IMG/VR virus record: IMGVR_UViG_3300043444_000140
Location: 1-64,000 of that record
DNA length: 64,000 bases
Origin: a virus
Direction: 5' to 3' (one strand)
The notes under the pieces were generated by a model. It saw nothing but the letters and a program-made list of their open reading frames with translations. It ran no database searches and was not told the origin of the DNA. Position numbers and translations under genes: made by a program. This document shows, one piece after another, positions 1 to 64,000 of this stretch (positions are counted from its first letter, which is position 1; each line of letters starts with the position of its first letter).

Positions 1-679
1 CTTCATACTTACTAGGTTCTGGAAACATGTCAGCCAGGATAGTTTCTTTTAGTAGGGTAAACGATTTGTCTTCGCTAGATATAAACGGATAGTCATTTCC
101 AGTATAAGAGAGTTCGTTCATATAACTTTCACGATGGTATCTCTTAACGTCTGTAATCGTCTCTGACGCTATTTGATAAAGGTTACCATATATAGACCTG
201 GTCTGAAATGGCAAATAAGCAATGTCAGCCAATTTTTCTTTATTGAGTATCATTGGCACGTGGATATCGTAGTCAATTGGGTTTTTTATTCCAAGTCTTT
301 TTAGGCAATCCATGGTTTTCTTTAATGAGATCACATATCCAGATGTAGGATTTACTTGGCGGTATCTAGCGATTTTGTCAGACAACAATCCACCGCTATA
401 GGTCTTAAGTCTTTTAACAGGCTTGATCAAAAAGAAATCATCGTTCATATAGATAAAGTTCTTAGAAACCTCTGGATGTTTTGCTACAGCACCCAGGGCA
501 TAGCGAATGTTGTTAAACTTAGTAGACTTATCTTCTACAGGAATGAAGTCACCAACATACCAATCTGGTTTATATCCTACAACCCATATACGGCTCTCTG
601 GCAGGTTTTTAACTACAGATCGAATAGAATATCTAAGTTCTTCGTTTTCACCTTTACGACAGATGTAGACTATGTCCAT
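1..679 (-). CDS. Stealth-like glycosyltransferase, partial (3' end outside window)
   Basis: Open frame read from ATG at 679 down to base 1 with no stop, about 226 residues. It begins MDIVYICRKGENEELRYSIR, followed by a WVVGYKPDW stretch, an acidic MNDDFF motif (N79-D80-D81) and DYDIHVPM further on. The NDDFF and H-P-M spacing resembles Stealth-type sugar-phosphate transferases and related GT-A-fold phage glycosyltransferases, so it probably modifies a surface sugar or a virion or host glycan. It follows the fibre gene ending at 685 by 5 bp, so both are probably co-transcribed. Which sugar it uses cannot be told. Confidence 0.7.
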   Translation of the reverse strand, partial: MDIVYICRKGENEELRYSIRSVVKNLPESRIWVVGYKPDWYVGDFIPVEDKSTKFNNIRYALGAVAKHPEVSKNFIYMNDDFFLIKPVKRLKTYSGGLLSDKIARYRQVNPTSGYVISLKKTMDCLKRLGIKNPIDYDIHVPMILNKEKLADIAYLPFQTRSIYGNLYQIASETITDVKRYHRESYMNELSYTGNDYPFISSEDKSFTLLKETILADMFPEPSKYE

Positions 680-684
680 AACGA

Positions 685-1329
685 TTAGGCTATCGAACTA
701 TTGACCCACAGACCAGTGGATGCTTGGTACTTAAGAACCTGACCGTCTTGTGGGTCGGTAATCTTTACATTGTGAAGTTCTTCAAGTTCATACCCATTCT
801 GGACCTTTACAAAAATCTGACCATTGACCTGTTGACCCCTCGTTACAACTCCGAGGTATACAAGGTGAGCAGGAGCCACAGGCTTACCAGCAAGACCAAA
901 GATCAGTGCACCATTAACTCCAAGCCAAATAGGATCTCCAGTGTTTGCAGAAGACGTGTCGAGTCCCTCAAGAAGACCTTCTGTAATCACAAATCCGAAT
1001 TCATTTGCACCGATAGTTTCAGCCATAATACCCATGGTCTTAGATGAAGTGGTTTCCGAGGCATTGGATGCTACGCCAACTGGGATGTTGGTAGAACTAT
1101 TATTAACAATCTTGGTGTACACTGGGGTACCTTTAGTAATTGTTGCTCCATTAGCATTCTTTACAATGTGCTTAACAGTACTTGTATAGTTTTCGATCCA
1201 CTCAGTGTTATAGTCACTTCCGTCTACCTTTGCCAAAATGTCTCCAGCAACTCCACCAGGAGGCACTCCAGGTCCAGCAGGACCCTCTGGTCCAGGAATT
1301 CCATCAGTGTGATTCGTAAATCTAGACAT
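685..1329 (-). CDS. Collagen-like tail fibre/appendage protein
   Basis: 214 residues. The N-terminus has a short Gly-X-Y run (GIPGPEGPAGPG), typical of phage fibre trimerisation segments. The body (about residues 50-175) has the pattern GTPVYTK, PVGVAS, GLLEGLDTSS, GDPIWLGVNGAL. The same pattern recurs in the plus-strand virion protein at 31167-31679 (GTPIYVT, GILSGVNTSS, GATLYVGENGGL), so the two share a domain. The start overlaps the stop of the upstream gene (TAATG). It is a likely receptor-binding or decoration protein; the exact virion position is unknown. Confidence 0.7.
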   Translation of the reverse strand: MSRFTNHTDGIPGPEGPAGPGVPPGGVAGDILAKVDGSDYNTEWIENYTSTVKHIVKNANGATITKGTPVYTKIVNNSSTNIPVGVASNASETTSSKTMGIMAETIGANEFGFVITEGLLEGLDTSSANTGDPIWLGVNGALIFGLAGKPVAPAHLVYLGVVTRGQQVNGQIFVKVQNGYELEELHNVKITDPQDGQVLKYQASTGLWVNSSIA

Positions 1330-1610
1330 TAGTTACCACTCTCAAGATTGGTTTTCATTACAGCAATCTTAGAGTTATTGGTATCTGTGATTGCGAACAA
1401 GCCATCTCTTCCTTGAAGTTCCCAAGAAATTGCGTGTCCAGGAGCAATACGATATCCATAGTTTGAAGAGGTAACCCCTTCTCCACCAAGATAAACATAT
1501 GCAGAAGAGTCAACATTTTGGATCGTAATGTCCATGCCAGAGTGTAGGACTGCTGGGGTAAGCCTAGTGGCGGTAGAGTTGCTAAGTGTTGTAAGTGCGT
1601 GAGTAGTCAT
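1329..1610 (-). CDS. Small putative virion protein, leaderless
   Basis: 93 residues starting MTTHALTTLSNS. An upstream ATG at 1625 lies inside the -10 element, so 1610 is preferred: TATAAT (1617-1622) ends exactly 6 nt before this ATG, which predicts a leaderless mRNA. The sequence is rich in Ser, Thr and Gly with beta-type patterning (YVYLGGEGV, RIAPGHAISWEL) and resembles small phage decoration or fibre-associated proteins. It is translationally coupled to the fibre gene through TAATG. Family not recognised. Confidence 0.6.
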   Translation of the reverse strand: MTTHALTTLSNSTATRLTPAVLHSGMDITIQNVDSSAYVYLGGEGVTSSNYGYRIAPGHAISWELQGRDGLFAITDTNNSKIAVMKTNLESGN

Positions 1611-1628
1611 ATGACTATTATACACTAG

Positions 1629-1835
1629 TTATTCTGATAGTAATTGATAAGCCCAGTTGAGAACATCTACAGCAATCTGGTCATTAGCCATGTCTTTTTG
1701 GTGCAAAAGGGCACGGAACTTTTCGAAGAAGTGAATTCTTTCATAGGCGATGGCAAGATCAAACACTTGCTCTCCAGCAGGACCAAGAACACCAACTAGC
1801 CTAGTTACTTCACGTAGAATTTCTTCGGAATCCAT
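1629..1835 (-). CDS. Hypothetical helical protein, leaderless
   Basis: 68 residues, MDSEEILREVTRL onward, predicted helical. A longer frame from 1889 exists, but TATAAT at 1842-1847 followed by 6 nt and this ATG makes 1835 the natural leaderless start. It shares a divergent promoter region with the gene at 1874: the two -10 boxes are only 14 bp apart, so the promoters probably compete. No family recognised. Confidence 0.6.
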   Translation of the reverse strand: MDSEEILREVTRLVGVLGPAGEQVFDLAIAYERIHFFEKFRALLHQKDMANDQIAVDVLNWAYQLLSE

Positions 1836-1873
1836 TCTACAATTATACCGCTGTTTTCTGGTATAATTATTAT

Positions 1874-2083
1874 ATGAATAATTGTACACTTTGTAATGGT
1901 GAATTGGTAAATATCATCTATGGATACCCAACACCGAAGTTAATTGAGATGGCTAAGACTGATGGCATTGTCCTGGGAGGCACACCAAAGGGCTTCAGAC
2001 CTACTCACTACTGCCATGCTTGCCAGGAACAGTTTCCACAGAATGACCCTGCGTATCCAGACTTCTCGTATCAAGATCTTTAA
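1874..2083 (+). CDS. Small CxxC protein, leaderless
   Basis: 69 residues with two CxxC pairs (NNCTLCNG near the start and YCHACQ near residue 50), so probably a zinc-ribbon fold. An extended -10 TGGTATAAT (TATAAT 1862-1867) lies 6 nt before the ATG, giving a leaderless start. Its last 83 bp overlap the 3' end of the convergent gene 2001-2213. Function unknown. Confidence 0.65.
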   Translation: MNNCTLCNGELVNIIYGYPTPKLIEMAKTDGIVLGGTPKGFRPTHYCHACQEQFPQNDPAYPDFSYQDL

Positions 2084-2213
2084 GCACGTTTTCTAGGTAT
2101 GCACCACGTCTAAACATGGCTACGATTTCTTCCCCTGTAACCTCATAGTCAAAGTCGTCATACACTATGGTATATGTTCTATCTGGGAAAATCGGGTATC
2201 TAAACTTTGACAT
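2001..2213 (-). CDS. Hypothetical protein, leaderless, convergent overlap
   Basis: 70 residues, MSKFRYPIFPDRTYTIVYDD onward. TGCTATAAT (-10 at 2220-2225) ends 6 nt upstream of the ATG, so a leaderless start is predicted; a longer in-frame start at 2243 is less likely. The 3' 83 bp are antisense to the gene at 1874-2083, an overlap that could couple or antagonise the two. No family recognised. Confidence 0.55.
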   Translation of the reverse strand: MSKFRYPIFPDRTYTIVYDDFDYEVTGEEIVAMFRRGAYLENVLKDLDTRSLDTQGHSVETVPGKHGSSE

Positions 2214-2271
2214 GATACAATTATAGCATTTTGGGGTAGACACGGTATTGGTTAGATGGTATAATTATAGG

Positions 2272-2805
2272 ATGAAAAATAACAAGTATAGAATTCAGAC
2301 AATTATTGCCCTGTTCGTAATGCCTCTTGCAGTTACCAACCCAGCACAGGCTGCCCCAGTTGTTACACCTACTGTTGTTACAGCAAAGCCAGACAAGACA
2401 ATGGAACTTCTAAAGCCAATCAAGCCTGTTAAGGTTGTTTACACAAAGAAGACAAGGCTCAAGCCACATGAACTAAAGGATATCCTACATGAGGTCGGAT
2501 TCCGAGGAGAAGGTTTGAAGAAGGCGTGGGCAACTGCCATGAAGGAGTCTACAGGGCGACCACTAGCACACAATCGCAATAGCAATACAGGAGACAACTC
2601 GTATGGTCTGTTCCAGATCAACATGATTGGCTCACTAGGTCCTGCACGTTTGAAGCAGTTCGATCTAGACCACAACAAAGAACTGTTTGACCCATACACC
2701 AATGCCAAGATTGCATTCCACATGTCTAATGGTGGCAAGGATTGGTCAGCGTGGCACGGCATCACAGAGACAACACTGTCCTGGATGAAGAAGTTTCCCA
2801 AGTAA
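2272..2805 (+). CDS. Secreted lysozyme-like/lytic transglycosylase
   Basis: 177 residues. A signal peptide (basic MKNNKYR, hydrophobic IIALFVMPLAV, AQA cleavage near residue 27) precedes a Pro/Lys linker (about 30-62) and a lysozyme-fold domain. The domain has the candidate catalytic Glu in AMKESTG (E92), YGLFQIN (about 110-116) and a GGKDWSAW end, typical of SLT and Rpf-like peptidoglycan lyases. The protein should cut cell-wall glycan outside the membrane. It has an extended -10 TGGTATAAT (2260-2265) 6 nt before ATG, so it is leaderless. An endolysin or a wall-remodelling role is equally possible. Confidence 0.75.
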   Translation: MKNNKYRIQTIIALFVMPLAVTNPAQAAPVVTPTVVTAKPDKTMELLKPIKPVKVVYTKKTRLKPHELKDILHEVGFRGEGLKKAWATAMKESTGRPLAHNRNSNTGDNSYGLFQINMIGSLGPARLKQFDLDHNKELFDPYTNAKIAFHMSNGGKDWSAWHGITETTLSWMKKFPK

Positions 2806-2813
2806 GGATAATT

Positions 2814-3038
2814 ATGGACATCAATAACCTAGCAAACATGCGTCTATCTGACTTTGAGCAGATCGGCAAGGCGGAGTACAACAAGGGCTTTAGGGCTGCA
2901 CTGGAGACAGTAACTAATCTATTAGACAAGCAAGTATGCGAAGACTTTCTCGCTGACGACGTATGTGACCACGATGGTTGCAGTAAGTTCTCGGCGTTGA
3001 GCCAAGGCATTATCACTGTTAAGAATAATATCCAATAA
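2814..3038 (+). CDS. Hypothetical protein with cysteine/histidine-rich end
   Basis: 74 residues from ATG at 2814 with AAGGA 6 nt upstream, 8 bp behind the lysozyme-like gene and probably in its transcript. The C-terminal half has CEDFLADDVCDHDGCSKF, which could bind a metal. No family recognised. Confidence 0.55.
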   Translation: MDINNLANMRLSDFEQIGKAEYNKGFRAALETVTNLLDKQVCEDFLADDVCDHDGCSKFSALSQGIITVKNNIQ

Positions 3039-3079
3039 AAGTTCGGCGGTAAATAAGAGAACAAATACAAGACTCCGTC

Positions 3080-3108
3080 TTGACATTCTCTAGTATCCAC
3101 CATATAAT
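3080..3108 (+). promoter_or_regulatory. Perfect sigma-70 consensus promoter
   Basis: TTGACA (3080-3085), 17-bp spacer, TATAAT (3103-3108). It sits just after a short inverted repeat (AAGAC-TCC-GTCTT, 3069-3081) and 30 bp upstream of the gene at 3139. It probably drives the plus-strand operon 3139-8374. Confidence 0.85.
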
Positions 3109-3138
3109 TAATATATCCAAATAACACTAAGGAAATAT

Positions 3139-3381
3139 ATGCTACCCCTAGTAGAAATTAACACTGAATCATTTTCGGCAGTAGTCCCAAATATTAACGA
3201 TATGCCTGCTATGCGTCTTATGGCGATCCAACTTGCACAGAGTTTTGAATGGCAGTACGGCATGATGATGAATCTCTTGCGTGAGAACATTGCTCCCGAA
3301 CTCCAGGACAAGTTTGATAATCTTAGTAATGCTGAGATGCAAAAAATTATTGTCCAATGGGTTGACAACGCAGCCTGGTAA
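3139..3381 (+). CDS. Hypothetical protein, first gene of operon
   Basis: 80 residues, helical and Met-rich (MRLMAIQLAQSFEWQYGMMM). RBS AAGGA precedes the ATG, and the gene is the first behind the consensus promoter at 3080-3108. Function not recognised. Confidence 0.65.
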   Translation: MLPLVEINTESFSAVVPNINDMPAMRLMAIQLAQSFEWQYGMMMNLLRENIAPELQDKFDNLSNAEMQKIIVQWVDNAAW

Positions 3382-3425
3382 CGGTATACTGTATATATAA
3401 AGTTTCCGTTAAACAAAGGACAAAC

Positions 3426-3923
3426 ATGCAAACTTTCATGCCATTCAAATCTTTCTATCACACTGCCCAGGCATTAGACAATAAGCGTCTTAACAAACAA
3501 ATCCTGGAGTGCTACCAAATCCTCAATGTCCTATCAAACGACGATCCTCATGCTGGATGGCGTAATCATCCTGCTGTCAAGATGTGGCGTGGCTTTGAGA
3601 TGGGTCTATATCAGTACGCTATGGTCATGATTGAAGAGGCTGACAAGCGTGGTATCAAGACAGAGAACAACCTTCGTAATCTAGAGAACCTTAACGAGAG
3701 AGCGTACAAGGATTGGGGCTATGGTATGCCTCTCTGGATGGACGACAAAAAGGTTATGGCACGTGTGACAACTACACACAAAGCAAACCTATATCGCAAG
3801 GACCCAGAGCACTACTTTGAGTTCGCTACCGCCGTCGAAAACCCAAACAACAATCCATGTTGCGATCGTTGTAACTACTATTGGGTTGCCCACCGCCCAG
3901 ACCTACTTAAGGAAGTTGCATAA
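3426..3923 (+). CDS. Pyrimidine-dimer glycosylase-like protein (MSMEG_6728 type)
   Basis: 165 residues. The N-terminus MQTFMPFKSFYHTAQALDNK, then RLNKQILECYQIL and GWRNHPAVKMW, matches the family annotated as pyrimidine dimer DNA glycosylase/endonuclease V-like in actinobacteria, recognised here from memory. Such enzymes would start repair of UV damage; the family link to T4 DenV is weak, so the activity is uncertain. A weak TATACT promoter lies upstream and an AAAGGA RBS is present. Its stop overlaps the next ATG (TAATG). Confidence 0.65.
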   Translation: MQTFMPFKSFYHTAQALDNKRLNKQILECYQILNVLSNDDPHAGWRNHPAVKMWRGFEMGLYQYAMVMIEEADKRGIKTENNLRNLENLNERAYKDWGYGMPLWMDDKKVMARVTTTHKANLYRKDPEHYFEFATAVENPNNNPCCDRCNYYWVAHRPDLLKEVA

Positions 3924-4210
3924 TGCCACTACATGTAGATATCCGTCTTAATGACAAAGTAATTGAAAGATTGCATATCGGCAGAATCTTAGGCACAGAA
4001 GAAGAAGATAGCGAGAATACTTATTTTGCTATTCTTGGAGAATATCCTGCGTGGGCTATGGAGTGGGCAGATGGTAGTTACTTTACCCACCGCTATGGCG
4101 ATGGTGCACTAAAGTGCATTGAACGTGCTATTGCTGCAATTTATAATCCTGAACAGGATCTATCAGAAGAAAAGGTTAGCAAGATTTGGAATAGCCGTGG
4201 ACACAATTGA
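3923..4210 (+). CDS. Hypothetical protein
   Basis: 95 residues, translationally coupled (TAATG) to the preceding gene. It is acidic and aromatic (EYPAWAMEWADGSYF) and looks like a compact alpha/beta protein. No family recognised. Its 3' end overlaps the probable GTG start of the next frame. Confidence 0.6.
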   Translation: MPLHVDIRLNDKVIERLHIGRILGTEEEDSENTYFAILGEYPAWAMEWADGSYFTHRYGDGALKCIERAIAAIYNPEQDLSEEKVSKIWNSRGHN

Positions 4211-4340
4211 CGACATTTTAAAGGCAGTAGCCCTACTCGTTCGTAATGGATATACCGTTACCTATGAAGCACCACCAATTGGAAAAGCAGGTACTGGGGT
4301 TTATCTCCATGTCACCGACGAACTTAAGGAAAACAAGTGA
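4197..4340 (+). CDS. Small hypothetical protein (GTG start)
   Basis: 47 residues if GTG at 4197 is the start. The ATG at 4119 would overlap the upstream gene by over 90 bp, so GTG with a GGA motif 8-10 nt upstream is preferred. The sequence TIDDILKAVALLVRNGYTVT resembles small DNA-binding-sized phage proteins. It ends in the overlap GTGA with the next gene. Confidence 0.45.
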   Translation: MDTIDDILKAVALLVRNGYTVTYEAPPIGKAGTGVYLHVTDELKENK

Positions 4341-4627
4341 GCGTAAACCAAGAAGCATTTGATGCTTACATGAAAATATCTCAAGAGATTGAGGACTCCC
4401 TTATTGCTGAGATGGGTCAAGAGGCATACGATGCAAGTCAGCATTGGGTAAACAACCCTCTAATTAGTCCTATTAGCAAAGTACACAACTTTGAAGAGCA
4501 CGAAAAGTGGGTTCGTAAAGACCAGACTGAACGCATTATCAAACTGCTAGAAGATGAAAACAATGACGAGATGAGTATTGACTACCAGAGTTATCTTATC
4601 GCTCTTATCAAAGGAGAGAACAAGTGA
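4337..4627 (+). CDS. Hypothetical acidic helical protein (GTG start)
   Basis: 96 residues starting at GTG (4337) overlapping the previous stop (GTGA); a second GTGA overlap links it to rtcB. It is strongly acidic and helical. No family recognised. The tight coupling suggests it is made together with RtcB. Confidence 0.6.
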   Translation: MSVNQEAFDAYMKISQEIEDSLIAEMGQEAYDASQHWVNNPLISPISKVHNFEEHEKWVRKDQTERIIKLLEDENNDEMSIDYQSYLIALIKGENK

Positions 4628-5790
4628 AACAAATAACTAACAAACTATTTAACTGGGCATCAATTCTAGATGACAAAACACTTGAGCAGGCTAAGACAAC
4701 TTCGTCAATGCCGTTTGTATTTCCACACCTAGCCCTGATGCCAGATGCACACCTTGGTAAGGGATCAACTGTTGGGTCAGTTATACCTACAGAGGGTGCA
4801 ATTATGCCTGCTGCAATTGGAGTAGACATTGGTTGTGGAATGATGGCTATTAAGACCAATAAGACTGTAGATGATTTGGCTACCGTGGATCTTAAGGGAT
4901 TGCGTGAAGCGATTGAGTCTGCCATTCCATTGTCAGCGTTCAAGCATAACCAGACTGTTTATCCAGACGCACTTGATGCTGCTGAAGAATTGTTAGAGGA
5001 TGCACTAGATGCAGGATTTAATCCATCTGACTATGCTTCTAACTGGATGCACCAGATTGGTTCCCTTGGCTCTGGAAATCACTTTATTGAGATTACTAAA
5101 GATGAAGATGGATCTATCTGGCTATTCCTGCACTCAGGTTCACGTGGAGTTGGCAATAAGATTGCTACACATCACATTGCTGTTGCACAGGAATATGCAA
5201 AGAAGAACTTTATCACCCTTGCAGATCCAGATTTGGCATACCTTGTAGAAGGCACTCAGGAGTTTCACCGTTATATCCTAGAAATGTACTGGGCACAAAA
5301 GTTTGCATTCAAAAACCGTGACGTAATGATGAATCGTGTCAAGAAGGCATTCAAACAATATGCAGGGGATTTTGAAATCATTGAGGAGATTAACTGCCAC
5401 CATAACTTTACTCAACTTGAGAATCATTGGAGCAAGGATTTATGGATTACTCGCAAGGGTGCTATCTCTGCCAAGGAAGGTGAGATGGGACTTATCCCAG
5501 GTTCGATGGGAACTGCATCATATGTTGTTGAAGGACTTGGCAATCGCCTATCATTCTGCACTGCACCACATGGGGCTGGACGTGAATACTCTCGTAATGA
5601 AGCACGTAAGACCTTTACAAAAGAGTCTCTAGATGCTATGATGGAAGGTATTGAATGGTCAAAGTCTGACGCATTCATTGATGAACATCCAAACGCATAT
5701 AAGGACATTGACGTAGTAATGGAAGACGCAAAGGATCTTGTAAAGATTCGTCACACACTACGACAGATTATTAACATTAAGGGAGACTAA
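4624..5790 (+). CDS. rtcB: RNA-splicing ligase RtcB
   Basis: 388 residues, near full family length. It joins RNA 2',3'-cyclic-phosphate (or 3'-phosphate) ends to 5'-OH ends using GTP and Mn2+. Visible motifs are MPDAHLGKG (D41, H43), GVDIGCGM (D68, C71), HSGSRGVGN, GLIPGSMGTASYVV and APHGAGREYSR, whose histidine is the position guanylylated in the family. The start is GTG after AGGAGAG, overlapping the upstream stop by 4 nt. In a phage it could repair tRNAs or mRNAs cut by host defence nucleases; no tRNA gene lies nearby, so the target is unknown. Confidence 0.95.
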   Translation: MKQITNKLFNWASILDDKTLEQAKTTSSMPFVFPHLALMPDAHLGKGSTVGSVIPTEGAIMPAAIGVDIGCGMMAIKTNKTVDDLATVDLKGLREAIESAIPLSAFKHNQTVYPDALDAAEELLEDALDAGFNPSDYASNWMHQIGSLGSGNHFIEITKDEDGSIWLFLHSGSRGVGNKIATHHIAVAQEYAKKNFITLADPDLAYLVEGTQEFHRYILEMYWAQKFAFKNRDVMMNRVKKAFKQYAGDFEIIEEINCHHNFTQLENHWSKDLWITRKGAISAKEGEMGLIPGSMGTASYVVEGLGNRLSFCTAPHGAGREYSRNEARKTFTKESLDAMMEGIEWSKSDAFIDEHPNAYKDIDVVMEDAKDLVKIRHTLRQIINIKGD

Positions 5791-5793
5791 TTA

Positions 5794-6204
5794 ATGAACA
5801 AGAAACTAATTGCAGCAACACTAATTGCCCTAGCAGCAACTACCTCACTATCTGGTTGTGCTACCCAGGCAGATGGCGTATCCTACAACCTTTCGCAAGA
5901 GGCAGAGAAGTTCCAGGTATTGCGTAGGATCGTATTCTTCAACGGCATTACTGATAAGTATCTGCTGGAGTTGCAGGGGTATTGTGCAGTAGACACTGGT
6001 GACAACTCGGCATTGGCTGGGGCATTGGAAGTCACATGTATGACTGGACCAAATAAGTATAAGAAGCATTATCTTGGTCTAAGTGACAATGTGTCATACT
6101 TTGTTGAACAACTTGAAGCAAATAATGCAAAGGCTTTCCACTATCAGGTTAACTTCCATCCAGAAAACATTATTCCAGATATTTCAATTACTACTGAAGG
6201 TTAA
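5794..6204 (+). CDS. Small lipoprotein
   Basis: 136 residues with a lipoprotein signal: MNKKLIAATLIALAATTS then lipobox LSGC (Cys22). The mature part has NLSQEAEKFQVLRRIVFFNG, GYCAV and EVTCMT, a pattern I recall from small beta-rich lipoproteins common in phages and prophages. It is probably anchored outside the host membrane, perhaps altering surface properties or excluding superinfection, which is inference. It follows rtcB by 3 bp in the operon. Confidence 0.75.
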   Translation: MNKKLIAATLIALAATTSLSGCATQADGVSYNLSQEAEKFQVLRRIVFFNGITDKYLLELQGYCAVDTGDNSALAGALEVTCMTGPNKYKKHYLGLSDNVSYFVEQLEANNAKAFHYQVNFHPENIIPDISITTEG

Positions 6205-6205
6205 A

Positions 6206-6607
6206 ATGACGCTATACTATGTAAAACAAGATGACACCATTTGGGGTTGTGGAGACCCTGCGTGTTGTGGTGAATATTATGAAGAGATTGAAGAGTCTTT
6301 CGTGGAATGTACGTGTGGTATTCCTGAAAGGGATATGACCGCTGATCATCTGCATGTTTGCAATGGTGGTGGACCAGTTCTGGAATGGCGTAAGGCTAAG
6401 AAGAAGGAAGTTTTGGCATTCAGGGATGGCGAAACCAATATCTACTACGAGGCTTTTGAGAAGGGTATTGAGTTCCAGAAGAACGAAGACGCTCGTAAAC
6501 TTAAGACCAAGAGAGACAAGACTATCCACGAACTTGTACACGAGGGCTATACCGTCATCGTTCAGGGTGCTGGGGCAACTGAGACTTACTATAAGGAAGA
6601 AGCATGA
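6206..6607 (+). CDS. Hypothetical Cys-rich protein
   Basis: 133 residues from ATG at 6206 (GAAGG 5 nt upstream); the longer frame from 6083 lies inside the lipoprotein gene. The N-terminal third carries CGDPACC, ECTCG and HVC, suggesting a metal-binding knuckle, followed by charged helices. The end overlaps the next ATG by 4 nt (ATGA). Function unknown. Confidence 0.6.
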   Translation: MTLYYVKQDDTIWGCGDPACCGEYYEEIEESFVECTCGIPERDMTADHLHVCNGGGPVLEWRKAKKKEVLAFRDGETNIYYEAFEKGIEFQKNEDARKLKTKRDKTIHELVHEGYTVIVQGAGATETYYKEEA

Positions 6608-6840
6608 TTGATTCATCAGATCAGGTAACTATTGTCATTACCAAGGTTATGTACGAGGGAGAGCCAAGCCACTGGGGTCTAGACGTTTCTCACAATGGGG
6701 AAGAACTAGGCAGTGGTACCGCACCGACTTTTGCTGGGATATACGACATGGGATACAGCATTATTGCTGGTGGCGATAAGCACAGCAACTGGGAAGTAAA
6801 TCCCTGGACTACTTTTGACGCAAACGAAAGAAACAAATGA
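6604..6840 (+). CDS. Hypothetical protein
   Basis: 78 residues, coupled by ATGA overlaps to both neighbours. It contains SHWGLDVSHNGEELGSG and ends in a basic tail. No family recognised. Confidence 0.6.
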   Translation: MIDSSDQVTIVITKVMYEGEPSHWGLDVSHNGEELGSGTAPTFAGIYDMGYSIIAGGDKHSNWEVNPWTTFDANERNK

Positions 6841-7511
6841 GCGACCTACTCCTAGTGTTCCCCGAAGTATCGGAAGACCTTGTATCTAATATGATGGTAT
6901 CCATTACCAAGAAGATTGATCAGACTGGTAGTGAAATTGCTATCCAGGGATTCCTTGGTGGAGAGCACGGCTATGGTGCACACTACAAGAATGACGTGTT
7001 TGAGATGCGTCCATTCTATTGGGGTGACTGTACTTGTGAGCATGACGATCTTCGTAGTGCCTGGGAAAACGATAACGACCACGATAAAGACTGCTATCAG
7101 ACACTGTTTCACGAAATGCACTTTGTAAACTATGGAGTAGACTGGAACTTTGACAAGAAGCCTGGGCATGGGTGGGTCAAGGGTTCGGTAGAGGATGCCT
7201 GTGACTGTGTAGATACATTGTATAAACAGTTCGGCATTCCAGATGGTACGCCTGGCGGATACACGCACTGCACCTGCATGTACGATATTAATTATTCTAA
7301 CTTTGTTAAGTCTATTAGTCATTCAGAGGAATGTCAGATGGACAAGCCTAACTTCAAACACTATGCTTCTGGTATAGAGGTGGAGTGGTATAAGTACATT
7401 GGCAGAGGAATGGAGTACGACGAAGACGTTACTATTGAGCAGTGGGTAGATGTCTTCAAGGAATGTTTGGGGTCAATTGGAGGAAAAGATGAAACTACCA
7501 AAGATATTTAA
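6837..7511 (+). CDS. Conserved-looking phage protein with Cys/His clusters
   Basis: 224 residues, start overlapping the upstream stop (ATGA). CTCEHDD, HDKDCYQ, DACDCVD, HCTCMYD and HSEEC are spread through the protein, suggesting several metal-binding or structural cysteine clusters. Similar proteins occur in actinophages as far as I remember, without known function. Confidence 0.6.
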   Translation: MSDLLLVFPEVSEDLVSNMMVSITKKIDQTGSEIAIQGFLGGEHGYGAHYKNDVFEMRPFYWGDCTCEHDDLRSAWENDNDHDKDCYQTLFHEMHFVNYGVDWNFDKKPGHGWVKGSVEDACDCVDTLYKQFGIPDGTPGGYTHCTCMYDINYSNFVKSISHSEECQMDKPNFKHYASGIEVEWYKYIGRGMEYDEDVTIEQWVDVFKECLGSIGGKDETTKDI

Positions 7512-7728
7512 ATGGCGATTACGCCTAGTCCAGAAAGGCTATGACCTAGGCTGGAAGCATGGATACGAAGCAGGAATGAAAGAGAATCACAACCAGATTG
7601 TTGACCTTCTTAACAAGCATATCCATGATGTTGACTGGATGAAGGAAGATCCGTACACTCGTAAAGAGTTAGTTCAAGTTGTTAAGGACCATGCAGTAGA
7701 TAAGGAGCCAGTCGGTTGGGAGAAATAA
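7489..7728 (+). CDS. Hypothetical basic helical protein
   Basis: 79 residues from ATG at 7489, chosen because GGAGG lies 5-6 nt upstream; it overlaps the end of the previous gene by 23 bp. YDLGWKHGYEAGMKEN is a motif shared with small phage proteins of unknown role. Confidence 0.55.
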   Translation: MKLPKIFKWRLRLVQKGYDLGWKHGYEAGMKENHNQIVDLLNKHIHDVDWMKEDPYTRKELVQVVKDHAVDKEPVGWEK

Positions 7729-7733
7729 TCAGT

Positions 7734-7985
7734 ATGAGATTTGAACAGTTCAGAGAATGGCTAGCGTTCAAGATTTATCCAGATCTACACTTCTATATGA
7801 AGTTGAACAAGACTATTGGTGAATTGAACGAGAACAAAAGGATTGTAAAACTTATTGAACAGTCTAAGTTTAAGAACAAGAAAGCGGTAATTGACTTAGT
7901 AGAAACTAAGTTTGTTTACATGAATAGTCTTAAGCAGACACTAGACGACGCTTTTGAGGATCAAACATCTTCGGACGCTTCTTAG
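7734..7985 (+). CDS. Hypothetical helical protein
   Basis: 83 residues from ATG at 7734; a TTG start at 7716 with AAGGAG upstream is an alternative that would overlap the previous gene. Charged, helical (KIYPDLHFYMKLNKTIGELN). Its last 56 bp are antisense to the small gene 7930-8040. Confidence 0.5.
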   Translation: MRFEQFREWLAFKIYPDLHFYMKLNKTIGELNENKRIVKLIEQSKFKNKKAVIDLVETKFVYMNSLKQTLDDAFEDQTSSDAS

Positions 7986-8040
7986 AAGCCTTTCCGCTTG
8001 GACGAGAGTCGTTACGAGCACCTTTAACTTTTTTAGCCAT
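7930..8040 (-). CDS. Tiny basic protein, leaderless, antisense overlap
   Basis: 36 residues, MAKKVKGARNDSRPSGKASK onward, strongly basic (Lys/Arg about one third). An extended -10 TGGTATAAT (8047-8052) ends 6 nt before the ATG, the same leaderless arrangement as elsewhere in this phage, which is why I believe it. It could bind nucleic acid. It overlaps the convergent gene 7734-7985 by 56 bp. Confidence 0.5.
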   Translation of the reverse strand: MAKKVKGARNDSRPSGKASKKRPKMFDPQKRRLVSA

Positions 8041-8072
8041 ACACAAATTATACCATAAACCAGGAGGGTATC

Positions 8073-8174
8073 ATGGGAAGAATCATTGACATAGACGAAC
8101 TAATAGAAGAAGAACAGCCAGAGGAAGAACAACATCCACCAAAGATCTTTCGAGACATTGCACAGGCGGAATAG
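8073..8174 (+). CDS. Tiny acidic protein
   Basis: 33 residues, MGRIIDIDELIEEEQPEEEQ onward, with a perfect AGGAGG 6 nt upstream of the ATG. Highly acidic. It lies directly before the gene at 8177. Confidence 0.5.
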   Translation: MGRIIDIDELIEEEQPEEEQHPPKIFRDIAQAE

Positions 8175-8176
8175 AC

Positions 8177-8374
8177 ATGGCAGGTAAGATAATCAAGATA
8201 GGCAATCCACACTACTGTGAGAAGCCTGATCTGTATAAATGGAGAAATCGTAAACTGCTAGAGGGAACTCAATGGCAGTGCGATGACTGCAACGATATCT
8301 ACGAGATAAAGAATAGTTACTATGCAGGATTCCATTGGGTAAAAATTTCGGGGAATTTAGAAGATGCTTCATAA
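8177..8374 (+). CDS. Small zinc-ribbon-like protein
   Basis: 65 residues with HYCEKPD near the start and QWQCDDCND in the middle, consistent with one zinc knuckle. It is the last clear gene of the plus-strand operon. Confidence 0.55.
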   Translation: MAGKIIKIGNPHYCEKPDLYKWRNRKLLEGTQWQCDDCNDIYEIKNSYYAGFHWVKISGNLEDAS

Positions 8375-8415
8375 TCCCTAGTATAAAATAAACCTAGTAG
8401 AAAGAATACACTTAT

Positions 8416-8481
8416 ATGGAATACATTGCTTTGGCTTTGATTGTTTTTGTATGTGCCTTTATAGGTTCATATCTGAGATAG
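8416..8481 (+). CDS. Possible single-span membrane micropeptide
   Basis: 21 residues: MEYIALALIVFV, CAFIGSYLR. One membrane segment with a short positive tail. A TATAAA-like -10 lies upstream (about 8385) and a weak AGAAAG RBS. Similar tiny membrane peptides occur at 17219-17281. Short enough to be chance. Confidence 0.35.
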   Translation: MEYIALALIVFVCAFIGSYLR

Positions 8482-8601
8482 TTATACACAGGATTTTGTC
8501 CAGAAATATCCCTGATTTCACAGAGTTATTAACAAGTTGCTAACAAGTTATCCACATAGTTATACACAGATTTATCCACAGAAATAGGGGAGTTATCCAC
8601 A
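8482..8601 (+). other. DnaA-box cluster, candidate replication origin
   Basis: Five matches to TTATNCACA, all in the same orientation: 8482-8490, 8548-8556, 8560-8568, 8572-8580 and 8593-8601. The last four lie within 54 bp. The stretch is AT-rich and gene-free. In bacteria and some phages such clusters load DnaA to open DNA; here it marks a plausible phage origin using the host initiator. Confidence 0.65.
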
Positions 8602-8995
8602 AGTAAATCTTACTGATAATGATCGTCAATAGCGATATGAGAGATTTGGATATTGTTATTGGGTAATGGAGCCCATCATTAACAGGCTTCGTAATCATTT
8701 TCTCCCCAAATCCCCCTATCCAAATACCCAAATACCCCTATCACACATATCCAGATTTGTCAAGTATGCATAATATCCCTGATTTGTCAAGTCTTTTAGC
8801 CAAATTGTTATAAATCTTATTGATAATTATTTTCATTAACATCCCACAAATGTGGAAAAATATAGATGTTTCGTAATCTTTTTTATGAAAACATATCCAC
8901 ATTTTGGGGAAAAATAAATGACCATCGTAATGTCTTTATACTAGGGGTGTATTATATACTAGGGAGGATTCTTATCAAGAGATGTTATCCGTACC

Positions 8996-9018
8996 CTGGC
9001 TTCGCCAGCCCTTCGGGG
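8996..9018 (+). terminator. Double hairpin with UUCG loop
   Basis: CTGGC-TTC-GCCAG (8996-9008) is immediately followed by CCC-TTCG-GGG (9009-9018). The flanking TACCC and GGGTA could also pair around both. Either a terminator on the plus strand or a small structured RNA. Confidence 0.4.
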
Positions 9019-9266
9019 GTATATAAAGAATGATCCCAATATCCCTAGTATAACAAATACCCTATATACAAATACAGCGTAGCCAGATATCCCTGATTTG
9101 GGGAAAAATAAACAGTGATCGTAATCTTTTTTTGATACTTGACAAATTGGGGAAAATATGATAGGGTTCGTAATCCCAATTTCGGGGAAAAATATTTAGA
9201 GGATCGTAATGATATTGTTATAAAAGATACTTGACATTTGGGATTTGGTGGATCGACCCACAGGGA

Positions 9267-9281
9267 TCCCCCATGAGGGGA
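9267..9281 (-). terminator. Hairpin after the 9293-9577 gene
   Basis: On the minus strand TCCCC-TCAT-GGGGGA just downstream of the stop at 9293, enclosed by further GGTGG/CCACC pairing. No strong U-tract. Confidence 0.45.
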
Positions 9282-9292
9282 CCACCTGATGT

Positions 9293-9577
9293 TTATTTAT
9301 ATAGTTCGTTATGGTCGCTAATGAGTCTGTCTTCTGTGATTCCAAAATGCTCACAGACATCATCAAATAGTTGGTCAATGATTTCTATTCCACGCTCTGT
9401 TGGTGTAGCGTATCCAACATAGACAGATAGAGCCATAGCGAAACTATCCTTGGTGTCTGGGTCTTCATAGAAATCTAGAAAGGCTGACCAATCGCTGTCG
9501 TCTTCATCACGATAGTCCATATGAATGTATGCGAGTATCTTTATCTTATTAGCAAGGGGAGTCTGTGTCATCTTCAT
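9293..9577 (-). CDS. Small acidic protein, paralogue of 9590-9862
   Basis: 94 residues. IKILAYIHMDYRDED and AMALSVYVGYATPTERGIEI align with CSILSELWLDYRQDEE and GLPLAYATYEGIIEK of the neighbour, so this is a tandem duplication. A -10 GATAAT (9584-9589) 6 nt before the ATG gives a leaderless start. Family not recognised. Confidence 0.65.
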   Translation of the reverse strand: MKMTQTPLANKIKILAYIHMDYRDEDDSDWSAFLDFYEDPDTKDSFAMALSVYVGYATPTERGIEIIDQLFDDVCEHFGITEDRLISDHNELYK

Positions 9578-9589
9578 ACTACTATTATC

Positions 9590-9862
9590 TCACGCTCCGT
9601 CTTGTATGTCAAGTACATCATCTACCGTTTCGAATCCTGTGTCTTCCCTGTTCAATCCTGCTAGTAGAAGGTCAAACGCCTCATTGATAAAATTCTCTGA
9701 GAGAGCAGTCTTTTCAATGATCCCCTCGTATGTCGCATATGCCAGCGGTAGCCCTAGGTCAGCGTATTGGAAGAAATCCTGAAACTCTTCGTCCTGTCTG
9801 TAGTCTAGCCATAGTTCGGATAGAATGCTACATCTAGTAGTAAATGGTGTCTTGTCGCTCAT
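9590..9862 (-). CDS. Small acidic protein, paralogue of 9293-9577
   Basis: 90 residues, strongly acidic and helical. It overlaps the upstream gene 9834-10049 by 29 bp and is expressed from the same promoter. See the paralogue for shared motifs. Function unknown. Confidence 0.65.
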   Translation of the reverse strand: MSDKTPFTTRCSILSELWLDYRQDEEFQDFFQYADLGLPLAYATYEGIIEKTALSENFINEAFDLLLAGLNREDTGFETVDDVLDIQDGA

Positions 9863-10049
9863 TGGTCAGTTCCTCTTCTTTCTCTGCCTGTGCTGCTTCC
9901 GCAATCATCATAAAGCGGTTGTAGATTACGGTTGGTGCTATTCGTGCTAGATAAATGCCTACTCTGTCTAAGTCAATCGTTAGGTGTCCAATCAGTTTGG
10001 TTATCGCATTTACAATCTTTTCTTCGTCTGTGGTTATTCTTCGTCTCAT
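9834..10049 (-). CDS. Hypothetical helical protein
   Basis: 71 residues, basic N-terminus MRRRITTDEEKIVNAITKLI and a charged C-terminus. RBS TAGGAAA upstream. It is the first gene behind a TTGACT-17-TACAAT promoter. Confidence 0.6.
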   Translation of the reverse strand: MRRRITTDEEKIVNAITKLIGHLTIDLDRVGIYLARIAPTVIYNRFMMIAEAAQAEKEEELTNERQDTIYY

Positions 10050-10077
10050 TTGGTTTCCTATTCAGTTATACCGTTCC

Positions 10078-10106
10078 ATTGTATCAAAAGTAAGGGGGCA
10101 AGTCAA
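10078..10106 (-). promoter_or_regulatory. Sigma-70-type promoter inside an inverted repeat
   Basis: Minus strand: TTGACT (10101-10106), 17-bp spacer, TACAAT (10078-10083). The spacer carries one arm (TGCCCCCT) of an inverted repeat whose other arm (AGGGGGCA) is at 10130-10137, so a repressor or hairpin may control it. Drives 10049 to 9590. Confidence 0.65.
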
Positions 10107-10129
10107 GAGTAAGAAAGGTAACTCCTAAC

Positions 10130-10207
10130 CTGCCCCCTGTGTAGTACGATAGTCAACCCCTTAACTATTTCCGTACTACTCTCCCTAGGAGCAATGCTCA
10201 ACCAGGG
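10130..10207 (-). terminator. Two nested inverted repeats downstream of 10220 gene
   Basis: GTAGTACG (10141-10148) pairs with CGTACTAC (10172-10179) with further ATAGT/ACTAT pairing inside. CCCT-n-GAGC-ATT-GCTC-n-AGGG (10183-10207) forms a second hairpin just after the stop at 10220. They probably end the transcript of the 10220-11523 genes. Confidence 0.45.
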
Positions 10208-10219
10208 AAGTCTATTAAG

Positions 10220-10564
10220 TTAATCTTTGTACTTGGGGAATGATTCTAAGTATTGTTTAATACTGTCTGGCATTACGTCCCAATAATCCTTGAGGTACCC
10301 AGACATGCCGTACCATGCATCCCCACCTTCAAAGTACTCGTCGTTGTTGAGTCCTAGTGCACGAATTTCTTCAGCAGTCAACGATCGTGCCTCGCTAGCC
10401 TCCTCGTGTCCTGCATTCTCGTATGTGTACACGTGAATCATCCATGAGGTTGGGTCGTAGTACCATTCTCCAGTACGTGGGTCCTCCTCCTCACGCATGA
10501 AGATGTTAAGGTCGTAGTCGTACTCGGTCCTGCCTGCATTCCTGTTACGCAATGATGTCTGCAT
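10220..10564 (-). CDS. Hypothetical acidic protein
   Basis: 114 residues from ATG at 10564, chosen because GGAG lies 6-7 nt upstream; an ATG at 10576 is the alternative. Acidic and aromatic (EYDYDLNIFMREEEDPRTGE, WYYDPTSW). It overlaps the upstream gene by 20 bp. Family not recognised. Confidence 0.6.
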   Translation of the reverse strand: MQTSLRNRNAGRTEYDYDLNIFMREEEDPRTGEWYYDPTSWMIHVYTYENAGHEEASEARSLTAEEIRALGLNNDEYFEGGDAWYGMSGYLKDYWDVMPDSIKQYLESFPKYKD

Positions 10565-10973
10565 TGTCTTCTCCATAAATCGCTTTCAAATCTTCAACAG
10601 TATCAATAGGGATGTTGATGTCTCCGTACTCACATTCGGTACAGTCTGGGTTACCGTCTTCAAAGCCCTCTTCGTCTGTACAGTCACAACGACGAGCACA
10701 CCAAGTAGGAACCTCTGTCCACTCGTCTTCCCAAGGGTTCTCGGTAATGTAGTAATGGATACGGTTTACGAAATGATAACCAGCGACAATGTAAGTACCC
10801 TCGTCGCCGTCTACCTCTGTCCAGATGTTCCTGTTGTCTGCTTTCTGAACGAACTCAAACTCCTCGCCATAAGTCTCAAAGTGAATAAGGCTGTCATCTG
10901 GATACTTGCTAATCTTGTTCTTGATTGGCTTGAAGGTATCTACCCAAGCGTCGTAGGTATAAAACTTGCTCAT
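10545..10973 (-). CDS. Hypothetical acidic protein with Cys cluster
   Basis: 142 residues. The C-terminal third has WCARRCDCTDEEG and DCTECEYGD, a likely zinc-binding site. Acidic overall. Its start lies 13 bp behind the stop of 10987-11523, so the three genes form one unit. Confidence 0.6.
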   Translation of the reverse strand: MSKFYTYDAWVDTFKPIKNKISKYPDDSLIHFETYGEEFEFVQKADNRNIWTEVDGDEGTYIVAGYHFVNRIHYYITENPWEDEWTEVPTWCARRCDCTDEEGFEDGNPDCTECEYGDINIPIDTVEDLKAIYGEDNADIIA

Positions 10974-10986
10974 TGGGGTCTCTCTC

Positions 10987-11523
10987 TTAGAAGTGGAAGT
11001 CTACAGGTACAAGATACCATACATCTGGGTTCTTGTCAATATCTTCAAGAAGATATTTCGTATTAGTACTTTGGTTGTCCATGTCAAAGAAGTAAGAGTT
11101 GAAATCCCATTCTCCATACGCCATGTCAATAACCTTCTTCAACTCATAGAGTTTCTGGAAGTGTTCAAAGTTCATCTGGTGTGGGTTATAGTCACTGATT
11201 ACCTTATCAATGATAGAGATATCTGTATGCTCAACATAGCGGTCAAACTCTGCCTTACGGCTTTCCATTGCTAGGTTGATACGCTCTACGAACTTATCCT
11301 TATCAGTACCAGCATGGATAATCATATTGGTCTTGCCCTCGGTATATGCCTCGGAAAAGTCATCGCTCTCACCTACATTCCAACGTCCGCCACCTACGAC
11401 AAACCAATCAAACCAACCACTCTGGTAGTCTGGGTTCAACATGTCATCAAGGTTGCTTCCGACGGTACGGTAAGCCTCGTCAACGTCATCTGCCTGTACA
11501 GCAATCCATTGTAATACGTGCAT
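10987..11523 (-). CDS. Conserved-looking phage protein
   Basis: 178 residues beginning MHVLQWIAVQADDVDEAYRT. The Trp- and Gly-rich centre (SGWFDWFVVGGGRWNVGE) is a pattern I recall in actinophage proteins of unknown role. RBS-like GAGAAAG upstream; a TAAAAT -10 overlaps the stop of the upstream gene. Confidence 0.6.
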   Translation of the reverse strand: MHVLQWIAVQADDVDEAYRTVGSNLDDMLNPDYQSGWFDWFVVGGGRWNVGESDDFSEAYTEGKTNMIIHAGTDKDKFVERINLAMESRKAEFDRYVEHTDISIIDKVISDYNPHQMNFEHFQKLYELKKVIDMAYGEWDFNSYFFDMDNQSTNTKYLLEDIDKNPDVWYLVPVDFHF

Positions 11524-11555
11524 GGGGTTTCTTTCTCTAAGGGTTATACTCTATT

Positions 11556-12110
11556 TTACAGGATAGCGTTAGCGTTGTCAACTACCTCACGCAAATCAAG
11601 ATCTAGTCTTGCTCGGACAAACCCCTGTAGGTATTCCTCATGGGTAGGTAGTTTGTCTAGTGGGAACTCTACAGTTACCCCACCATGCTGACTAATAAAC
11701 TTATTAGTGTGGTAGTCTACAGTATAGACACCCTCACAGAATAGGTCGTCATTCTCAAACTCACGCTCGTCTACAAGTGGAACAGTTCCAGCAGACCAGC
11801 GAACTACGTTTAGGATGTCGCCACAAGTATCTCTACTAAAACTAGGAAGCATAGAAGAAAACTTCTTCAAGTGCGTAGTTTCGGGGTAGCGAGTATTGTA
11901 GTCATTATAGATAACTTCTCTATCAGTATCAGAGATAAAGTAACACTTGTCTAGTGCCAACTCCAACTCTTCTACAGCATAGCGGTCAGTAGTAAGGATA
12001 GATAGAATCTTGACACCCTGTCCCTCTGGATAGTGGTCCCATTGTCCGTATTGTGCTACTTTTAGGATGTTGTCTTTGTCAATTACTTTAGTTAGTCCAC
12101 GAGTTCCCAT
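11556..12110 (-). CDS. Conserved actinophage-type protein (MGTRGLTKV)
   Basis: 184 residues. The start at 12110 (MGTRGLTKVIDKDN) is preferred over 12146 because AAAGGA lies upstream and this N-terminus, followed by VAQYGQWDHYPEGQG, is recurrent in phages and plasmids. Function unknown. Promoter TTGACT-17-GATAAT lies just upstream. Confidence 0.7.
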   Translation of the reverse strand: MGTRGLTKVIDKDNILKVAQYGQWDHYPEGQGVKILSILTTDRYAVEELELALDKCYFISDTDREVIYNDYNTRYPETTHLKKFSSMLPSFSRDTCGDILNVVRWSAGTVPLVDEREFENDDLFCEGVYTVDYHTNKFISQHGGVTVEFPLDKLPTHEEYLQGFVRARLDLDLREVVDNANAIL

Positions 12111-12134
12111 TTGGGAAATCCTTTCTATTGGGGT

Positions 12135-12169
12135 TTGATACATCAATTATCTCAAATTTTGGGGAAAAA
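12135..12169 (-). promoter_or_regulatory. Sigma-70-type promoter with TTACGA element
   Basis: Minus strand: TTGACT, 17-bp spacer containing TTTTCCCCAAAA, then GATAAT. The TTACGAACC element sits directly upstream of the -35. The same TTACGA/CCCCAAA pieces recur around 8.9-9.2, 13.9, 15.1 and 16.0 kb. Confidence 0.6.
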
Positions 12170-12224
12170 GTCAATAGGTTCGTAAAGGTATTTTGATCTT
12201 TATTTATATTATGTAAGGCTGATC

Positions 12225-12238
12225 GACCCCGAAGGGTC
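12225..12238 (-). terminator. UUCG-capped hairpin
   Basis: Minus strand GACCC-TTCG-GGGTC, 4 bp after the stop of the gene at 12243. Compact stem without U-tract, as is common in actinobacteria. Confidence 0.55.
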
Positions 12239-12242
12239 CCTG

Positions 12243-12404
12243 TTACAGGAATTCGAATGGGTCGGTATCACCGAAGTAGTCTTCGAAGTCTGCTAGGCTA
12301 GGGATGTTCTCCCCACCAAACAAATCATTCCAAACACTACCACCCTGACCATCTGCGTTCATCTCCTGACGCTCGTAGATGTCAAATGCGATTGGCTCAC
12401 TCAT
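12243..12404 (-). CDS. Small acidic protein
   Basis: 53 residues, MSEPIAFDIYERQEMNADGQ onward, ending in DPFEFL. RBS GAGGAGG in the end of the upstream gene, which it overlaps by 8 bp. Last gene of its transcript. Unknown function. Confidence 0.6.
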   Translation of the reverse strand: MSEPIAFDIYERQEMNADGQGGSVWNDLFGGENIPSLADFEDYFGDTDPFEFL

Positions 12405-12537
12405 AGGTTTCCTCCTCAATTGGTGCGAACATCTGCTGTGCTCTGCGGTATGTCTTGTAGTCCCAAGTCTTTACGATTTCCCAGATACGTTCCATAGCAG
12501 CCTCTTGCTCTGCCAGTTTCTGCTCAATGGTTTCCAT
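12397..12537 (-). CDS. Small helical protein
   Basis: 46 residues, METIEQKLAEQEAAMERIWE onward: an N-terminal coiled-coil-like helix. It overlaps both neighbours by 8-14 bp, so it is translationally coupled. Unknown function. Confidence 0.55.
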   Translation of the reverse strand: METIEQKLAEQEAAMERIWEIVKTWDYKTYRRAQQMFAPIEEETYE

Positions 12538-12730
12538 ACTTTATCTTCCTATTCATCTTCTTGAACCAATTGTCATTTGCCATAGCCTCAATCCTATCAA
12601 ACTTGTCAATCATCTCTGAGAGGATATCTCGGTAGTAGTATGCCTGTTGCTGGTGAGTATAGTTCATATACTCTTCGTGTGCCTCGTTGCTAGCCATACT
12701 AGCATACTTAGCAATCCTTTTACTCTTCAT
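12524..12730 (-). CDS. Small basic helical protein
   Basis: 68 residues from ATG at 12730, chosen because GGAG lies 6 nt upstream. Longer starts up to 12796 would overlap the upstream gene extensively. Contains HEEYMNYTHQQQAYYYRDIL. Basic at both ends. Unknown function. Confidence 0.55.
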   Translation of the reverse strand: MKSKRIAKYASMASNEAHEEYMNYTHQQQAYYYRDILSEMIDKFDRIEAMANDNWFKKMNRKIKYGNH

Positions 12731-12866
12731 CTTCATCTCCAAAGAAGTCAGCCCAGACATCTGTCTCCGTGACTCCGTCGCCATAGACTTCATCACGCAT
12801 ATATTCTAGGATATACTTTGCTCCCTCATTGAAAGCGTCTTGTTTTATTTTATCTAGTTCATTCAT
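12720..12866 (-). CDS. Small acidic protein, leaderless from a class-I promoter
   Basis: 48 residues, MNELDKIKQDAFNEGAKYIL onward, acidic C-terminus. The TACAAT -10 at 12874-12879 is 7 nt before the ATG, so the mRNA is nearly leaderless. Unknown function. Confidence 0.55.
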   Translation of the reverse strand: MNELDKIKQDAFNEGAKYILEYMRDEVYGDGVTETDVWADFFGDEDEE

Positions 12867-12873
12867 AGTATCT

Positions 12874-12897
12874 ATTGTATCCTTACCTACTGACATT
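12874..12897 (-). promoter_or_regulatory. Class-I promoter (box TGTCAG)
   Basis: TGTCAG, 10 bp, TACAAT, then AGA. It overlaps the 3' end of the gene 12887-13003 and fires 12866 and downstream genes. Confidence 0.7.
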
Positions 12898-13003
12898 TAT
12901 TGTGTCCGATTCGTTTGTAGTAACTCTTCCATGTTTTGTAGCATTCCGTGCATTGGTATAAATCATAAGCAAGATCAGTTTTAATCTTCCTGGTTCGTAT
13001 CAT
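12887..13003 (-). CDS. Small zinc-finger-like protein
   Basis: 38 residues: MIRTRKIKTDLAYDLY, then QCTECYKTW and a final GHNKC. The C-x2-C-n-H-x3-C spacing suggests one zinc finger. AAGGA lies 6-7 nt before the ATG, inside the end of the upstream gene, which it overlaps by 23 bp. Confidence 0.55.
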   Translation of the reverse strand: MIRTRKIKTDLAYDLYQCTECYKTWKSYYKRIGHNKCQ

Positions 13004-13166
13004 TCATCATCCTTAGATAGTTCGTTGCCTGTTCGTGTTCCCATGGTTGGCAGGTTGGGCAATACTCTTGTTCTGCCTCGCAAATGTCGCAGAACGGATT
13101 ACAATCAAATGCTCCCTCGTGTCGGGGGCATACGATAGATTCGTGTTCAGTATTTAGGCATAGCAT
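12981..13166 (-). CDS. Small zinc-ribbon protein
   Basis: 61 residues with CPRHEG, CNPFCDICEAE and YCPTC: enough cysteines for two zinc sites. Start overlaps the upstream stop (TAATG). Unknown function. Confidence 0.6.
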   Translation of the reverse strand: MLCLNTEHESIVCPRHEGAFDCNPFCDICEAEQEYCPTCQPWEHEQATNYLRMMNDTNQED

Positions 13167-13366
13167 TAGCAAGAACCGTCATTTGGAATCTGGTCTTCTG
13201 GCACACCCATCATACGCAATACTGATTGGCTTCTTCCGATAAGACCCTCTAGGTAATCACCAAAGTTATCGTTGATGTCAAGACCCTCTTTCTCTTTTAT
13301 GAAAACCTTAGTATCCATAATTAGATAATCTATAATCTGTTGATTTGTCATTGGCTTGTCAGTCAT
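13166..13366 (-). CDS. Hypothetical small protein
   Basis: 66 residues, MTDKPMTNQQIIDYLIMDTK onward; RBS AAAGGA upstream. The class-I promoter at 13390-13413 lies directly before it, inside the 3' end of the upstream gene. Unknown function. Confidence 0.6.
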   Translation of the reverse strand: MTDKPMTNQQIIDYLIMDTKVFIKEKEGLDINDNFGDYLEGLIGRSQSVLRMMGVPEDQIPNDGSC

Positions 13367-13379
13367 TGTGGTTCCTTTC

Positions 13380-13796
13380 CTATGCGTCTATTGTATCTGA
13401 TACCACGGACATTGATTGGTCATACCCTCTAGCATAGTTCTGCCATAGAGCAAGGTTGTTCTCAAGGCGGTCTCCGAATACCCTCACAAAGTCAGCAAGG
13501 TCAATAGTCTTGTCAGAGATTAGAGGCTTCAGTTCCTCAATGGTGATGTCTTGGTATCCGCTGTTGAATTGACCTGCGTGGTAGTTTACAGGCACAAGTC
13601 CCTTGTCATCAGCAAACCAGCCAACGCCCTCGGAAACCACGGTAGCCAAACCATTCTTACCATTCACTACTACCATAGGTTCAGCAGTAATCTCTGTATC
13701 CTGATTAGAATAACGACTCTTGATAAGAGTAGCAGTCTTCTCTGGGTCTAGTAGGTGAACAATAGTTCCTTTTACACGGTTTTCATATCTTGACAT
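13380..13796 (-). CDS. Hypothetical protein
   Basis: 138 residues, start at 13796 with AAGGAG 7 nt upstream. Beta-rich first half (GTIVHLLDPEKTATLIKS), then acidic helices. Its last codons (MSVVSDTIDA) are at the same time the promoter of the next gene. Unknown function. Confidence 0.6.
   Translation of the reverse strand: MSRYENRVKGTIVHLLDPEKTATLIKSRYSNQDTEITAEPMVVVNGKNGLATVVSEGVGWFADDKGLVPVNYHAGQFNSGYQDITIEELKPLISDKTIDLADFVRVFGDRLENNLALWQNYARGYDQSMSVVSDTIDA
13390..13413 (-). promoter_or_regulatory. Class-I promoter inside a coding region
   Basis: AATGTCCG, 10 bp, TACAATAGA. The whole element is translated as the C-terminus of the 13380-13796 protein. It fires 13366 and downstream genes. 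Confidence 0.65.
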
Positions 13797-13822
13797 TTTG
13801 TCTCCTTTGGGGTTGTGTATCT

Positions 13823-13846
13823 ATTATACGGATACCCTCCGACATT
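13823..13846 (-). promoter_or_regulatory. Class-I promoter (box TGTCGG)
   Basis: AATGTCGGAGGG, 10 bp from TGTCGG to TATAAT, then AGA. Leader with AAGGAG for the gene at 13796. GACACGCC and TTACGA elements lie further upstream (13858-13895). Confidence 0.8.
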
Positions 13847-13978
13847 TATAGGTAGCGACACGCCAGAAACTGGGAAAAATATCTGATCTTCGTAATTGAT
13901 TTTTAAATGATTGTATATCTTATTTGCATCGACACATCCCCTGGATCTTGTCAAGTCCCAAATTGGGATAAAGAAAAA

Positions 13979-14000
13979 CCCTCACCGTTTCCAGTGAGGG
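13979..14000 (-). terminator. Intrinsic terminator
   Basis: Minus strand CCCTCAC-n8-GTGAGGG followed by TTTTTC, 15 bp after the stop of the DUF932 gene. Confidence 0.8.
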
Positions 14001-14015
14001 CTAATCATTTTTGCT

Positions 14016-15032
14016 TTACGCCATTACGACAGACTGAACAATCTTCATCAGGCGGTTCTTCTCAGCGTTGATTACAGGGTCAAAGCCAGAAGCCGAAGCA
14101 TAAATGCTTTCGTTGTTTCCGCCACGAGAGTTGCGATACCAGTCTAGGCGTTCGGTTAGAGCGTTGTATGCTCCCCAAGCAGTTCCTGAAATGGTGTTGT
14201 TGAATTGTCCAACATAAATGTCGTTGAGCAAGTCAATCTTGCTGTCATACTTCTTGACAGAACCCTTAGCATCTTTTTCTGGGGCAGGGTAGGCAAGTTC
14301 AACAATCTTGTCAAAGTCAGCCTTAGTGATTTCTTTTTCAATCATAGCGTTAGCCATAAGTGAGAACTCGTCAATGTAAGTCTTAGCCAAGCCAAGAGCC
14401 TCACGAGCAACCGCAATCTTACCCTCAGCAGTCTGAGTGTGTCGGATTTTGAAAGTTTGCTTGACAGACTTCTTGCCCTTGAAAGCAGATAGAGCAAGGT
14501 TGAGAGTGTTAGCACAAACAACACGAACAGGCGTGATACTTGCCTGAATAGCAATAGAGCCATCGTGGCTAGTGTTGATTAGCAGGTAGTTGTCAATCTT
14601 GTCAGCACGACCATTAGGGTCTAGGGTAATGCTGTCTTGTAGAGCGATAGAGCCAAACACGACACGACCGTTCTTGATAGAGCCAGCAGTTTCCCAACGA
14701 CCGCCACCGTCTAGCAGGTTGTCACCAAATGAGAACAAGTCCTCGTTCTGAAGTGGAACATAACGCTCACCAACAACGCCAAGAACATCATTCTGGCTAC
14801 GGTCAAATGGGTTAGTTCGGGTAACGAATGAGTAAGACTTGTCAGATGAAAAGCCGTCTGGCAATGATACGTCCTCAAGGCGAACATTCCAATCGTTCAA
14901 GTGAGCAAGCGACAACATCTCGCTAGTGTTTACCTCGTTCTCGAATACGGTTCCGAGGTTGTGCCAAGCAGGCTGGCGGAGAGAAGCGAAAGCAACTTCG
15001 CCGTTCTGTCCGATTTCTAGGTCGTGAGCCAT
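14016..15032 (-). CDS. DUF932 protein (phage/plasmid TIGR03299-like)
   Basis: 338 residues from ATG at 15032 (AGAAAGG upstream; the frame extends to 15101 without RBS). It shows the family pattern: WHNLGT near residue 25, SYSFVTRTNPFDRS, LGVVGERYVPLQN, VFGSIALQ, ITPVRVVCANTLNLAL and TAWGAYNALTERLDW. DUF932 proteins are common in phages, plasmids and mobile elements; their role is unknown. This is the largest protein of the 9-24 kb block, and it has its own strong promoter and a good terminator. Confidence 0.85.
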   Translation of the reverse strand: MAHDLEIGQNGEVAFASLRQPAWHNLGTVFENEVNTSEMLSLAHLNDWNVRLEDVSLPDGFSSDKSYSFVTRTNPFDRSQNDVLGVVGERYVPLQNEDLFSFGDNLLDGGGRWETAGSIKNGRVVFGSIALQDSITLDPNGRADKIDNYLLINTSHDGSIAIQASITPVRVVCANTLNLALSAFKGKKSVKQTFKIRHTQTAEGKIAVAREALGLAKTYIDEFSLMANAMIEKEITKADFDKIVELAYPAPEKDAKGSVKKYDSKIDLLNDIYVGQFNNTISGTAWGAYNALTERLDWYRNSRGGNNESIYASASGFDPVINAEKNRLMKIVQSVVMA

Positions 15033-15070
15033 AAGGTTCACCTTTCTGTTAGTGGGGATTTCTGATAAGT

Positions 15071-15099
15071 CTATTATCCCAAATAAACATAAGTTTGTC
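15071..15099 (-). promoter_or_regulatory. Sigma-70 promoter of the DUF932 gene
   Basis: Minus strand TTGACA, 17 bp, GATAAT, followed by AGA. Upstream lies TTACGACACGCC, the recurrent element of this region. Confidence 0.75.
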
Positions 15100-15171
15100 A
15101 ATACTATTTGGGAAAAACTTTTGGCGTGTCGTAAACCCGATCTTAATCCAATGTCAGGGGCTGGGGGTCGA

Positions 15172-15183
15172 TCCCCGAAGGGA
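15172..15183 (-). terminator. UUCG-capped hairpin
   Basis: Minus strand TCCC-TTCG-GGGA downstream of the gene ending at 15245. Confidence 0.45.
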
Positions 15184-15244
15184 GGCAGTTTACGTAGACA
15201 TGCCTAGGTCGTTTGCACAGGGGGTAAAGAAAGGTTAAGAACCC

Positions 15245-15670
15245 CTATGCATCCTTACTCCAGATAATGTCGGTCTGGAAGTCACTGATAGTGCTGTGGG
15301 TAACCTCAAAGTCAAAGTCCCACTCTGGGTCTGGTTCCTCGCCAATCTCGTACTCAACATCAATGGTGAAGGTAACATTAACCTCAACCTGCTTGGTCTT
15401 GGTTAGTTCAACGCCCAACTGCTCCGCAATGTACTTGACAGTGTCCTCGTCGTGGTCCTCAAGTGCCTCAACAAGTACAGTCTTGACTTTGGCTTCGTAT
15501 GCCCACTTCTCATTGCGAATGCGGTTGATAGTTTCAATACGTTGTGAATCTAGTTCAAGACCCTTCGCAACTTTTGATTCAAGGTCAGCAATCTTCTCGT
15601 TCAACTGCTGTAGTACAGGGTGGGTGTTAGGGACGTAGTCGCCAACAGTTCCAGTAATCATTTCATCCAT
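15245..15670 (-). CDS. Hypothetical coiled-coil/acidic protein
   Basis: 141 residues. LQQLNEKIADLESKVAKGLE suggests a coiled coil; the C-terminal half is acidic and beta-rich (VEVNVTFTIDVEYEIGEEPD). Driven by its own class-I promoter. Unknown function. Confidence 0.6.
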   Translation of the reverse strand: MDEMITGTVGDYVPNTHPVLQQLNEKIADLESKVAKGLELDSQRIETINRIRNEKWAYEAKVKTVLVEALEDHDEDTVKYIAEQLGVELTKTKQVEVNVTFTIDVEYEIGEEPDPEWDFDFEVTHSTISDFQTDIIWSKDA

Positions 15671-15699
15671 GGGTTCTTCTTTCTTTTGGTTAGGGTCTA

Positions 15700-15723
15700 A
15701 TTATACAGTGGGGGTCAGACATT
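15700..15723 (-). promoter_or_regulatory. Class-I promoter (box TGTCTG)
   Basis: AATGTCTG, 10 bp, TATAATTAGA; fires 15670. Overlaps the stop of the upstream gene at 15722. Confidence 0.75.
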
Positions 15724-15949
15724 ATGGCTTGTAGTCTAGAAGAATGTCTTGTGGGACTTCTCTGCCATACTCCCAGATAAGGCTCTCGTCAGCCCAATCG
15801 CCCTCGTCGCTAGGGTTGCCGTCTTCGTCTAGGTATCCCCATTCCTTAGCAATCTCTTCGGGTAGGTCATCAGTGTCAAGAACAAATAGTGAACGCTTGG
15901 TCTCAAAACGCCACCAGTCGCCATTCTCGTTTGCGATAAAAATTGCCAT
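15722..15949 (-). CDS. Hypothetical acidic protein
   Basis: 75 residues from ATG at 15949 with AAAGGA upstream (MAIFIANENGDWWRFETKRS). The longer frame to 16075 runs through the promoter and is rejected. Unknown function. Confidence 0.6.
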   Translation of the reverse strand: MAIFIANENGDWWRFETKRSLFVLDTDDLPEEIAKEWGYLDEDGNPSDEGDWADESLIWEYGREVPQDILLDYKP

Positions 15950-15977
15950 TAGTTGTTCCTTTCTTTGCGATGTATCT

Positions 15978-16001
15978 ATTATGCCATAGCCCTCCGACAT
16001 T
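15978..16001 (-). promoter_or_regulatory. Class-I promoter (box TGTCGG)
   Basis: AAATGTCGGAGGGC, 10 bp to CATAAT, AGA; fires 15949. Followed upstream by CCCCAAA and two TTACGA-type elements. Confidence 0.8.
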
Positions 16002-16138
16002 TTGGGGATTTCGTAAGGTGTGTCGTAATTGAAATCGTCGATACCACCAGGATCATCGACCCCGAACCACCACAAAAGTCAAGCCTGGTTTTTGACTAAT
16101 GTGGTGTGGTGAGCCGTTTAGACACTTGCTCAGGTGTT

Positions 16139-16152
16139 TAGGCGTAAGCCTA
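16139..16152 (-). terminator. Hairpin after 16158-16607
   Basis: TAGGC-TTAC-GCCTA on the minus strand, followed by a second imperfect stem (ACACCTGAGCAAGTGT). The same tandem arrangement occurs at 16769-16803. Confidence 0.5.
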
Positions 16153-16157
16153 TGGTT

Positions 16158-16607
16158 TTACAGCAAGTCCATTACAGACGAGTAGGTAGAAGCATTTACT
16201 TCTTCCTGCTGGGTCAGTTTGAGAACACGCAAGGTCTTCTCCAACATCTCCAAAGGTGTCGCATACTCACGACCAAATGAACGGCGAGAGTTCTGGTCTT
16301 CTGGCTTCTTTGGTGCGTCAGGGAAACCAAGTGCTACTCGGTCAATGCGAACATCAACAGAGTTGTTGTAGTCATTAGCAGACACACGAATAGGGTTGTC
16401 GTAGTTGTCGCCAACCAACTCAGGGTTCTCGGTTAGAGCCTTGATAGTTAGAGCAACAAGAGACTTCTTGTATGCGTTGTGGTCTGCTTCATACTGCTTT
16501 ACCAAAGCAGGGTAGTTAGCGGTTGCTTCCTTGATACCAGCAATCTTCTCTTCTACAAGAGCGATTAGAGATGCGGTTGGAACTTTTACAGCCAATGAAC
16601 GAGCCAT
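16158..16607 (-). CDS. Hypothetical helical protein
   Basis: 149 residues, MARSLAVKVPTASLIALVEE onward, mostly helical with a polar centre. Driven by its own class-I promoter with an AAAGAAAGAAG leader. Unknown function. Confidence 0.6.
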   Translation of the reverse strand: MARSLAVKVPTASLIALVEEKIAGIKEATANYPALVKQYEADHNAYKKSLVALTIKALTENPELVGDNYDNPIRVSANDYNNSVDVRIDRVALGFPDAPKKPEDQNSRRSFGREYATPLEMLEKTLRVLKLTQQEEVNASTYSSVMDLL

Positions 16608-16649
16608 TAGTTTTCTTCTTTCTTTTAGGGGTTGTTTTGTTATGTGTCT

Positions 16650-16673
16650 ATTGTAGCAATAGCCACCGACATT
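16650..16673 (-). promoter_or_regulatory. Class-I promoter (box TGTCGG)
   Basis: AATGTCGGTGGC, TACAATAGA; fires 16607. Confidence 0.8.
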
Positions 16674-16768
16674 ATACGATTACTCAGGGGCAAGCATTTC
16701 TAGAATACCTACCTCCAAGCAAAAGGGATTAGTTAGACATTTCCATAGTGTGTGAGCAGTTTTTTCAC

Positions 16769-16803
16769 AAAGACATACTCAGGTCTTTTGCCTACTGAAA
16801 GGC
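16769..16803 (-). terminator. Tandem hairpins after 16806-16961
   Basis: GCCT-TTCAGT-AGGC (16790-16803) then AAAGAC-n8-GTCTTT (16769-16788) on the minus strand. Confidence 0.5.
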
Positions 16804-16805
16804 TA

Positions 16806-16961
16806 TTACTTTACAGTAGTCCAGCGGTCTTGACCATTTACATCAAGACGAACACGGAACGAACCTGTCTTGTTTGCGATTACTTCCTGAACGATACCAA
16901 CGATACCTGCTCGCTGAGTGGTGAACTGCGAGCCAACAGTAGGGGCGATTACATTTGCCAT
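16806..16961 (-). CDS. Small beta-rich protein
   Basis: 51 residues: MANVIAPTVGSQFTTQ, RAGIVGIVQEVIANKTG, SFRVRLDVNGQDRWTTVK. The pattern of short strands with Gly suggests a KOW/SH3-like barrel. GGAAGCAATAA precedes the ATG. Two promoters lie upstream (class I at 17102 and TTGACT-17-GAAAAT near 17010-17037). Confidence 0.55.
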   Translation of the reverse strand: MANVIAPTVGSQFTTQRAGIVGIVQEVIANKTGSFRVRLDVNGQDRWTTVK

Positions 16962-17009
16962 TTATTGCTTCCTTTGTTTGTAGTTATTATCAACTTTTGC
17001 TGATACTCT

Positions 17010-17037
17010 ATTTTCCCATAGTTGGAAGTGAAAGTCA
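17010..17037 (-). promoter_or_regulatory. Sigma-70-type promoter
   Basis: Minus strand TTGACT, 17 bp, GAAAAT, then AGA, about 50 nt before the start at 16961. Confidence 0.45.
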
Positions 17038-17101
17038 AGCATTTTCTCAATCTTTTTGTAAAAAGTTTTTATTTATTTCTTGCTCATTTCCAACTACTAA
17101 T

Positions 17102-17125
17102 AGTATAAGGGTAGCCTCCGACATT
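17102..17125 (-). promoter_or_regulatory. Class-I promoter (box TGTCGG)
   Basis: AATGTCGGAGGC, TATACT; GGCGTGTCGTAA element 20 bp upstream. Transcribes toward 16961. Confidence 0.75.
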
Positions 17126-17195
17126 TTAGGGATTTGGCACGGCGTGTCGTAAAAAGATCTCGTAAGGTGTTCTAATGTCGGGGGTGGGGGTCGAT

Positions 17196-17207
17196 CCCCT
17201 TTCGGGG
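17196..17207 (-). terminator. Compact GC hairpin
   Basis: CCCC-GAAA-GGGG on the minus strand, just after the stop at 17219. Confidence 0.45.
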
Positions 17208-17218
17208 TAGGTGATCAG

Positions 17219-17281
17219 TTATTGCTCAATAATAAACCAGATTATGATAGCGACTATGATTATTCCTATTGCAGTTTCCAT
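17219..17281 (-). CDS. Single-span membrane micropeptide
   Basis: 20 residues: METAIGIIIVAI, IIWFIIEQ, a single membrane helix. TGGGATAAT (-10 17287-17292) lies 5 nt before the ATG, the leaderless layout used elsewhere. Comparable with the peptide at 8416-8481. Low certainty because of size. Confidence 0.4.
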   Translation of the reverse strand: METAIGIIIVAIIIWFIIEQ

Positions 17282-17302
17282 ACTCTATTATCCCATATCC
17301 CC

Positions 17303-18022
17303 CTACTTTTTACTAGCACTGAATAAAATGTCGTTGCGAGCAAACACACACTGCGAGCAAGCAACACAAGCAGAACCGTTAGTTGAAATCAAAGGCAACT
17401 TGCGATTGTTTTCAGGGCAGGGGATAGCAGACTTATCCTGAATAGTTTTGAAATCTGCCTTGCCTGTAGCAAAGTCTTTAGCAAGATAAGCCAACTTCAC
17501 GTCATACTGTTGCTTCAACTCAAAGCCCAATTCCTTGTTTGCTTCATCAGTTGAAAAGTAAAGTGATAGGTTGTCAATGTTGTTTAGCAACGGAATGGCA
17601 AAATCGCTTCGGGTGTATGCCCAAAATTGAACGGTAGAGTGTTTGCGAATAACATCTGCCCACGCATTAGTGTAATCAACGTTAAAGAAATCGCCGTCCC
17701 AGTGAATACGGAACAACTTTTCGGCATTACGCTTGTCACACTCGGCAACAAATTCGGTAATCATCTCGTCAATGAGGTTATACATCGTTAGGTAATCAGC
17801 GTCTTTGACTTGGTCCCAATTCTTAGTCAACACTTCACGAACGCCCTTGAATACTCGCTCAAGGTTTCCAGCGTAGCAAATCTTTTCACATACTGTGGTT
17901 GCTCCAGGGCATGAGTAAGCCTTACCACTAGGCAAGCCAAAAGTGTTAGCCATACTCGCTTGAGTGCCAGACTTGTTTACTTGGTTTGCTACCTTACGGT
18001 CTTTGCTCCTGATAAGTGCCAT
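17303..18022 (-). CDS. GP88-like cysteine-containing phage protein
   Basis: 239 residues. The N-terminus (SKDRKVANQVNKSGT, then CPGATTVCEKICYAGN) and LFRIHWDGDFFNVDYTNAW plus FWAYTRSD match the actinophage gene-product-88 family as I remember it. CPENN and CVACSQC near the end complete a cysteine set that could hold an iron-sulfur cluster or zinc. The D-G-D-F-F and Y-T-R pattern recalls radical-SAM-like phage proteins, but the substrate is unknown. Own class-I promoter. Confidence 0.6.
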   Translation of the reverse strand: MALIRSKDRKVANQVNKSGTQASMANTFGLPSGKAYSCPGATTVCEKICYAGNLERVFKGVREVLTKNWDQVKDADYLTMYNLIDEMITEFVAECDKRNAEKLFRIHWDGDFFNVDYTNAWADVIRKHSTVQFWAYTRSDFAIPLLNNIDNLSLYFSTDEANKELGFELKQQYDVKLAYLAKDFATGKADFKTIQDKSAIPCPENNRKLPLISTNGSACVACSQCVFARNDILFSASKK

Positions 18023-18048
18023 TGGGGTCTGCCTTTCTTAGTAGTTCT

Positions 18049-18072
18049 ATTTTACAACTGACCACCGACATT
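18049..18072 (-). promoter_or_regulatory. Class-I promoter (box TGTCGG)
   Basis: AATGTCGGTGGT, TAAAATAGA; fires 18022. ACGAC element upstream. Confidence 0.8.
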
Positions 18073-18124
18073 TTGGGGATATTCTTAATCGTGTCGTAAA
18101 TTGATCTTGCACGGAGGGGGTCGA

Positions 18125-18135
18125 CCCCGAAGGGG
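18125..18135 (-). terminator. UUCG-type hairpin
   Basis: CCCC-TTC-GGGG on the minus strand, 7 bp after the stop at 18142. Confidence 0.45.
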
Positions 18136-18141
18136 AGAGGA

Positions 18142-18462
18142 TTACTCCTCGTCCTCCTCGTAGTCGTCAACTAGCCAAGCGTCAAGGTGAGCGTGTTCAA
18201 TAACTGCCCAAGCAGGTGCGTGGTCTGAACCATCACGCCACCTAATCTGGAATGGCTCTCCGTTGCGGTCTACTCCGTCAAACGGTAGTTTGATTAGACG
18301 GTTAGTGTCGTCTTCCCAATAAGCGTCAATAGCCTCAACACAAACTGGAATCATCGCCTGTGGAATTGGTGGATAGTGATTAGCCGATAGGTGAATTGAT
18401 AGTTGTTGCTCTAGCGTAACGTCAAGGTTAGTTGCTAGGTCTAGTGCGGTCATTGCTCCCAT
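18142..18462 (-). CDS. Hypothetical acidic protein
   Basis: 106 residues, MGAMTALDLATNLDVTLEQQ onward with RWRDGSDHAPAWAVIEHAHL; acidic tail. Own class-I promoter with an AAAGG leader. Unknown function. Confidence 0.6.
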   Translation of the reverse strand: MGAMTALDLATNLDVTLEQQLSIHLSANHYPPIPQAMIPVCVEAIDAYWEDDTNRLIKLPFDGVDRNGEPFQIRWRDGSDHAPAWAVIEHAHLDAWLVDDYEEDEE

Positions 18463-18492
18463 GGTGTTGCCTTTCTTTTGTTTGATAAGTCT

Positions 18493-18516
18493 ATTTTACT
18501 TCAAGCCTCAGACATT
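18493..18516 (-). promoter_or_regulatory. Class-I promoter (box TGTCTG)
   Basis: AAATGTCTGAGGC, TAAAATAGA; begins in the stop codon of the upstream gene (18516) and fires 18462. Confidence 0.75.
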
Positions 18517-18959
18517 TAGTCTTCGTCTTCTTGTGCGTCATCGTAGCAGTCACGACACATCTCGTCATCGTAGACATCGTCATCGCCACACTTCTCGCAA
18601 CGCTCTGTCTGACAGTCCCATCCATCGCAACTTTCTTCGCCACATTCAAGGCACTCGTCAAACTCCCTAGCACCTTGCTCAATCAAAGTTTCAAAGCCCT
18701 CGTTAGGGTCAATACCCTCGGCGGTAGTGGAAACGGCTTCAACAAACTTCAAGCCACAACTCTCGGCATACCAGTGCTTGATAGTTTCATACATCTCACC
18801 AGCAGACATCTCGTCTTTGGTGTATAGAGGGTCATACTCATATTCACGCATTTTGACAACTTGTTCGTCATCCATCAAGACATAGATTTTGTGGCAGGTA
18901 TCAAAGGCAATAGCCTTAGCGTCTTCCATCTTGTCCCAGACTAGTCCCCAGTCAATCAT
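18516..18959 (-). CDS. Acidic protein with C-terminal zinc-ribbon cluster
   Basis: 147 residues. The last third has CLECGEESC, CQTERCEKCGD and MCRDCYDD, i.e. two or more zinc sites, in a very acidic context. The N-terminal part is aromatic-acidic. Start overlaps the upstream stop (TAATG). Possibly a protein-binding inhibitor or adaptor; unknown. Confidence 0.6.
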   Translation of the reverse strand: MIDWGLVWDKMEDAKAIAFDTCHKIYVLMDDEQVVKMREYEYDPLYTKDEMSAGEMYETIKHWYAESCGLKFVEAVSTTAEGIDPNEGFETLIEQGAREFDECLECGEESCDGWDCQTERCEKCGDDDVYDDEMCRDCYDDAQEDED

Positions 18960-19144
18960 TAGTTGCTCTCCTTGTTGTCTAGAATGTCTGCTACTTCATT
19001 TACGCCATCAACTTTGCCAACGGCATAGGCATAGTCAAAGATTTGACGGAAATTTACAATTGTGTAAATAGAAACATCGTGCTTCTCTGCCAACTCCTGA
19101 ATAGGGTTGTAGTAGTTCCAAAACTCTTGCTCTCGCTTGTCCAT
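18959..19144 (-). CDS. Hypothetical small protein
   Basis: 61 residues, MDKREQEFWNYYNPIQELAE onward; RBS AAAGGA upstream. Two-gene unit with 18516-18959. Unknown function. Confidence 0.6.
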   Translation of the reverse strand: MDKREQEFWNYYNPIQELAEKHDVSIYTIVNFRQIFDYAYAVGKVDGVNEVADILDNKESN

Positions 19145-19168
19145 AGTTATCCTTTCTTAGATACTTAC

Positions 19169-19192
19169 ATTATAGGGTGAGCCACCGACATT
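19169..19192 (-). promoter_or_regulatory. Class-I promoter (best match to consensus)
   Basis: AATGTCGGTGGC, TATAAT; overlaps the stop of the upstream gene (19191) and fires 19144. Confidence 0.85.
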
Positions 19193-19361
19193 ATAGGTGC
19201 TCGGCGATAGCCTTACGCTTGTTAGACTGACGGCTACCCTTGCGAGTAGCAGGTGTTTCTACTAGGTGTGGTGATAGCATTAGCGAACGGAATAGTTCGG
19301 CTGAGTGTGCCTTGCGGATAGCGTTGTTGATTTTGCTCATTGGCTTCTTTGTTTTCTTCAT
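19191..19361 (-). CDS. Small basic protein, leaderless
   Basis: 56 residues: MKKTKKPMSKINNAIRKAHS at the start and GSRQSNKRKAIAEHL at the end, strongly basic. The -10 (19368-19373) of a class-I promoter ends 6 nt before the ATG, so it is leaderless. A nucleic-acid-binding role would fit. Unknown family. Confidence 0.6.
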   Translation of the reverse strand: MKKTKKPMSKINNAIRKAHSAELFRSLMLSPHLVETPATRKGSRQSNKRKAIAEHL

Positions 19362-19367
19362 AGGATT

Positions 19368-19391
19368 ATTATACAGGACACCTCAGACATT
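19368..19391 (-). promoter_or_regulatory. Class-I promoter (box TGTCTG), leaderless
   Basis: AATGTCTGAGGT, TATAAT, 6 nt, ATG of 19361. Upstream CCCCTAA, GACACGCC and TTACGA elements. Confidence 0.8.
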
Positions 19392-19456
19392 TAGGGGATT
19401 TGTTTCGGCGTGTCTTAATTTGATTCGTAAATGATTGGGCAGGAGGGGGAGGGTCG

Positions 19457-19470
19457 ATCCCCGAAGGGAT
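19457..19470 (-). terminator. UUCG-capped hairpin
   Basis: ATCCC-TTCG-GGGAT on the minus strand, 4 bp after the stop at 19475. Confidence 0.55.
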
Positions 19471-19474
19471 GGGA

Positions 19475-19633
19475 CTAGAAGTCATCTCCATAGTAGCCGT
19501 AGTCCTCGTCAGTTCCCCAACCAGCAGAGGCTAGGGCATCGCCATCCATCCAGTCGCCATCCTCCTCAAAGGTGTCCTCCACCTCTGGGCAGTCGTTCTG
19601 GTCGTGTCCGCAGCAAGGGTAGTCTTCGCACAT
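19475..19633 (-). CDS. Small acidic Cys protein (MCEDYPCCGH type)
   Basis: 52 residues starting MCEDYPCCGHDQNDCPE, an N-terminal signature recurrent in actinophages; the rest is acidic and Gly/Tyr-rich. AAAGGA upstream. Likely one zinc site. Unknown function. Confidence 0.65.
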   Translation of the reverse strand: MCEDYPCCGHDQNDCPEVEDTFEEDGDWMDGDALASAGWGTDEDYGYYGDDF

Positions 19634-19657
19634 AGTTTTCCTTTCGTTGATAAAGCA

Positions 19658-19681
19658 ATACTAACAGACGCTACCGACATT
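19658..19681 (-). promoter_or_regulatory. Class-I promoter (box TGTCGG)
   Basis: AATGTCGGTAGC, TAGTAT; fires 19633. Confidence 0.7.
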
Positions 19682-19733
19682 TTGGGGAAGATCTTTAGCG
19701 TGTCTTAATTTGATCTGGATCCTGGATCGGATC

Positions 19734-19747
19734 GACCCCGAAGGGTC
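19734..19747 (-). terminator. UUCG-capped hairpin
   Basis: GACCC-TTCG-GGGTC on the minus strand, overlapping the last base of the stop at 19747. Confidence 0.55.
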
Positions 19748-19866
19748 TAGAATGGTGGAGCGTTGTCTGCTTCGCCCTGGCGGTATCCCCAGGTCTTGCC
19801 TAGGCGGTATGCGAAATAAACCAACACAATGTCAATCAAAAGATTGAAGCCGTTATAGAACATCAT
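19747..19866 (-). CDS. Small membrane-span protein
   Basis: 39 residues: MMFYNGFNLLIDIVLVYFAY then RLGKTWGYRQGEADN. One probable membrane helix and a basic cytoplasmic side. Start coupled to the previous stop (TGATG). Unknown function. Confidence 0.5.
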   Translation of the reverse strand: MMFYNGFNLLIDIVLVYFAYRLGKTWGYRQGEADNAPPF

Positions 19867-19961
19867 CAGTATCCTGCTTTCTCAAAAATTGCCAGTAGTT
19901 CTTCAAGGGTTGATTCTGGTAAAGCGTCAATCGCTTCTTCGTTGATTACATTCTCAAACAT
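19866..19961 (-). CDS. Small helical protein
   Basis: 31 residues, MFENVINEEAIDALPESTLE onward, acidic. Overlaps the upstream gene by 8 bp; the long frame to 20123 is antisense-like noise. Unknown function. Confidence 0.45.
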   Translation of the reverse strand: MFENVINEEAIDALPESTLEELLAIFEKAGY

Positions 19962-20160
19962 TTTCTTCAACTGCCTTTCTCTGGTAGTAGTCAATCCAAG
20001 AAACGATTTCTTCTCTTGGAACCATTCCCCAAACCATAGCGTCAAGGTATGATTGGAAATAAGGTGAGCGTTCGTCAACAGCGTCTTCGGCAGGGGTGTT
20101 GCGGTTGTAGTGAGCAAGGGCAAGAGCCTTGAATTGCTGTTCTAGTTCATACTTGTTCAT
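19954..20160 (-). CDS. Hypothetical protein
   Basis: 68 residues from MNKYELEQQFKALALAHYNR (AAAGG upstream); the frame continues to 20211 through the promoter and that part is rejected. Unknown function. Confidence 0.6.
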   Translation of the reverse strand: MNKYELEQQFKALALAHYNRNTPAEDAVDERSPYFQSYLDAMVWGMVPREEIVSWIDYYQRKAVEENV

Positions 20161-20188
20161 TGTATGCCTTTCTTTGTTTGATAAGACT

Positions 20189-20212
20189 ATTATAGAGTGA
20201 GCCACCGACATT
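20189..20212 (-). promoter_or_regulatory. Class-I promoter (box TGTCGG)
   Basis: AAATGTCGGTGGC, TATAATAG; fires 20160 and coupled genes. It begins right at the stop of 20212-20418. Confidence 0.85.
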
Positions 20213-20418
20213 TATTTTTCGGGGATTACAAAATGCTCATAAGCAAACTCAACATACTCTTTGTGGTAAAAGGTATCAAAAATAGTTAGCAGGTTGCCAA
20301 TACGGAATAGGCGAGGGTCGCCGTTAGGGTCATCAGTGCTTCCCGAGATACCTGCCAACTCAATTTCTTTCATTAGGTCTAGGATTTCGGTTTTTAGTGC
20401 TTCTAGTTTTTCGTTCAT
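20212..20418 (-). CDS. Hypothetical helical protein, leaderless
   Basis: 68 residues, MNEKLEALKTEILDLMKEIE onward. The class-I -10 (20425-20430) is 6 nt before the ATG. The frame to 20517 reads through the promoter and is rejected. Unknown function. Confidence 0.6.
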   Translation of the reverse strand: MNEKLEALKTEILDLMKEIELAGISGSTDDPNGDPRLFRIGNLLTIFDTFYHKEYVEFAYEHFVIPEK

Positions 20419-20424
20419 AGGATA

Positions 20425-20448
20425 ATTATACAGACAGCCACCGACATT
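20425..20448 (-). promoter_or_regulatory. Class-I promoter, leaderless
   Basis: AATGTCGGTGGC, TATAAT, 6 nt, ATG of 20418. Confidence 0.85.
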
Positions 20449-20534
20449 GATTGGCAAGACACGCCGATCTTTTGGGAAATTTTTTGGGAGATTTTTAATG
20501 CGGTACGTAAAGTCCATGGCAGGCGGTCGATCCG

Positions 20535-20576
20535 ATCATCGACCCGATCCACCGACATTTGTCAAGTCGGTTTCTC
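20535..20576 (-). promoter_or_regulatory. Degenerate class-I promoter
   Basis: TTGACA directly followed by AATGTCGGTGG, but the expected -10 position reads CGATGA. No gene follows before the intact promoter at 20425-20448. Looks like the remnant of a lost gene cassette. Confidence 0.4.
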
Positions 20577-20585
20577 GGCGTGTCG

Positions 20586-20729
20586 CTAGAACGGCGGTTG
20601 CAAACTTTCGTTTTCTTCTTCTAGTTCCCGAATGTTTTTTAGCAACACTACAACGGTAGCAGTTAGGCTTAGAACCATTACCAAACTAGCGAGAGCGAAG
20701 ATTGAGAAAATCAAAAATGTTTCGTTCAT
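20586..20729 (-). CDS. Membrane protein with coiled-coil tail
   Basis: 47 residues: hydrophobic LIFSIFALASLVMVLSLTAT and VVVLL, then charged KNIRELEEENESLQ. One long membrane helix and a short coiled coil, reminiscent of spanin- or holin-accessory-sized proteins. Start overlaps the upstream stop (TAATG). Confidence 0.55.
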   Translation of the reverse strand: MNETFLIFSIFALASLVMVLSLTATVVVLLKNIRELEEENESLQPPF

Positions 20730-20911
20730 TAGTTGCCTGCCTTGTCTGCGAATACTGCGTCAATAAAACGCTGGTGAGAAAATCTTGGGTTGTCGTTCTC
20801 AAACATCTGTGCGAACTTGTCCGCAATGTCTGCGAGAATGATGAAGTCAATTTCATCAACCTTGCTGTTTAGAATGTTTGCGGTTTCTACGTAGTCTTTG
20901 CGTGTCATCAT
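20729..20911 (-). CDS. Conserved actinophage-type small protein
   Basis: 60 residues: MMTRKDYVETANILNSK and QMFENDNPRFSHQRFIDAVF. The M-T-R-K-D-Y start and DNPRF-x3-RF end are widespread in actinophages, function unknown. AAGGACAG RBS. Confidence 0.65.
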   Translation of the reverse strand: MMTRKDYVETANILNSKVDEIDFIILADIADKFAQMFENDNPRFSHQRFIDAVFADKAGN

Positions 20912-20940
20912 TTTTCTGTCCTTTGCTTGTTTTTGATTTT

Positions 20941-20964
20941 ATTTTACTTTATGCCACAGACATT
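20941..20964 (-). promoter_or_regulatory. Class-I promoter inside a gene end
   Basis: AAAATGTCTGTGGC, TAAAAT. Codes at the same time for the last residues (KMSVA) of 20949-21110; fires 20911. Confidence 0.7.
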
Positions 20965-21110
20965 TTGTGGTCTGCGGTAAAGGTGAAGTAGCCCTCAAAG
21001 CGTGGGCTTGGGATTTTGTGAAGAAACTCTGGCTTGTCCCAAATGTTCTTGGCAATCAAGCCGAGTTCGCCACAAGTTGGGCAAGGGGTTAGTTCGTTAT
21101 CTGGATACAT
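20949..21110 (-). CDS. Small zinc-knuckle protein
   Basis: 53 residues, MYPDNELTPCPTCGELGLIA onward; one CxxC pair. Start 21110 chosen because AGGA lies 7 nt upstream. Ends in KMSVA encoded by the next promoter. Unknown function. Confidence 0.6.
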   Translation of the reverse strand: MYPDNELTPCPTCGELGLIAKNIWDKPEFLHKIPSPRFEGYFTFTADHKMSVA

Positions 21111-21141
21111 TTTCATTTCCTGTTCTTTGTTTGTTAGTTCT

Positions 21142-21165
21142 ATCTTAGGGGAAGCCACCGACATT
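21142..21165 (-). promoter_or_regulatory. Class-I promoter (box TGTCGG)
   Basis: AAATGTCGGTGGC, TAAGAT; fires 21110. Confidence 0.75.
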
Positions 21166-21330
21166 TTAGCGGTAGCCGTGTCCTAGGTAGTCTGCCCATT
21201 CGTTAGGGTCAAGTTCTAGGTAAGTGATAGCAGAACCCAAAGGCATCAAGCCCTTGTAGTCATTACACTCGTGGCAGACAAAAGTTCCGTTCTCGAAAAC
21301 GGTCTCACAAAATACACACATTAGTTTCAT
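21166..21330 (-). CDS. Small zinc-ribbon protein
   Basis: 54 residues: MKLMCVFCETVFENGTFVCH, then ECNDYKGL. Two CxxC-type pairs form a classic zinc ribbon; the C-terminus LELDPNEWADYLGHGYR is acidic-aromatic. Own class-I promoter. Confidence 0.65.
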   Translation of the reverse strand: MKLMCVFCETVFENGTFVCHECNDYKGLMPLGSAITYLELDPNEWADYLGHGYR

Positions 21331-21353
21331 AGTTTTCCTTTCTTGATAATTCT

Positions 21354-21377
21354 ATTTTAGACTAAGCCACCGACATT
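21354..21377 (-). promoter_or_regulatory. Class-I promoter (box TGTCGG)
   Basis: AAATGTCGGTGGC, TAAAATAGA; fires 21330. Confidence 0.8.
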
Positions 21378-21541
21378 TAGACTTTGCCACCCATTGACTT
21401 GACTACTCGCATTAGCAAAGTGAGTTCACGCTCAAACTTTGGGTCTAGGTCTTGGTCAGCGTCAAGGGTAGCCATAGCAATTTCCACCATAGCGTTGTAT
21501 TCTGCTTGGAGGGTTGGGAGGTCCATTGGAGTCTTGTTCAT
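21377..21541 (-). CDS. Small helical protein
   Basis: 54 residues, MNKTPMDLPTLQAEYNAMVE onward; predicted two helices. AAAGG leader. Unknown function. Confidence 0.6.
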   Translation of the reverse strand: MNKTPMDLPTLQAEYNAMVEIAMATLDADQDLDPKFERELTLLMRVVKSMGGKV

Positions 21542-21565
21542 TAGTTTACCTTTCTTTCTACTCTT

Positions 21566-21589
21566 ATTATGGCATAGCCCACCGACATT
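21566..21589 (-). promoter_or_regulatory. Class-I promoter (box TGTCGG)
   Basis: AAATGTCGGTGGG, CATAAT; fires 21541. Confidence 0.8.
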
Positions 21590-21767
21590 TTAAGGACATT
21601 TTGGGGTGTTTTGGAAAAGATTAACTAGGTTAACATTTCCTGTGAATTTGATCGTTTTTGCATCTCGGGCGTGTCGGGGATCCGATCTTAAGCGTCTTAA
21701 AAAGTTATCCACAGAGTTATCCACAGGATCGACACAGATCCAGGCGGATGTCAAGACGACACGCCGA
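21590..21767. other. Gene-free control segment with two DnaA boxes
   Basis: TTATCCACA at 21705-21713 and 21717-21725, 12 bp apart, plus GGCGTGTC and GACACGCC elements on each side (about 21669 and 21759). No coding frame is convincing. Confidence 0.5.
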
Positions 21768-21911
21768 TTAGCAGTGGATTTCTAGAATCTCTGCTATCTC
21801 TGAGGCGGTACGAGCGTACACCTCTTCATTACACTCAGGGCAGTAGCCTGAGTAGAAGCGGTCATCCCAGTGTAGAGGGACAATCTGACCATTGGTTAGT
21901 GAAACAATCAT
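21768..21911 (-). CDS. Small zinc-knuckle protein
   Basis: 47 residues, MIVSLTNGQIVPLHWDDRFY then GYCPECNEEVYAR and a terminal HC. One zinc site likely. Own promoter at 21940. Confidence 0.6.
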   Translation of the reverse strand: MIVSLTNGQIVPLHWDDRFYSGYCPECNEEVYARTASEIAEILEIHC

Positions 21912-21939
21912 TCTGTTTCCTTTCTTTTATCTTGTTATT

Positions 21940-21963
21940 ATCTTAGCATTAGGGGCGGACACT
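21940..21963 (-). promoter_or_regulatory. Class-I promoter, divergent box
   Basis: GTGTCCG, 10 bp, TAAGAT; fires 21911. The box lies in the stop region of the next gene. Confidence 0.55.
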
Positions 21964-21966
21964 CGG

Positions 21967-22116
21967 TTAGTTTTTTGCTAACCAAGCAACGCAACCTTCG
22001 CAGGTCTTTACATTTTCTTCATAGATGTTGCCTTCGCAAACATCGCAGTGAGTGAACGGAATGTATAGAACCTTTCCGTTGTAGTATACCTTTTTTCCTT
22101 TTTTTAGTTCAGTCAT
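21967..22116 (-). CDS. Small zinc-ribbon protein
   Basis: 49 residues: MTELKKGKKVYYNGKVLYIP, then HCDVCEG and KTCEGCVAW. Two CxxC pairs. The basic N-terminus and KVYYNGKVL pattern suggest a nucleic-acid- or protein-binding ribbon. Confidence 0.65.
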   Translation of the reverse strand: MTELKKGKKVYYNGKVLYIPFTHCDVCEGNIYEENVKTCEGCVAWLAKN

Positions 22117-22144
22117 TTTGACTTCCTTTCTTTTATCTATATAT

Positions 22145-22173
22145 ATCTAAACACATACCACCGACATTGTCAA
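22145..22173 (-). promoter_or_regulatory. Class-I promoter with TTGACA -35
   Basis: TTGACA (22168-22173), 17-bp spacer carrying ATGTCGGTGG, -10 TTAGAT (22145-22150). Shows that the box lies inside the normal spacer. Fires 22116. Confidence 0.8.
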
Positions 22174-22177
22174 CCCG

Positions 22178-22284
22178 ACACGCCGTGTTTTGGGGGAAAT
22201 TTTTTAAGCGTTATAAATCTGTTATATTCGAACATCTGTTCGGATCATCGACGCACTCGGGCGTGTCGGATCTCGGGCGTGTCG
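22178..22284. promoter_or_regulatory. Control module with LexA-like box, copy 1
   Basis: Bounded by GACACGCC (about 22183) and two GGCGTGTCG copies (22258-22285). Inside: GGGGAAAT, CGTTATAA, GTTATATT and the palindrome TCGAACATCTGTTCGG (22228-22243), a match to GAAC-N4-GTTC. A second copy is at 23816-23937. Confidence 0.6.
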
Positions 22285-22464
22285 CTAACGTGTCTTGGTT
22301 AGCATTAGGGTCAAGTAGCGGTCCTGATTTTCTTTTGATAGCGTTGCCCAAGCCTTGCGGTCAAGGTAACGCTGTCCATTGCGAATTTCAGGGGTAGCGA
22401 ATACGATAGCGTTAGCCCAAGCCATGAAAGCCTTTTCGCTTCGGGTCATTCTTGCTTTTCTCAT
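22285..22464 (-). CDS. Small basic protein
   Basis: 59 residues, MRKARMTRSEKAFMAWANAI onward; basic, Trp-containing, two helices. AAAGG leader. Could bind nucleic acid. Unknown family. Confidence 0.6.
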   Translation of the reverse strand: MRKARMTRSEKAFMAWANAIVFATPEIRNGQRYLDRKAWATLSKENQDRYLTLMLTKTR

Positions 22465-22488
22465 TAGTTAGCCTTTCTTAGTAGTTTT

Positions 22489-22512
22489 ATTTTAGCCTAG
22501 CCCACCGACATT
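22489..22512 (-). promoter_or_regulatory. Class-I promoter (box TGTCGG)
   Basis: TAATGTCGGTGGG, TAAAAT; starts at the stop of 22511-22714, fires 22464. Confidence 0.8.
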
Positions 22513-22714
22513 AATCAAGGGGCTTGCGTAGTCCTTGTTCCAGGAAGCGGTCAAAGTGCATTTTCTTTTCTGCCATAGCAGATACAAACTTTACACCGTT
22601 AGCCTTAGCGAAGAAGTCAATTGCAGGGTGTCCATACCAAGCAACCTGCACACCACGATAGACAGTGCCGTCCTCGGTCTTACCCGATACTACCCATTCA
22701 ATTCCTTTTGACAT
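22511..22714 (-). CDS. Hypothetical protein
   Basis: 67 residues, MSKGIEWVVSGKTEDGTVYR onward; alpha/beta. RBS AAAGGA. Unknown function. Confidence 0.6.
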   Translation of the reverse strand: MSKGIEWVVSGKTEDGTVYRGVQVAWYGHPAIDFFAKANGVKFVSAMAEKKMHFDRFLEQGLRKPLD

Positions 22715-22738
22715 TAGTTGTCCTTTCTTTCTATTACT

Positions 22739-22762
22739 AACTTAGCAGGTGCTACCGACATT
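22739..22762 (-). promoter_or_regulatory. Class-I promoter, weak -10
   Basis: AAATGTCGGTAGC, 10 bp, TAAGTT; fires 22714. Confidence 0.65.
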
Positions 22763-22764
22763 TA

Positions 22765-22905
22765 TTAGATGTCGCAACCAATGCTAGCGTGGCAGTAGAT
22801 ACAAACCTCTTCGCCACAGCGTCCGCATTCGTCCTGTGGAGTGTGAGTATCGCAGATGTCGCAGTAGCCTAGGTCTTCTGCGTAGTATTCTTTTTGAGTG
22901 TTCAT
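22765..22905 (-). CDS. Small zinc-binding protein
   Basis: 46 residues with CDICDTH, CGRCGEEVCIYCH and a terminal GCD: eight cysteines plus histidines, enough for two interleaved zinc sites (treble-clef or B-box-like). AAAGG upstream. Unknown partner. Confidence 0.65.
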   Translation of the reverse strand: MNTQKEYYAEDLGYCDICDTHTPQDECGRCGEEVCIYCHASIGCDI

Positions 22906-22934
22906 CTTGAACCTTTCTTTCTTTATCTACTATT

Positions 22935-22958
22935 ACATTAGCACCCCCCACCGACATT
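22935..22958 (-). promoter_or_regulatory. Class-I promoter (box TGTCGG)
   Basis: AAATGTCGGTGGG, TAATGT; fires 22905. GACACGCC 9 bp upstream. Confidence 0.7.
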
Positions 22959-23053
22959 TAAGTGTAAGACACGCCAATAAAATGGGGAAATTTATAACGT
23001 TCTTATAACGCCCCTGGATCCCTTATAAACAAAGGGCTGTAGAGGGGATCGAC

Positions 23054-23065
23054 CCCCTTTCGGGG
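23054..23065 (-). terminator. GC hairpin
   Basis: CCCC-GAAA-GGGG on the minus strand after the stop at 23080, flanked by GATC on both sides. Confidence 0.45.
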
Positions 23066-23079
23066 ATCTTGTCAAGTCC

Positions 23080-23298
23080 TTACATCAACTTGTCTAGTAG
23101 GCGAGAAAACTGAGGGTAGAAAGCAAGGATTACAGCAAGCACAAAGCCAATCTGTGAACCAATAAAAAAGGTTTCACTAATTGTTTGGCTAGGCTCTGCC
23201 CCTAGCAGTAGCAGGGTAAGGTATAGGAACACATACGCACCAGCAACAAACGGAATAGATACAATGCCAAGGATTGCTCTACGGATTACATACTTCAT
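23080..23298 (-). CDS. Two-span membrane protein
   Basis: 72 residues: basic MKYVIRRAI, hydrophobic LGIVSIPFVAGAYVFLYLTL, a short loop, then FFIGSQIGFVLAVILAF and a basic end. Holin-sized but found among accessory genes, so a holin role is only a possibility. Confidence 0.6.
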   Translation of the reverse strand: MKYVIRRAILGIVSIPFVAGAYVFLYLTLLLLGAEPSQTISETFFIGSQIGFVLAVILAFYPQFSRLLDKLM

Positions 23299-23300
23299 TA

Positions 23301-23387
23301 TTATTTCCCTTCTTGTGAAAAGTCTACATCATCAATGAGCATTATGTCAATAAGCCCAATTAGGTATTCTAGTTCTTGAGTGTCCAT
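23301..23387 (-). CDS. Tiny acidic protein
   Basis: 28 residues, MDTQELEYLIGLIDIMLIDD onward. Located between its class-I promoter (23421) and the membrane protein, 2 bp apart. RBS weak. Low certainty. Confidence 0.4.
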   Translation of the reverse strand: MDTQELEYLIGLIDIMLIDDVDFSQEGK

Positions 23388-23420
23388 TATTGATTAATTA
23401 AGATTACTAACGTTATAGCA

Positions 23421-23444
23421 ATTATAAGCAGGGCTACAGACATT
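23421..23444 (-). promoter_or_regulatory. Class-I promoter (box TGTCTG)
   Basis: AAATGTCTGTAGC, TATAAT; fires 23387 and 23298. Confidence 0.75.
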
Positions 23445-23578
23445 TAGATGATAGCCCATCCTGTTATCTGTCCTTTTTCATACATAGACTTGTAGAACTT
23501 TAGGACCTCTGCCTTGTGCTGTGGGTCATATGAGGGGTAGATTGTGGTACCGTCCTTGAGGATGATTTCTAGGTTCAT
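23444..23578 (-). CDS. Small protein
   Basis: 44 residues, MNLEIILKDGTTIYPSYDPQ onward, ending ITGWAII. Small alpha/beta fold. AAAGG RBS. Unknown function. Confidence 0.6.
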   Translation of the reverse strand: MNLEIILKDGTTIYPSYDPQHKAEVLKFYKSMYEKGQITGWAII

Positions 23579-23604
23579 GAGTGTTACCTTTCTTAGTTGT
23601 TATT

Positions 23605-23628
23605 AGTGTACAGTAGGGGTCAGACATT
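23605..23628 (-). promoter_or_regulatory. Class-I promoter (box TGTCTG)
   Basis: CAATGTCTGACC, TACACT; fires 23578. Confidence 0.7.
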
Positions 23629-23632
23629 GAGT

Positions 23633-23743
23633 CTAGTGAATCTCACCATACTCTGACCAGCAGATTTCACAACCATACTCGCCAGCCTCCTTTACGAAGA
23701 CCTTTTCTACTACTACATCACATAGTTCACAAACTGAAAACAT
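23633..23743 (-). CDS. Small zinc-ribbon protein
   Basis: 36 residues: MFSVCELCDVVVEKVF, then GCEICWSEYGEIH. Two CxxC pairs: a minimal zinc ribbon. AAAGG leader. Confidence 0.6.
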   Translation of the reverse strand: MFSVCELCDVVVEKVFVKEAGEYGCEICWSEYGEIH

Positions 23744-23785
23744 TTGTTACCTTTCTTTCTTTTATCTATTTATCTTTATATATAT

Positions 23786-23814
23786 ATCTAACCATAGACC
23801 ACTGACAAAGTCAA
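23786..23814 (-). promoter_or_regulatory. Class-I promoter with TTGACT -35
   Basis: TTGACT, 17-bp spacer with TTGTCAGTGG, TTAGAT. Same architecture as 22145-22173. Fires 23743. Confidence 0.75.
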
Positions 23815-23815
23815 G

Positions 23816-23937
23816 ACGACACGCCGATGATCTGGGAAATATTTTAACCCGTTATAAGATCGTTATATTAGAACAAATGTTCGAATGCGTCGATGTCGTT
23901 ATCAATTCGTTATCAAACAATGGCGTGTCGCTATACA
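23816..23937. promoter_or_regulatory. Control module with LexA-like box, copy 2
   Basis: Bounded by CGACACGCCGAT and GGCGTGTCGC. Inside: GGGAAATATTTTAA, CGTTATAA, CGTTATATTA and GAACAAATGTTC (23871-23882), a perfect GAAC-N4-GTTC. Lies in the divergent region between 23743 (minus) and 23989 (plus). Confidence 0.6.
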
Positions 23938-23961
23938 AATGTCTGTCGGGTGTGCTAATGT
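23938..23961 (+). promoter_or_regulatory. Class-I promoter on the plus strand
   Basis: AATGTCTG, 10 bp, TAATGT; fires 23989. Shows that the motif tracks with gene direction. Confidence 0.7.
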
Positions 23962-23988
23962 ATTTATATCAAGAGATAAGGACAGAAG

Positions 23989-24255
23989 ATGTTTGTAGCA
24001 GAGATTTTCAACGTAGTAGTTGTAGAAGAAGTAGAAGATGGCGAAGTGTATGAATACACTCGCATTGAAGATGATTTCTCAATGTTTTTCGACATCAAGG
24101 CAGATGCAGAGATGTGGCTTGCAACTGCACCACAAACTGAAAAGCACCTAATGGAAGTGCAAAGCACTTGCGGTTGCCTAGAAGATGGCGACAAGGTTGA
24201 ATTGGTTATGAACTTTGGCGACCACGCTGTTGCTTACTGCCACCCTTGCTCATAG
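23989..24255 (+). CDS. Hypothetical acidic protein
   Basis: 88 residues, MFVAEIFNVVVVEEVEDGEV onward, with TCGCLEDGD and a terminal YCHPCS that may bind zinc. AAGGACAG RBS; class-I promoter 28 bp upstream. First plus-strand gene after the minus block. Unknown function. Confidence 0.65.
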   Translation: MFVAEIFNVVVVEEVEDGEVYEYTRIEDDFSMFFDIKADAEMWLATAPQTEKHLMEVQSTCGCLEDGDKVELVMNFGDHAVAYCHPCS

Positions 24256-24258
24256 GCA

Positions 24259-24282
24259 ATTGTCGGCGGTATCAACTAAAAT
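24259..24282 (+). promoter_or_regulatory. Class-I promoter on the plus strand
   Basis: ATTGTCGGCGG, 10 bp, TAAAAT; fires 24309. Confidence 0.7.
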
Positions 24283-24308
24283 AAAAGCAATTAGAGATAG
24301 GAAATAGA

Positions 24309-24398
24309 ATGAACGGATACACTTATGACGAGCAGTTTGACACTAGCGACAGCACTTGCCCAGACTGCTACAAGTCTTATTCGCAATGCGATTGCTAG
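24309..24398 (+). CDS. Tiny Cys-rich protein
   Basis: 29 residues: MNGYTYDEQFDTSDST, then CPDCYKSYSQCDC. Four cysteines in a zinc-site spacing. RBS GATAGGAAA. Followed at once by a terminator. Confidence 0.55.
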   Translation: MNGYTYDEQFDTSDSTCPDCYKSYSQCDC

Positions 24399-24425
24399 GG
24401 GGCACTACCCCTATCAGTCTTTTTA
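24397..24425 (+). terminator. Intrinsic terminator
   Basis: AGGGG-GCACTA-CCCCT, then ATCAGTCTTTTT. Confidence 0.7.
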
Positions 24426-24712
24426 TTCTTGATGGGGGCACCAGGGGATCCCTGATCACTTGACAATGTGTGCTCACTATGTTATTATGTTATATTTTTG
24501 TAGAGCCTGTATCATACATCTTTACAAAATATTCAGATTTTTGTCAATTTGAAAATTTTTTCAGATTTGCCAGATATGAATGTAACATTTTGGTAACGAT
24601 TTGGTTAATTTTCTATATTTGTATCACTACACTGATACATTTATAGCATTTGCGTAAGATTTGCATACATTCGGCGGTACACTGTAAACAATTTGTACGC
24701 TATAATATAGTT
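24426..24712. other. AT-rich gene-free segment with promoter
   Basis: A sigma-70 promoter, TTGACA (24460-24465), 17 bp, TATTAT (24483-24488), points right, but no gene follows for over 200 bp; the transcript would reach the metallothionein-like peptides or be non-coding. A CGGCGGTA motif with class-I-like layout sits at 24670-24690. Confidence 0.45.
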
Positions 24713-24787
24713 ATGAGCATCCAAGAAGTCCCAACAGACATTAAAAAAGAATGCAAGTGTGAAAACTGTAACTGTAGAAACAACTAG
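24713..24787 (+). CDS. Metallothionein-like micropeptide, leaderless
   Basis: 24 residues: MSIQEVPTDIKKE, then CKCENCNCRNN. The C-x-C-x2-C-x-C core resembles bacterial SmtA-type metallothioneins. TATAAT (24701-24706) lies 6 nt before the ATG: leaderless. A similar peptide follows at 24801. Confidence 0.5.
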   Translation: MSIQEVPTDIKKECKCENCNCRNN

Positions 24788-24800
24788 GAGGTGTCTTGAT

Positions 24801-24872
24801 ATGTGCGATAACGTAAACTGCTCTATGGGAGAATCTTGCAAGTGTGAAAACTGCAAGTGCGGTAAGAACTAA
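24801..24872 (+). CDS. Metallothionein-like micropeptide 2
   Basis: 23 residues: MCDNVNCSMGES, then CKCENCKCGKN. Six cysteines, again with C-x-C-x2-C-x-C. Perfect AGGAGG overlapping the end of the first peptide gene, 9 nt before ATG. Paired with 24713-24787. Confidence 0.5.
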   Translation: MCDNVNCSMGESCKCENCKCGKN

Positions 24873-24964
24873 GTTCCAATAAGGAATTTAACTGTGGACA
24901 TAAAGATCCACATCCATGTAATGCATCCGACGATGCCAAATAAAACATATTTTAATTTTTTCAT
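24869..24964 (-). CDS. Small membrane protein
   Basis: 31 residues: MKKLKYVLFGIVGCIT, WMWIFMSTVKFLIGT. One or two membrane spans with a basic N-terminus. AGAAGG 7 nt upstream. Overlaps the convergent peptide gene by 4 bp. Confidence 0.5.
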   Translation of the reverse strand: MKKLKYVLFGIVGCITWMWIFMSTVKFLIGT

Positions 24965-24996
24965 ACTAGCCTTCTATAAAAGTTTGGCGGTATAAC

Positions 24997-25015
24997 AAGA
25001 GCCACAGGCTCTCTT
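24997..25015 (-). terminator. Hairpin after 25018-25227
   Basis: AGAGCC-ACA-GGCTCT read on plus; on the minus strand it follows the stop at 25018 directly and continues into TTGTTAT. Confidence 0.5.
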
Positions 25016-25017
25016 GA

Positions 25018-25227
25018 TCACCATTTGCCCATAGGACATTTAGCACGACCTAGTGTAGTCTTCAACTTCATATAACATCCACACTGTCTGCATCTCGCTG
25101 ATCGCTTATTAAACCAAGGACACTCGTTACATATGGCGAGACGCTTCTCAATAAGTTCTCTATCGGACCTTTCCTCTGATGGGTCAAATAGATCAAAGAA
25201 GGTAACGTCCTTTGCAGGTTCTCTCAC
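25018..25227 (-). CDS. Small zinc-binding phage protein (CxxCP...CxxCGC...KW type)
   Basis: 69 residues: FFDLFDPSEER, AICNECPWF, CRQCGCYMKLKTTLG and AKCPMGKW. The same layout recurs at 30058-30303 and 39487-39774. The family is common in phages near structural or glycan genes; function unknown. Start overlaps the DHH-like gene stop (ATGA). Confidence 0.65.
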   Translation of the reverse strand: MREPAKDVTFFDLFDPSEERSDRELIEKRLAICNECPWFNKRSARCRQCGCYMKLKTTLGRAKCPMGKW

Positions 25228-25994
25228 CAGTTCATCTCCTCATTATATGTAACGGAATACTCACCACCAAAGATTTCGGCGTATGAGATTATATCCTTGT
25301 TATATTTTACCACAGTGTTCTTACCAACACGGTCGGATAAATACTTAATACCTGTCGTAAGGGGCAAATGTGATAAACCGAGGCTATCCAATGTACCGTT
25401 CATTTTTTCGATATACCTGGCTTTTCCCAAACGCTTGGATACAAATCCCTGTGTTGGATATTTTTCTTCAAGTTCTACGAGAAGATTGGAGATTTCTTCC
25501 GTAGGCTCGAAAACAAGATCAAGTTCGAGATGTCGCATCCGTTCCCACCAAGTTTTCATGTTTACGCCGTAACTTACAAGATTCTTATAGGTAGAATCGG
25601 CATAGGACATGTATGCTTGGGTTTGTTCGGATGTGGTTACTCTTGTTGCGAACGAAATTAAAAACGCCGTAGCGAAAGGATACTTATCCGTATATTTAGT
25701 TATGCCGAAATGCACATTCGGATTGAAAGACTTTGACGACATGTTATCCCCCGAACTTAAACGCTGGTGGTTCCCGATCGAAACAAAATCCGAAGTGTTC
25801 ATGTCGCAGTCTACAAACAAGCACTCTTTCGGGTCTACGCCGTCCGCTAGGACCATAACGTTCTTGTCGTAGGTTCCAACCACCACCGAACCGTTAAACG
25901 CCTCCAGGAGCCTTGCAGAGGTGAATCCGTCGATGTCGGGTGAAACGATTATTTTATTAGAATGATCAAGAGTTGAGAGAATACTGTTTTTCAT
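25224..25994 (-). CDS. Divergent DHH-phosphoesterase-like protein
   Basis: 256 residues. IIVSPDIDGFTSARLLEAF (D20, D22) fits motif I of DHH phosphoesterases (DxDGxxSA). LFVDCDMN (D62, D64) and SIGNHQ (75-77) sit where the V-x-D and DHH motifs would be, but the DHH triad is altered to NHQ. It may be a nuclease-like or inactive relative acting on nucleotides or short nucleic acids. Its codon use is CpG-rich (many TCG, CCG, GCG, ACG), unlike its neighbours, suggesting recent transfer. AAAGGG upstream. Confidence 0.5.
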   Translation of the reverse strand: MKNSILSTLDHSNKIIVSPDIDGFTSARLLEAFNGSVVVGTYDKNVMVLADGVDPKECLFVDCDMNTSDFVSIGNHQRLSSGDNMSSKSFNPNVHFGITKYTDKYPFATAFLISFATRVTTSEQTQAYMSYADSTYKNLVSYGVNMKTWWERMRHLELDLVFEPTEEISNLLVELEEKYPTQGFVSKRLGKARYIEKMNGTLDSLGLSHLPLTTGIKYLSDRVGKNTVVKYNKDIISYAEIFGGEYSVTYNEEMNW

Positions 25995-26022
25995 TTTAAA
26001 AGCCCTTTATAATTAAAATACT

Positions 26023-26325
26023 ATGTCTTTAGAAGCAATGATTGGAACCCTAGTAGGTATATCTGCAATCATATCATCATCAGCCCTTGGTGTCAAGTGG
26101 CTAGTCAAACATTATTTTGATGACATCAGGCATGAACTAAAACCTAATGGAGGATCAAGCCTAAAGGATCAGGTTAACAGACTAGAAAAAGATATGCAAG
26201 AAGCAGAACAAACTCGTAGGGAAATGAATCAAAAAATAGATCACATGTATGAAGTTTTGCTAGATTATATTGCTAAGAACCAAAGACCTGCAACCCCATC
26301 AAGGTCTAAAAAACTCGAAAAGTGA
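26023..26325 (+). CDS. Membrane-anchored coiled-coil protein (DUF2746/holin-like)
   Basis: 100 residues: an N-terminal membrane helix (MIGTLVGISAIISSSALGVK), then the recurrent actinophage motif ELKPNGGSSLKDQVNRLE and a coiled coil to about residue 85. Similar proteins are often placed in lysis or structural regions; a holin function is not proven. TATAAT (26008-26013) is 9 nt before the ATG, leaving almost no leader. Confidence 0.6.
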   Translation: MSLEAMIGTLVGISAIISSSALGVKWLVKHYFDDIRHELKPNGGSSLKDQVNRLEKDMQEAEQTRREMNQKIDHMYEVLLDYIAKNQRPATPSRSKKLEK

Positions 26326-26501
26326 TTATTATTATTATTATATATATAATATATACTATAGTTTTTATATCTTAATATCTTTTATCTTTATATCTCTTAT
26401 ATATATAGATATATTATACATAGAAATCCACCTTGTCAAGTCTTTTTTATGTAAATTCTTTGTAACAATTTGTTAACATTCACGAAACAATCAAAATATG
26501 A
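26326..26501. other. Gene-free, very AT-rich spacer
   Basis: Long TA/AT runs (ATTATTATTATTATATA and similar). No coding frame supported. Ends at the promoter-hairpin unit 26502-26566. Confidence 0.5.
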
Positions 26502-26566
26502 TATAATTTTATTACTAGTACCCAGGGTTGTCTCTCATACCCACCACCTTGGGTACTAGTTTTTTA
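26502..26566 (+). ncRNA. Promoter plus hairpin: possible short RNA/terminator
   Basis: Extended -10 TGATATAAT (TATAAT 26502-26507) is followed exactly 7 nt later by a 13-bp stem: ACTAGTACCCAGG (26514-26526) pairs with CCTTGGGTACTAGT (26547-26560) around a 20-nt loop, then TTTTTT. The transcript would be about 53 nt and consist of the hairpin itself. Confidence 0.5.
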
Positions 26567-26587
26567 TTATGATGTTATAATTAGTCT

Positions 26588-26959
26588 ATGACTATGCAAG
26601 ATCAATTTGGGCAGAAGCCTATTAGTTTGAAGTGGAACGTTGTTCGTGGTGATACCGCCAAACTTCGTGTCGAATTCCTTGAGAACGACGAAGTAACATA
26701 CTTTGATATCTCTGATTGGACATTTGCTTCTTCAGCATATGATAGCAAGGGAGATGCTGTTGACGAACTTGACGTAACTATCGGTGATGGATATGTTGAC
26801 ATTATAGCAGCGTCTGACATTACAGAAAACTGGGGAGTAGGATTCTCTTCGGTAGTTGCAGAACTAGCGTTTGATCTTGAAATAACTATTGGTAATGACA
26901 TCTGGACACCAATTATTGGAACCATCGTTGTATCGGCTGATATAACTGGAGGACTCTAA
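26588..26959 (+). CDS. Beta-sandwich virion protein, RGDT family copy 1
   Basis: 123 residues. KWNVVRGDTAKLRVEF at the start is shared with 27079 (NYYRGDTLEFRIY) and 31703 (WTIVRGDTASFRVY). Such beta-sandwich proteins accompany phage fibres or baseplates. Extended -10 TGTTATAAT (26576-26581) 6 nt before ATG: leaderless. Confidence 0.6.
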   Translation: MTMQDQFGQKPISLKWNVVRGDTAKLRVEFLENDEVTYFDISDWTFASSAYDSKGDAVDELDVTIGDGYVDIIAASDITENWGVGFSSVVAELAFDLEITIGNDIWTPIIGTIVVSADITGGL

Positions 26960-27045
26960 TGGCTGTTATTAAAATATCTAGCCCAAGACCAGAATTGCCA
27001 CCAGTTATCCGTATTGGTCAAAAAATTTATAAGACAAACAAGTAA
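26959..27045 (+). CDS. Tiny basic protein
   Basis: 28 residues, MAVIKISSPRPELPPVIRIG onward; start overlaps the upstream stop (TAATG). The pair RGDT-protein plus small basic protein recurs at 31703-32286. Confidence 0.5.
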   Translation: MAVIKISSPRPELPPVIRIGQKIYKTNK

Positions 27046-27078
27046 CGTTTGTAGTGTATAATAATCTTTGGAGGAATT

Positions 27079-27459
27079 ATGGCATACCCTGGCTCATACA
27101 ACATTAACTACTATAGAGGAGATACTCTAGAGTTTAGAATTTACCCTAAAAATGCAAATGGAGAAACATTCTCTCTATCTGGATTTAGCACTGCTAAGTT
27201 TTGGATTCAGACACAAAGAGGTAACGCAGGATACGCTAGCAAGATTGAATGCCTAGCGTCAATTTCTTCAGACTATTCGTATGTGCTATGTGTTATTCCT
27301 CCAACAACAGAGGCAGGTTTGGCTCTTACAGCAGGAACCAACTATGTTTACGACGTTGAGGTATCTAAGACCGTTCCAGGATCTTACAACCTAGTGCACA
27401 CACTACTAACTGGAACCGTGTCTGTTACAGACCACGTAGCAGGATCGGTGGCTCCATAG
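27079..27459 (+). CDS. Beta-sandwich virion protein, RGDT family copy 2
   Basis: 126 residues, MAYPGSYNINYYRGDTLEFR onward. Promoter TATAAT (27057-27062) and GGAGG RBS. Related to 26588 and 31703 copies. Probably part of a fibre or baseplate complex. Confidence 0.6.
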   Translation: MAYPGSYNINYYRGDTLEFRIYPKNANGETFSLSGFSTAKFWIQTQRGNAGYASKIECLASISSDYSYVLCVIPPTTEAGLALTAGTNYVYDVEVSKTVPGSYNLVHTLLTGTVSVTDHVAGSVAP

Positions 27460-27460
27460 T

Positions 27461-28039
27461 ATGGTTGACATCGTTCTTGATTCCGATGAATTAACAGTTC
27501 TTGGTGGACCATCAACAGTATCTGTTCAGGTGGATATCGGAGCCGAAGGCGACCGTGGATCAATTTTTGTTGTCGGTACAGGTGAGCCAAACTCTCTAAC
27601 TCAGAACAACACAGTTCTTGGCGTAACAGTGCAAGCGTATGATATGTACATTAACGTTGAGAAGGGTAGTCTTTATAGCAAGATGTATCAGTATGTGCCT
27701 GGAGATGGTGGCATACTAACTTGGGATCCAGTACTAACATTGCTTCCAGGATCATATGCCGTAAATAAGAGCGTCACCTTTTCATCTGGATCAGCATCAA
27801 TCTCCGACATCGCAGTAGCAGATATTGTAGACCTAGAGTCTATTTCTGGATTGACTGCTTCAAACTTTAATGTTCAGATCTCTTTTGTTGGCACAAACTC
27901 TGTTGCATCAGCAGTTACGGTATCAAATCCATCTGGAGGATTCTTGCCAATCGCCATCAAAGCACATGAATTTGATGGAACATCGTGGACTGCTCTCAGC
28001 GGTTCAAAAACAGTACACGTTCTCATTACTGTGGTATAA
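27461..28039 (+). CDS. Fibre-like minor virion protein
   Basis: 192 residues. VQVDIGAEGDRGSIFVVGTG near the start is the collagen-remnant/GxGxP hinge typical of actinophage minor tail proteins. The second half is beta-rich and Ser/Val-rich. Begins 1 bp after the previous stop. Confidence 0.6.
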   Translation: MVDIVLDSDELTVLGGPSTVSVQVDIGAEGDRGSIFVVGTGEPNSLTQNNTVLGVTVQAYDMYINVEKGSLYSKMYQYVPGDGGILTWDPVLTLLPGSYAVNKSVTFSSGSASISDIAVADIVDLESISGLTASNFNVQISFVGTNSVASAVTVSNPSGGFLPIAIKAHEFDGTSWTALSGSKTVHVLITVV

Positions 28040-28058
28040 TCGTTTAAGGTGATTAATT

Positions 28059-28490
28059 ATGGCTGAAACTATTGGTGCACTAGTACCTACCTCAATACCG
28101 TCTCTTACGGAAAACGCAGATATACAGGCTGCTCTAAGACTGTACCACTATGGTGAAAACTTTGATCACACCAACAATGACGCAGGCGATCTTAATCCAG
28201 ACTCAGTTGCTGGACACATTAACGATCTAGATGAAAGAGTTACTGCAGTAGAGACCTCTGGTCCAGGAAGCAAGTATACTGCCGAGGCAGGTCTTCCAGC
28301 AACAATTCCAGATGGCTATATCTGGGTTGACTCAAATGCAAGCCTTGGATCTCAACCAGGTCTTGTAGCAGCCTATCAAACATCAACGCCATCAAATCCA
28401 GTTCTTGGATCTCTATGGGTAGATAGCACGGACACAAATGCACTATCGCTTAAGGTATATGATGGATCTACTTGGAAGGTGATTGTATAA
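28059..28490 (+). CDS. Fibre-associated virion protein
   Basis: 143 residues. Helical N-terminus (IQAALRLYHYGENFDHT, INDLDERVTAVETSG) followed by PDGYIWVD and GSLWVDSTD repeats seen in fibre modules. TATAAT (28035-28040) overlaps the previous stop. Confidence 0.6.
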   Translation: MAETIGALVPTSIPSLTENADIQAALRLYHYGENFDHTNNDAGDLNPDSVAGHINDLDERVTAVETSGPGSKYTAEAGLPATIPDGYIWVDSNASLGSQPGLVAAYQTSTPSNPVLGSLWVDSTDTNALSLKVYDGSTWKVIV

Positions 28491-29134
28491 TGCCACAAAC
28501 AAAGAGCAATGAGTCTAAAGTTGCATACATCTACTCAGCAGAAACTCAGACTTGGCATCCAGTAATTGGTATTGCAAGCACTCAGGCTAACTATACCTGG
28601 ACAGGAACCCACAACTTCAATGACCAGGTCGTAACATTTGAAGAGGTAGTTAGGGCACAGGCTGGTGTCAATAATTTTGATAATGAAACTGCACGTGACG
28701 TAGCCCTTTCGTCACCAGATCATGGAACAGTTGCTTTTGTTAAGACGGTAAACGGAGTTAGCAATGCAAATCAAATCCAGTATTACTCTGGCACAGCACC
28801 TTCAGGTTCGTGGGTAAACTACGCAGACGTATCTTTTGTTCCAAAGACATCAAACTATACCGTCGCCCTATCTGACTCTGGTAAGGCAATTACAGTAAAC
28901 TCTGGTTCAGCAGTAACGATTACAGTTCCTGTAAATTCATCTGTTCCATTTGCAATTGGAACAAGAATTGACGTTATTACGATTGGTAGCGGAGCAGTAG
29001 ACTTTGGAACCTCTGCTGGAGTAATTTTAAATAGCAAAAACTCGTGGAAAAAACTAAATGCCCAGTATTCTGCTGCCACCCTATTGAAGATTGACACAAA
29101 CACCTGGGTACTAATCGGTGACTTAAAGTCTTAG
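28490..29134 (+). CDS. Tail fibre protein with shared C-terminal module
   Basis: 214 residues from ATG at 28490 (TAATG coupling). The C-terminal 110 residues (SNYTVALSDSGKAITVNSG to WVLIGDLKS) match the C-terminus of the 528-residue fibre at 34863 (SYTLVLGDAGKIVEVSNSS to WVLIGDLTA), so both carry the same tip or chaperone-like domain. Confidence 0.65.
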   Translation: MPQTKSNESKVAYIYSAETQTWHPVIGIASTQANYTWTGTHNFNDQVVTFEEVVRAQAGVNNFDNETARDVALSSPDHGTVAFVKTVNGVSNANQIQYYSGTAPSGSWVNYADVSFVPKTSNYTVALSDSGKAITVNSGSAVTITVPVNSSVPFAIGTRIDVITIGSGAVDFGTSAGVILNSKNSWKKLNAQYSAATLLKIDTNTWVLIGDLKS

Positions 29135-29147
29135 GAGGGATGTAACG

Positions 29148-29729
29148 TTGGGTCTTGTAGGATATTTCGCTTCATCTTCTTCTAGAGTTATCGTTCCAAG
29201 CGTTCTTGGGCAGTCTGCCAGTTCTGCAAGTTCTATTCTGACCGCTGCAGGATTAACACCGCTTAGTGGAGGCTCTACATCTACAAATGCAACCTCTGGT
29301 AATGATGGCACAGTAGCGTCACAATCAATTTCCTCTGGCTCAGACGCTGAACGTGGCACTAACGTTTCATACGTTCTATATTCTTACACAGCACCATGTG
29401 TGCCTAACTGGCAAGTAACAAACACTACATCATCTTGCAGTAATTGCCAAACAACGTACTATGATACCTATACAGACGTAAATGGATGTGGACAGCAGCC
29501 ATACACATCTCCTAGATCTGGTGGATCTTGCGATTCTGGAACTACATCAACTCAAATTCAGGATTACGTAGAACTAGTTGGACAAAGTATGAATTCTTGT
29601 ACGTACTGGGGATACAGAAGAACTATTGTTACCAACATCTGCACCAACACAGTGGTTTCGGACACAACTGTACGTCGCCCAGAAGGAGACTACACTCAGA
29701 CTGGCACTGGCGGAACATGTGCCAACTAA
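29148..29729 (+). CDS. PASTA-domain, cysteine-rich virion protein
   Basis: 193 residues from TTG at 29148 (AGGAGGG 9 nt upstream). Residues about 14-77 form a PASTA unit: VIVPSVLGQSASSASSILTA, AGLTP, then GTVASQSISSGSDAERGTNV. PASTA domains bind muropeptides in Gram-positive kinases and PBPs. The remainder holds about 10 cysteines (CSNCQTTYYD, NGCGQQ, GGSCDS, NSCTYWG, NICTN, GGTCAN). Probably a wall-binding virion protein. Confidence 0.7.
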   Translation: MGLVGYFASSSSRVIVPSVLGQSASSASSILTAAGLTPLSGGSTSTNATSGNDGTVASQSISSGSDAERGTNVSYVLYSYTAPCVPNWQVTNTTSSCSNCQTTYYDTYTDVNGCGQQPYTSPRSGGSCDSGTTSTQIQDYVELVGQSMNSCTYWGYRRTIVTNICTNTVVSDTTVRRPEGDYTQTGTGGTCAN

Positions 29730-29744
29730 TGATATAATTAATTT

Positions 29745-30056
29745 ATGAAAGACAAAGAAACCGCTAAGGTCAAGATAACAGTACTGGTTGGCGAAGAACT
29801 AGTCGGTGCCCACTACATATACGATGAAAACTACGATCTATATAAAGACCTAATTTCTGCAATAAAACGTGAAAACGTAGATAGCATCAGACTTATAGAC
29901 AATCCAAATGATAACTCTGGAAGACTAAAATATAAAACTTTTGGCTTTTTTGAGGGTACAGAACTGGTCGCCACACAAAGCCTTCTATACCCAAACCTTG
30001 AGGGTATGATTGCTGCATACCAGTCAGATCCAACCTTTATAATAGAAGAGTTCTAG
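29745..30056 (+). CDS. Hypothetical protein, leaderless
   Basis: 103 residues, MKDKETAKVKITVLVGEELV onward. TGATATAAT (29733-29738) 6 nt before the ATG. Followed after 1 bp by the zinc protein at 30058. Unknown function. Confidence 0.6.
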   Translation: MKDKETAKVKITVLVGEELVGAHYIYDENYDLYKDLISAIKRENVDSIRLIDNPNDNSGRLKYKTFGFFEGTELVATQSLLYPNLEGMIAAYQSDPTFIIEEF

Positions 30057-30057
30057 A

Positions 30058-30303
30058 ATGAGCGAAGATAAAGAACTTACACCATGGCAAAAGTATAAGC
30101 AAAATCTTGGAGAAACTAGACCGTGGGATTTGCTAAACCCAAATACTGAATATGTATCAGACAAAGAGGCATCAAGAAGATATGCAATTTGCAGAGAATG
30201 TCCATTCTTCATATCAATTACAACTCAGTGCAAAAAGTGTGGCTGCCTAATGATAGGTAAAACTAGGATTGCAAAAGCGGAATGCCCAGAACATAAGTGG
30301 TAA
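30058..30303 (+). CDS. Small zinc-binding phage protein, paralogue 2
   Basis: 81 residues: TRPWDLLNPNTEYVSDKEA, AICRECPFF, QCKKCGCLMIGKT and CPEHKW. Same family as 25018-25227 and 39487-39774, here with an N-terminal extension. Confidence 0.65.
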   Translation: MSEDKELTPWQKYKQNLGETRPWDLLNPNTEYVSDKEASRRYAICRECPFFISITTQCKKCGCLMIGKTRIAKAECPEHKW

Positions 30304-30339
30304 AAGAAAACCCCCAGAATTAACTGGGGGCTTCTTTTT
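30304..30339. terminator. Bidirectional terminator
   Basis: AAAAGAAAACCCCCAG, AATTAA, CTGGGGGCTTCTTTTT between convergent genes 30058-30303 and 30342-30920. Confidence 0.85.
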
Positions 30340-30341
30340 AT

Positions 30342-30920
30342 TTACAGTGTATCTATTAGACTTCTATAACTAATCTTAGAATAGTTACCGCCAAATTGTT
30401 TTACCGATTCGATTCTAGTTACCTCGCCTTTTCTGGGAGCATGAATCATTTCACCATTACCGATATAGATACCAACGTGGTACGCCTGCTTTGAGCCAAT
30501 ATATTTAAATACGACTAGGTCTCCAGGCTTTGGGTTTTTTGTTTTTGTTCCAGCATCATCCTGCACAGATGCACGATGCTCTAGAGATATATCTAGTTGT
30601 TCATAGAACCACATTGTAAGTCCAGAACAGTCCCATCCAGCAGGGGTGTTGCCAGAAAAGACATACCAGGTTTTTCCAACGGTATTCTTCAGTTTGTTAA
30701 CAACTGAAACTACCCTAACCCCATTATCAAGCAATGCCTCATTTCTAAGATATTCCTTGCTCATAAGAGTGGCAGTTGCCTTATACTCAAAAATTGAATT
30801 CAGGCTGTGATCTGTTGAAACACTTTGTTTTATTTCTTTAGTTGTAGTAGCACCTGCAGGTGAAGAGCAGGTTGTTAATACTAGGACTGAGAGCCCTATT
30901 GCAGCAATTTTAAGATTCAT
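30342..30920 (-). CDS. NlpC/P60 peptidoglycan endopeptidase, secreted
   Basis: 192 residues. N-terminal export signal (MNLKIAAIGLSVLVLTTC; a lipobox-like LTTC at Cys18) then an NlpC/P60 domain with catalytic Cys98 (GWDCSGLT), His148 (YHVGIYIG) and His160 (MIHAPRKG). It cuts peptide bonds in cell-wall stem peptides. It lies alone on the minus strand in a plus-strand virion region and has an elaborate leader (30921-31114). Probably an endolysin partner of the lysozyme-like protein at 2272, or a wall hydrolase for entry. Confidence 0.85.
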   Translation of the reverse strand: MNLKIAAIGLSVLVLTTCSSPAGATTTKEIKQSVSTDHSLNSIFEYKATATLMSKEYLRNEALLDNGVRVVSVVNKLKNTVGKTWYVFSGNTPAGWDCSGLTMWFYEQLDISLEHRASVQDDAGTKTKNPKPGDLVVFKYIGSKQAYHVGIYIGNGEMIHAPRKGEVTRIESVKQFGGNYSKISYRSLIDTL

Positions 30921-31114
30921 TTTGCTACCTCCTTTTTATTCTTTTCGTAGTTACGGTCCTGTCACGACCTTGGCGACAATATTTTTATTAGTGCGATAGC
31001 AAAAAATATTGGTCTTGGATTGTCACGATTGTCACTTTGTTGTTACGCTGTTTCATCATATTCCTCCTTAACGGAAAGACTTCCTTGTTGAAGGGAAGTC
31101 GTCCTATAATTATA
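30921..31114 (-). promoter_or_regulatory. Structured leader of the NlpC/P60 gene
   Basis: Extended -10 TGATATAAT (31109-31114). Then a stem GACTTCC/GGAAGTC (31078-31100), AAGGAGG plus a 22-codon frame (30988-31056), an inverted repeat CAATATTTTT/AAAAATATTG with loop, and a second AAGGAGG before the NlpC/P60 ATG. The layout suggests translation- or attenuation-based timing. Confidence 0.5.
30988..31056 (-). CDS. Upstream reading frame in the NlpC/P60 leader
   Basis: 22 residues: MKQRNNKVTIVTIQD, QYFLLSH. AAGGAGG 6 nt before ATG (an adjacent ATG at 31059 is closer). Its stop falls in the loop side of the following inverted repeat, so its translation would affect folding. May be regulatory rather than a functional peptide. 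Confidence 0.4.
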   Translation of the reverse strand: MKQRNNKVTIVTIQDQYFLLSH

Positions 31115-31166
31115 TCAGTATTTGCTACTGAATACTAATAGAATAATTCGTGATATAATTAACCTT

Positions 31167-31679
31167 ATGGCAACAGGAGAATCCCTCAATTTAGAACTAC
31201 CGTATCCGTTAGAGTCGGACCCAGTAAACGTACACGGAGACATTAAGACACTGGTAGACCGACTAGATATCGTCCTTCCATCGGCATCATACGTTGAAAT
31301 TCCTGTAATAAACAAGAGTGGATCATCTATTAGTGCAGGAACGCCAATTTACGTAACAGGGCACGACTCAACAAACGTTGAGGTAGACTTTTTCACTCCA
31401 GATATTACAAGTCCAATCCTAGGTCTAATGAAGGCAGCCACAGCAAACGATGCTGTTGGAGTTGCAGTTATTACTGGAATTCTTTCTGGAGTAAATACAT
31501 CTTCATACTCAGAGGGAGCAACATTGTATGTTGGAGAAAATGGCGGTCTGGTCTCCACCGTGCCAACTGGCGGTAGCCCAGCCGTAGGAATTGTGGCATA
31601 CGCAGATGCTACCAATGGAATTATTATTATTGGAGCAAAGGGAAACCCAACCTGGGGCTCTTTGAAGTCTGGTCTTTAA
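31167..31679 (+). CDS. Virion protein with domain shared with the 685 fibre
   Basis: 170 residues, MATGESLNLELPYPLESDPV onward. GTPIYVTG, PILGLMKAATANDAVG, GILSGVNTSS and GATLYVGENGGL match the minus-strand fibre at 685-1329. TGATATAAT (31154-31159) 7 nt before ATG: leaderless. Confidence 0.6.
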   Translation: MATGESLNLELPYPLESDPVNVHGDIKTLVDRLDIVLPSASYVEIPVINKSGSSISAGTPIYVTGHDSTNVEVDFFTPDITSPILGLMKAATANDAVGVAVITGILSGVNTSSYSEGATLYVGENGGLVSTVPTGGSPAVGIVAYADATNGIIIIGAKGNPTWGSLKSGL

Positions 31680-31702
31680 TCAATCGGTGGTATAATTTTA
31701 AT

Positions 31703-32059
31703 ATGGCTAGATCAAATGTATACGAGATGGGAAGCGTCCCTCCACAAATTATTTGGACCATTGTTCGTGGCGACACTGCATCATTTCGTGTCTACGTAAC
31801 AGATGACGCAAAACTCCCACTGCTCCTAGAAGAGTGGACTATAAAGGCTGACATTAAGCGTTCTGGCACATTGGTTGTATCCCTATCACCAGAACAAAAA
31901 GAAACAGACGGAGAAGGAGAGTTTACGGTTTCGCTGCTAGACTCGGAATCTGAACTGCTTGAGACTGGAGACATATTTGACATTCAGTTGTCAAACGACT
32001 CATATGTCTGGACAGTTGCCCAGGGATCCATGAAGGTAATTGAGGACGTGACCGACTAA
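31703..32059 (+). CDS. Beta-sandwich virion protein, RGDT family copy 3
   Basis: 118 residues with WTIVRGDTASFRVYVTDDAK. TGGTATAAT (31691-31696) 6 nt before ATG: leaderless. Paired with a small basic protein by TAATG like copy 1. Confidence 0.6.
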   Translation: MARSNVYEMGSVPPQIIWTIVRGDTASFRVYVTDDAKLPLLLEEWTIKADIKRSGTLVVSLSPEQKETDGEGEFTVSLLDSESELLETGDIFDIQLSNDSYVWTVAQGSMKVIEDVTD

Positions 32060-32286
32060 TGATTAGGACTACTCTAACTAGAACAGAGTATCCAATTTTA
32101 AAAAGGTTGTCACAGTCTGAATATCCAAGAAAAGTAAAAATTTCTCAAAAGTCTATTAAAGTAAAAATCAACAATGATCTGCCATTTCGTGTTAAATTTT
32201 TGCCAGGCATTGTGACTGGATCAAGCCCAACAAATCCAGCACCAATTGGTATCGCTATCGTTGGTGTGAATAATTATATTCTTTAA
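32059..32286 (+). CDS. Small basic protein
   Basis: 75 residues, MIRTTLTRTEYPILKRLSQS onward, very basic first half, then LPFRVKFLPGIVTGSSPTNP. TAATG overlap with the RGDT gene. Counterpart of 26959-27045. Confidence 0.55.
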   Translation: MIRTTLTRTEYPILKRLSQSEYPRKVKISQKSIKVKINNDLPFRVKFLPGIVTGSSPTNPAPIGIAIVGVNNYIL

Positions 32287-32306
32287 TAACTGATATAATA
32301 GTTTAT

Positions 32307-32744
32307 ATGGCACGAGCAACCCTAGCACATGTGAAATCAAAGTTTGAATCTGGAGACAGACCTACTCAGGCTGACTATCTAGATCTCATTGATACCCTTG
32401 TGCAACAGGCTACAGACTTGGGTTCTTCTGGAAACAATGAGAGTTCTGTTAGTGGAATTGAAAATCCAACTACAGTAGACTCCTATGACTGCACTACCTG
32501 GCGTTTTGTCAAGTACATGGTCACAATTTCTAAAACATCCACAAGCCAGTTCTACGCCACAGAGATTTCTATACTTTTTGACGGCACAAACATTAACGTC
32601 ACAGAGTACGGAACAATGGACAACGATGGGAATATGGGAACCATTAGCGTCTCTAGATCAGGAGATACAGTATCACTTATTGTAACTCCTGGAGCAATAA
32701 AGCCAGTTACCGTTCGATTCGCTCGTATGGGACTTAAGGCATAA
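32307..32744 (+). CDS. Fibre-associated protein
   Basis: 145 residues. Helical start (MARATLAHVKSKFESGDRPT) followed by a beta domain (KYMVTISKTSTSQFYATEIS, VTEYGTMDN) that resembles the C-terminal domain of the next fibre (VSEIMVTLDSSDNVAITEFG). TGATATAAT 7 nt before ATG: leaderless. Confidence 0.6.
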   Translation: MARATLAHVKSKFESGDRPTQADYLDLIDTLVQQATDLGSSGNNESSVSGIENPTTVDSYDCTTWRFVKYMVTISKTSTSQFYATEISILFDGTNINVTEYGTMDNDGNMGTISVSRSGDTVSLIVTPGAIKPVTVRFARMGLKA

Positions 32745-32758
32745 TCTAAGGAGATAAA

Positions 32759-34468
32759 ATGGCAACAGTAAACAAAGACTTTAGAATTAAAGCAGGTCTT
32801 GTTGTTGAGGGAGCAAATGCTACCGTTAATGGCGAAGACATCATTACCACAGGAAGTTCGACAGACGACCTACAAGAGGGCAGTACTAATCTGTACTTTA
32901 CCGCTCAAAGAGCAGCAGACGCAGTAGCAGATGAAATCAGTTCGGCAGTATCTACAGCGGTAGATGCACTAACTACAGATGTTATTGAAGAAGGAACAAC
33001 AAACCTTTACTTTACTAATGAACGTGCTCAGGACGCTATCGGGACCGCAATTACAAATGGAACTCAGTCTGGTATTACAGTAACCTATGATGACACAGAT
33101 GGTGAAATTGCCTTCACAGTTGCTGACCAGTGGACAGGTAAAACAACCGATGACCTATCCGAGGGTGCAACAAACCTCTACTTCACCAACCAGAGAGCAC
33201 TTGACGCAACTGCCTCTGCTTACGACGTAGCAGGTGCAGCATCTACAGCCCAGGCTGCAGCAGAAAGTTATGCAGACGGCGTAGCAACTAGTGCAGAAAA
33301 CGCTGCAAAGTTGTATGCTGACGGTCTTGCAGTTAACTACGATCCTGCAGGTTCTGCAGATGCAGCAGAGGCTGCAGCAAATACCTATGCAGACGGAGTT
33401 GCTCTTACAGCAGAAAACAATGCAAAGGGTTATGCAGATACAGTTGCTCTCACGGCAGAGCAGAGTGCTAAGTCATATGCAGACTCTCTTGCAACTAACT
33501 ATGATCCAGCAGGATCTGCCCAGACAGCAGAAACAAACGCTGCATCTTATACAGACACAGCAATTGCAAACCTAGTTGACGGTGCACCAGCACTACTTGA
33601 CACCCTTAACGAACTTGCTGCAGCAATTAACGATGACGCATCATTCGCATCAACAATTGCTACATCAATTGGCGAAAAGGTTTCTAAGTCTGGCGATACC
33701 ATGACTGGAGAACTTGTTCTTGCAGCAGACCCAACACAGGCTCTTGCAGCAGCAACCAAGCAGTATGCAGACTCTGTAGCATCAGATGCATACAATGACG
33801 CAATTGCAACTGCAGATGGAACTGCCCAGACCTACGCAAACACTGCAGAGAATAATGCAAAGTCTTACGCAGACACTAACTTTGTTAACGTTGCAGATCT
33901 GCCTGGACAGTTGGATGACTATGTTCCACTAACAGACAAGGGCACAGCAAACGGTGTAGCAACACTAGACAGCAATGGCTTCGTTCCATCTTCACAGTTG
34001 AACATTGACGTATCTGGAGACATCTCTACAGCAATCAACGCACTTACAACATCGGATATTGAAGAGGGAACAAACCTATACTTCACTGACGAACGTGCAA
34101 TTGATGCGGTATCAGCAGCAGATATCTATCCAAATGCAGTTATTGTTAACAACGTATCTAAGACTGTTGCAAACACCCAGTCTGTATCTACCGCTTCTAC
34201 CGTCTCTGGAATCACCTGGGCAAAGGCAGACTACAAGTCTGCAAAGTTGGTAGTAAAGGCAGCAACTGCAACACATTCACAGGTATCTGAGATTATGGTT
34301 ACCCTAGACTCTTCGGACAACGTAGCGATTACCGAATTTGGTATTGTTTACACCGACACAGAGTTGGCTACCGTTACCGCAGATGTTTCTGGTACTGATG
34401 TTCGTGTTCGTGTAACAACTCTAAACGCATCAACAACTGTAACTGTAGTTGGAACACTATTGATCTAA
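32759..34468 (+). CDS. Tail fibre with repeats
   Basis: 569 residues. N-terminus MATVNKDFRIKAGLVVEGAN is shared with 34547. Then repeated STNLYFTAQRA / TTNLYFTNERA / ATNLYFTNQRA units, Ala-rich coiled-coil repeats (SYADGVATSAENAAKLYADG and variants, residues about 155-260), a GDTMTGELVLAADPT hinge, and a beta tip domain shared with 32307. Typical trimeric fibre architecture. Ends before a terminator. Confidence 0.8.
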   Translation: MATVNKDFRIKAGLVVEGANATVNGEDIITTGSSTDDLQEGSTNLYFTAQRAADAVADEISSAVSTAVDALTTDVIEEGTTNLYFTNERAQDAIGTAITNGTQSGITVTYDDTDGEIAFTVADQWTGKTTDDLSEGATNLYFTNQRALDATASAYDVAGAASTAQAAAESYADGVATSAENAAKLYADGLAVNYDPAGSADAAEAAANTYADGVALTAENNAKGYADTVALTAEQSAKSYADSLATNYDPAGSAQTAETNAASYTDTAIANLVDGAPALLDTLNELAAAINDDASFASTIATSIGEKVSKSGDTMTGELVLAADPTQALAAATKQYADSVASDAYNDAIATADGTAQTYANTAENNAKSYADTNFVNVADLPGQLDDYVPLTDKGTANGVATLDSNGFVPSSQLNIDVSGDISTAINALTTSDIEEGTNLYFTDERAIDAVSAADIYPNAVIVNNVSKTVANTQSVSTASTVSGITWAKADYKSAKLVVKAATATHSQVSEIMVTLDSSDNVAITEFGIVYTDTELATVTADVSGTDVRVRVTTLNASTTVTVVGTLLI

Positions 34469-34480
34469 AACACCACGAGA

Positions 34481-34513
34481 ATACCCCCCATGAAATACTG
34501 GGGGGTATTTTTA
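34481..34513 (+). terminator. Intrinsic terminator
   Basis: ATACCCCCCA-n8-TGGGGGGTAT followed by TTTTT. Confidence 0.85.
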
Positions 34514-34546
34514 ATTAATGGTATAATTAGAACTTAGGAGAGCATT

Positions 34547-34804
34547 TTGACGACATCAAACAAAGACTTTAAGGTTAAAAATGGCATTGCCGTAGCAGGT
34601 AGTGGTACTTTTGGCGGACCAGTAGTCGTTGGATCTCCTACAGAACTAAACCATGCAGTTACATTAGAATATCTAGACGGATTACTGGCATCGCTAAACA
34701 TCACAAACGTAGATGGTGGAAACGTAGAAGGCGTTTCGGTGATTGACGGTGGAGACCCAGACACAACAGTTTGGGCTAGCACTCTAGACGGCGGTAATGT
34801 TTAA
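34547..34804 (+). CDS. Short fibre-base protein (TTG start)
   Basis: 85 residues from TTG at 34547 (AGGAG 6 nt upstream). SNKDFKVKNGIAVAGSGTFG parallels the N-terminus of the 569-residue fibre, but the shaft is missing; it could be a truncated fibre or an adaptor sharing the attachment domain. Promoter TGGTATAAT (34522-34527). Confidence 0.55.
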   Translation: MTTSNKDFKVKNGIAVAGSGTFGGPVVVGSPTELNHAVTLEYLDGLLASLNITNVDGGNVEGVSVIDGGDPDTTVWASTLDGGNV

Positions 34805-34862
34805 TAATTATGTTATAATTAATTTGTACGCATGGGTAGACCCCACTAGGAGATTTTAAAAT

Positions 34863-36449
34863 ATGGCACAAAGAATGCAGCAAAGAAGAGGAACTGCTTC
34901 TCAATGGACATCTGCTAATACCGTTTTGGCTGCAGGTGAGATTGGTTTTGAAACAGATACCAATCAGTTTAAGATGGGTGACGGAGTTACCGCCTGGTCT
35001 TCACTATCGTACTTTAAGAACTTTGAAGATCTAGATACTAGCGGATACATCAAGGATGAAGAGAAGGGTGCCAATAATGGTGTTGCTACTCTCGATGGCT
35101 CTGGAAAACTAACATCCTCACAACTACCAACAATTGACGAACTAGCACAAGATGCTATAAATACCGCAATTATTGCAGGTAGTGGAATTGTCAAGGATTA
35201 TGACGATACAGCCAACCAGATTACAATTGCCGTTTCCGAATCTATCTCTACAACACAATACGTAGACGACGAGATTTCAACACACAATGGTGTCACGACA
35301 AACGTGCATGGAATTGCAGACACATCTCTTCTGGTCACTACAGCAGGAACCCAAACACTTACAAACAAGACATTGTCTGCTGCAGACAACTCCATCACTG
35401 TAAATCTCGCTGACGTTGTTGATGTCACCGCCTCAGTATCAGAATTAAACATTTTAGATGGTGCAACGCTAACAACTACAGAACTTAACTACGTTGACGG
35501 GGTGACCTCAGCGATTCAAGACCAACTGGACGATAAGGCTAATCTTTCTGGTGCAACATTTACAGGTGACGTAACTGTAGAAACAAACATCATCGTTGAG
35601 GGAAACCTTACCGTTTCTGGAACAACGACCACAATAGATGTTACAAATCTAGACGTTACAGACCCACTAATCTATTTGGCTTCAGAGCAATACGATGCAG
35701 ACGTACTTGACATCGGTATTTTTGGTGCATATGGAGATTCAAATCCTGGACACGCACATACAGGTCTTGTCCGTGATGCATCTGACGGAGGTAAGTGGAA
35801 ACTTGTTTCTGGAGCATCAGAGCCAACAGCAAACGTAATTGACTTTACTGGAGTAACATATGACACGCTAAAGGTTGGAGCACTTGAGACTGCAGGTATT
35901 ACTGCAACTGGAGATGTAGACTTTACAGGTGCAACAGTGACTGGAATTGATGCACTTCCATCTCAAACTGGAAACAGTGGAAAGTATCTTACAACAGATG
36001 GCACAGATGCATCTTGGGCGACCTTAAATGCAAGCCCAGCACTTGACGACCTATCTGACGTAACAGTCACTTCAGCAGCATCTAGTGACGTTGTATACTA
36101 CAATGGCTCTGCTTGGGTGAACAAGTACGTTCAGTCAATTCCAACCCTTACAAATGGTCAGTCTGGAACATCGTATACCTTGGTTCTTGGAGATGCTGGT
36201 AAAATTGTCGAAGTTTCAAACTCTTCTGCAATCACTCTAACTATTCCAACTAATGCCGATGTCGCATATCCAGTAGGAACACAAATCACAATTCTTCAAA
36301 CAGGTGCAGGACAAATTACTGTGGCTGCTCCTTCTGGCGGTACTTTAAATGCTACTCCAGGAACTAAACTTCGTGCTCAGTGGTCATCTGCAACACTTCT
36401 AAAGAGAGCAACAGACACCTGGGTGCTGATCGGAGACCTGACAGCATAA
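34863..36449 (+). CDS. Tail fibre with Mtd-like N-terminus
   Basis: 528 residues. The N-terminal MQQRRGTASQWTSANTVLAA, then GEIGFETDTNQFKMGDGVTAW, matches the N-terminal domain of major tropism determinant and many fibres. A typical GNLTVSGTTTTIDVTNLDVT shaft segment follows, and a C-terminal module shared with 28490. Promoter TGTTATAAT (34814-34819), RBS AGGAG. Likely receptor-binding. Confidence 0.8.
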   Translation: MAQRMQQRRGTASQWTSANTVLAAGEIGFETDTNQFKMGDGVTAWSSLSYFKNFEDLDTSGYIKDEEKGANNGVATLDGSGKLTSSQLPTIDELAQDAINTAIIAGSGIVKDYDDTANQITIAVSESISTTQYVDDEISTHNGVTTNVHGIADTSLLVTTAGTQTLTNKTLSAADNSITVNLADVVDVTASVSELNILDGATLTTTELNYVDGVTSAIQDQLDDKANLSGATFTGDVTVETNIIVEGNLTVSGTTTTIDVTNLDVTDPLIYLASEQYDADVLDIGIFGAYGDSNPGHAHTGLVRDASDGGKWKLVSGASEPTANVIDFTGVTYDTLKVGALETAGITATGDVDFTGATVTGIDALPSQTGNSGKYLTTDGTDASWATLNASPALDDLSDVTVTSAASSDVVYYNGSAWVNKYVQSIPTLTNGQSGTSYTLVLGDAGKIVEVSNSSAITLTIPTNADVAYPVGTQITILQTGAGQITVAAPSGGTLNATPGTKLRAQWSSATLLKRATDTWVLIGDLTA

Positions 36450-36970
36450 TGGCACTATCAATTGGTAGAGTAGCAGCATCAGTTAGAAAACGCTTTGTTG
36501 ACACGTTTACTAGAACCAATACGTCTGGCTCCCTGGGTACCGCTACCGATGGATCTTCTTGGAATGCCACAAAAGGAACATTTACTGTAGACACCAACAA
36601 GGCAAAGGCAGCAACTACCGACTATCAGATTGCAACTCAGTCAATGCCATACCCAAACGTTGACCTTACGATTAAGTCTGTAACACAGGGTACTGGTGCA
36701 GCATTGTGGGTTACAGACTCTGGCAATTGGTGGGCAGTTGGCACAGACACTGGAGCAGGACAGTCCTGCAACTGTCAAACATGTTCTAATGCGTCATACG
36801 ATCCTGGATACTATTATGCTGGAAACACAAACTATGTTTATTCATGCCAGACATGCTCTAGTTATGGATGTAGCACATGTTACAACGCTTATACATGTCA
36901 GACATGTTATAACGCAAGCAATGCGATCTACTACTATCAGTCTTCAAACGGAGCCTGCATGATGCAGTAA
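36449..36970 (+). CDS. Cys-rich virion protein carrying N-terminal half of a jelly-roll domain
   Basis: 173 residues from ATG at 36449 (TAATG coupling). Residues about 15-105 (FVDTFTRTNTSGSLGTATDG, SSWNATKG, YPNVDLTIKS, ALWVTDSGNWWAVGTD) are the first half of a concanavalin/LamG-like domain. Then comes a Cys-rich tail with repeated CQTC (QSCNCQTCSN, YSCQTCSSYGCSTCYN, YTCQTCYN). The other half of the fold appears to be in the next gene. Confidence 0.6.
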   Translation: MALSIGRVAASVRKRFVDTFTRTNTSGSLGTATDGSSWNATKGTFTVDTNKAKAATTDYQIATQSMPYPNVDLTIKSVTQGTGAALWVTDSGNWWAVGTDTGAGQSCNCQTCSNASYDPGYYYAGNTNYVYSCQTCSSYGCSTCYNAYTCQTCYNASNAIYYYQSSNGACMMQ

Positions 36971-36987
36971 GGGAAAGGTATAGAAAA

Positions 36988-37470
36988 ATGGGAAGAACTT
37001 GTCTTATTGGTTACAACGCTAGCAATCCGTATTCGTGCAATTGTAGCGGAGGTAACGCATACTCTTGTAACTGTTCAACAAATTATTACTCTTGTAACTG
37101 TGCCACTAACGTTTCTGGGTACAACTCTGTCTATGTTGCACCATCATATTATGCAGGATATACCTATAGTTGTAACTGTCAAACATGCTATCCAATTTAC
37201 ATAAGAGTAATCCAGTCAGCAGCATCTGTGATAAGCACAATAACAACATGGACACTAACTGCTTTAGCCCAATCACTGAGAATCAAGACAAACTCAAATC
37301 AGATTACCGTTCAGGCATTTTCAGACGACAGTCTAGTAACTCAGATTGGATCAGACCTGGTATACACTGGTTCTGGTGTAGTAGTAACATCAAACTATGG
37401 AATTGTAGTTTATCCATCTTCAACTTCCCAGGGTACTACCCTAGGAACAGTTGAGATTAATAAAAACTAA
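36988..37470 (+). CDS. Cys-rich virion protein carrying C-terminal half of a jelly-roll domain
   Basis: 160 residues. Four YSCNC units in the first 70 residues, ending YSCNCQTCYP, then the second half of a LamG-like domain: YIRVIQSAASVISTITTWTL, SLRIKTNSNQITVQAFSD and GIVVYPSSTSQGTTLGTVEI. Together with 36449 it would make one complete domain with a cysteine-rich loop. GGGAAAGG upstream. Confidence 0.6.
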   Translation: MGRTCLIGYNASNPYSCNCSGGNAYSCNCSTNYYSCNCATNVSGYNSVYVAPSYYAGYTYSCNCQTCYPIYIRVIQSAASVISTITTWTLTALAQSLRIKTNSNQITVQAFSDDSLVTQIGSDLVYTGSGVVVTSNYGIVVYPSSTSQGTTLGTVEINKN

Positions 37471-37495
37471 TATATAATATATACAGGAGGAAAAT

Positions 37496-37732
37496 ATGTC
37501 AGAAAACTTACCAGTAGTACCGACACTAGATAGTGCGGTTCCAGTACCAAGAAACAACGACTATGACCTAGCAATGGTCATTGAGGGCGTAGTTTATGAG
37601 GTCATGAACGTAGATGGAAAGTCTGCAGCCAGATTCTTGGCACAGCCTACCTTTGTTCAGGTCGCAGCAAACTCAGTGTTTCCTGGATGGGTCTACAACT
37701 CAGACACTCAAACATTTTCGCAGCCAGAGTAG
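37496..37732 (+). CDS. Hypothetical protein, A unit of a duplicated A-B pair
   Basis: 78 residues. LAMVIEGVVYEVMNVDGKSA and NSVFPGWVYNSDTQTF correspond to IAVILDGQVQEVIRAENRLA and HQQVMVGDYFSDGKF in 38438-38818. AGGAGG RBS. Unknown role, probably virion-associated. Confidence 0.6.
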   Translation: MSENLPVVPTLDSAVPVPRNNDYDLAMVIEGVVYEVMNVDGKSAARFLAQPTFVQVAANSVFPGWVYNSDTQTFSQPE

Positions 37733-37763
37733 TGTATGATATAATCATATAGAGGAGTTCTAT

Positions 37764-38438
37764 ATGAAACTAATACACTTTTTTGCTAAAAAAGAATTTG
37801 ACGATTTAGGTCAGCCTTTACCGATGAAAAACGTTCTGCCAGACTGGTGGAAAAACGGTGAGGCTGATCTTTCGTCTGGTGAAGCAGGAATGAAAAAATG
37901 CATCCCATTCCTAGACGTAATGTTAAGTGGGTATACGCTTACCACACCGATCGATATTTTTGTATCTAAAAAAGAAGATGGATCTGTCCACGTATCGTGG
38001 AATGCAGAAAAGGGTCTTGCAGATTTTGTTGGAGACAGACCAGAAGAGTTGGGGAGAACTATTCCTAGACCAGCAGGTCACCTAGACACGCACTTTGTCT
38101 TTAAGGGGTTTTGGGGCTGGAAGGTTCCAAAGGGGTACTCTGTACTAGTTACCCACCCATTTAATAGATTTGATCTACCATTCACAACAATGTCAGCACT
38201 TATGGATAGCGACGAATTTTACCCACCAGGAAATATTCCGTTTTTCCTAAAGGACGGCTTTGTTGGTGTCATTCCTGCAGGAACGCCATTTGCACAACTG
38301 CTACCAGTAAAGAGAGACTCCTGGAAGATGATTGATAACAATCAGGGACTTATGGATTACCACCACATCCACAACGTTGTTAGAAAGCCAGGTAACTCAT
38401 ATAAGAAACTTATGTGGCACCGAAAGGAATACAACTAA
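37764..38438 (+). CDS. DUF6065-like protein, B unit copy 1
   Basis: 224 residues. KKCIPFLDVMLSGYTLTTPI, WGWKVPKGYSVLVTHPFNR, LPFTTMSALMDSDEFYPPGN and GFVGVIPAGTPFAQLLPVKR. The motif order is like phage proteins I remember as DUF6065 (name uncertain). Paralogue at 38802. Promoter TGATATAAT (37740-37745). Function unknown. Confidence 0.55.
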   Translation: MKLIHFFAKKEFDDLGQPLPMKNVLPDWWKNGEADLSSGEAGMKKCIPFLDVMLSGYTLTTPIDIFVSKKEDGSVHVSWNAEKGLADFVGDRPEELGRTIPRPAGHLDTHFVFKGFWGWKVPKGYSVLVTHPFNRFDLPFTTMSALMDSDEFYPPGNIPFFLKDGFVGVIPAGTPFAQLLPVKRDSWKMIDNNQGLMDYHHIHNVVRKPGNSYKKLMWHRKEYN

Positions 38439-38818
38439 TGGCTAAGAAAAAGTTTGAAGAGAAAGATCATCTGCACAAGCATCAGCACAGCGATGGACCA
38501 GTAGTTATGTCTACGCTAGATCTTATTAAGTTGCTTCTTTTGAATAAGTTTGCTTTTGGACCAAAGGATCCAGTAGAGGATGAAGAGATTGAAGTGCTTA
38601 GAGAGCGAAAGACTCCAAAGAATGTTTCCATAAATCACATTGCCGTAATCTTAGACGGTCAGGTGCAGGAAGTTATCCGTGCAGAAAATAGGCTAGCAGC
38701 ACTACTTCTTAGCGATCCAGAATTTGTTGAGTTCGATGTTCACCAACAAGTTATGGTTGGAGACTATTTTTCAGACGGTAAGTTTATAAAGGGAGATTTA
38801 GATGGCAAAGAAGATTAA
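38438..38818 (+). CDS. Hypothetical protein, A unit copy 2
   Basis: 126 residues from ATG at 38438 (TAATG). A His-rich start (EKDHLHKHQHSDG) is added to the domain shared with 37496. It overlaps the next gene by 17 bp. Unknown function. Confidence 0.6.
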   Translation: MAKKKFEEKDHLHKHQHSDGPVVMSTLDLIKLLLLNKFAFGPKDPVEDEEIEVLRERKTPKNVSINHIAVILDGQVQEVIRAENRLAALLLSDPEFVEFDVHQQVMVGDYFSDGKFIKGDLDGKED

Positions 38819-39500
38819 GTTTTACTCTACTAACACAAAGTTTGAACTAGAAAAGCCAGTACCAGCATCAAAGGCAGTTCCTCAATGGTTTAGGAAAATG
38901 AAAAATGTCAAAGATCACAACATGACAATTAAGAGATGTGTTCCAGTTCTAGATGCACTAACATCTGGATATATGATCACTCTGAATGCTGACATGATCT
39001 GGGATAACGAGTCTGAGTCATTCCTGACTAAATCAAAACTCCCTATGAACTCAGATCACATGCCAATGCAAACAGAAGACATGGATATCTCGGATGACCT
39101 TGCTCCACAGCCACACAAATGGCTAAACTATTGGTACATAAAGACACCACCAGGATACAGCACACTCTTTGTTCATCCACTCAACAGAACAGACCTACCA
39201 TTCCAAACAATTGCTGGTGTCGTGGATACTGACAAGCATCCAACTCCAGTAAACTTTCCATTCTTCCTGAAGAAGGGTTTCTTTGGCACTATTCCTGCAG
39301 GAACTCCGATAGTTCAAGCAATACCCTTTAAGAGAGATGACTGGAATGCCAAGATTATTGATCAAGGCAAGTCATACTCTTATCCAAAAGCATTTGAGTC
39401 CTTTAACCCACCTTTTGCGTGGTATAAGCGTAAGTGGTGGACAAGAAAGAGGTACTCTGTAGATAATACAAAAGAGGTAAACCTACATGACGAGCAATAA
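38802..39500 (+). CDS. DUF6065-like protein, B unit copy 2
   Basis: 232 residues; KRCVPVLDALTSGYMITLNA, YIKTPPGYSTLFVHPLNR, LPFQTIAGVVDTDKHPTPV and GFFGTIPAGTPIVQAIPFKR align with 37764-38438. Divergent enough to have separate roles. RBS GGGAG inside the upstream gene. Confidence 0.55.
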   Translation: MAKKIKFYSTNTKFELEKPVPASKAVPQWFRKMKNVKDHNMTIKRCVPVLDALTSGYMITLNADMIWDNESESFLTKSKLPMNSDHMPMQTEDMDISDDLAPQPHKWLNYWYIKTPPGYSTLFVHPLNRTDLPFQTIAGVVDTDKHPTPVNFPFFLKKGFFGTIPAGTPIVQAIPFKRDDWNAKIIDQGKSYSYPKAFESFNPPFAWYKRKWWTRKRYSVDNTKEVNLHDEQ

Positions 39501-39774
39501 ACTTCCAAAAGTTCCAAAACTTGTACCACCAACAAACGCAGAGCCAAAACTTAAGCCTGTCAGACCGTGGGATCTATTCAATAAAAATAAAGAGCGTGTT
39601 TCAAAAGACATTAAAGATGAAAGAATGTCTATATGCGAATCATGCCCATTCTTTATTCAATCAACAAAACAGTGTAAAAAGTGTGGATGTCTTATGCACT
39701 TAAAAACACAACTTGCAGATGCATATTGCCCTATGGGAAAGTGGCACCAAGTAGATCCTTCTTTTAAGGAATAA
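39487..39774 (+). CDS. Small zinc-binding phage protein, paralogue 3
   Basis: 95 residues: VRPWDLFNKNKERVSKDI, SICESCPFF, QCKKCGCLMHLKT and YCPMGKW. Overlaps the upstream stop by 14 bp. Same family as 25018 and 30058. Confidence 0.65.
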   Translation: MTSNKLPKVPKLVPPTNAEPKLKPVRPWDLFNKNKERVSKDIKDERMSICESCPFFIQSTKQCKKCGCLMHLKTQLADAYCPMGKWHQVDPSFKE

Positions 39775-39810
39775 GACTAGTAAGTATGGTAGAATTGACT
39801 AGGAGATCTC

Positions 39811-42800
39811 ATGCCTAGTCAATCTAACATTTACGCTGAAAAAGTTTACAGCGAACACCCAATATCTTTATGGTCACTGGATGACCAACTTGACTACGTT
39901 TCATATATCTCGGAAGAAAATCGTGACGTGTCTACATGGACTGCATCTGGAAATGACGTAGACATTTCATTGTCCACATTGAACATTGGACAAAAGTTTT
40001 CTAATGGGCTCTACAAGATTGTTGCAACCAAGACAGAACTAGAAAGTTTGTCTGAATTTCGGCTACTTAGTCAAAATATTGTAAATCTGGGAGACCTTGA
40101 CGACACCCTGTCAACCTTCTCCATAGGCTCATACTTCTACTCAGATACTGAGTATGTTAAAAGCATTACTATAGGCTATAGGTATGTTGAAGAAATAACC
40201 AATCAGAATGTCTATGTCACTAAAACGTTTGAGACAAACATCAGTAAAAACTGGATATATCTTGCAGAAACGTTCGACATCCCAAACTACACTAGCAACA
40301 TTCAACTGATAATTGACATCAAATACTACGACAGCGAAGATCCACAAACAGAGTACACCTTTTATGTAAATGGACTAAGTCTTGGTCAATGGTCAGAAGA
40401 GTTCCAATCAGAATCTCTAGGACTGTCGTACAAGAGCGACGGCAGTGGCGAGATTATAGACTTTCCAACTGACATCTCTCTCGATGGTGCGACACAGGCA
40501 GTTGTAGCCTCTGCTTATGGATTGCAGGACAACAAGGGGTATTACCTAGCCACACAAAACAAGATTTACGCAAAAAACTCAGGTTTGCCAATGGTATTTG
40601 GATCTGCAAGCGTAACATCATTGCTGTATAACGAAGCCCTACCATCGCTGATCGTTCCAGGAGAAGGATTTCTGAATAGCGTAGGTAAGTATAACTCCTA
40701 CACATTTGAAGCATGGATGCGTATAGACTCAATATCGGTAGAGGCTCACAGAATTTTTGGTCCACTCGGATCTTTGGATGGTGTCTATGTTGATAACGAA
40801 AGAATTTATTTAAAGATATCTGACACTATCAAGTCTGCCACGGTAACTGAGTGGGGAAGACCATCGCTAGTTCACATCAAGTATACTCCAAACAATGTAG
40901 CCTTAGTAATGAATGCACAGGAAATCATTTCTATTGACATAGATGCAGAAGCCCTATACCTTCCAGAGCAAACAGACGCATTTGGTAGAAGCCAAGACTG
41001 GCTAGGGTTCTACGCCTCAGACGACGTGGCTATTGACGTTGATTGCGTTGGAGTGTACCCATATGAAGTAGACAAGACAATGGCAAAAAGAAGATGGGTC
41101 TATGGTCAAAACGTAGAATACCCAGAAAACTTAAACTCGGCATTTGACGGTAAGACAATTGCCATAGATTATCCTAGAGCAAACTACACAACAAACTTTG
41201 TTTTTCCCAAAAACAGTGCATGGTCTAGAGGTATTTCAGAGAACCTATCATTTGCAAATAATTCTATATCTTCCCCAGTCTACTCTTTGCCAGATGTAGT
41301 TCTCGAAAGCGGATCTCCATCCACATGGCTTGTAGATCAGCAAGACTGCCAGTTCGAATCCGACATGTACTTTAGAATGAAGCCAAATGCAAATTGGCAA
41401 GACGTTGACGGGTATTTGTATCTAGATAGTTTGTCTTTTATTAATAAACCAGTTCGTGCATTGTATGGAATTTTTAAATCGGTTCAAGATGTATCATCAG
41501 AAGAGGTACTATTAAAGTTGAGGGACAAGACCAATGGAAACTCCCTATCTGTAACTGTTCTGGGAAACTCTGTCAAGTATAGTCTTTCATACTTTGGTAC
41601 CGAAACAGTTATAAAGTCGGTAAGCGTTGCAACTATTGGTGAAATGTTTGTTGCTGGTATAGACTTTAAAAAAGTGTCTTCTGCATTTGGACAGAGCCTA
41701 GTGTCGTTCCTTTCAAATCAGAACAACCTAGAACTTTTTATTTGTGGAGACTCCCAGCACGGAAGAGTCTTCTCTGGAAATGTTTATAACATCAGCATAT
41801 CTACCGACAGGAATGCTAGAAGTATTGGGTATATGTTCGGTGGCGACGGTATCGCCATAGACAAAGACTCATTCCTAGAGATTGCATACGATGCAGGAAG
41901 CACATACTTTGGAAACAATCCAGACTACTGGTCAGCACTGCTAGATGGCGGAGACCCATACTCAGTAACCTCAGACGCATTCTTTGCCCACACAGCAACA
42001 TACAAACTATATGCAAAAACATTCTTTGACGAATACAGACTTGACATTGCTACTTCTTCTACCTGGGAAGACTTTGTTCCATTGTCAAACTTTGCTAAGT
42101 ATGTCCAGGACGGCACTGAGGCAAGTTATTATGATCTAGACTTTTTGCAATTCAACATTGGTCACCCTGCCCCAGGAAAATTCATAGAACAAAAGACAAA
42201 AGATGGTGCATGGACATATGCCGAACTTCAAGCAGAATATAATACTCCAGTTCAGTATTCTTATGCAGAATTAGACAACGAACTATTTAGCGGATTTGCG
42301 TCCTACGGAGACTTGCAAAAGAAAACAAGAACTCAGTATGTGTACGATACAGAAAACCTTTCAGTTAGAACATACGTTACTTTTCAGTCGCTCTCTGGTG
42401 GTGCGAACACAACACTTGAGTCATACACAAATACAGAGCGAGTCGGTAGCAACAATCTGGTAAAGGCTGGTGACGAGTGGATAAATACCAAATATGAAGT
42501 AATTGACGGTACAGTTATATATCCACCGAAGTCTGTAAACTTCTATGACCTAGCAATTGTTGTTCACGTGGAAATGGTCTCAGATGGAATTTTGACCAAG
42601 CCAGTAAGGGTAACCACAATAGATCTAACTTCTCAAGCACTTGACGTAAAGTCTCCAAGTCCAATAGGGACAAAGTTTGGAATTCCAATTTATCCATATA
42701 CAAAGAATGGCATCTACTTCAACTATAAGGCAGTAAATCCATTCAAGATCTATAAGCAGAGTACGCCGTACCTATTTTTAAATAGAAGTTCTGGAATCGA

Positions 42801-43542
42801 ACTTGTTGGAGATTTTGAGCCATTGGTAAACCGTGGTCTCACAGTGCCATTAAACCCTAGGGCTTCGTCAAAGTTTAGCGTGTCCGCTATGCAAATGCTT
42901 TTTAAATATAGCAAAGACTACTTCCCGTATTCGTCCACCCCAATCTTTGAGATACAGTCAAAGAATTCCTACATAAAGTTCTATTTGGTAGCAACTCAAC
43001 CAGACGGAAAGAGAGCCAAAATCTATGCAATCAACTCCGAGACTGGGCTAGAAGAAAACGGAATAGCATTTTATATTAATGGAAAACTGGTCAAGAGTCC
43101 TACAATTACCGTTAAAGAATGGGCAATGCTTGGAATTTCTTTTGTCAAAAAACTTAGCCTAGACAGTTATTCTGGAGCCTTTAGGCTTAATGGTCCAATT
43201 ATGGTTAACCACATGTCCTACTACCAGTCAAGTGGATTGCAAGAAAAGATATATACAGCATTCAGAGTTTGGGATCGTGTTAAGGAAAACATTGCGTCTG
43301 AAAGCCTGGACTGGACATTCTGGAAGGGTAGCATTCTTGCTGGTCAAACATACTCCTGGAACAACGTTCTGGTGATTGGAACAAACAGTTTTTTTGGAGT
43401 CAGTCTACCTAACATATATAAGACGTATACAGGAACAAACAAGATAGTCTTTGACGACAATAGCGGAATTGCGTTAAGTAGTTACAGGTTTAGAACCTAT
43501 AGAAAACTATCCCAGACTACATTTACTAAGAAGCCATCATAA
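39811..43542 (+). CDS. Large minor tail/adhesion protein with LamG-like domains
   Basis: 1,243 residues. EHPISLWSLDDQLDYVSYI is an N-terminus typical of phage concanavalin-like proteins. A LamG-like domain lies around residues 290-420 (YNSYTFEAWMRIDSI, HIKYTPNNVALVMNAQEI, WLGFYASDDVAID) and another near 1050-1150 (KFYLVATQPDGKRAKIYAIN, GIAFYINGKLVKSP). Probably a long side-fibre or adhesin contacting host sugars. Promoter TGGTAGAAT (39790-39795), AGGAG RBS. Confidence 0.7.
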   Translation: MPSQSNIYAEKVYSEHPISLWSLDDQLDYVSYISEENRDVSTWTASGNDVDISLSTLNIGQKFSNGLYKIVATKTELESLSEFRLLSQNIVNLGDLDDTLSTFSIGSYFYSDTEYVKSITIGYRYVEEITNQNVYVTKTFETNISKNWIYLAETFDIPNYTSNIQLIIDIKYYDSEDPQTEYTFYVNGLSLGQWSEEFQSESLGLSYKSDGSGEIIDFPTDISLDGATQAVVASAYGLQDNKGYYLATQNKIYAKNSGLPMVFGSASVTSLLYNEALPSLIVPGEGFLNSVGKYNSYTFEAWMRIDSISVEAHRIFGPLGSLDGVYVDNERIYLKISDTIKSATVTEWGRPSLVHIKYTPNNVALVMNAQEIISIDIDAEALYLPEQTDAFGRSQDWLGFYASDDVAIDVDCVGVYPYEVDKTMAKRRWVYGQNVEYPENLNSAFDGKTIAIDYPRANYTTNFVFPKNSAWSRGISENLSFANNSISSPVYSLPDVVLESGSPSTWLVDQQDCQFESDMYFRMKPNANWQDVDGYLYLDSLSFINKPVRALYGIFKSVQDVSSEEVLLKLRDKTNGNSLSVTVLGNSVKYSLSYFGTETVIKSVSVATIGEMFVAGIDFKKVSSAFGQSLVSFLSNQNNLELFICGDSQHGRVFSGNVYNISISTDRNARSIGYMFGGDGIAIDKDSFLEIAYDAGSTYFGNNPDYWSALLDGGDPYSVTSDAFFAHTATYKLYAKTFFDEYRLDIATSSTWEDFVPLSNFAKYVQDGTEASYYDLDFLQFNIGHPAPGKFIEQKTKDGAWTYAELQAEYNTPVQYSYAELDNELFSGFASYGDLQKKTRTQYVYDTENLSVRTYVTFQSLSGGANTTLESYTNTERVGSNNLVKAGDEWINTKYEVIDGTVIYPPKSVNFYDLAIVVHVEMVSDGILTKPVRVTTIDLTSQALDVKSPSPIGTKFGIPIYPYTKNGIYFNYKAVNPFKIYKQSTPYLFLNRSSGIELVGDFEPLVNRGLTVPLNPRASSKFSVSAMQMLFKYSKDYFPYSSTPIFEIQSKNSYIKFYLVATQPDGKRAKIYAINSETGLEENGIAFYINGKLVKSPTITVKEWAMLGISFVKKLSLDSYSGAFRLNGPIMVNHMSYYQSSGLQEKIYTAFRVWDRVKENIASESLDWTFWKGSILAGQTYSWNNVLVIGTNSFFGVSLPNIYKTYTGTNKIVFDDNSGIALSSYRFRTYRKLSQTTFTKKPS

Positions 43543-43560
43543 TATGGTATACTAGTGGTT

Positions 43561-43938
43561 ATGAATAATGAAAAACCACGCTTTCCTGGTCAAATTGGTG
43601 ACTCAAAAGTAACAGTATTAGACAAGCAGTATGAATGGGGCATCTATGTTTGGATCAAGGCAAACGGAAAGCCATTTACAGACGGACATGGTAGCGTACT
43701 AAACATCCCATCTCACAGAGGCGACGGTATTCAAATAGAAAAACTTAAGAGAGAAGCAGCATACCTAGGTCAGCCCGATGGTCGTGCCGAGTTCTATCCA
43801 GGTATGGCAAGAATTTCAGAAGAAGAGTACTCTGAGCAGGTAGACAGAATGAAGAATGGTCTTATTCCAAACCTTAACGATCTAGGTGCTGTACAAGCAG
43901 CGAAAGATACTATCGCAATGTATGGAGATGAAGAGTAA
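43561..43938 (+). CDS. Conserved hypothetical next to portal, leaderless
   Basis: 125 residues. YEWGIYVWIKANGKPFTDGH and GDGIQIEKLKREAAYLG; C-terminal helix. TGGTATACT (43548-43553) 7 nt before ATG: leaderless. Stop overlaps the portal ATG (TAATG). Similar proteins precede portals in actinophages as I recall; function unknown. Confidence 0.65.
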   Translation: MNNEKPRFPGQIGDSKVTVLDKQYEWGIYVWIKANGKPFTDGHGSVLNIPSHRGDGIQIEKLKREAAYLGQPDGRAEFYPGMARISEEEYSEQVDRMKNGLIPNLNDLGAVQAAKDTIAMYGDEE

Positions 43939-45581
43939 TGTCAGAGCACTATATCCGTGACCTTGGGCTAGACGAACTGCAAAAGCAGGATGACACCTTT
44001 AAGGCACAAGACCCATTCAATCGTTCATGGGAAGAACTTAAGGGATTCTCTGGTATTGAGAAAAACTTTAAGCGTAGAACAGATAGAATCGAAAAGGCTA
44101 ATAATGACTCTGTCGTAGAGAGCACCCTACAGTACAACAATGTTGACGTAACCTCACTAGGCTACCAGGACAGTGCTTTGGCTGTACGTGGCGGTATCAA
44201 TGGAGCATCTTCAAAGGAAATTAATCCAGGTAAGGTATACCGCAATGGATATGGTCTATTCGACGTAATTACCCCACCATGGAACCTATACGAACTATCA
44301 AACTATTACGACAGATCATTTGCTAACCACGCAGCAATTGATGCTAAGGTAGAAAACATTGTTGGTCTAGGATATGACATGCAGGCTACCCAGAGAGTCC
44401 TAATGGCTCTTGAGGCATCTGACAATCCATCTGCAACAGACAAGGCACGTAAGCGTATAGAACGTGCAAAGGTAGAGGTCAAGGAGTGGTTCGAATCACT
44501 TAACTCTGACGAGTCAATGACATCAACCTTTATGAAGGTTTGGACAGACTATGAGTCTACTGGAAATGGATATCTAGAAATTGGTAGAACTATTACTGGA
44601 GAGATTGGCTATGTAGGTCACATCCCTGCTACAACAATGCGTGTACGTCGCTTGCGTGACGGATACATCCAGATCATTGGAAATAAGGTTGTTTACTTCC
44701 GTAACTTTGGTGCAAAGAACGTAAACCCAATCACAAACGATCCACGACCAAACGAAATTATTCACATTAAGCAGTATTCGCCATTGAACTCTTTCTATGG
44801 AGTCCCAGACATCCTTGCTGCTATTGGGGCATTGCAGGGTGACCTGCTTGCGTCACAGTACAACATTGACTACTTCACCAACAAGGGTGTGCCTCGCTAT
44901 ATCGTAACTCTTAAGGGTGCAAAACTTTCAGAAGAGGCAGAGGACAAGATGTTCCGATTCCTACAGACAAGCCTAAAGGGACAGAACCACAGAACTCTAT
45001 ACATTCCACTTCCAGGAGACTCAGATACCAATAAGGTTGAGTTTAAGATGGAGGCAGTCGAAAGCGGTACACAAGAGGCATCGTTCAACGAATACCGTAT
45101 CCGTAACCGTGACGACATTCTAGTTGCTCACCAGGTACCTCTATCAAAGATTGGTGGCGGTGACTCAGCAGCCATTGCTGCAGCACTAGCACAAGACCGC
45201 ACATTCAAGGAGCAGGTAGCCAGACCAGCACAACGCAACCTTGAGAAGGTACTTAACAAGATCATCAAAGAGAAGACAGACATTGTTGAACTCAAGTTTA
45301 ATGAACTGACCCTGACAGATGAAATTGCACAGTCACAGATTATCGAGCGTTACGTTCGTAATCAGGTTATGACTAGAAACGAAGCACGTGAAGTTCTTGG
45401 TCTTCCACAGATGGAGGAGGCAGACGAGTTTCTTGAGTTGAACGCAAGACAGGCTGCAGACGCTACAGCAAACACAGCACAGACCAGACAGAGGGACGCA
45501 GAGAGAAGTTCAAACTCTTCGGACAACTCTGCAACGGTTGCTGGTAGAAATCCGAAAGGTGAAGGACGCTCCGTTCAATAA
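43938..45581 (+). CDS. Portal protein
   Basis: 547 residues, PBSX/HK97-type portal. Key stretch: TPPWNLYELSNYYDRSFANH, AAIDAKVENIVGLGYDM, YESTGNGYLEIGRT, NEIIHIKQYSPLNSFYGVPD, LLASQYNIDYFTNKGVPRYI and QVPLSKIGGG. It forms the dodecameric DNA gate at one capsid vertex. The acidic and polar C-terminus is typical. Confidence 0.92.
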   Translation: MSEHYIRDLGLDELQKQDDTFKAQDPFNRSWEELKGFSGIEKNFKRRTDRIEKANNDSVVESTLQYNNVDVTSLGYQDSALAVRGGINGASSKEINPGKVYRNGYGLFDVITPPWNLYELSNYYDRSFANHAAIDAKVENIVGLGYDMQATQRVLMALEASDNPSATDKARKRIERAKVEVKEWFESLNSDESMTSTFMKVWTDYESTGNGYLEIGRTITGEIGYVGHIPATTMRVRRLRDGYIQIIGNKVVYFRNFGAKNVNPITNDPRPNEIIHIKQYSPLNSFYGVPDILAAIGALQGDLLASQYNIDYFTNKGVPRYIVTLKGAKLSEEAEDKMFRFLQTSLKGQNHRTLYIPLPGDSDTNKVEFKMEAVESGTQEASFNEYRIRNRDDILVAHQVPLSKIGGGDSAAIAAALAQDRTFKEQVARPAQRNLEKVLNKIIKEKTDIVELKFNELTLTDEIAQSQIIERYVRNQVMTRNEAREVLGLPQMEEADEFLELNARQAADATANTAQTRQRDAERSSNSSDNSATVAGRNPKGEGRSVQ

Positions 45582-45633
45582 ATGTGTTATAATAAAGTAA
45601 CAAAGTTTAAAAAGGGCTCTATAATTAACTAGT

Positions 45634-46965
45634 ATGACTATTTCAAAAGCACATTGGGACACTGAAGGCGAAAACGTTCGCCTATCAATGCCGTTCAGCA
45701 AGGTTGATCAGGAACGTCGCATCGTTTCTGGCTTCGCCACGCTTGACAATGTTGACAGACAAAAAGACATTGTTACAGCAGAAGCCTCTATGAAGGCTTT
45801 CTCTAAGTTCCGTGGGAACATTCGTGAAATGCACCAGCCACTAGCAGTAGGCAAGATGGTAGCGTTCAGAGAAGACAAGTATTTTGACCCTGAGACCAAG
45901 AAGTTCTATTCTGGTGTTTATGTTTCTGCATACGTCTCAAAGGGTGCACAGGACACCTGGGAGAAGGTACTTGATGGTACCCTTTCAGGTTTTTCAATTG
46001 GCGGTAGAATGAATAAGTACGAAGATGCTTATGACGAGAAGATGGATTCTGCCATTCGTATTATTAAGGAGTATGACCTACATGAACTTTCATTGGTAGA
46101 CACTCCAGCAAATCAATTTGCAAATATCCTATCTGTTCAAAAGGTGGATGGCGTAGACACCATCAAGGGTGATGTTGCTAACGTAGAAATTGAAAACGTA
46201 TTCTGGGATCCAGAATCTGGAGTTGTTAAGATTTCAGAGAACGAGGTTGAGGTAAGCCCAGCCACAGGAAACCAAATGCAAAATATAGGTTTTGTCGAAA
46301 AGTCAGATAATGAAAAACTAGACATGATAAAGTTCTTAGTTGACAGTGCTAAAGGCATTAATACTAAGATGAATAAGGAGGCTAGTCCTATGAATGAAAC
46401 AACAAACGAAGTAGCAGTTGAAGAAACTGTTGCAGTTGAAGAAACACAGGTCGCTCCAGAGGCAGATGCTACAGAGGAAGCAGTTGAGGCACCAGCCGAG
46501 ACCGTAGACGCTGTTGAATCAGCAGTTGAGAAGGCAGCAGATGCTGACGAGGACGACGTTCCTGGTACTGAAGTTATGGAAGAATCAGAAGATTCTGACA
46601 AGGACGAGATGACCGAGAAGTCGGAGACTGTTGAAGAAGTATCTAAAGCAGATGCTGTTGCTGAATCAGTAGCAGAGATCAAGAACACTCTAACATCAGC
46701 CTTTAGCGATCTAGCATCAACCATCAAGTCTCTACAGACTCAGGTTGATGAACTAAGCAAGTCTGTGGATTCCGTAAAAAATGAGGTAACGGATTCAAAG
46801 CAGATTTTCAATGAATTTGGAAAGAGAGTGGACGCTGTTGAGGCAGACACCGCTTTCCGCAAGTCTGGCGATCTAGGCGAGATCGTACAGGAAAATGAAC
46901 CAGAACAGGTTCAGAAATCCCTATGGGACGGTCGTTTCCTCAAAACTGCCGATCTATTTAGATAA
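45634..46965 (+). CDS. Prohead protease (S78-like) fused to scaffold domain
   Basis: 443 residues. Protease part (about 1-170): SGFATLDNVDRQKDIVTAEA, catalytic His67 in REMHQP, Ser121 in LSGFSIGGR and HELSLVDTPANQ. From about 250 a Glu/Ala-rich acidic region and a coiled coil (IKNTLTSAFSDLASTIKSLQ) look like a capsid scaffold. Leaderless start: TATAAT (45620-45625) 8 nt before ATG; another TGTTATAAT at 45588. An internal RBS and ATG at 46390 could give the scaffold alone. Confidence 0.88.
   Translation: MTISKAHWDTEGENVRLSMPFSKVDQERRIVSGFATLDNVDRQKDIVTAEASMKAFSKFRGNIREMHQPLAVGKMVAFREDKYFDPETKKFYSGVYVSAYVSKGAQDTWEKVLDGTLSGFSIGGRMNKYEDAYDEKMDSAIRIIKEYDLHELSLVDTPANQFANILSVQKVDGVDTIKGDVANVEIENVFWDPESGVVKISENEVEVSPATGNQMQNIGFVEKSDNEKLDMIKFLVDSAKGINTKMNKEASPMNETTNEVAVEETVAVEETQVAPEADATEEAVEAPAETVDAVESAVEKAADADEDDVPGTEVMEESEDSDKDEMTEKSETVEEVSKADAVAESVAEIKNTLTSAFSDLASTIKSLQTQVDELSKSVDSVKNEVTDSKQIFNEFGKRVDAVEADTAFRKSGDLGEIVQENEPEQVQKSLWDGRFLKTADLFR
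46390..46965 (+). CDS. Nested scaffold product of the protease gene
   Basis: In-frame ATG at 46390 with AAGGAGG (46375-46381) 8 nt upstream, giving MNETTNEVAVEETV onward, 191 residues, exactly the acidic plus coiled-coil part. Nested protease/scaffold genes are known (lambda C/Nu3). Here the RBS is as good as that of the capsid gene. Confidence 0.6.
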   Translation: MNETTNEVAVEETVAVEETQVAPEADATEEAVEAPAETVDAVESAVEKAADADEDDVPGTEVMEESEDSDKDEMTEKSETVEEVSKADAVAESVAEIKNTLTSAFSDLASTIKSLQTQVDELSKSVDSVKNEVTDSKQIFNEFGKRVDAVEADTAFRKSGDLGEIVQENEPEQVQKSLWDGRFLKTADLFR

Positions 46966-46996
46966 CAAAATAAAAATCACTCAGGAGGTGAACAAT

Positions 46997-48145
46997 ATGT
47001 CGGAAGAAATTATTAAAAATCAGCCAGGAACATCTGGTAACCTAGGCGGAACCGCCCCAGGTCTTTACCAGGGTCAGGGTGCATTTGCATCAGGTTCAGA
47101 AGATGGTACCAACGTTCCAGGTAACTATACAACCGCTGGTGCAATTGGAAACATTCCAACCGCACTGACAGGTGTAACAAATGGTGCAAACGCTGTCAAT
47201 CCTTCGGGAGAAGCAGGTAGCGGTATCCTTCGTCCAGAACAGGCAAGACGTTTCATTGATTACGTATGGGATGCTACTGTACTCGCCAAGGATGGTCGCC
47301 GTGTGACCATGAGAGCAAACACTATGGAACTTGAAAAGGTTAACGTAGGTGAGCGTGTAATTCGTGCTGCTACTCAGGCTGTTGGTGACTACACCAACGC
47401 TGGTGCAGCATTCACAAAGGTAGAACTTACCACCAAGAAGATTCGTCTTGACTGGGAAGTTTCTGCAGAAGCACTTGAAGACGGTATTGAAGGTGGTGCT
47501 CTAGAGGATCACCTAGTACGTCTTATGACAAATGCATTCGCAAATGACATTGAGGATCTAGCAATCAACGGTACTGGCGACAGTGGCGATGGTGCATTCC
47601 TTGGTATCATGGATGGTTTTGTCAACAAGGCAAAGACCAATGGCGATGCTCACGAGTCAGTAGTAACTGTCTCAGGCAACGCTTGGACTCCAGATGTTAT
47701 GCAGGACATTATCTTGGCTATGCCTCGTAAGTACCGTGCACTTAAGTCTAACCTTAAGTTCTACGCAGGTACTGATGCATTCCAGGGTATTATCAAGCAC
47801 AACGGTACCCTTGCAGACGCAATCGCAGAAGCATTTGCTGGTACTCCAGCAGGTACTCCAGCAAACCGTCAGGCATACCTTGACGGTGCAGGTCAGACAT
47901 TCGGTGGAGCACGTACTACTCGTGTTCTAGGAATTGACGTGCAGGAAGTTCCTTACTACCCTGCAGGTTACGTTGACCTAACATTCCCTCAGAACCGTAT
48001 TTGGGGTTTCCAGAGAGACATCACTGTAAACCGTGAATACAAGCCGAAGAAGGACACAATTGAATACACAGTATTCGTCCGCTTTGGTGTACAGTGGGAA
48101 GAAGAGGATGCAATCGCATTCGCAGACGCTGGTGCAGATTCGTAA
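46997..48145 (+). CDS. Major capsid protein (HK97 fold)
   Basis: 382 residues from ATG at 46997 (AGGAGG 8 nt upstream; the frame upstream lies in the protease). RRFIDYVWDATVLAKDGRRV, KVELTTKKIRLDWEVSAEAL, EDLAINGTGDSGDGAFLGIM and WGFQRDITVNREYKPKKDTI are typical of actinophage capsid proteins. The first 60-70 Gly-rich residues could be a delta domain cut by the protease. Confidence 0.9.
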   Translation: MSEEIIKNQPGTSGNLGGTAPGLYQGQGAFASGSEDGTNVPGNYTTAGAIGNIPTALTGVTNGANAVNPSGEAGSGILRPEQARRFIDYVWDATVLAKDGRRVTMRANTMELEKVNVGERVIRAATQAVGDYTNAGAAFTKVELTTKKIRLDWEVSAEALEDGIEGGALEDHLVRLMTNAFANDIEDLAINGTGDSGDGAFLGIMDGFVNKAKTNGDAHESVVTVSGNAWTPDVMQDIILAMPRKYRALKSNLKFYAGTDAFQGIIKHNGTLADAIAEAFAGTPAGTPANRQAYLDGAGQTFGGARTTRVLGIDVQEVPYYPAGYVDLTFPQNRIWGFQRDITVNREYKPKKDTIEYTVFVRFGVQWEEEDAIAFADAGADS

Positions 48146-48161
48146 TCTGTAACACCCTTTA

Positions 48162-48195
48162 AGAGGGGGCAGGGCTTCGGCTCTGCCCTCTTTTT
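48162..48195 (+). terminator. Strong intrinsic terminator after capsid gene
   Basis: AGAGGGGGCAGGGC-TTCG-GCTCTGCCCTCT followed by TTTTT. Confidence 0.9.
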
Positions 48196-48233
48196 CATTA
48201 TAATCTGTTATAATTAATATTTAGGAGGTTCTT

Positions 48234-48605
48234 ATGTCAGATGAACTAATTAATGAAGAAGAGCAATTTCTAGCACTACTCGCAGAAGAGGCAGAAGAGA
48301 TTGCAGCGAAGAAAGAGGCGGAAGCCACTGAAGAAGTCGCAGAAGAAAAAGAAGAGCCAGTACTTGTAGAAGAAAAGGTTTTTGACGTAGCAGAGGAAAA
48401 GCCTGCAAAGGCTGCAAAGACTGAAAAGAAGTCAGCAGAGAAGACAGTAGCCCTTTTGTCTACAAGAAACGTAAACTGGAATGGCGTTGGTTCTGTACAG
48501 GTTGGTTACAACATTGTTACTGAAGAGCAGGCAGAAAAGTGGCTTACTCGTAACCACATTACTCTTGCAACACCAGAAGACGTTGCCAAGGGGTACGGTC
48601 TATAA
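48234..48605 (+). CDS. Acidic head-associated protein
   Basis: 123 residues: Glu/Ala/Lys-rich first 75 residues, then a compact C-terminal domain (RNVNWNGVGSVQVGYNIVTE, AEKWLTRNHITLATPEDVAK). Similar small proteins follow capsid genes and may act in decoration or head completion. TGTTATAAT (48209-48214), AGGAGG RBS. Confidence 0.6.
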   Translation: MSDELINEEEQFLALLAEEAEEIAAKKEAEATEEVAEEKEEPVLVEEKVFDVAEEKPAKAAKTEKKSAEKTVALLSTRNVNWNGVGSVQVGYNIVTEEQAEKWLTRNHITLATPEDVAKGYGL

Positions 48606-49730
48606 ATGGAGATTTTGAGAGTTCCACCATATCCAATTACAACAACCTGGAATTTGCCAGACAACAACTATGATTACATAGTATATGTTGAGGATTTGGT
48701 GGATCACTCAATTGAAGAGACCACAGTCACATCAAGTTCTACAGGCGTAGTTACCTATGTCTTGCCAGTAGCAAAGGTACAGTTTGATAGACAGTTCCTT
48801 ATCAGATTCTACGATCAAGAACATGAGCACATTATCCTGGAGTCAAATCTTGACATCGTTAGACCATATGTAGACCCAAACACACTGGGCGTAACCGCAT
48901 CTGAGATTTCAGATTACAAGAAATGGGAACTCATTGCAAGATCCCTAATTGACACTCATACAGGCATTGGTTTTTATAACCACAAATCTATCCTTCAGGT
49001 CCAGGGTAATGGACTAGACTACATGCCAGTATGGCGTGACGCAAACCGTGTGCTAAAAGTATACGAGAACAATGCTATGATCTACAATGGAGAAGACGTG
49101 GCAATCTCAATTACCGACTTTGCCACAACAGGAACAGACACAGTCATAGAAACAGCCTCTGCTCACGGTTTCTCAGTTGGAGACTCAATCACTCTAGCAG
49201 GATTTACAGATACGGATTATAACACTACTTATTCGGTTGCCGAAGTTGTGTCTACAACTGAATTTAGAATTGCAACAACTGTAGAGCCAACACTTAACGG
49301 TGCCGAAACAGTAAAGAGAGTTTGGGCTTACACTTTCAAGGTAACACTAGACAACTCTGCTATCGTAAAAGAATTCACAGGATATACAAACATCATCACA
49401 ACAAACTATCCTAGGCTTCCAATTGCTAGAGGAGATTATGCATACGACGAAAGCAATTATGGAACATTCGTAAATGGTGCAGACTATCTGTTTGTTCTCG
49501 ACGAGGGTTTCCGTGCCATTCCACCAGACGTTGAAAGAGCAGCAGCGATGCTTATTGACGATCTGAAGTGTGGTAGATTAGACTACTACCAGAAGTATGT
49601 CACTACATACAACACAGACCAGTATAGAATTCAGTTCGACAAGAAGATGCTAGAAGGAACAGGTAACCTCATAGTAGACAAGATACTTGATAAGTATATG
49701 AAGTCTATTACTAAAGTTGGGGTGCTATAA
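48606..49730 (+). CDS. Head-to-tail connector (adaptor)
   Basis: 374 residues, starting directly after the previous stop. Residues about 100-140 (ISDYKKWELIARSLIDTHTG) and the C-terminus (IPPDVERAAAMLIDDLKCGR, YYQKYVTTYNTDQYRIQFDK) fit the helical adaptor family. An inserted beta domain (ITDFATTGTDTVIETASAHG) is present in the middle. Position after the capsid supports the call. Confidence 0.7.
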   Translation: MEILRVPPYPITTTWNLPDNNYDYIVYVEDLVDHSIEETTVTSSSTGVVTYVLPVAKVQFDRQFLIRFYDQEHEHIILESNLDIVRPYVDPNTLGVTASEISDYKKWELIARSLIDTHTGIGFYNHKSILQVQGNGLDYMPVWRDANRVLKVYENNAMIYNGEDVAISITDFATTGTDTVIETASAHGFSVGDSITLAGFTDTDYNTTYSVAEVVSTTEFRIATTVEPTLNGAETVKRVWAYTFKVTLDNSAIVKEFTGYTNIITTNYPRLPIARGDYAYDESNYGTFVNGADYLFVLDEGFRAIPPDVERAAAMLIDDLKCGRLDYYQKYVTTYNTDQYRIQFDKKMLEGTGNLIVDKILDKYMKSITKVGVL

Positions 49731-50179
49731 TGCCTACCTGCGAATCAACCAGTTTTACCTTTCCACTGCTTGCAGACATCTTTTACCCAATTGTTGAGCA
49801 AACTGCTTTGGGAAGCATTAAGAAGCAGTGGATTCACGACAAAACTCTAGCCTGTAGCCTAACAACAGCAGGATCAGCACTGGCAGAGGATGTTAAGCCA
49901 AACGTAAACATTACAAAAGAACTTATCTTGCTAGGACGAATTAGGTCAGACATTCGGGTATCAAGTTCAGACTCAAGAAACGCCATCACCAACATCCTGA
50001 TAACAAACATTAGAGATGTAAATGGTAATGAGATATATGTAGAGACATCTGGACCAAGATCTGGAAAGTCTACGCTATTTGAAATTGCAACCAATGAGCC
50101 TTTTATCAATCCTTTTGGCAGTGTCGAATACTACAAGGTAGTTCTCAGAAGATCAGAAAACCAAGGAACTGATGTCTAA
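49730..50179 (+). CDS. Head closure/stopper protein
   Basis: 149 residues, TAATG-coupled. Beta-rich, with SIKKQWIHDKTLACSL near the start, as in stopper proteins that seal the connector. Identity rests mostly on order and size. Confidence 0.55.
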   Translation: MPTCESTSFTFPLLADIFYPIVEQTALGSIKKQWIHDKTLACSLTTAGSALAEDVKPNVNITKELILLGRIRSDIRVSSSDSRNAITNILITNIRDVNGNEIYVETSGPRSGKSTLFEIATNEPFINPFGSVEYYKVVLRRSENQGTDV

Positions 50180-50844
50180 TGTTAACAATGAGCCTAGACC
50201 TTAAAGCATTTAACAAGGATATGAAAAATATTCTGGCATACTCTAATGGATTTCTAGAAGGTGCAGAGAGAGCCAAGCCAGCACTACTGGGTCTGCTTGG
50301 TGCTAGAATTTCAGAAATGCTAAAAGAGTTTGTAGACTCAAATGCCAGGGTGAACCCAGAGACACTTCACCACGTATATGAGTGGTATCAAACAGGAAGT
50401 CCAAACTCAAGACTATTTGAAATTAACTACACAGTTACAGGAGGTGGACTATCAATGTCTTCCTCATTCAGTCAATCCAGAAGCATTAAGTCTGGATCAA
50501 GGGTGCCATTCTACAACAAGGCTTTTATCATGGAGAATGGTGTTCCTGTAACAATTACACCAAAGACAAAGTTGGTTTTTGACGTTGATGGAGAGACCGT
50601 CTTTACGTCAAAGCCAGTAACTGTCAATAATCCTGGAGGACCAACAAAGGGTGAATACCAAAAGGTATTCGATTTATTCTTTGACGTATACCTAAAGCAG
50701 TCATTTTTGAATGATGCAGGCATTCTTGGAAACCTAAGACAGGCAAAAGATTTTGACGCTAAGTTTTCGTCTGCAAAACGTGGGGGCAGGGCATTAGGAC
50801 TAACAACAGGGTATAATTGGATGATGAAGGCAGGTAAAGAATAA
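50179..50844 (+). CDS. Neck/tail completion protein (HK97 gp10-like)
   Basis: 221 residues, TAATG-coupled. LGARISEMLKEFVDSNARVN, PETLHHVYEW and a basic C-terminus. Size and location between stopper and tail terminator fit the gp10-like family. Confidence 0.6.
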   Translation: MLTMSLDLKAFNKDMKNILAYSNGFLEGAERAKPALLGLLGARISEMLKEFVDSNARVNPETLHHVYEWYQTGSPNSRLFEINYTVTGGGLSMSSSFSQSRSIKSGSRVPFYNKAFIMENGVPVTITPKTKLVFDVDGETVFTSKPVTVNNPGGPTKGEYQKVFDLFFDVYLKQSFLNDAGILGNLRQAKDFDAKFSSAKRGGRALGLTTGYNWMMKAGKE

Positions 50845-51386
50845 TGGCAAAGACATATCCACCAGTATTTATTAACAACTATCTTAAAGAAAAGATCAAC
50901 GCATACTTTGAGTCAAATCCTTTTGACGGTATAGTGAATGAAGTAAACATTCCATTCTTCCCCACAACGCCAACAGATATAGACGCACTGACAGAAACAT
51001 TCCCAACAAGCCAGGGAACCTTTGCGGTATACGATAGAATGTTTAAGTACAGAAGAACCCCATTCCCACACATCAAGTCAGAGCAACTTTTATACTACTT
51101 TTACAAGATGCAGGGTGACTCAGAACTTATGATGGAAATATCTCAATTAGCATACGAACTTCTAGACCGTGAGGACGAGTCAGCCCAGGAGATAAATGAC
51201 TGGATTCGTTCAAAGGTGGTCAATGGAGTAGTTACCTTTTCTGGAGTAGACTTTTATCCTGTATTTTTCCATAGAATTAAGATGTACCAACTAGAAGAAA
51301 CTAGGGATATTGTGGACTTCGGTACAGCCAGAACCTTTGCTGGTAACAAGATAATTATTGATTACGATTACCATCAAACTGTATAA
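50844..51386 (+). CDS. Tail terminator protein
   Basis: 180 residues; TAATG coupling. RRTPFPHIKSEQLLYYFYKM and RIKMYQLEETRDIVDFG are like terminator-type proteins that cap the tail tube. Placed immediately before the tube gene. Confidence 0.6.
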   Translation: MAKTYPPVFINNYLKEKINAYFESNPFDGIVNEVNIPFFPTTPTDIDALTETFPTSQGTFAVYDRMFKYRRTPFPHIKSEQLLYYFYKMQGDSELMMEISQLAYELLDREDESAQEINDWIRSKVVNGVVTFSGVDFYPVFFHRIKMYQLEETRDIVDFGTARTFAGNKIIIDYDYHQTV

Positions 51387-51456
51387 AAAGGCTGTTATAC
51401 TTATAACTGAGGAAACATCGCCCAAAATTCCATAAAGAAATAAGAGGTGAAAAATT

Positions 51457-52158
51457 ATGGCATATACAAGAGGAACTAACACCAACATCATCGTTGGTGC
51501 AGCAGCACTATTTGTTTACAAGCCAGGTCAACTCGATGACCCAGCGAACCAACTACCAACATACGTTGATGGTATTTCGTACAAGGACGAGTTGTCAGGC
51601 TACATTGCAGATGCATTCTGGAACGGAAGCCCAGCCCAGACATCATCGAACGCAACTAGAGCAGCAAACTTCGAGAACATCGGTTACACCAGCAATGGTC
51701 TAGAACTACAGTTCCAGCCTGACTTCGGTGAAGTACAGGTTGACCAACTTCTTGACGTTGCAAAGTTGTACAAGCAAGGTATGCAGGTTAACCTAAATAC
51801 TTCGTTCGCAGAGGCAACTCTAGAGAACTTGCTTTACGCAACCGCAGCCAACCCAGACGACTTCGACAACGGAGTAACTAACCCAGACCTAAAGGAACTA
51901 ACCCTTTCTGCAGGTGACCTAGGTGAGTGCCCAATCGAGCGAGGTATCGTTGCAGTTGGTCCAGGTACTGGAGAATGTCAGCCTGACGAGCAGGTTGAGC
52001 GTATCTACATCGGTTACCGTGCACTCTCAATTGAGAATGTTACTGTATCGGCAAAGCGTGACGAGGCAACAATGTTTGAAGTATCATTTAGAATGCTTCC
52101 AGACAACTCTGCTTCTTACGGTAAGATCGTAGACCGTACCATCCCAGCAGTATCGTAA
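51457..52158 (+). CDS. Major tail (tube) protein
   Basis: 233 residues: MAYTRGTNTNIIVGAAALFV, SNGLELQFQPDFGEVQVDQL, VSAKRDEATMFEVSFRMLPD. Own promoter TGTTATACT (51396-51401), AGAGGTG RBS, and a terminator behind it, as expected for a highly expressed tube subunit. Confidence 0.8.
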   Translation: MAYTRGTNTNIIVGAAALFVYKPGQLDDPANQLPTYVDGISYKDELSGYIADAFWNGSPAQTSSNATRAANFENIGYTSNGLELQFQPDFGEVQVDQLLDVAKLYKQGMQVNLNTSFAEATLENLLYATAANPDDFDNGVTNPDLKELTLSAGDLGECPIERGIVAVGPGTGECQPDEQVERIYIGYRALSIENVTVSAKRDEATMFEVSFRMLPDNSASYGKIVDRTIPAVS

Positions 52159-52177
52159 ATATAACTTAATATAGGAA

Positions 52178-52210
52178 GCCGTCCAGTTTAACTACTGGGC
52201 GGTTTTCTTT
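52178..52210 (+). terminator. Intrinsic terminator after tube gene
   Basis: GCCGTCCAG-n8-CTGGGCGGT followed by TTTCTTTTT. Confidence 0.85.
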
Positions 52211-52226
52211 TTGGTATACTTAGTAG

Positions 52227-52907
52227 ATGGCTACCGCAATATACAAATCTGCAATAATTGAAACCATTGATCGTGAGGAGATATACATCACTCCACTAAA
52301 AATCAAGTATCTAAGGTTGTTCATGGAAGAATTTGGCAATGTAAGAAAGTCTTCAAATAATGACGATGCCTTCACGTTTGTTTCTAAGTGTGCCCTGATC
52401 GCCATGAAACAGTACAAGCCAGAGATAAAGACAATTGAGCAGGTAGAAGACTCTTTTGACCTAGCAACGCTCTATACAGTTCTTGATATAGCAGCAGGCA
52501 TTAGCATGAAGAGCCCAGAAGACTCTGGAGAAAGTATCCCTGAGCAGGCTAATAGCAAAGAAAACAACTCTTGGGAAACTATAGACCTTGCTAAGTTGGA
52601 GTCAGAGGTGTTCTTGCTGGGTATTTGGAAAGACTATGAGGAACTAGAGTCATCTCTATCAATGCCAGAGTTATCGGAAACTCTCAACGCTAAACGAGAG
52701 CAGTCGTATAATGAAAAGAAGTTTATGGCATCACTCAAGGGTATTGACATTGACGGTGGTAAGCCAGAAGAGAACGCATGGGAAAAACTAAAGAACAAGG
52801 TTATGAATAAGGGTAAAGACTCTAACGACATTACTTCGCTTACTGGAGCAAGGGCTAGAAAAGCAGGCTTTGGTATCGGTATGGGCATGTCGTATGAAAA
52901 ACACTAA
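52227..52907 (+). CDS. Tail assembly chaperone, long form (G-T-like)
   Basis: 226 residues. N-terminal G-like domain (ITPLKIKYLRLFMEEFGNVR, ALIAMKQYKPEIKTIEQVED) continues in the same frame into a T-like domain (LLGIWKDYEELESSLSMPEL, KKFMASLKGIDID). Most siphophages make this form by a -1 frameshift; here it is one continuous frame. TGGTATACT (52215-52220) 6 nt before ATG: leaderless. Confidence 0.75.
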   Translation: MATAIYKSAIIETIDREEIYITPLKIKYLRLFMEEFGNVRKSSNNDDAFTFVSKCALIAMKQYKPEIKTIEQVEDSFDLATLYTVLDIAAGISMKSPEDSGESIPEQANSKENNSWETIDLAKLESEVFLLGIWKDYEELESSLSMPELSETLNAKREQSYNEKKFMASLKGIDIDGGKPEENAWEKLKNKVMNKGKDSNDITSLTGARARKAGFGIGMGMSYEKH

Positions 52908-52961
52908 TCTTAAATCTTTTGTTTATGTTATAATTAATAAGACCTTTAAAGGAGGAAACAC

Positions 52962-53276
52962 ATGGCAACAACCGTAAATGAAGCAAAGACAGTTACTATG
53001 CTTGACGGAACTAAAATTGAAATTAGACCACTAAAGATCTCTCTTCTTCGTCCATTCATGGACAAGTTCGAGAAGATCGCAGAGGTCGCAGACAATAACT
53101 CAAAATCAATGGACCTTCTTCTAGAATGTGTGGCTATTGCTATGAAGCAGTACAAGCCAGAACTAGCAGAGAAGCCAGCAGACTTGGAAGATCTTCTTGA
53201 CCTTCCAACAGTCTATGAAATTGTGGAGGAAGCATCTGGACTTAAGATTGCCCAGACTGCTGCTACACTACTGTAG
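52962..53276 (+). CDS. Tail assembly chaperone, short form (G-like)
   Basis: 104 residues aligned with the first part of 52227-52907: IRPLKISLLRPFMDKFEKIA, AIAMKQYKPELAEKPADLED, PTVYEIVEEASGLK. It lacks a T domain and stops cleanly. TGTTATAAT (52929-52934), AAAGGAGG RBS. Precedes the tape measure, as G/GT normally do. Confidence 0.75.
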   Translation: MATTVNEAKTVTMLDGTKIEIRPLKISLLRPFMDKFEKIAEVADNNSKSMDLLLECVAIAMKQYKPELAEKPADLEDLLDLPTVYEIVEEASGLKIAQTAATLL

Positions 53277-53306
53277 CAAAAAATAAAATAAAAGAGGTGT
53301 TTATGG

Positions 53307-56300
53307 ATGGCTGATTCCCAGACTAATATCAATATAAATATTGATACCAGTCAAGCCCTAGCAAACCTGCAGGCTTTGCAGTCTCAGATATCAGCCTTCC
53401 AAACCTCGATGGCTCGTGGCACTGCCACGCAAGCAGCAAACGCTGCCAAACTAAGACAAAACCTAATAAACGACATCAATGCAACTAAAAAGTTTGCAGC
53501 AGGTATCACAGATATCAAGACCACTACAGAGTCGTTTACAACCTCACTTGAGAAAAACAAGTTCTCAATGGGGCAATACTTTAAGTATGCTGGTGGTGCA
53601 ACAAAGAATTTCGGTAAACTATTCAAAACCGAAATGGCAACTATTGATAAGGTTGCTCGTGAACGTGTCAAAGACCTACAGACCCAATACATCCAACTAG
53701 GTCGTGACGCAAACGGTGCCATGAAGGCAATTTCCGTAAGACCACTAGTTCTTGACATGGAAAACCTGGGAACCAAAACAGCCATCGCTGCCCAGAAACA
53801 ACAGATTCTAAACCAACTCCTAAAGCAGGGGTCAACAAACATGCTCAACTGGGGTAAGAACACCCAGTGGGCAGGTCGTCAGTTGATGGTTGGTTTTACA
53901 GTTCCTCTAACTATGGCAGGTACTGCAGCAGCCAAAGCATTCATGGACATGGAGCAGGCTGCAATTAAGTTTAGCAGGGTATACGGAAGTTTTGGAACAA
54001 CTACTAAAGACGTAGACGCAATGGTAGACTCAGTAAAGAGACTAGCCTCCGAGTTTACAAAGTACGGTGTTGCGGTGTCAGACACAATGACCATGGCTGC
54101 AGATGCTGCAGCAGCAGGTAAAGAGGGCGTTGAACTATTAGAGCAGGTAACTAACGCAACCAGGCTTGCAATTCTTGGTAACGTAGATCAGCAACAAGCA
54201 CTGGAAACAACAATGTCTCTAACAAATGCGTTTGGTATTGCTGCAGAAGAACTCACAGGGAAGATCAACTTCCTTAACGCAGTTGAAAACCAAACCGTTA
54301 CCGCCATTGAAGACCTTACAATTGCTATTCCAAAGGCTGCTCCAGTTATTCAGCAACTTGGTGGAGACGTAGAAGACCTAGCATTCTTCCTAACAGCAAT
54401 GAAGGAAGGTGGAATTAACGCATCAGAAGGTGCTAACGCACTTAAGTCTGGTCTTGCATCTTTGATTAATCCAACCAACAAGGCATCTGAGTTCCTGCAG
54501 AGTTTTGGCATTAACGTAAAGAACATCGTTGAGTCAAACATGGGAGACGTTAAGGGTCTAGTTGTTGAGTTTGCATCAGCCCTCGACACCCTAGATCCAC
54601 TAAACCGTGCACGTGCCATCGAACAGATGTTTGGTAAGTTCCAGTTCTCACGTCTATCAACATTGTTCCAGAACGTAATTGACGAGGGTAGCCAGGCAAA
54701 CAAGGTTCTGGGGCTTACAAGGGCAACCTCTGAAGAATTGGCAATCCTATCTGAGCGAGAGTTGAAGAAGGTTGAAAGTTCTCCAATGTTCAAGTTCCAG
54801 AAGTCAATCGAAGACATCAAGGCAAAACTTGTTCCAATTGGAGAAGCATTCCTAAAGGCTATTACTCCTGTTATTGATTTCGTAGGAAAGTTCCTAGACG
54901 GATTTAATAAGATGTCCGAGGGTGCAAAGAGTTTCTGGATTACAACCACAGCAATCCTTGCTGGTGTTGGTCCAGCACTTCTAATGACAGTTGGTCTTGT
55001 TGCTAACGGTATTGCAAACCTTATTAAGATGTTTGCATCTATCAAGTCATTCATTAACAGAACTTCGCAAGATACGAATGCTTTGGGTGAATCAACCTCA
55101 TACATGACCGCAGAGCAGATCAGAGCAGCAGCGGTCGCTGCATCACTTGAGCAGGTACACCAAACCCTAGAACAAAGATTTACATCAGAAGCAGCCTCAG
55201 TAGACAAACTGACGCAGGCTTACGGAAGAAACATCGCAGCACAATCTGCATACAGTAACGCAAACCTTATTCCAACAACTCCAGTTAGGGGTGCAAAGAA
55301 ATTTGCAACTGGTGGATTTGTGTCTGGTCCTGGAACAGGAACGTCGGATTCAATCCCTGCCATGCTGTCAAATGGCGAAGCAGTTATCCCAGCAAAGTCA
55401 GTTGCACAAAACCCTGACCTAGTTAGAGGCTTGATTGCAGGAAACGTTAAGGGTTACTCTCAAGGTGGAATTGCTAATGGCAAGGCGGTCGTAGCCTTTG
55501 GTGCACACCAACCATTCACAGTCGCTCACGAGATGATCGCAAGAATGGGTATGGATATGGCTGCCGAGTCAGGTGCCACATTCAAGCAGTTCTCAACTGC
55601 CCAGGGTAAGTCGAAGAGATCTCTACTCACTGACGACCTAAAGAAGAAACTTATCCAGGAGTCTATTGGTATAACTCCAGACATTACCAAGAACCCATTC
55701 ACCCTGATGGAGTCCCTATCTGCACAAGGTATCAAGGACGTAACCCTACTTCTTGGTCAAGACAGAATGGCTGCTGGAGTATTCGACAAGGCAGCAGCAG
55801 ACTACGGAATTACTCTACGCAAGGTTGCTATCCCTAGAGATCCAGGATCACCATCTGGCACCGAGACAAGACTAGCAATTTCAAACAACAACACCAGAAG
55901 ATATCAGGAACTAATTGCCTCTGGTGCATCTCAGGCGACCAAGGATGAAGTATTTAAGCAGATGAAGTCTGCCATGTCAATGCCAAAGATGGCTAAGGGC
56001 GGTATCGTTTCTGGACCTGGAACAGGAACCTCAGATTCAGTTCCAACTCTGCTATCTCGTGGCGAAGCGGTAATCCCTGCTAAGTCGGTAGCAAGCAATC
56101 CAGAACTAGTAAGAGGACTGATTGCAAATAACATTCCAGGATTCAGCGAAGGCTTTGACTCGACAGGACTAATAAGTGCTGCTATGGCTAAGTATCGTGG
56201 ATCAAAGCCCGAAGTATTCCAGGCTCAGTTTGAAAGAGAACTTGAAGACATTCTCAAAACAACTGGAGATACTCAAACAATGCTACTTGAGCAACTTCAA

Positions 56301-59300
56301 AAGTACGTAGATACAACAAAGACTACTGCAAAAGCAACCATGAAGAGGTTCATGTCTCAAAACGAAGAGCAGGGGAAAAACCTAAGACCGTTATACAACA
56401 GGAAGGCTGCACAACAGGCTGGAGGAGACTTTGCTCACGTAGAAGATAGCAGGGAAGTTTCTGCACAGTATGTTCTAGACAACAGCCCAAACCTTCAGGC
56501 AGGGCACAGAGAGAGACTGGAAAGACTAGTTGCAAATAATCCAGATTATAAGGTTATGGCTGGAAGTGGCTTGGGCTTTACTCAGTCAAATGCACTTAAT
56601 CTAAAAATGAGCAGAGGGAAAAAGAGTGCTCCTGTAGAAGAATTTTTGGCAGATTTTGAATCAAGAGGTGTCGGAAAATGGACCCAGAGTGCTGAGATTG
56701 CTGGTCTTAAGATGGCAGATATTTCTGACGAACTAAAGATTTACGACGACGCACTTGCTGCTGGGGTAAGGCAATGGCAAGGAATGAATCCAACTCTTGA
56801 GTTGACCCAGCAAGAGTTTGCAAACATAGAGCGTAACGTTAGAACAACTATCGCACCACAAATACCAGTTGTCGCTCAGGCTTTTGGAGATCTTGCAAAT
56901 GAACTACATGATCTAAGATACCTTGTGGGAGAAAAGGAATTTGCAGCAACTGGAATTAAGAAGAACCCATATAGACAGTTCCCAAGAAAGGGCAAAAAAT
57001 CCGCAACTGATGCATTGTCTCCAGTGCCACTAAGCGAAATGCCACTAACACTTTCAAATGAATTTGCAGATGAAGCAGCGGTACAGGCACAGACAAAGTC
57101 TCCATCTAAGAGAACACGCAAGGTAGCAAAAGACACTGTTGATGGATACGTTCTTGAACTTGAGAATGGTGAAGCAAGAGTTGCAGAAGCAGCAGCCACA
57201 GCAGAAAAGAAGCGTGGTAAGATGGCTGGCATTGGCGACAAGGCATCTGGGTTCTTTGCAAGAAGAAAGCAACAGGCTGCACTAGACAAGCAGATGGCTG
57301 CAGAAAGAACTGCCATTGCGTCTGAGTTGCTTCTAGCAACCGATAAGGAGTACGGGGCACTTGCTGCACAAAGACAACTCTTAAACAGAAAGGTAACACT
57401 AACTGACGCAGAGTATGCTGACCTATTAAAGACCATCAACTTGATGGGGGTAAAGGAAGCAGAGATTGCTACCGACATCAAGAACAATGGTGCTGAGTCT
57501 AAGGTACTTAAAGAGAGAATTGCCCTTGCTGCAGAACGTGGCATTGCAATTAATGCTGAACAGGCTGCAAACCTAAAGGAACAAAAACTAAGTCGTCGTG
57601 AAAGACTGGGCAACTTCGTCAGGGGTGGTGCTGGAAGAATGTCTGGAATCGGCATGACAGCATCTATGGTTGCTGGCTCATTGACGATGATTCCTGGAGC
57701 AATTGGAGAAATGGCACAGAGCATTACCCCAGTAATTGGTGGCTTGTCTATGATGTCTATGATGATTCAGGGTCCAGTTAGTGCTGGTATCGTAGGACTA
57801 GTCGCTGCCATCGGTGCAGTTGTTTATGGATTTATGCAATACAACGCATCAATTGACAAGGGTATTGACAAGGCTCTTGCATTTGGAGATGCTCTAGGAA
57901 GCGGTACAAAGGCTATGCAGGGCTTGGCAGAGTTTGCTGGTAACGTAACCGCATCAGAAGTCCTAGATAGACGTAGAACTCAGGCTGTAAACCCATATCA
58001 GGTTGTAAGCGGTAAGACGACCTTTGGAGAGTCATACCTAGAGTCTGATGGTGGCAAGGCAATGGCTAAGGCTATCGGAGACCAGGCTAAGGTTTCTGGT
58101 AAGGCTGGCGTTGGTGGAAACATGAAGAACCAACTAGTATCTGCTGTTCTTTCTGGGGCATTGGGTGCAGCACAGGCTAGAAGCATTGCAGTTAATCTTG
58201 GTAGAGAACTTGGCGACGAAGAACTGGGTATTAGAGTTGCTGGAGAAATTGCAGAACTTGTGGGTCCAAATGGAGAAAACGTTCTTAAGGATGGCTTGGC
58301 TATTAGGGTCAAGATGATGCAAGAAACTAGAGGTCAGATTGGAAGTTCTGCAGCAAACCTAAACCAAATGGGTGGCTTTACAGGAACAGAAATGCTTCAG
58401 ACTGGTGGTGGCATCGCAGCAGGTGCAGGTGCTGGAGCCGTTGCAGGTGCAGTGATTGGATCATTCCTTGGACCAATTGGAACTGGTGTTGGGGCTATTG
58501 TCGGAACTATTGCAGGTGGAATCACTGGTGGTCTTCTAGGTGCTCAAGAACATGCAGAACGTCTGGGGTATCTAGCAGGAGCAACCGTATCTATTCAGTC
58601 AACTGCACTAGAGCAACAAAAGCAAATGCTAGACTCTCTAGAACTAGACTACGAGAAGCGTATTGAGGCTGCCAAGGCTGCTGGCGACACCGCAAAGGCA
58701 GATGAACTTCAGAACAAGTTGATTGCTGAAAGACAAAATCTTCTAAAGCAGAACGCACTCACCCAGCAAACAATTACTGATTCGTTTAAGAATTCACAAT
58801 ACCAGAATGAGATGATGGCTGGTGTAGACAAGGCTATCGAGAAAAAGTACAAAGACACCCCAATGGAGGACATCGCCAAGGTCGCAAGAGACAAACTAGG
58901 TGGCATCCAAAATAGAGAACAGCAATTCACCATGAAGATGCTTCTCAATACAAACGTAGATCCATTGCAGATGCTTGCCATTACAGACATCATGGGCACC
59001 GACCAATCAGCAATCTCTAAGGTTCTAAACATTAATGCAAACCTTGGTGGATCAAACCTAAACCAGGTAATGGCAATCTCTGGACTATTTACTGACCAAA
59101 ATGGCAAGCCAGCCACCCAAATTCAAAAAGACTTCATTATCAGGATGTCTTCCGTTACAGACGGAGAGCAAGCAAACAAGTTGATGACTCTATACTCAGA
59201 ACTTGGAAAGTCTGGTATGGGATGGGTAAATGCTTCGGTACTTGTTGACTTTGTATCAAAGAACCCAGCACTCGAAACCAAGTTGATGAATGATATCCAA

Positions 59301-62003
59301 GAGATCAAAGATCTTCGAGGCAATAAACTTTCAGTAGACATTGTGTCAAAGGCAAGTATCTTGAATGCAGACGAGATGGCAATCCTTAGAGATGACATGG
59401 AGTACTTCAATAGCATTGACACTAAAGAAGGACAACAACTATACTTGCAGACCGTTGCAACATATTCTGGAGTTGCAAAGATTGATGACCCAGGATTCCA
59501 GTCTTGGCTAGCAGCCGAGGGTAAGGCGTACAGGGCAGACTCTTATGGATGGATCAAGTATGTAGAGTGGCTAGCACAGAGAGCAACCAACACGAGAATT
59601 GGTGCCAATGCCTTTGCAAAGGACCCTAACGATACTCCTAGCAGCACAAGCAGTGGTCCATCAGCATCTTGGCTAGACGATTACGTTAAGGGCGTTAGAG
59701 ACCTAACAAATGCTTCTCAGGGTCTAACAGTTGGCTATGCAGCCTCGGCAAAGGCTTTAGATGCTTTTGCAAAGAAGAGTTCAAGTTTTAAGAATTCATT
59801 TAATGGTCTTGCCAATAACCTATATGCCTCTGGTATTAGCCAGGACATCATTGACAACATTCTTGGTATGCCAAAGGAAGAAGCCGAAAAAGAAATGAAG
59901 CGATTCTTTGACAAGAATGGCAAGGTAACAGAATTCCTAAAGAGGCTTCAAAAAACAGCAGCAATCACCAGAATTGCCAAAACAGTAGAGTCTGGACTGC
60001 AGTCAACAAGGTCAATCTATGACAGGGTGGATGCAACAAAGGCACTAGCCCTAGGCAATAAGAACGCAGCACTAACCTCAGAAATGCTTGCTGATTCAGA
60101 TATGGTTGTTGCCCTTGCAGGTGTAAAACTTATTGGCAACCTAAAGGATCAGAAGGATGCTGTAGAGAAGTTGACCAAGGCAAAACTTGCAAGCCTTGCT
60201 ATGGACAGACTGTCTAAGGGTAAGACTCAGAACGAAATTGATGATGCTCAAATCAAGATTGACGTTCTAGAGGCTGAAAACAACATCTACCAAAATGGAC
60301 TAGACATTATTTCCAAGAAGGCAGAAAAGATTGCAGAAGTTTACGATCGCCAAATCAAGGCACTCCAAGAGGTAAAGTCTGTAAACGACGAAATTTCAAG
60401 ACAAAAGCAGGGCGAACTAGACATTGCGGATGCACTATCTCGTGGTGACATTGGTGCTGCTGCAAAGGCTGCCCAACAACTAAGAGCACAAAATGCACAG
60501 GCTGCTGCAGAGGCACAAATGAAGGCTCTAGAAGATGCAAAGCAGAGAGCAATGGACTCAATAACTGTAGAGATTAATGGTCAAAAACTAACAAGAGCAG
60601 ACCTTGAGCAGAAGATGTATGATATCCAACTCCAGGTTCTTGAGATTAGAAAAGACGAAATTGTTCAAAACGAACTAATTCTTGCACAACAAAGACAAAG
60701 TTTAAACAGCCTTATTGCTCAAACAGCAGAGCAGATTAAGAGAAATGCTGAAGCAGGCAAGCCAATTACCCAAACCATTACTAAGGTCATTAAGACTGTC
60801 AGTTCTGGTAGTGGTGGCAATGGCGGAGGAAATCCAAATACAACTAATAACAACGATCCAAAAACAGAACTACCAACAACAATAACTCCACCAACCGCCA
60901 AGAGTTTGCTTGGTATTGGAACAAGCAAAGCAAAAGACTCGTCAGTAATTAAGAGCATGGATCCAAAAACAAGCAGTGACAAAGCCATCAAGGACTTTGG
61001 AACATTGTTTGCCGAAGGAGATAAGAGTGGGTTCACAAACTATGCAACAGATGCGATTGCCAAGCGAGCACTAAGTGCAGACAAGTATAAGGACTGGAAA
61101 GCATGGTTTGAAAAGTATTCTGCAGCAGAGACCATGGTCTCTTCGCTATACGGTACGAATGCAAAGACTGTTCTTGGAAGCATTAAAACTGGAACAAGAA
61201 ACAAAGAAAATATTAACAATATTGCTACAAGCATGTACAATGCTTATGGTGCCAAAGTAACAGGGGAGCAAAAAACCGAAGGCTTTGCAGACCTGTCTCC
61301 AGAACTTCGTGGAGCACTTAACTATCTGGTAACCCTAAATAGCAGTTTCCAGGCAAACAAGCAAGAACTTGCAACCGCTACAAGCACCATTAAGGGTTAT
61401 AAGTCAGCATATGAAAAGATTGACAGTCTTGCATCTATGAGAAAAACCTGGAGTGACGCTAAGGGTGCAGCAAAGAAGAATACAGAATATCAAAAACTAA
61501 TAGATGCTTATGGAGCATCCTTCGATTCAGATGTTCAGAAATACCTAACTTCTAGCAACTTGATGAAGCAAAATGTGTCCAACGCATATTCAACCAGGAA
61601 AGCACTGATAGACGCAAAATACAAAGAGTCAGACTTTTCTTGGATTCCAGGATACTTCTCTGGAATTGTGACACAAAACCCTGCATACAATGCAGATGTG
61701 AATAAGATTATTCCATCTAAGATTAAGTACTACTCTGTAGGAGATCTTGCAAAGGGCACCGACGTTGTCCCTGCAATGCTAACACCAGGTGAGTTTGTGG
61801 TCACTCAGCCAGCAGTTAAGAACTTTGGGGTAGACAATCTAAGGGCAATCAATAGTGGCACCTACGGCGGAGATTCAGTGTATAATTATAGTGTCAATGT
61901 AAATGTCTCTAATACAGGTGCTAATGCAAATGATATTGCCAGAACCGTAATGACACAGATTAAGCAAATTGACGCACAAAGACTTAGGAGCAACAATCTA
62001 TAA
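53307..62003 (+). CDS. Tape measure protein with inserted nucleotidyltransferase-like domain
   Basis: 2,898 residues. Coiled-coil N-terminus; TP901-type core about residues 190-490 (WAGRQLMVGFTVPLTMAGTA, AMVDSVKRLASEFTKYGV, FFLTAMKEGGINASEGANAL). A hydrophobic span near 545-580. Repeats SGPGTGTSDSIPAMLSNGEA (about 672) and SGPGTGTSDSVPTLLSRGEA (about 900) flank an insert (about 726-893). The insert has GAHQPFTVAH (732-741) and SGTETR (850-855), like HIGH-type nucleotidyltransferases. Further hydrophobic Gly/Ala segments near 1450-1520 and 1700-1750; a last AKGTDVVPAMLTPGEFVV repeat near 2820. At about 1.5 angstrom per residue the tail would be roughly 430 nm. Confidence 0.9.
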   Translation: MADSQTNININIDTSQALANLQALQSQISAFQTSMARGTATQAANAAKLRQNLINDINATKKFAAGITDIKTTTESFTTSLEKNKFSMGQYFKYAGGATKNFGKLFKTEMATIDKVARERVKDLQTQYIQLGRDANGAMKAISVRPLVLDMENLGTKTAIAAQKQQILNQLLKQGSTNMLNWGKNTQWAGRQLMVGFTVPLTMAGTAAAKAFMDMEQAAIKFSRVYGSFGTTTKDVDAMVDSVKRLASEFTKYGVAVSDTMTMAADAAAAGKEGVELLEQVTNATRLAILGNVDQQQALETTMSLTNAFGIAAEELTGKINFLNAVENQTVTAIEDLTIAIPKAAPVIQQLGGDVEDLAFFLTAMKEGGINASEGANALKSGLASLINPTNKASEFLQSFGINVKNIVESNMGDVKGLVVEFASALDTLDPLNRARAIEQMFGKFQFSRLSTLFQNVIDEGSQANKVLGLTRATSEELAILSERELKKVESSPMFKFQKSIEDIKAKLVPIGEAFLKAITPVIDFVGKFLDGFNKMSEGAKSFWITTTAILAGVGPALLMTVGLVANGIANLIKMFASIKSFINRTSQDTNALGESTSYMTAEQIRAAAVAASLEQVHQTLEQRFTSEAASVDKLTQAYGRNIAAQSAYSNANLIPTTPVRGAKKFATGGFVSGPGTGTSDSIPAMLSNGEAVIPAKSVAQNPDLVRGLIAGNVKGYSQGGIANGKAVVAFGAHQPFTVAHEMIARMGMDMAAESGATFKQFSTAQGKSKRSLLTDDLKKKLIQESIGITPDITKNPFTLMESLSAQGIKDVTLLLGQDRMAAGVFDKAAADYGITLRKVAIPRDPGSPSGTETRLAISNNNTRRYQELIASGASQATKDEVFKQMKSAMSMPKMAKGGIVSGPGTGTSDSVPTLLSRGEAVIPAKSVASNPELVRGLIANNIPGFSEGFDSTGLISAAMAKYRGSKPEVFQAQFERELEDILKTTGDTQTMLLEQLQKYVDTTKTTAKATMKRFMSQNEEQGKNLRPLYNRKAAQQAGGDFAHVEDSREVSAQYVLDNSPNLQAGHRERLERLVANNPDYKVMAGSGLGFTQSNALNLKMSRGKKSAPVEEFLADFESRGVGKWTQSAEIAGLKMADISDELKIYDDALAAGVRQWQGMNPTLELTQQEFANIERNVRTTIAPQIPVVAQAFGDLANELHDLRYLVGEKEFAATGIKKNPYRQFPRKGKKSATDALSPVPLSEMPLTLSNEFADEAAVQAQTKSPSKRTRKVAKDTVDGYVLELENGEARVAEAAATAEKKRGKMAGIGDKASGFFARRKQQAALDKQMAAERTAIASELLLATDKEYGALAAQRQLLNRKVTLTDAEYADLLKTINLMGVKEAEIATDIKNNGAESKVLKERIALAAERGIAINAEQAANLKEQKLSRRERLGNFVRGGAGRMSGIGMTASMVAGSLTMIPGAIGEMAQSITPVIGGLSMMSMMIQGPVSAGIVGLVAAIGAVVYGFMQYNASIDKGIDKALAFGDALGSGTKAMQGLAEFAGNVTASEVLDRRRTQAVNPYQVVSGKTTFGESYLESDGGKAMAKAIGDQAKVSGKAGVGGNMKNQLVSAVLSGALGAAQARSIAVNLGRELGDEELGIRVAGEIAELVGPNGENVLKDGLAIRVKMMQETRGQIGSSAANLNQMGGFTGTEMLQTGGGIAAGAGAGAVAGAVIGSFLGPIGTGVGAIVGTIAGGITGGLLGAQEHAERLGYLAGATVSIQSTALEQQKQMLDSLELDYEKRIEAAKAAGDTAKADELQNKLIAERQNLLKQNALTQQTITDSFKNSQYQNEMMAGVDKAIEKKYKDTPMEDIAKVARDKLGGIQNREQQFTMKMLLNTNVDPLQMLAITDIMGTDQSAISKVLNINANLGGSNLNQVMAISGLFTDQNGKPATQIQKDFIIRMSSVTDGEQANKLMTLYSELGKSGMGWVNASVLVDFVSKNPALETKLMNDIQEIKDLRGNKLSVDIVSKASILNADEMAILRDDMEYFNSIDTKEGQQLYLQTVATYSGVAKIDDPGFQSWLAAEGKAYRADSYGWIKYVEWLAQRATNTRIGANAFAKDPNDTPSSTSSGPSASWLDDYVKGVRDLTNASQGLTVGYAASAKALDAFAKKSSSFKNSFNGLANNLYASGISQDIIDNILGMPKEEAEKEMKRFFDKNGKVTEFLKRLQKTAAITRIAKTVESGLQSTRSIYDRVDATKALALGNKNAALTSEMLADSDMVVALAGVKLIGNLKDQKDAVEKLTKAKLASLAMDRLSKGKTQNEIDDAQIKIDVLEAENNIYQNGLDIISKKAEKIAEVYDRQIKALQEVKSVNDEISRQKQGELDIADALSRGDIGAAAKAAQQLRAQNAQAAAEAQMKALEDAKQRAMDSITVEINGQKLTRADLEQKMYDIQLQVLEIRKDEIVQNELILAQQRQSLNSLIAQTAEQIKRNAEAGKPITQTITKVIKTVSSGSGGNGGGNPNTTNNNDPKTELPTTITPPTAKSLLGIGTSKAKDSSVIKSMDPKTSSDKAIKDFGTLFAEGDKSGFTNYATDAIAKRALSADKYKDWKAWFEKYSAAETMVSSLYGTNAKTVLGSIKTGTRNKENINNIATSMYNAYGAKVTGEQKTEGFADLSPELRGALNYLVTLNSSFQANKQELATATSTIKGYKSAYEKIDSLASMRKTWSDAKGAAKKNTEYQKLIDAYGASFDSDVQKYLTSSNLMKQNVSNAYSTRKALIDAKYKESDFSWIPGYFSGIVTQNPAYNADVNKIIPSKIKYYSVGDLAKGTDVVPAMLTPGEFVVTQPAVKNFGVDNLRAINSGTYGGDSVYNYSVNVNVSNTGANANDIARTVMTQIKQIDAQRLRSNNL
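55484..55980 (+). other. Nucleotidyltransferase-like insert in tape measure
   Basis: Coding region for residues about 726-891: GKAVVAFGAHQPFTVAHEMI opens like phage GRFNPPTxGH nucleotidyltransferases. VTLLLGQDRM follows in the middle, then VAIPRDPGSPSGTETRLAIS, whose S-G-T-x2-R fits the second active-site motif. It ends in a helix rich in Ala/Lys. Both catalytic motifs appear retained. Confidence 0.6.
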
Positions 62004-62659
62004 TGACCACATCGTCTTATATGGCAGGAAGAAAGAAGTACGCCAGACCACAGGCACTACTACTCTCTGATGTTCCAGGAACCCTAACAGAGGATGGATT
62101 CTACGTACCAGTAGGATACGAGTTGGGGTCTAACGAAGATATTGTTTCTGCATCATCGGAAGACCTGGGTACATTTCTAATCCTGTCAGACGACAACCGT
62201 CAAGACATTTCTTTCAAGCCTATCCGAATCGAAAAGCGTGAGCGTATGATTAATGGTCGTATGCGTTCATACCACGTAGCAGACAAGTTGCAGATATCCA
62301 CATCTTGGGAAAGACTGCCATCAAGAAGTTTTGCATCTTCTCCAGAATTTGACGAAGAGGGAAACCCAGTTCTAAGAACCAAGTCTACTCTTGCTTCTGG
62401 AATGAGCCAGATGTTTACAACAGATGGTGGTGCAGGTGGCGTTGAGTTGCTAGACTGGTATGAAAACCACAAGGGATCGTTCTGGCTATTTCTATCTTAC
62501 GACAGACATGATAATTTTGTGGGGGACTACAAATATAACCAGTTGCACAAGTACTCAGACATTATAGAAGTATTCTTTACAGACTTCTCATACTCTGTAG
62601 AAAAAAGAGGACAGGGCTTTGACTTTTGGAACATATCCTTTAGCCTGGAAGAGGTATAG
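62003..62659 (+). CDS. Distal tail protein
   Basis: 218 residues, TAATG-coupled to the tape measure. RPQALLLSDVPGTLTEDGFY, KPIRIEKRERMINGRMRSYH, ELLDWYENHKGSFWLFLSYD. Position right after the tape measure supports a Dit-like or first minor tail protein. Confidence 0.65.
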   Translation: MTTSSYMAGRKKYARPQALLLSDVPGTLTEDGFYVPVGYELGSNEDIVSASSEDLGTFLILSDDNRQDISFKPIRIEKRERMINGRMRSYHVADKLQISTSWERLPSRSFASSPEFDEEGNPVLRTKSTLASGMSQMFTTDGGAGGVELLDWYENHKGSFWLFLSYDRHDNFVGDYKYNQLHKYSDIIEVFFTDFSYSVEKRGQGFDFWNISFSLEEV

Positions 62660-62661
62660 GA

Positions 62662-64000
62662 ATGTTTTATGATGCAAAACTACAAGAACACCTGGAGACA
62701 TCTTCTTCAGTAAAGAATAAATCGCTAATCGTTGCCGAATGGAACATGAATATTCCAGACAACATTTCTATGGTGGGCAACTATCGCTATAGAAAAGACT
62801 CAGCCACATACAGGTTTCTTCCAGTACAGTTTTTGGAAAATGATCCAGCCCACAAAGGTGCGACTCTATCAGACGTAGTTGTTGACAACGGATTTGACGT
62901 TGACGATAACCCAATTCAATTCTCTTCTGCAGACAAGAAAGAAAGTTTCTATTACTCGCTTGACGAGTGTCTTGGCAAGTTTCGTCCACGCTCTGGAATT
63001 AACAAGGTAAGGTTCTTTGGACAGGATTCGGGCGTACACTTTCTAAATGGAACAACAGAAAATGGCTTGGGTCAGTCATTCCTTGACACGAATAGACCAA
63101 GATACTATGCTCCAGATAAGGGAGATAAGTTTAAGTACTGGACATCATTTAGATTTGAAAGTGGACTAGAGTATGGAGTAGCCAATAAGGCTATAGCAGG
63201 ATCTGCGGAGTACAAGATTGACGATGCAGTGCCATTTGTTGTATACAAAGACAGTGTTCCTGCAAACAGGGTAGTTGTCAAGATGCAAACAAATGTGGGA
63301 ACCGTTACTGTTGGACCAGTATTGACAGAGCAGGGAACCATTCCAGACCCACTATATGGAATAAGCAACGCAACTGTGCCAGTTAGATGGAAGATTCAAG
63401 GTCTAGTAGGCAACAACTGGGAAGATCTAAAGTCCTTTGATTCTAACTCTATTAGAAGAAGCGGTAAACCAATCATCGGTGAAGATGGATATGTAGAACT
63501 ATCGTATGGATTGATTGTGCCAGAAGAATATAGGGATATCTTTATTCAGGCAGAGACATATTATACTGCATCAGTGCTACCAATTAAGGCTGTCAACGGG
63601 TACGCATACCTGATTAAGAATTCTCTAGACGATGTAGGGACATACCACATCTGGATTGATGATGCACAAGAGTACAAGACGTTTGTTCCAAAGTACGGTT
63701 GGGAAGTTGCAGAAGAGACTGTAGACAGATTCACACACTACGTAGTTGACACAACCAATCCAGACAACTTTAAGGACACTACTAATCAGTTTAGAAAGAC
63801 ATTCAGAGAGTACCAAGAACTTCGTGGAATTAGAATTGTGGTAGACTCTATGAAAAAGTTTGACTCTACCTTCGACCTAATTGAGATGTCTACACGCCTA
63901 GCAGTAAACATAACCGAAAAGACAAAGAGCGTATCTGTTAAGAAGATAGCGTCCGATCTAGGAATTAGCGGTCTTCCTGTTGGACAACTATTAGCATCTA
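62662..64000 (+). CDS. Minor tail/baseplate protein, partial (3' end outside window)
   Basis: 446 residues visible from ATG at 62662 (GTATAGGA upstream) with no stop before the edge. MFYDAKLQEHLETSSSVKNK, RKDSATYRFLPVQFLENDPA, FRPRSGINKVRFFGQDSG, VPFVVYKDSVPANRVVVKMQ. Downstream of Dit this should be a tail-tip/Tal-type protein or large adhesin. Confidence 0.65.
   Translation, partial: MFYDAKLQEHLETSSSVKNKSLIVAEWNMNIPDNISMVGNYRYRKDSATYRFLPVQFLENDPAHKGATLSDVVVDNGFDVDDNPIQFSSADKKESFYYSLDECLGKFRPRSGINKVRFFGQDSGVHFLNGTTENGLGQSFLDTNRPRYYAPDKGDKFKYWTSFRFESGLEYGVANKAIAGSAEYKIDDAVPFVVYKDSVPANRVVVKMQTNVGTVTVGPVLTEQGTIPDPLYGISNATVPVRWKIQGLVGNNWEDLKSFDSNSIRRSGKPIIGEDGYVELSYGLIVPEEYRDIFIQAETYYTASVLPIKAVNGYAYLIKNSLDDVGTYHIWIDDAQEYKTFVPKYGWEVAEETVDRFTHYVVDTTNPDNFKDTTNQFRKTFREYQELRGIRIVVDSMKKFDSTFDLIEMSTRLAVNITEKTKSVSVKKIASDLGISGLPVGQLLAS

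Follow-up and report, generated by a model that had tools for sequence, protein, structure and literature searches.

Promoters with a box at -26 in one gene array

What reads a short box that stands, copy after copy, at a fixed distance from a -10 element and just upstream of phage genes? The window analyzed here comprises the first 64,000 nucleotides of a 107,035-bp viral genome (IMG/VR record IMGVR_UViG_3300043444_000140), in which an initial annotation had described a phage-wide family of at least 27 such sites (25 minus, 2 plus) with a MotA-like logic. A scan of the whole genome with a position weight matrix trained on sites from relatives (cut-off of at least 14 bits) picked out 28 promoters with the structure WWAATGTCNGWSSY-N6-TATAAT, of which 26 are on the minus and 2 on the plus strand. 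The family itself withstood composition-preserving shuffles, which gave 0–2 matches at a looser cut-off versus the 28 real sites, and the number was corrected to 28. It is not phage-wide, since all 28 sites lie within 12,866–24,290, a single accessory-gene array of about 11.4 kb, and none was found elsewhere in the 107 kb. When AATGTCGGTGGC was searched with up to two mismatches, 27 matches were found in the window versus 3.4 expected (maximum over 100 shuffles, 8), with 23 of them falling in 12.9–24.3 kb; exact TGTCGG-N10-TATAAT occurred 4 times versus 0.00 expected.

The box spans -30 to -19, with its centre near -26. Its core consists of an invariant TGTC followed by N, G, W, S, S and Y, the N (sixth position of the 9-mer) being R in about 69%. 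Further conserved positions are W-W-A 5' of the box, W-S-S-Y 3' of it, AGA following the -10 and, at -1/+1, a T/A step, and the -35 region of the aligned sites held no information. That the sites sit directly upstream of genes, as originally described, was confirmed: an ORF start lies downstream of all 28 and, for 26 of them, 0–36 nt past the predicted start site. Nearly all genes of the array thereby have a box promoter of their own. In several cases the box overlaps with the preceding gene's stop codon. The features of the array are as follows.

Position, strand: feature
12866–12899, minus: box promoter, leaderless ATG at 12866; 21.0 bits; AATGTCAGTAGG N6 TACAAT
13382–13415, minus: box promoter, ORF start 13366; 27.9 bits
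13815–13848, minus: box promoter, ORF start 13796; 30.5 bits
14016–15032, minus: DUF932 gene, most conserved in the array; canonical TTGACA-N17-GATAAT promoter with degenerated box
15692–15725, minus: box promoter, AATGTCTGACCC subtype, ORF start 15670; 25.9 bits
15970–16003, minus: box promoter, ORF start 15949; 32.2 bits
16642–16675, minus: box promoter, conserved 149-aa ORF start 16607; 32.5 bits
17094–17127, minus: box promoter, 134 nt upstream of conserved 51-aa ORF start 16961; 29.3 bits
18041–18074, minus: box promoter, GP88-family gene start 18022; 35.3 bits
18485–18518, minus: box promoter, ORF start 18462; 31.3 bits
19161–19194, minus: box promoter, ORF start 19144; 31.9 bits
19360–19393, minus: box promoter, leaderless ATG at 19361; 32.8 bits
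19650–19683, minus: box promoter, ORF start 19633; 21.0 bits
20181–20214, minus: box promoter, ORF start 20160; 35.1 bits
20417–20450, minus: box promoter, leaderless ATG at 20418; 30.9 bits
20933–20966, minus: box promoter, ORF start 20911; 28.7 bits
21134–21167, minus: box promoter, ORF start 21110; 33.1 bits
21346–21379, minus: box promoter, ORF start 21330; 35.2 bits
21558–21591, minus: box promoter, ORF start 21541; 28.9 bits
21932–21965, minus: weak box promoter (AGTGTCCGCCCC), ORF start 21911; 15.5 bits
22137–22173, minus: hybrid promoter, TTGACA -35 (22168–22173) abutting the box, ORF start 22116; 19.1 bits
22228–22243, no strand: LexA/SOS-like box, 1 mismatch to TCGAACANNTGTTCGA
22481–22514, minus: box promoter, ORF start 22464; 32.4 bits
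22731–22764, minus: box promoter, ORF start 22714; 24.5 bits
22927–22960, minus: box promoter, ORF start 22905; 24.5 bits
23413–23446, minus: box promoter, 116 nt upstream of ORF start 23298; 19.7 bits
23597–23630, minus: box promoter, CCC subtype, ORF start 23578; 27.4 bits
23778–23814, minus: hybrid promoter, TTGACT -35 (23809–23814) and TTTGTCAGTGGT box, ORF start 23743; 16.7 bits
23869–23884, no strand: LexA/SOS-like box, 1 mismatch to TCGAACANNTGTTCGA
23936–23969, plus: box promoter, ORF start 23989; 22.3 bits
24257–24290, plus: box promoter, ORF start 24309; 21.4 bits

The 51-aa ORF starting at 16961 has a second promoter, with TTGACT, that lies closer to the gene than the box promoter at 17094–17127.

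Conservation among related phages

Conservation of the box promoters extended to more than 100 viral contigs. The constant 10-bp gap between TGTCGG and the -10 element, noted at the outset, was invariant over 481 distinct sites from relatives, and 10 bp was sharply favoured in nearly every relative. Equally, most sites have no -35: TTGACA was matched at 5 or 6 positions at just 65 of the 481 sites (14%), leaving 86% without, and the two -35 elements called earlier, TTGACA at 22,168–22,173 and TTGACT at 23,809–23,814, were confirmed. In most relatives the promoter of the DUF932 gene is a hybrid of -35 and box. Directly 5' of TGTC, close relatives have A at 88% of their sites and more distant phages have A or T; phage arrays also contain LexA-like boxes. 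The box is largely missing from Streptomyces relatives whose minus-strand array is similar, so this wiring is not general to the phage family. One relative (G017), which first seemed to have neither box nor WhiB, was left out: just 57 genes could be called in its 100 kb, and it is probably error-ridden. Megablast of the phage DNA against known phages gave no match.

These data bear on two ways of reading the repeats. The idea that they reflect chance, or a mobile repeat without promoter function, draws on the shortness of the motif and the overlap of several boxes with stop codons, but its probability is negligible: chance is refuted by the shuffles, the -10, initiator and ORF start stand at fixed positions, and the boxes are shared by so many contigs. 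Alternatively, the box could be a repressor operator silencing early promoters in lysogeny. Many short asymmetric repeats in one orientation are indeed found in other actinophage genomes, as cluster A mycobacteriophage stoperators and cluster K start-associated sequences, although the sequences of these elements differ from the phage box and have no fixed -10 partner. We consider such an operator highly improbable, because the promoters without a usable -35 would be weak absent an activator, because a repressor does not require an invariant gap between box and -10, and because the sites occur at promoters only. Moreover, a search of 84,980 bacterial genomes with the DUF932 protein found no relative, and there is thus no sign of lysogeny.

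The same element at bacterial genes

In Actinobacteria, RecA-independent DNA-damage promoters follow the consensus tTGTCRgtg-8 nt-TannnT (PMC5656591). They are served by PafBC, a WYL-domain activator with which RNA polymerase docks at a -26 element in the absence of a -35; in this sigma adaptation the -26 motif is contacted by PafB and SigA domain 4 by PafC, and the complex is activated by single-stranded DNA (ssDNA) (PMC11804915). Suboptimal -35 elements are compensated by PafBC (PMC10936776).

When 84,980 bacterial genomes were probed with the phage box, 33 matches were obtained; those in Actinobacteria included sites upstream of uvrA, nrdH and several DUF222 (13E12-type) genes, and HTH_PafC was encoded in 10 of the 10 actinobacterial genomes matched. 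In actinobacterial genomes that encode PafC, 18 of 20 recA loci had TGTCNG-N10-TANNNT upstream of the gene, with 19 occurrences in all versus 0–4 for each of the other gaps, and the gap-10 core pattern occurred 0 times in 30 uvrB/uvrC control loci. Twelve of the recA-upstream sites adjoin an SOS box. PafBC is also present in plausible hosts: HTH_PafC was encoded in 20 of 24 mostly small, host-like actinobacterial genomes.

Patterns taken strictly from the phage performed less well on hosts. The strict phage consensus had 3 matches in 198 genomes of one actinobacterial class (control, 0), and at a 12-bit cut-off the matrix trained on phage sites failed to detect those at host recA, which the gap-fixed core pattern recovered. 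This insensitivity arises because hosts have T before TGTC (mostly so at recA, versus A in close phage relatives) and a weaker -10. In a MAFFT alignment of phage and host promoters the host -26 element was offset by 5 columns, and only the core is comparable.

The phage box promoters match the host recA, uvrA and DUF222 promoters in sequence and spacing, and since the phage form is ATGTCNGWS-N8-TATAAT, the published consensus shares its core and spacing. Like the PafBC/RecA-NDp promoters of mycobacteria and other Actinobacteria, they carry the TGTCRG core at about -26 (the first t of tTGTCRgtg being mostly A in close relatives), separate the 9-mer from TAnnnT by 8 nt, as host recA does, dispense with a -35 and have SOS boxes nearby at some promoters. 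They differ in forming about 28 copies in an 11-kb array of mostly unknown small genes in place of DNA-repair genes, in the A that mostly precedes TGTC, in a TATAAT-like -10 within a low-GC genome, and in the joining of some copies to a perfect -35. Judged by this likeness, the box promoters are very likely (probability about 0.85) PafBC-dependent promoters, of the RecA-NDp or P1 type, common to phage and actinobacterial hosts. Another host protein that regulates these promoters could read the box instead, and for ClgR one cited study reports recognition of the P1 motif and a requirement for DNA-repair gene induction (PMC5656591). This seems very unlikely, as in later structural and in vitro work it is the PafB HTH that reads the -26 motif, and PafBC activates in an ssDNA-dependent manner (PMC11804915).

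The reader of the box and its predicted role

The MotA-like logic first proposed holds for the layout (an activator box near -26 combined with a -10, mostly in the absence of a -35) and fails for kinship with T4 MotA, given that the element matches the host PafBC promoter. T4 middle promoters, subject to sigma appropriation by MotA/AsiA, also join an activator box near -30 to a -10 without a -35 and shift the contact of sigma domain 4 from DNA to protein; however, their sequence differs, and the factor matching the phage box is the host's. The T4 MotA box was rejected as the phage element, whose core is TGTCNG instead. The MotA DNA-binding family PF09158 had no match in the phage, nor in the control genomes. 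At the AfsR/SARP promoters of Streptomyces, sigma adaptation likewise inserts an activator between sigma R4 and DNA and rescues a poor -35 (PMC10936776), whereas the AfsR box overlaps the -35 element and both protein family and signal are others. LexA-controlled phage promoters, too, couple phage genes to the host DNA-damage response, and this array has its LexA-like boxes, but the main phage element would be an activator site rather than a repressor site.

An activator encoded by the phage, of MotA type or a PafBC mimic, could replace -35 recognition in the same manner and make the array a middle-gene regulon. The position of the box at promoters without a -35 would suit it, the A before TGTC is more uniform in phages than in hosts, and the phage has a WhiB-like gene (98,416–98,589), binding to sigma region 4 being known for this class of protein (PMC6282962). 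Nevertheless, we judge such a protein unlikely. The dedicated activator or repressor of the initial annotation is not needed when the same element and spacing are found at bacterial uvrA, nrdH, DUF222 and recA, and no WYL-domain protein was detected in this phage and 30 other phage records, some of which are fragments and in which a very divergent protein could escape. WhiB, present in 16 of 25 records of relatives, was rejected as the reader, since it also occurs where the box is largely missing (Samisti12, Wakanda, Annadreamy), Streptomyces relatives included. A WhiA/WhiB-type promoter (GACAC or GTGTC motif) was set aside as well, the box being ATGTC/TTGTC and asymmetric. Repeats of GACACGCC lie further upstream of the box promoters, with no fixed spacing.

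If host PafBC is the reader, host RNA polymerase carrying the housekeeping sigma would engage TATAAT, and PafBC would substitute for the missing -35, its PafB HTH reading TGTCNGWSS at about -26 and its PafC HTH docking on sigma domain 4. PafBC would be competent only with ssDNA in its WYL domains; infection would generate that ssDNA, and the host ssDNA/DNA-damage sensor would then switch on about 28 small accessory genes. The minority of promoters with a good -35 at 17 bp, above all that of the conserved DUF932 gene, should fire without PafBC. We infer from the promoter sequences that the phage borrows host PafBC and couples its array to ssDNA, so that the host DNA-damage sensor probably turns on the viral genes. 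PafBC binding, ssDNA dependence and timing at the phage promoters are proposed on the strength of the literature, in which our search found no phage use of PafBC. More tentatively, and at somewhat less than even odds, PafBC may be the master switch of a takeover array in a widespread actinophage family, with infection ssDNA as the timing signal; the hybrid -35 and -26 promoter of DUF932 may launch the program while PafBC is still inactive, and at a later stage the phage WhiB may be a competitor for sigma domain 4.

If host PafBC does read the box, the virus would have made about 28 copies of a host DNA-repair promoter and placed its array under the host damage sensor. Many unknown early phage genes would be predicted to be mitomycin C-inducible and pafBC-dependent, and a rule for spotting such genes in metagenomes would be at hand. 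The several hundred phage sites would form a natural library of PafBC promoters, in which the -26 element is far better defined than from the bacterial regulon, and the question would be raised of whether hosts become resistant to these phages through loss of PafBC.

Box promoters and their placement

The initial annotation had proposed a promoter family with a TGTCGG box (variants TGTCTG and TGTCAG) 10 bp before a TATAAT-like -10 element. This motif is real: TGTCGG-N10-TATAAT occurs exactly four times where none is expected, and AATGTCGGTGGC is found 27 times with at most two mismatches, against 3.4 expected. The remainder of the 107,035-bp virus record, of which the window covers the first 64 kb, was retrieved as well. 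A matrix trained on relatives placed 28 box promoters in the array listed below (26 on the minus strand, 2 on the plus strand) and none elsewhere in the genome, while shuffled controls gave 0-2 sites even at a looser cut. An ORF start lies downstream of all 28, at most 36 nt from the predicted start site for 26 of them; three are leaderless.

12,866-24,290, both strands: box promoters
12,981-24,282, mostly minus: array genes
16,806-16,961, minus: conserved 51-aa protein
22,137-22,173 and 23,778-23,814, minus: hybrid promoters (box plus -35)
22,228-22,243 and 23,869-23,884: LexA/SOS-like boxes

The 10-bp gap between TGTCNG and the -10 outnumbers every other gap in nearly all of the 61 viral loci retrieved with the DUF932 protein of the array as query. 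The logo of 481 distinct sites reads W-W-A-A-TGTC-N-G-W-S-S-Y, N6, TATAAT, AGA, with GG or CC alternating at box positions -9 and -8 and a T/A step at -1/+1; the -35 region carries no information. In all relatives the box comes in two subtypes that differ at positions -9 to -7, TGTCGGTGGC and TGTCTGACCC, the latter rendering GTCNGAC palindromic. TTGACA is matched at five or six of six positions, with a 17-bp spacer, at 65 of the 481 sites (14%, against a background of 0.4%).

The DUF932 gene is the chief carrier of the hybrid promoter: a good -35 is present in 31 of 34 DUF932 upstream regions, and the box occurs as well in 20 of the 34. The DUF932 promoter of the window has retained the -35 and lost the box. 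Both LexA-like boxes adjoin hybrid promoters, each inside a duplicated stretch of about 110 bp upstream of them, and such boxes also occur in the arrays of two relatives, which suggests a further connection with the damage response. A perfect SOS box is present at 42,494 in one relative, G002.

Array content and distribution among phages

The promoter stays constant across relatives, while the set of array genes varies greatly. Most array genes are missing from most relatives, the exceptions being DUF932 and two genes for products of 149 and 51 aa; it is as if the genes were swapped together with a standard promoter. The 51-aa protein, conserved in array-bearing phages, has a weak KOW-like match below cut-off. 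Upstream of many boxes by about 10-20 nt, GGCGTGTC or its complement GACACGCC recurs in intergenic minus-strand DNA at 13.8-24 kb; it includes GACAC, the WhiA motif, and is separated from the box by a TTTCCCC tract at variable spacing. Between array genes at 15,140-24,000 there are several stem-loops, CCCTTCGGGG/CCGAAAGG with GATCGACCCCC after them, that are probable terminators. Outside the array, an RtcB RNA ligase gene (4,624-5,790, plus strand) is missing from the sampled relatives.

When viral contigs were scanned with one 18-base version of the promoter, 72 stretches were recovered, 70 of them with 2-26 sites in an array; each of these 70 has homologues in the reference phages. A scan that required T ahead of TGTC recovered 62 stretches, and these come from phages of the same kind. 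Most of the 70 belong to a distant lineage of array-bearing phages (DnaE 54% identical). The closest named relatives are Stanwilliamsviridae Streptomyces phages (about 55-57% amino-acid identity in DUF932 and DnaE), which form a third lineage in the DnaE tree. Since the box is largely absent from their first 30 kb, with two loose matches in Samisti12, it was either ancestral and lost in the Streptomyces phages or gained more than once. One phage record, G017 (behind locus L053), has just 57 callable genes in 100 kb, probably because the assembly is rich in errors or another genetic code is used.

Relation to host DNA-damage promoters

Across 84,980 bacterial genomes, the 18-base pattern gave 33 single matches and no arrays. 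Actinobacterial matches precede uvrA (L234), nrdH (L240) and several 13E12-type DUF222 genes (L215, L232, L239), all named from their translations; these are DNA-damage genes, and an SOS-like TCGAACA often follows the -10. The published consensus of the RecA-independent damage response is tTGTCRgtg-8 nt-TannnT (PMC5656591). Judged by sequence, the phage element is this consensus, with identical spacing.

In bacteria, promoters of this class are activated by PafBC, which is itself switched on by ssDNA in its WYL domains. With PafBC, SigA-RNAP can use promoters that lack a -35: the -26 motif is read by the HTH of PafB, and that of PafC rests on sigma domain 4 (PMC11804915; PMC10936776). Of 24 host-like genomes, 20 encode HTH_PafC; the set comprised 22 small genomes (1.0-1.9 Mb) from the class of Subtercola and two controls. 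In 18 of the 20 recA loci from this set TGTCNG-N10-TANNNT is present, 19 times in all; each other gap from 4 to 16 gives 0-4, and the 30 uvrB/uvrC loci taken from these genomes have none. An SOS box directly follows 12 of the 19 sites. The GG/CC alternation of the phage box is also seen at host recA sites.

A search of this phage and 30 other phage records turned up no WYL protein. At genome positions 98,416-98,589 (plus strand, outside the window) the phage encodes a WhiB-like protein that has four cysteines and the sequence GVWGG. Of 25 records of relatives, 16 contain such a protein, as do the Streptomyces relatives, and it could rival PafC for access to sigma domain 4.

A proposed role for host PafBC

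The promoter type is already known in bacteria. Phage use of PafBC promoters was not described in the papers searched, and its adoption as standard promoter throughout an array of phage genes seems new, although coverage of subscription journals was thin and this is not proof. We propose that ssDNA arising in infection would activate host PafBC, which would then bind the boxes and bring host RNAP to the phage array, whereas the hybrid promoters, that of DUF932 above all, would fire without PafBC.
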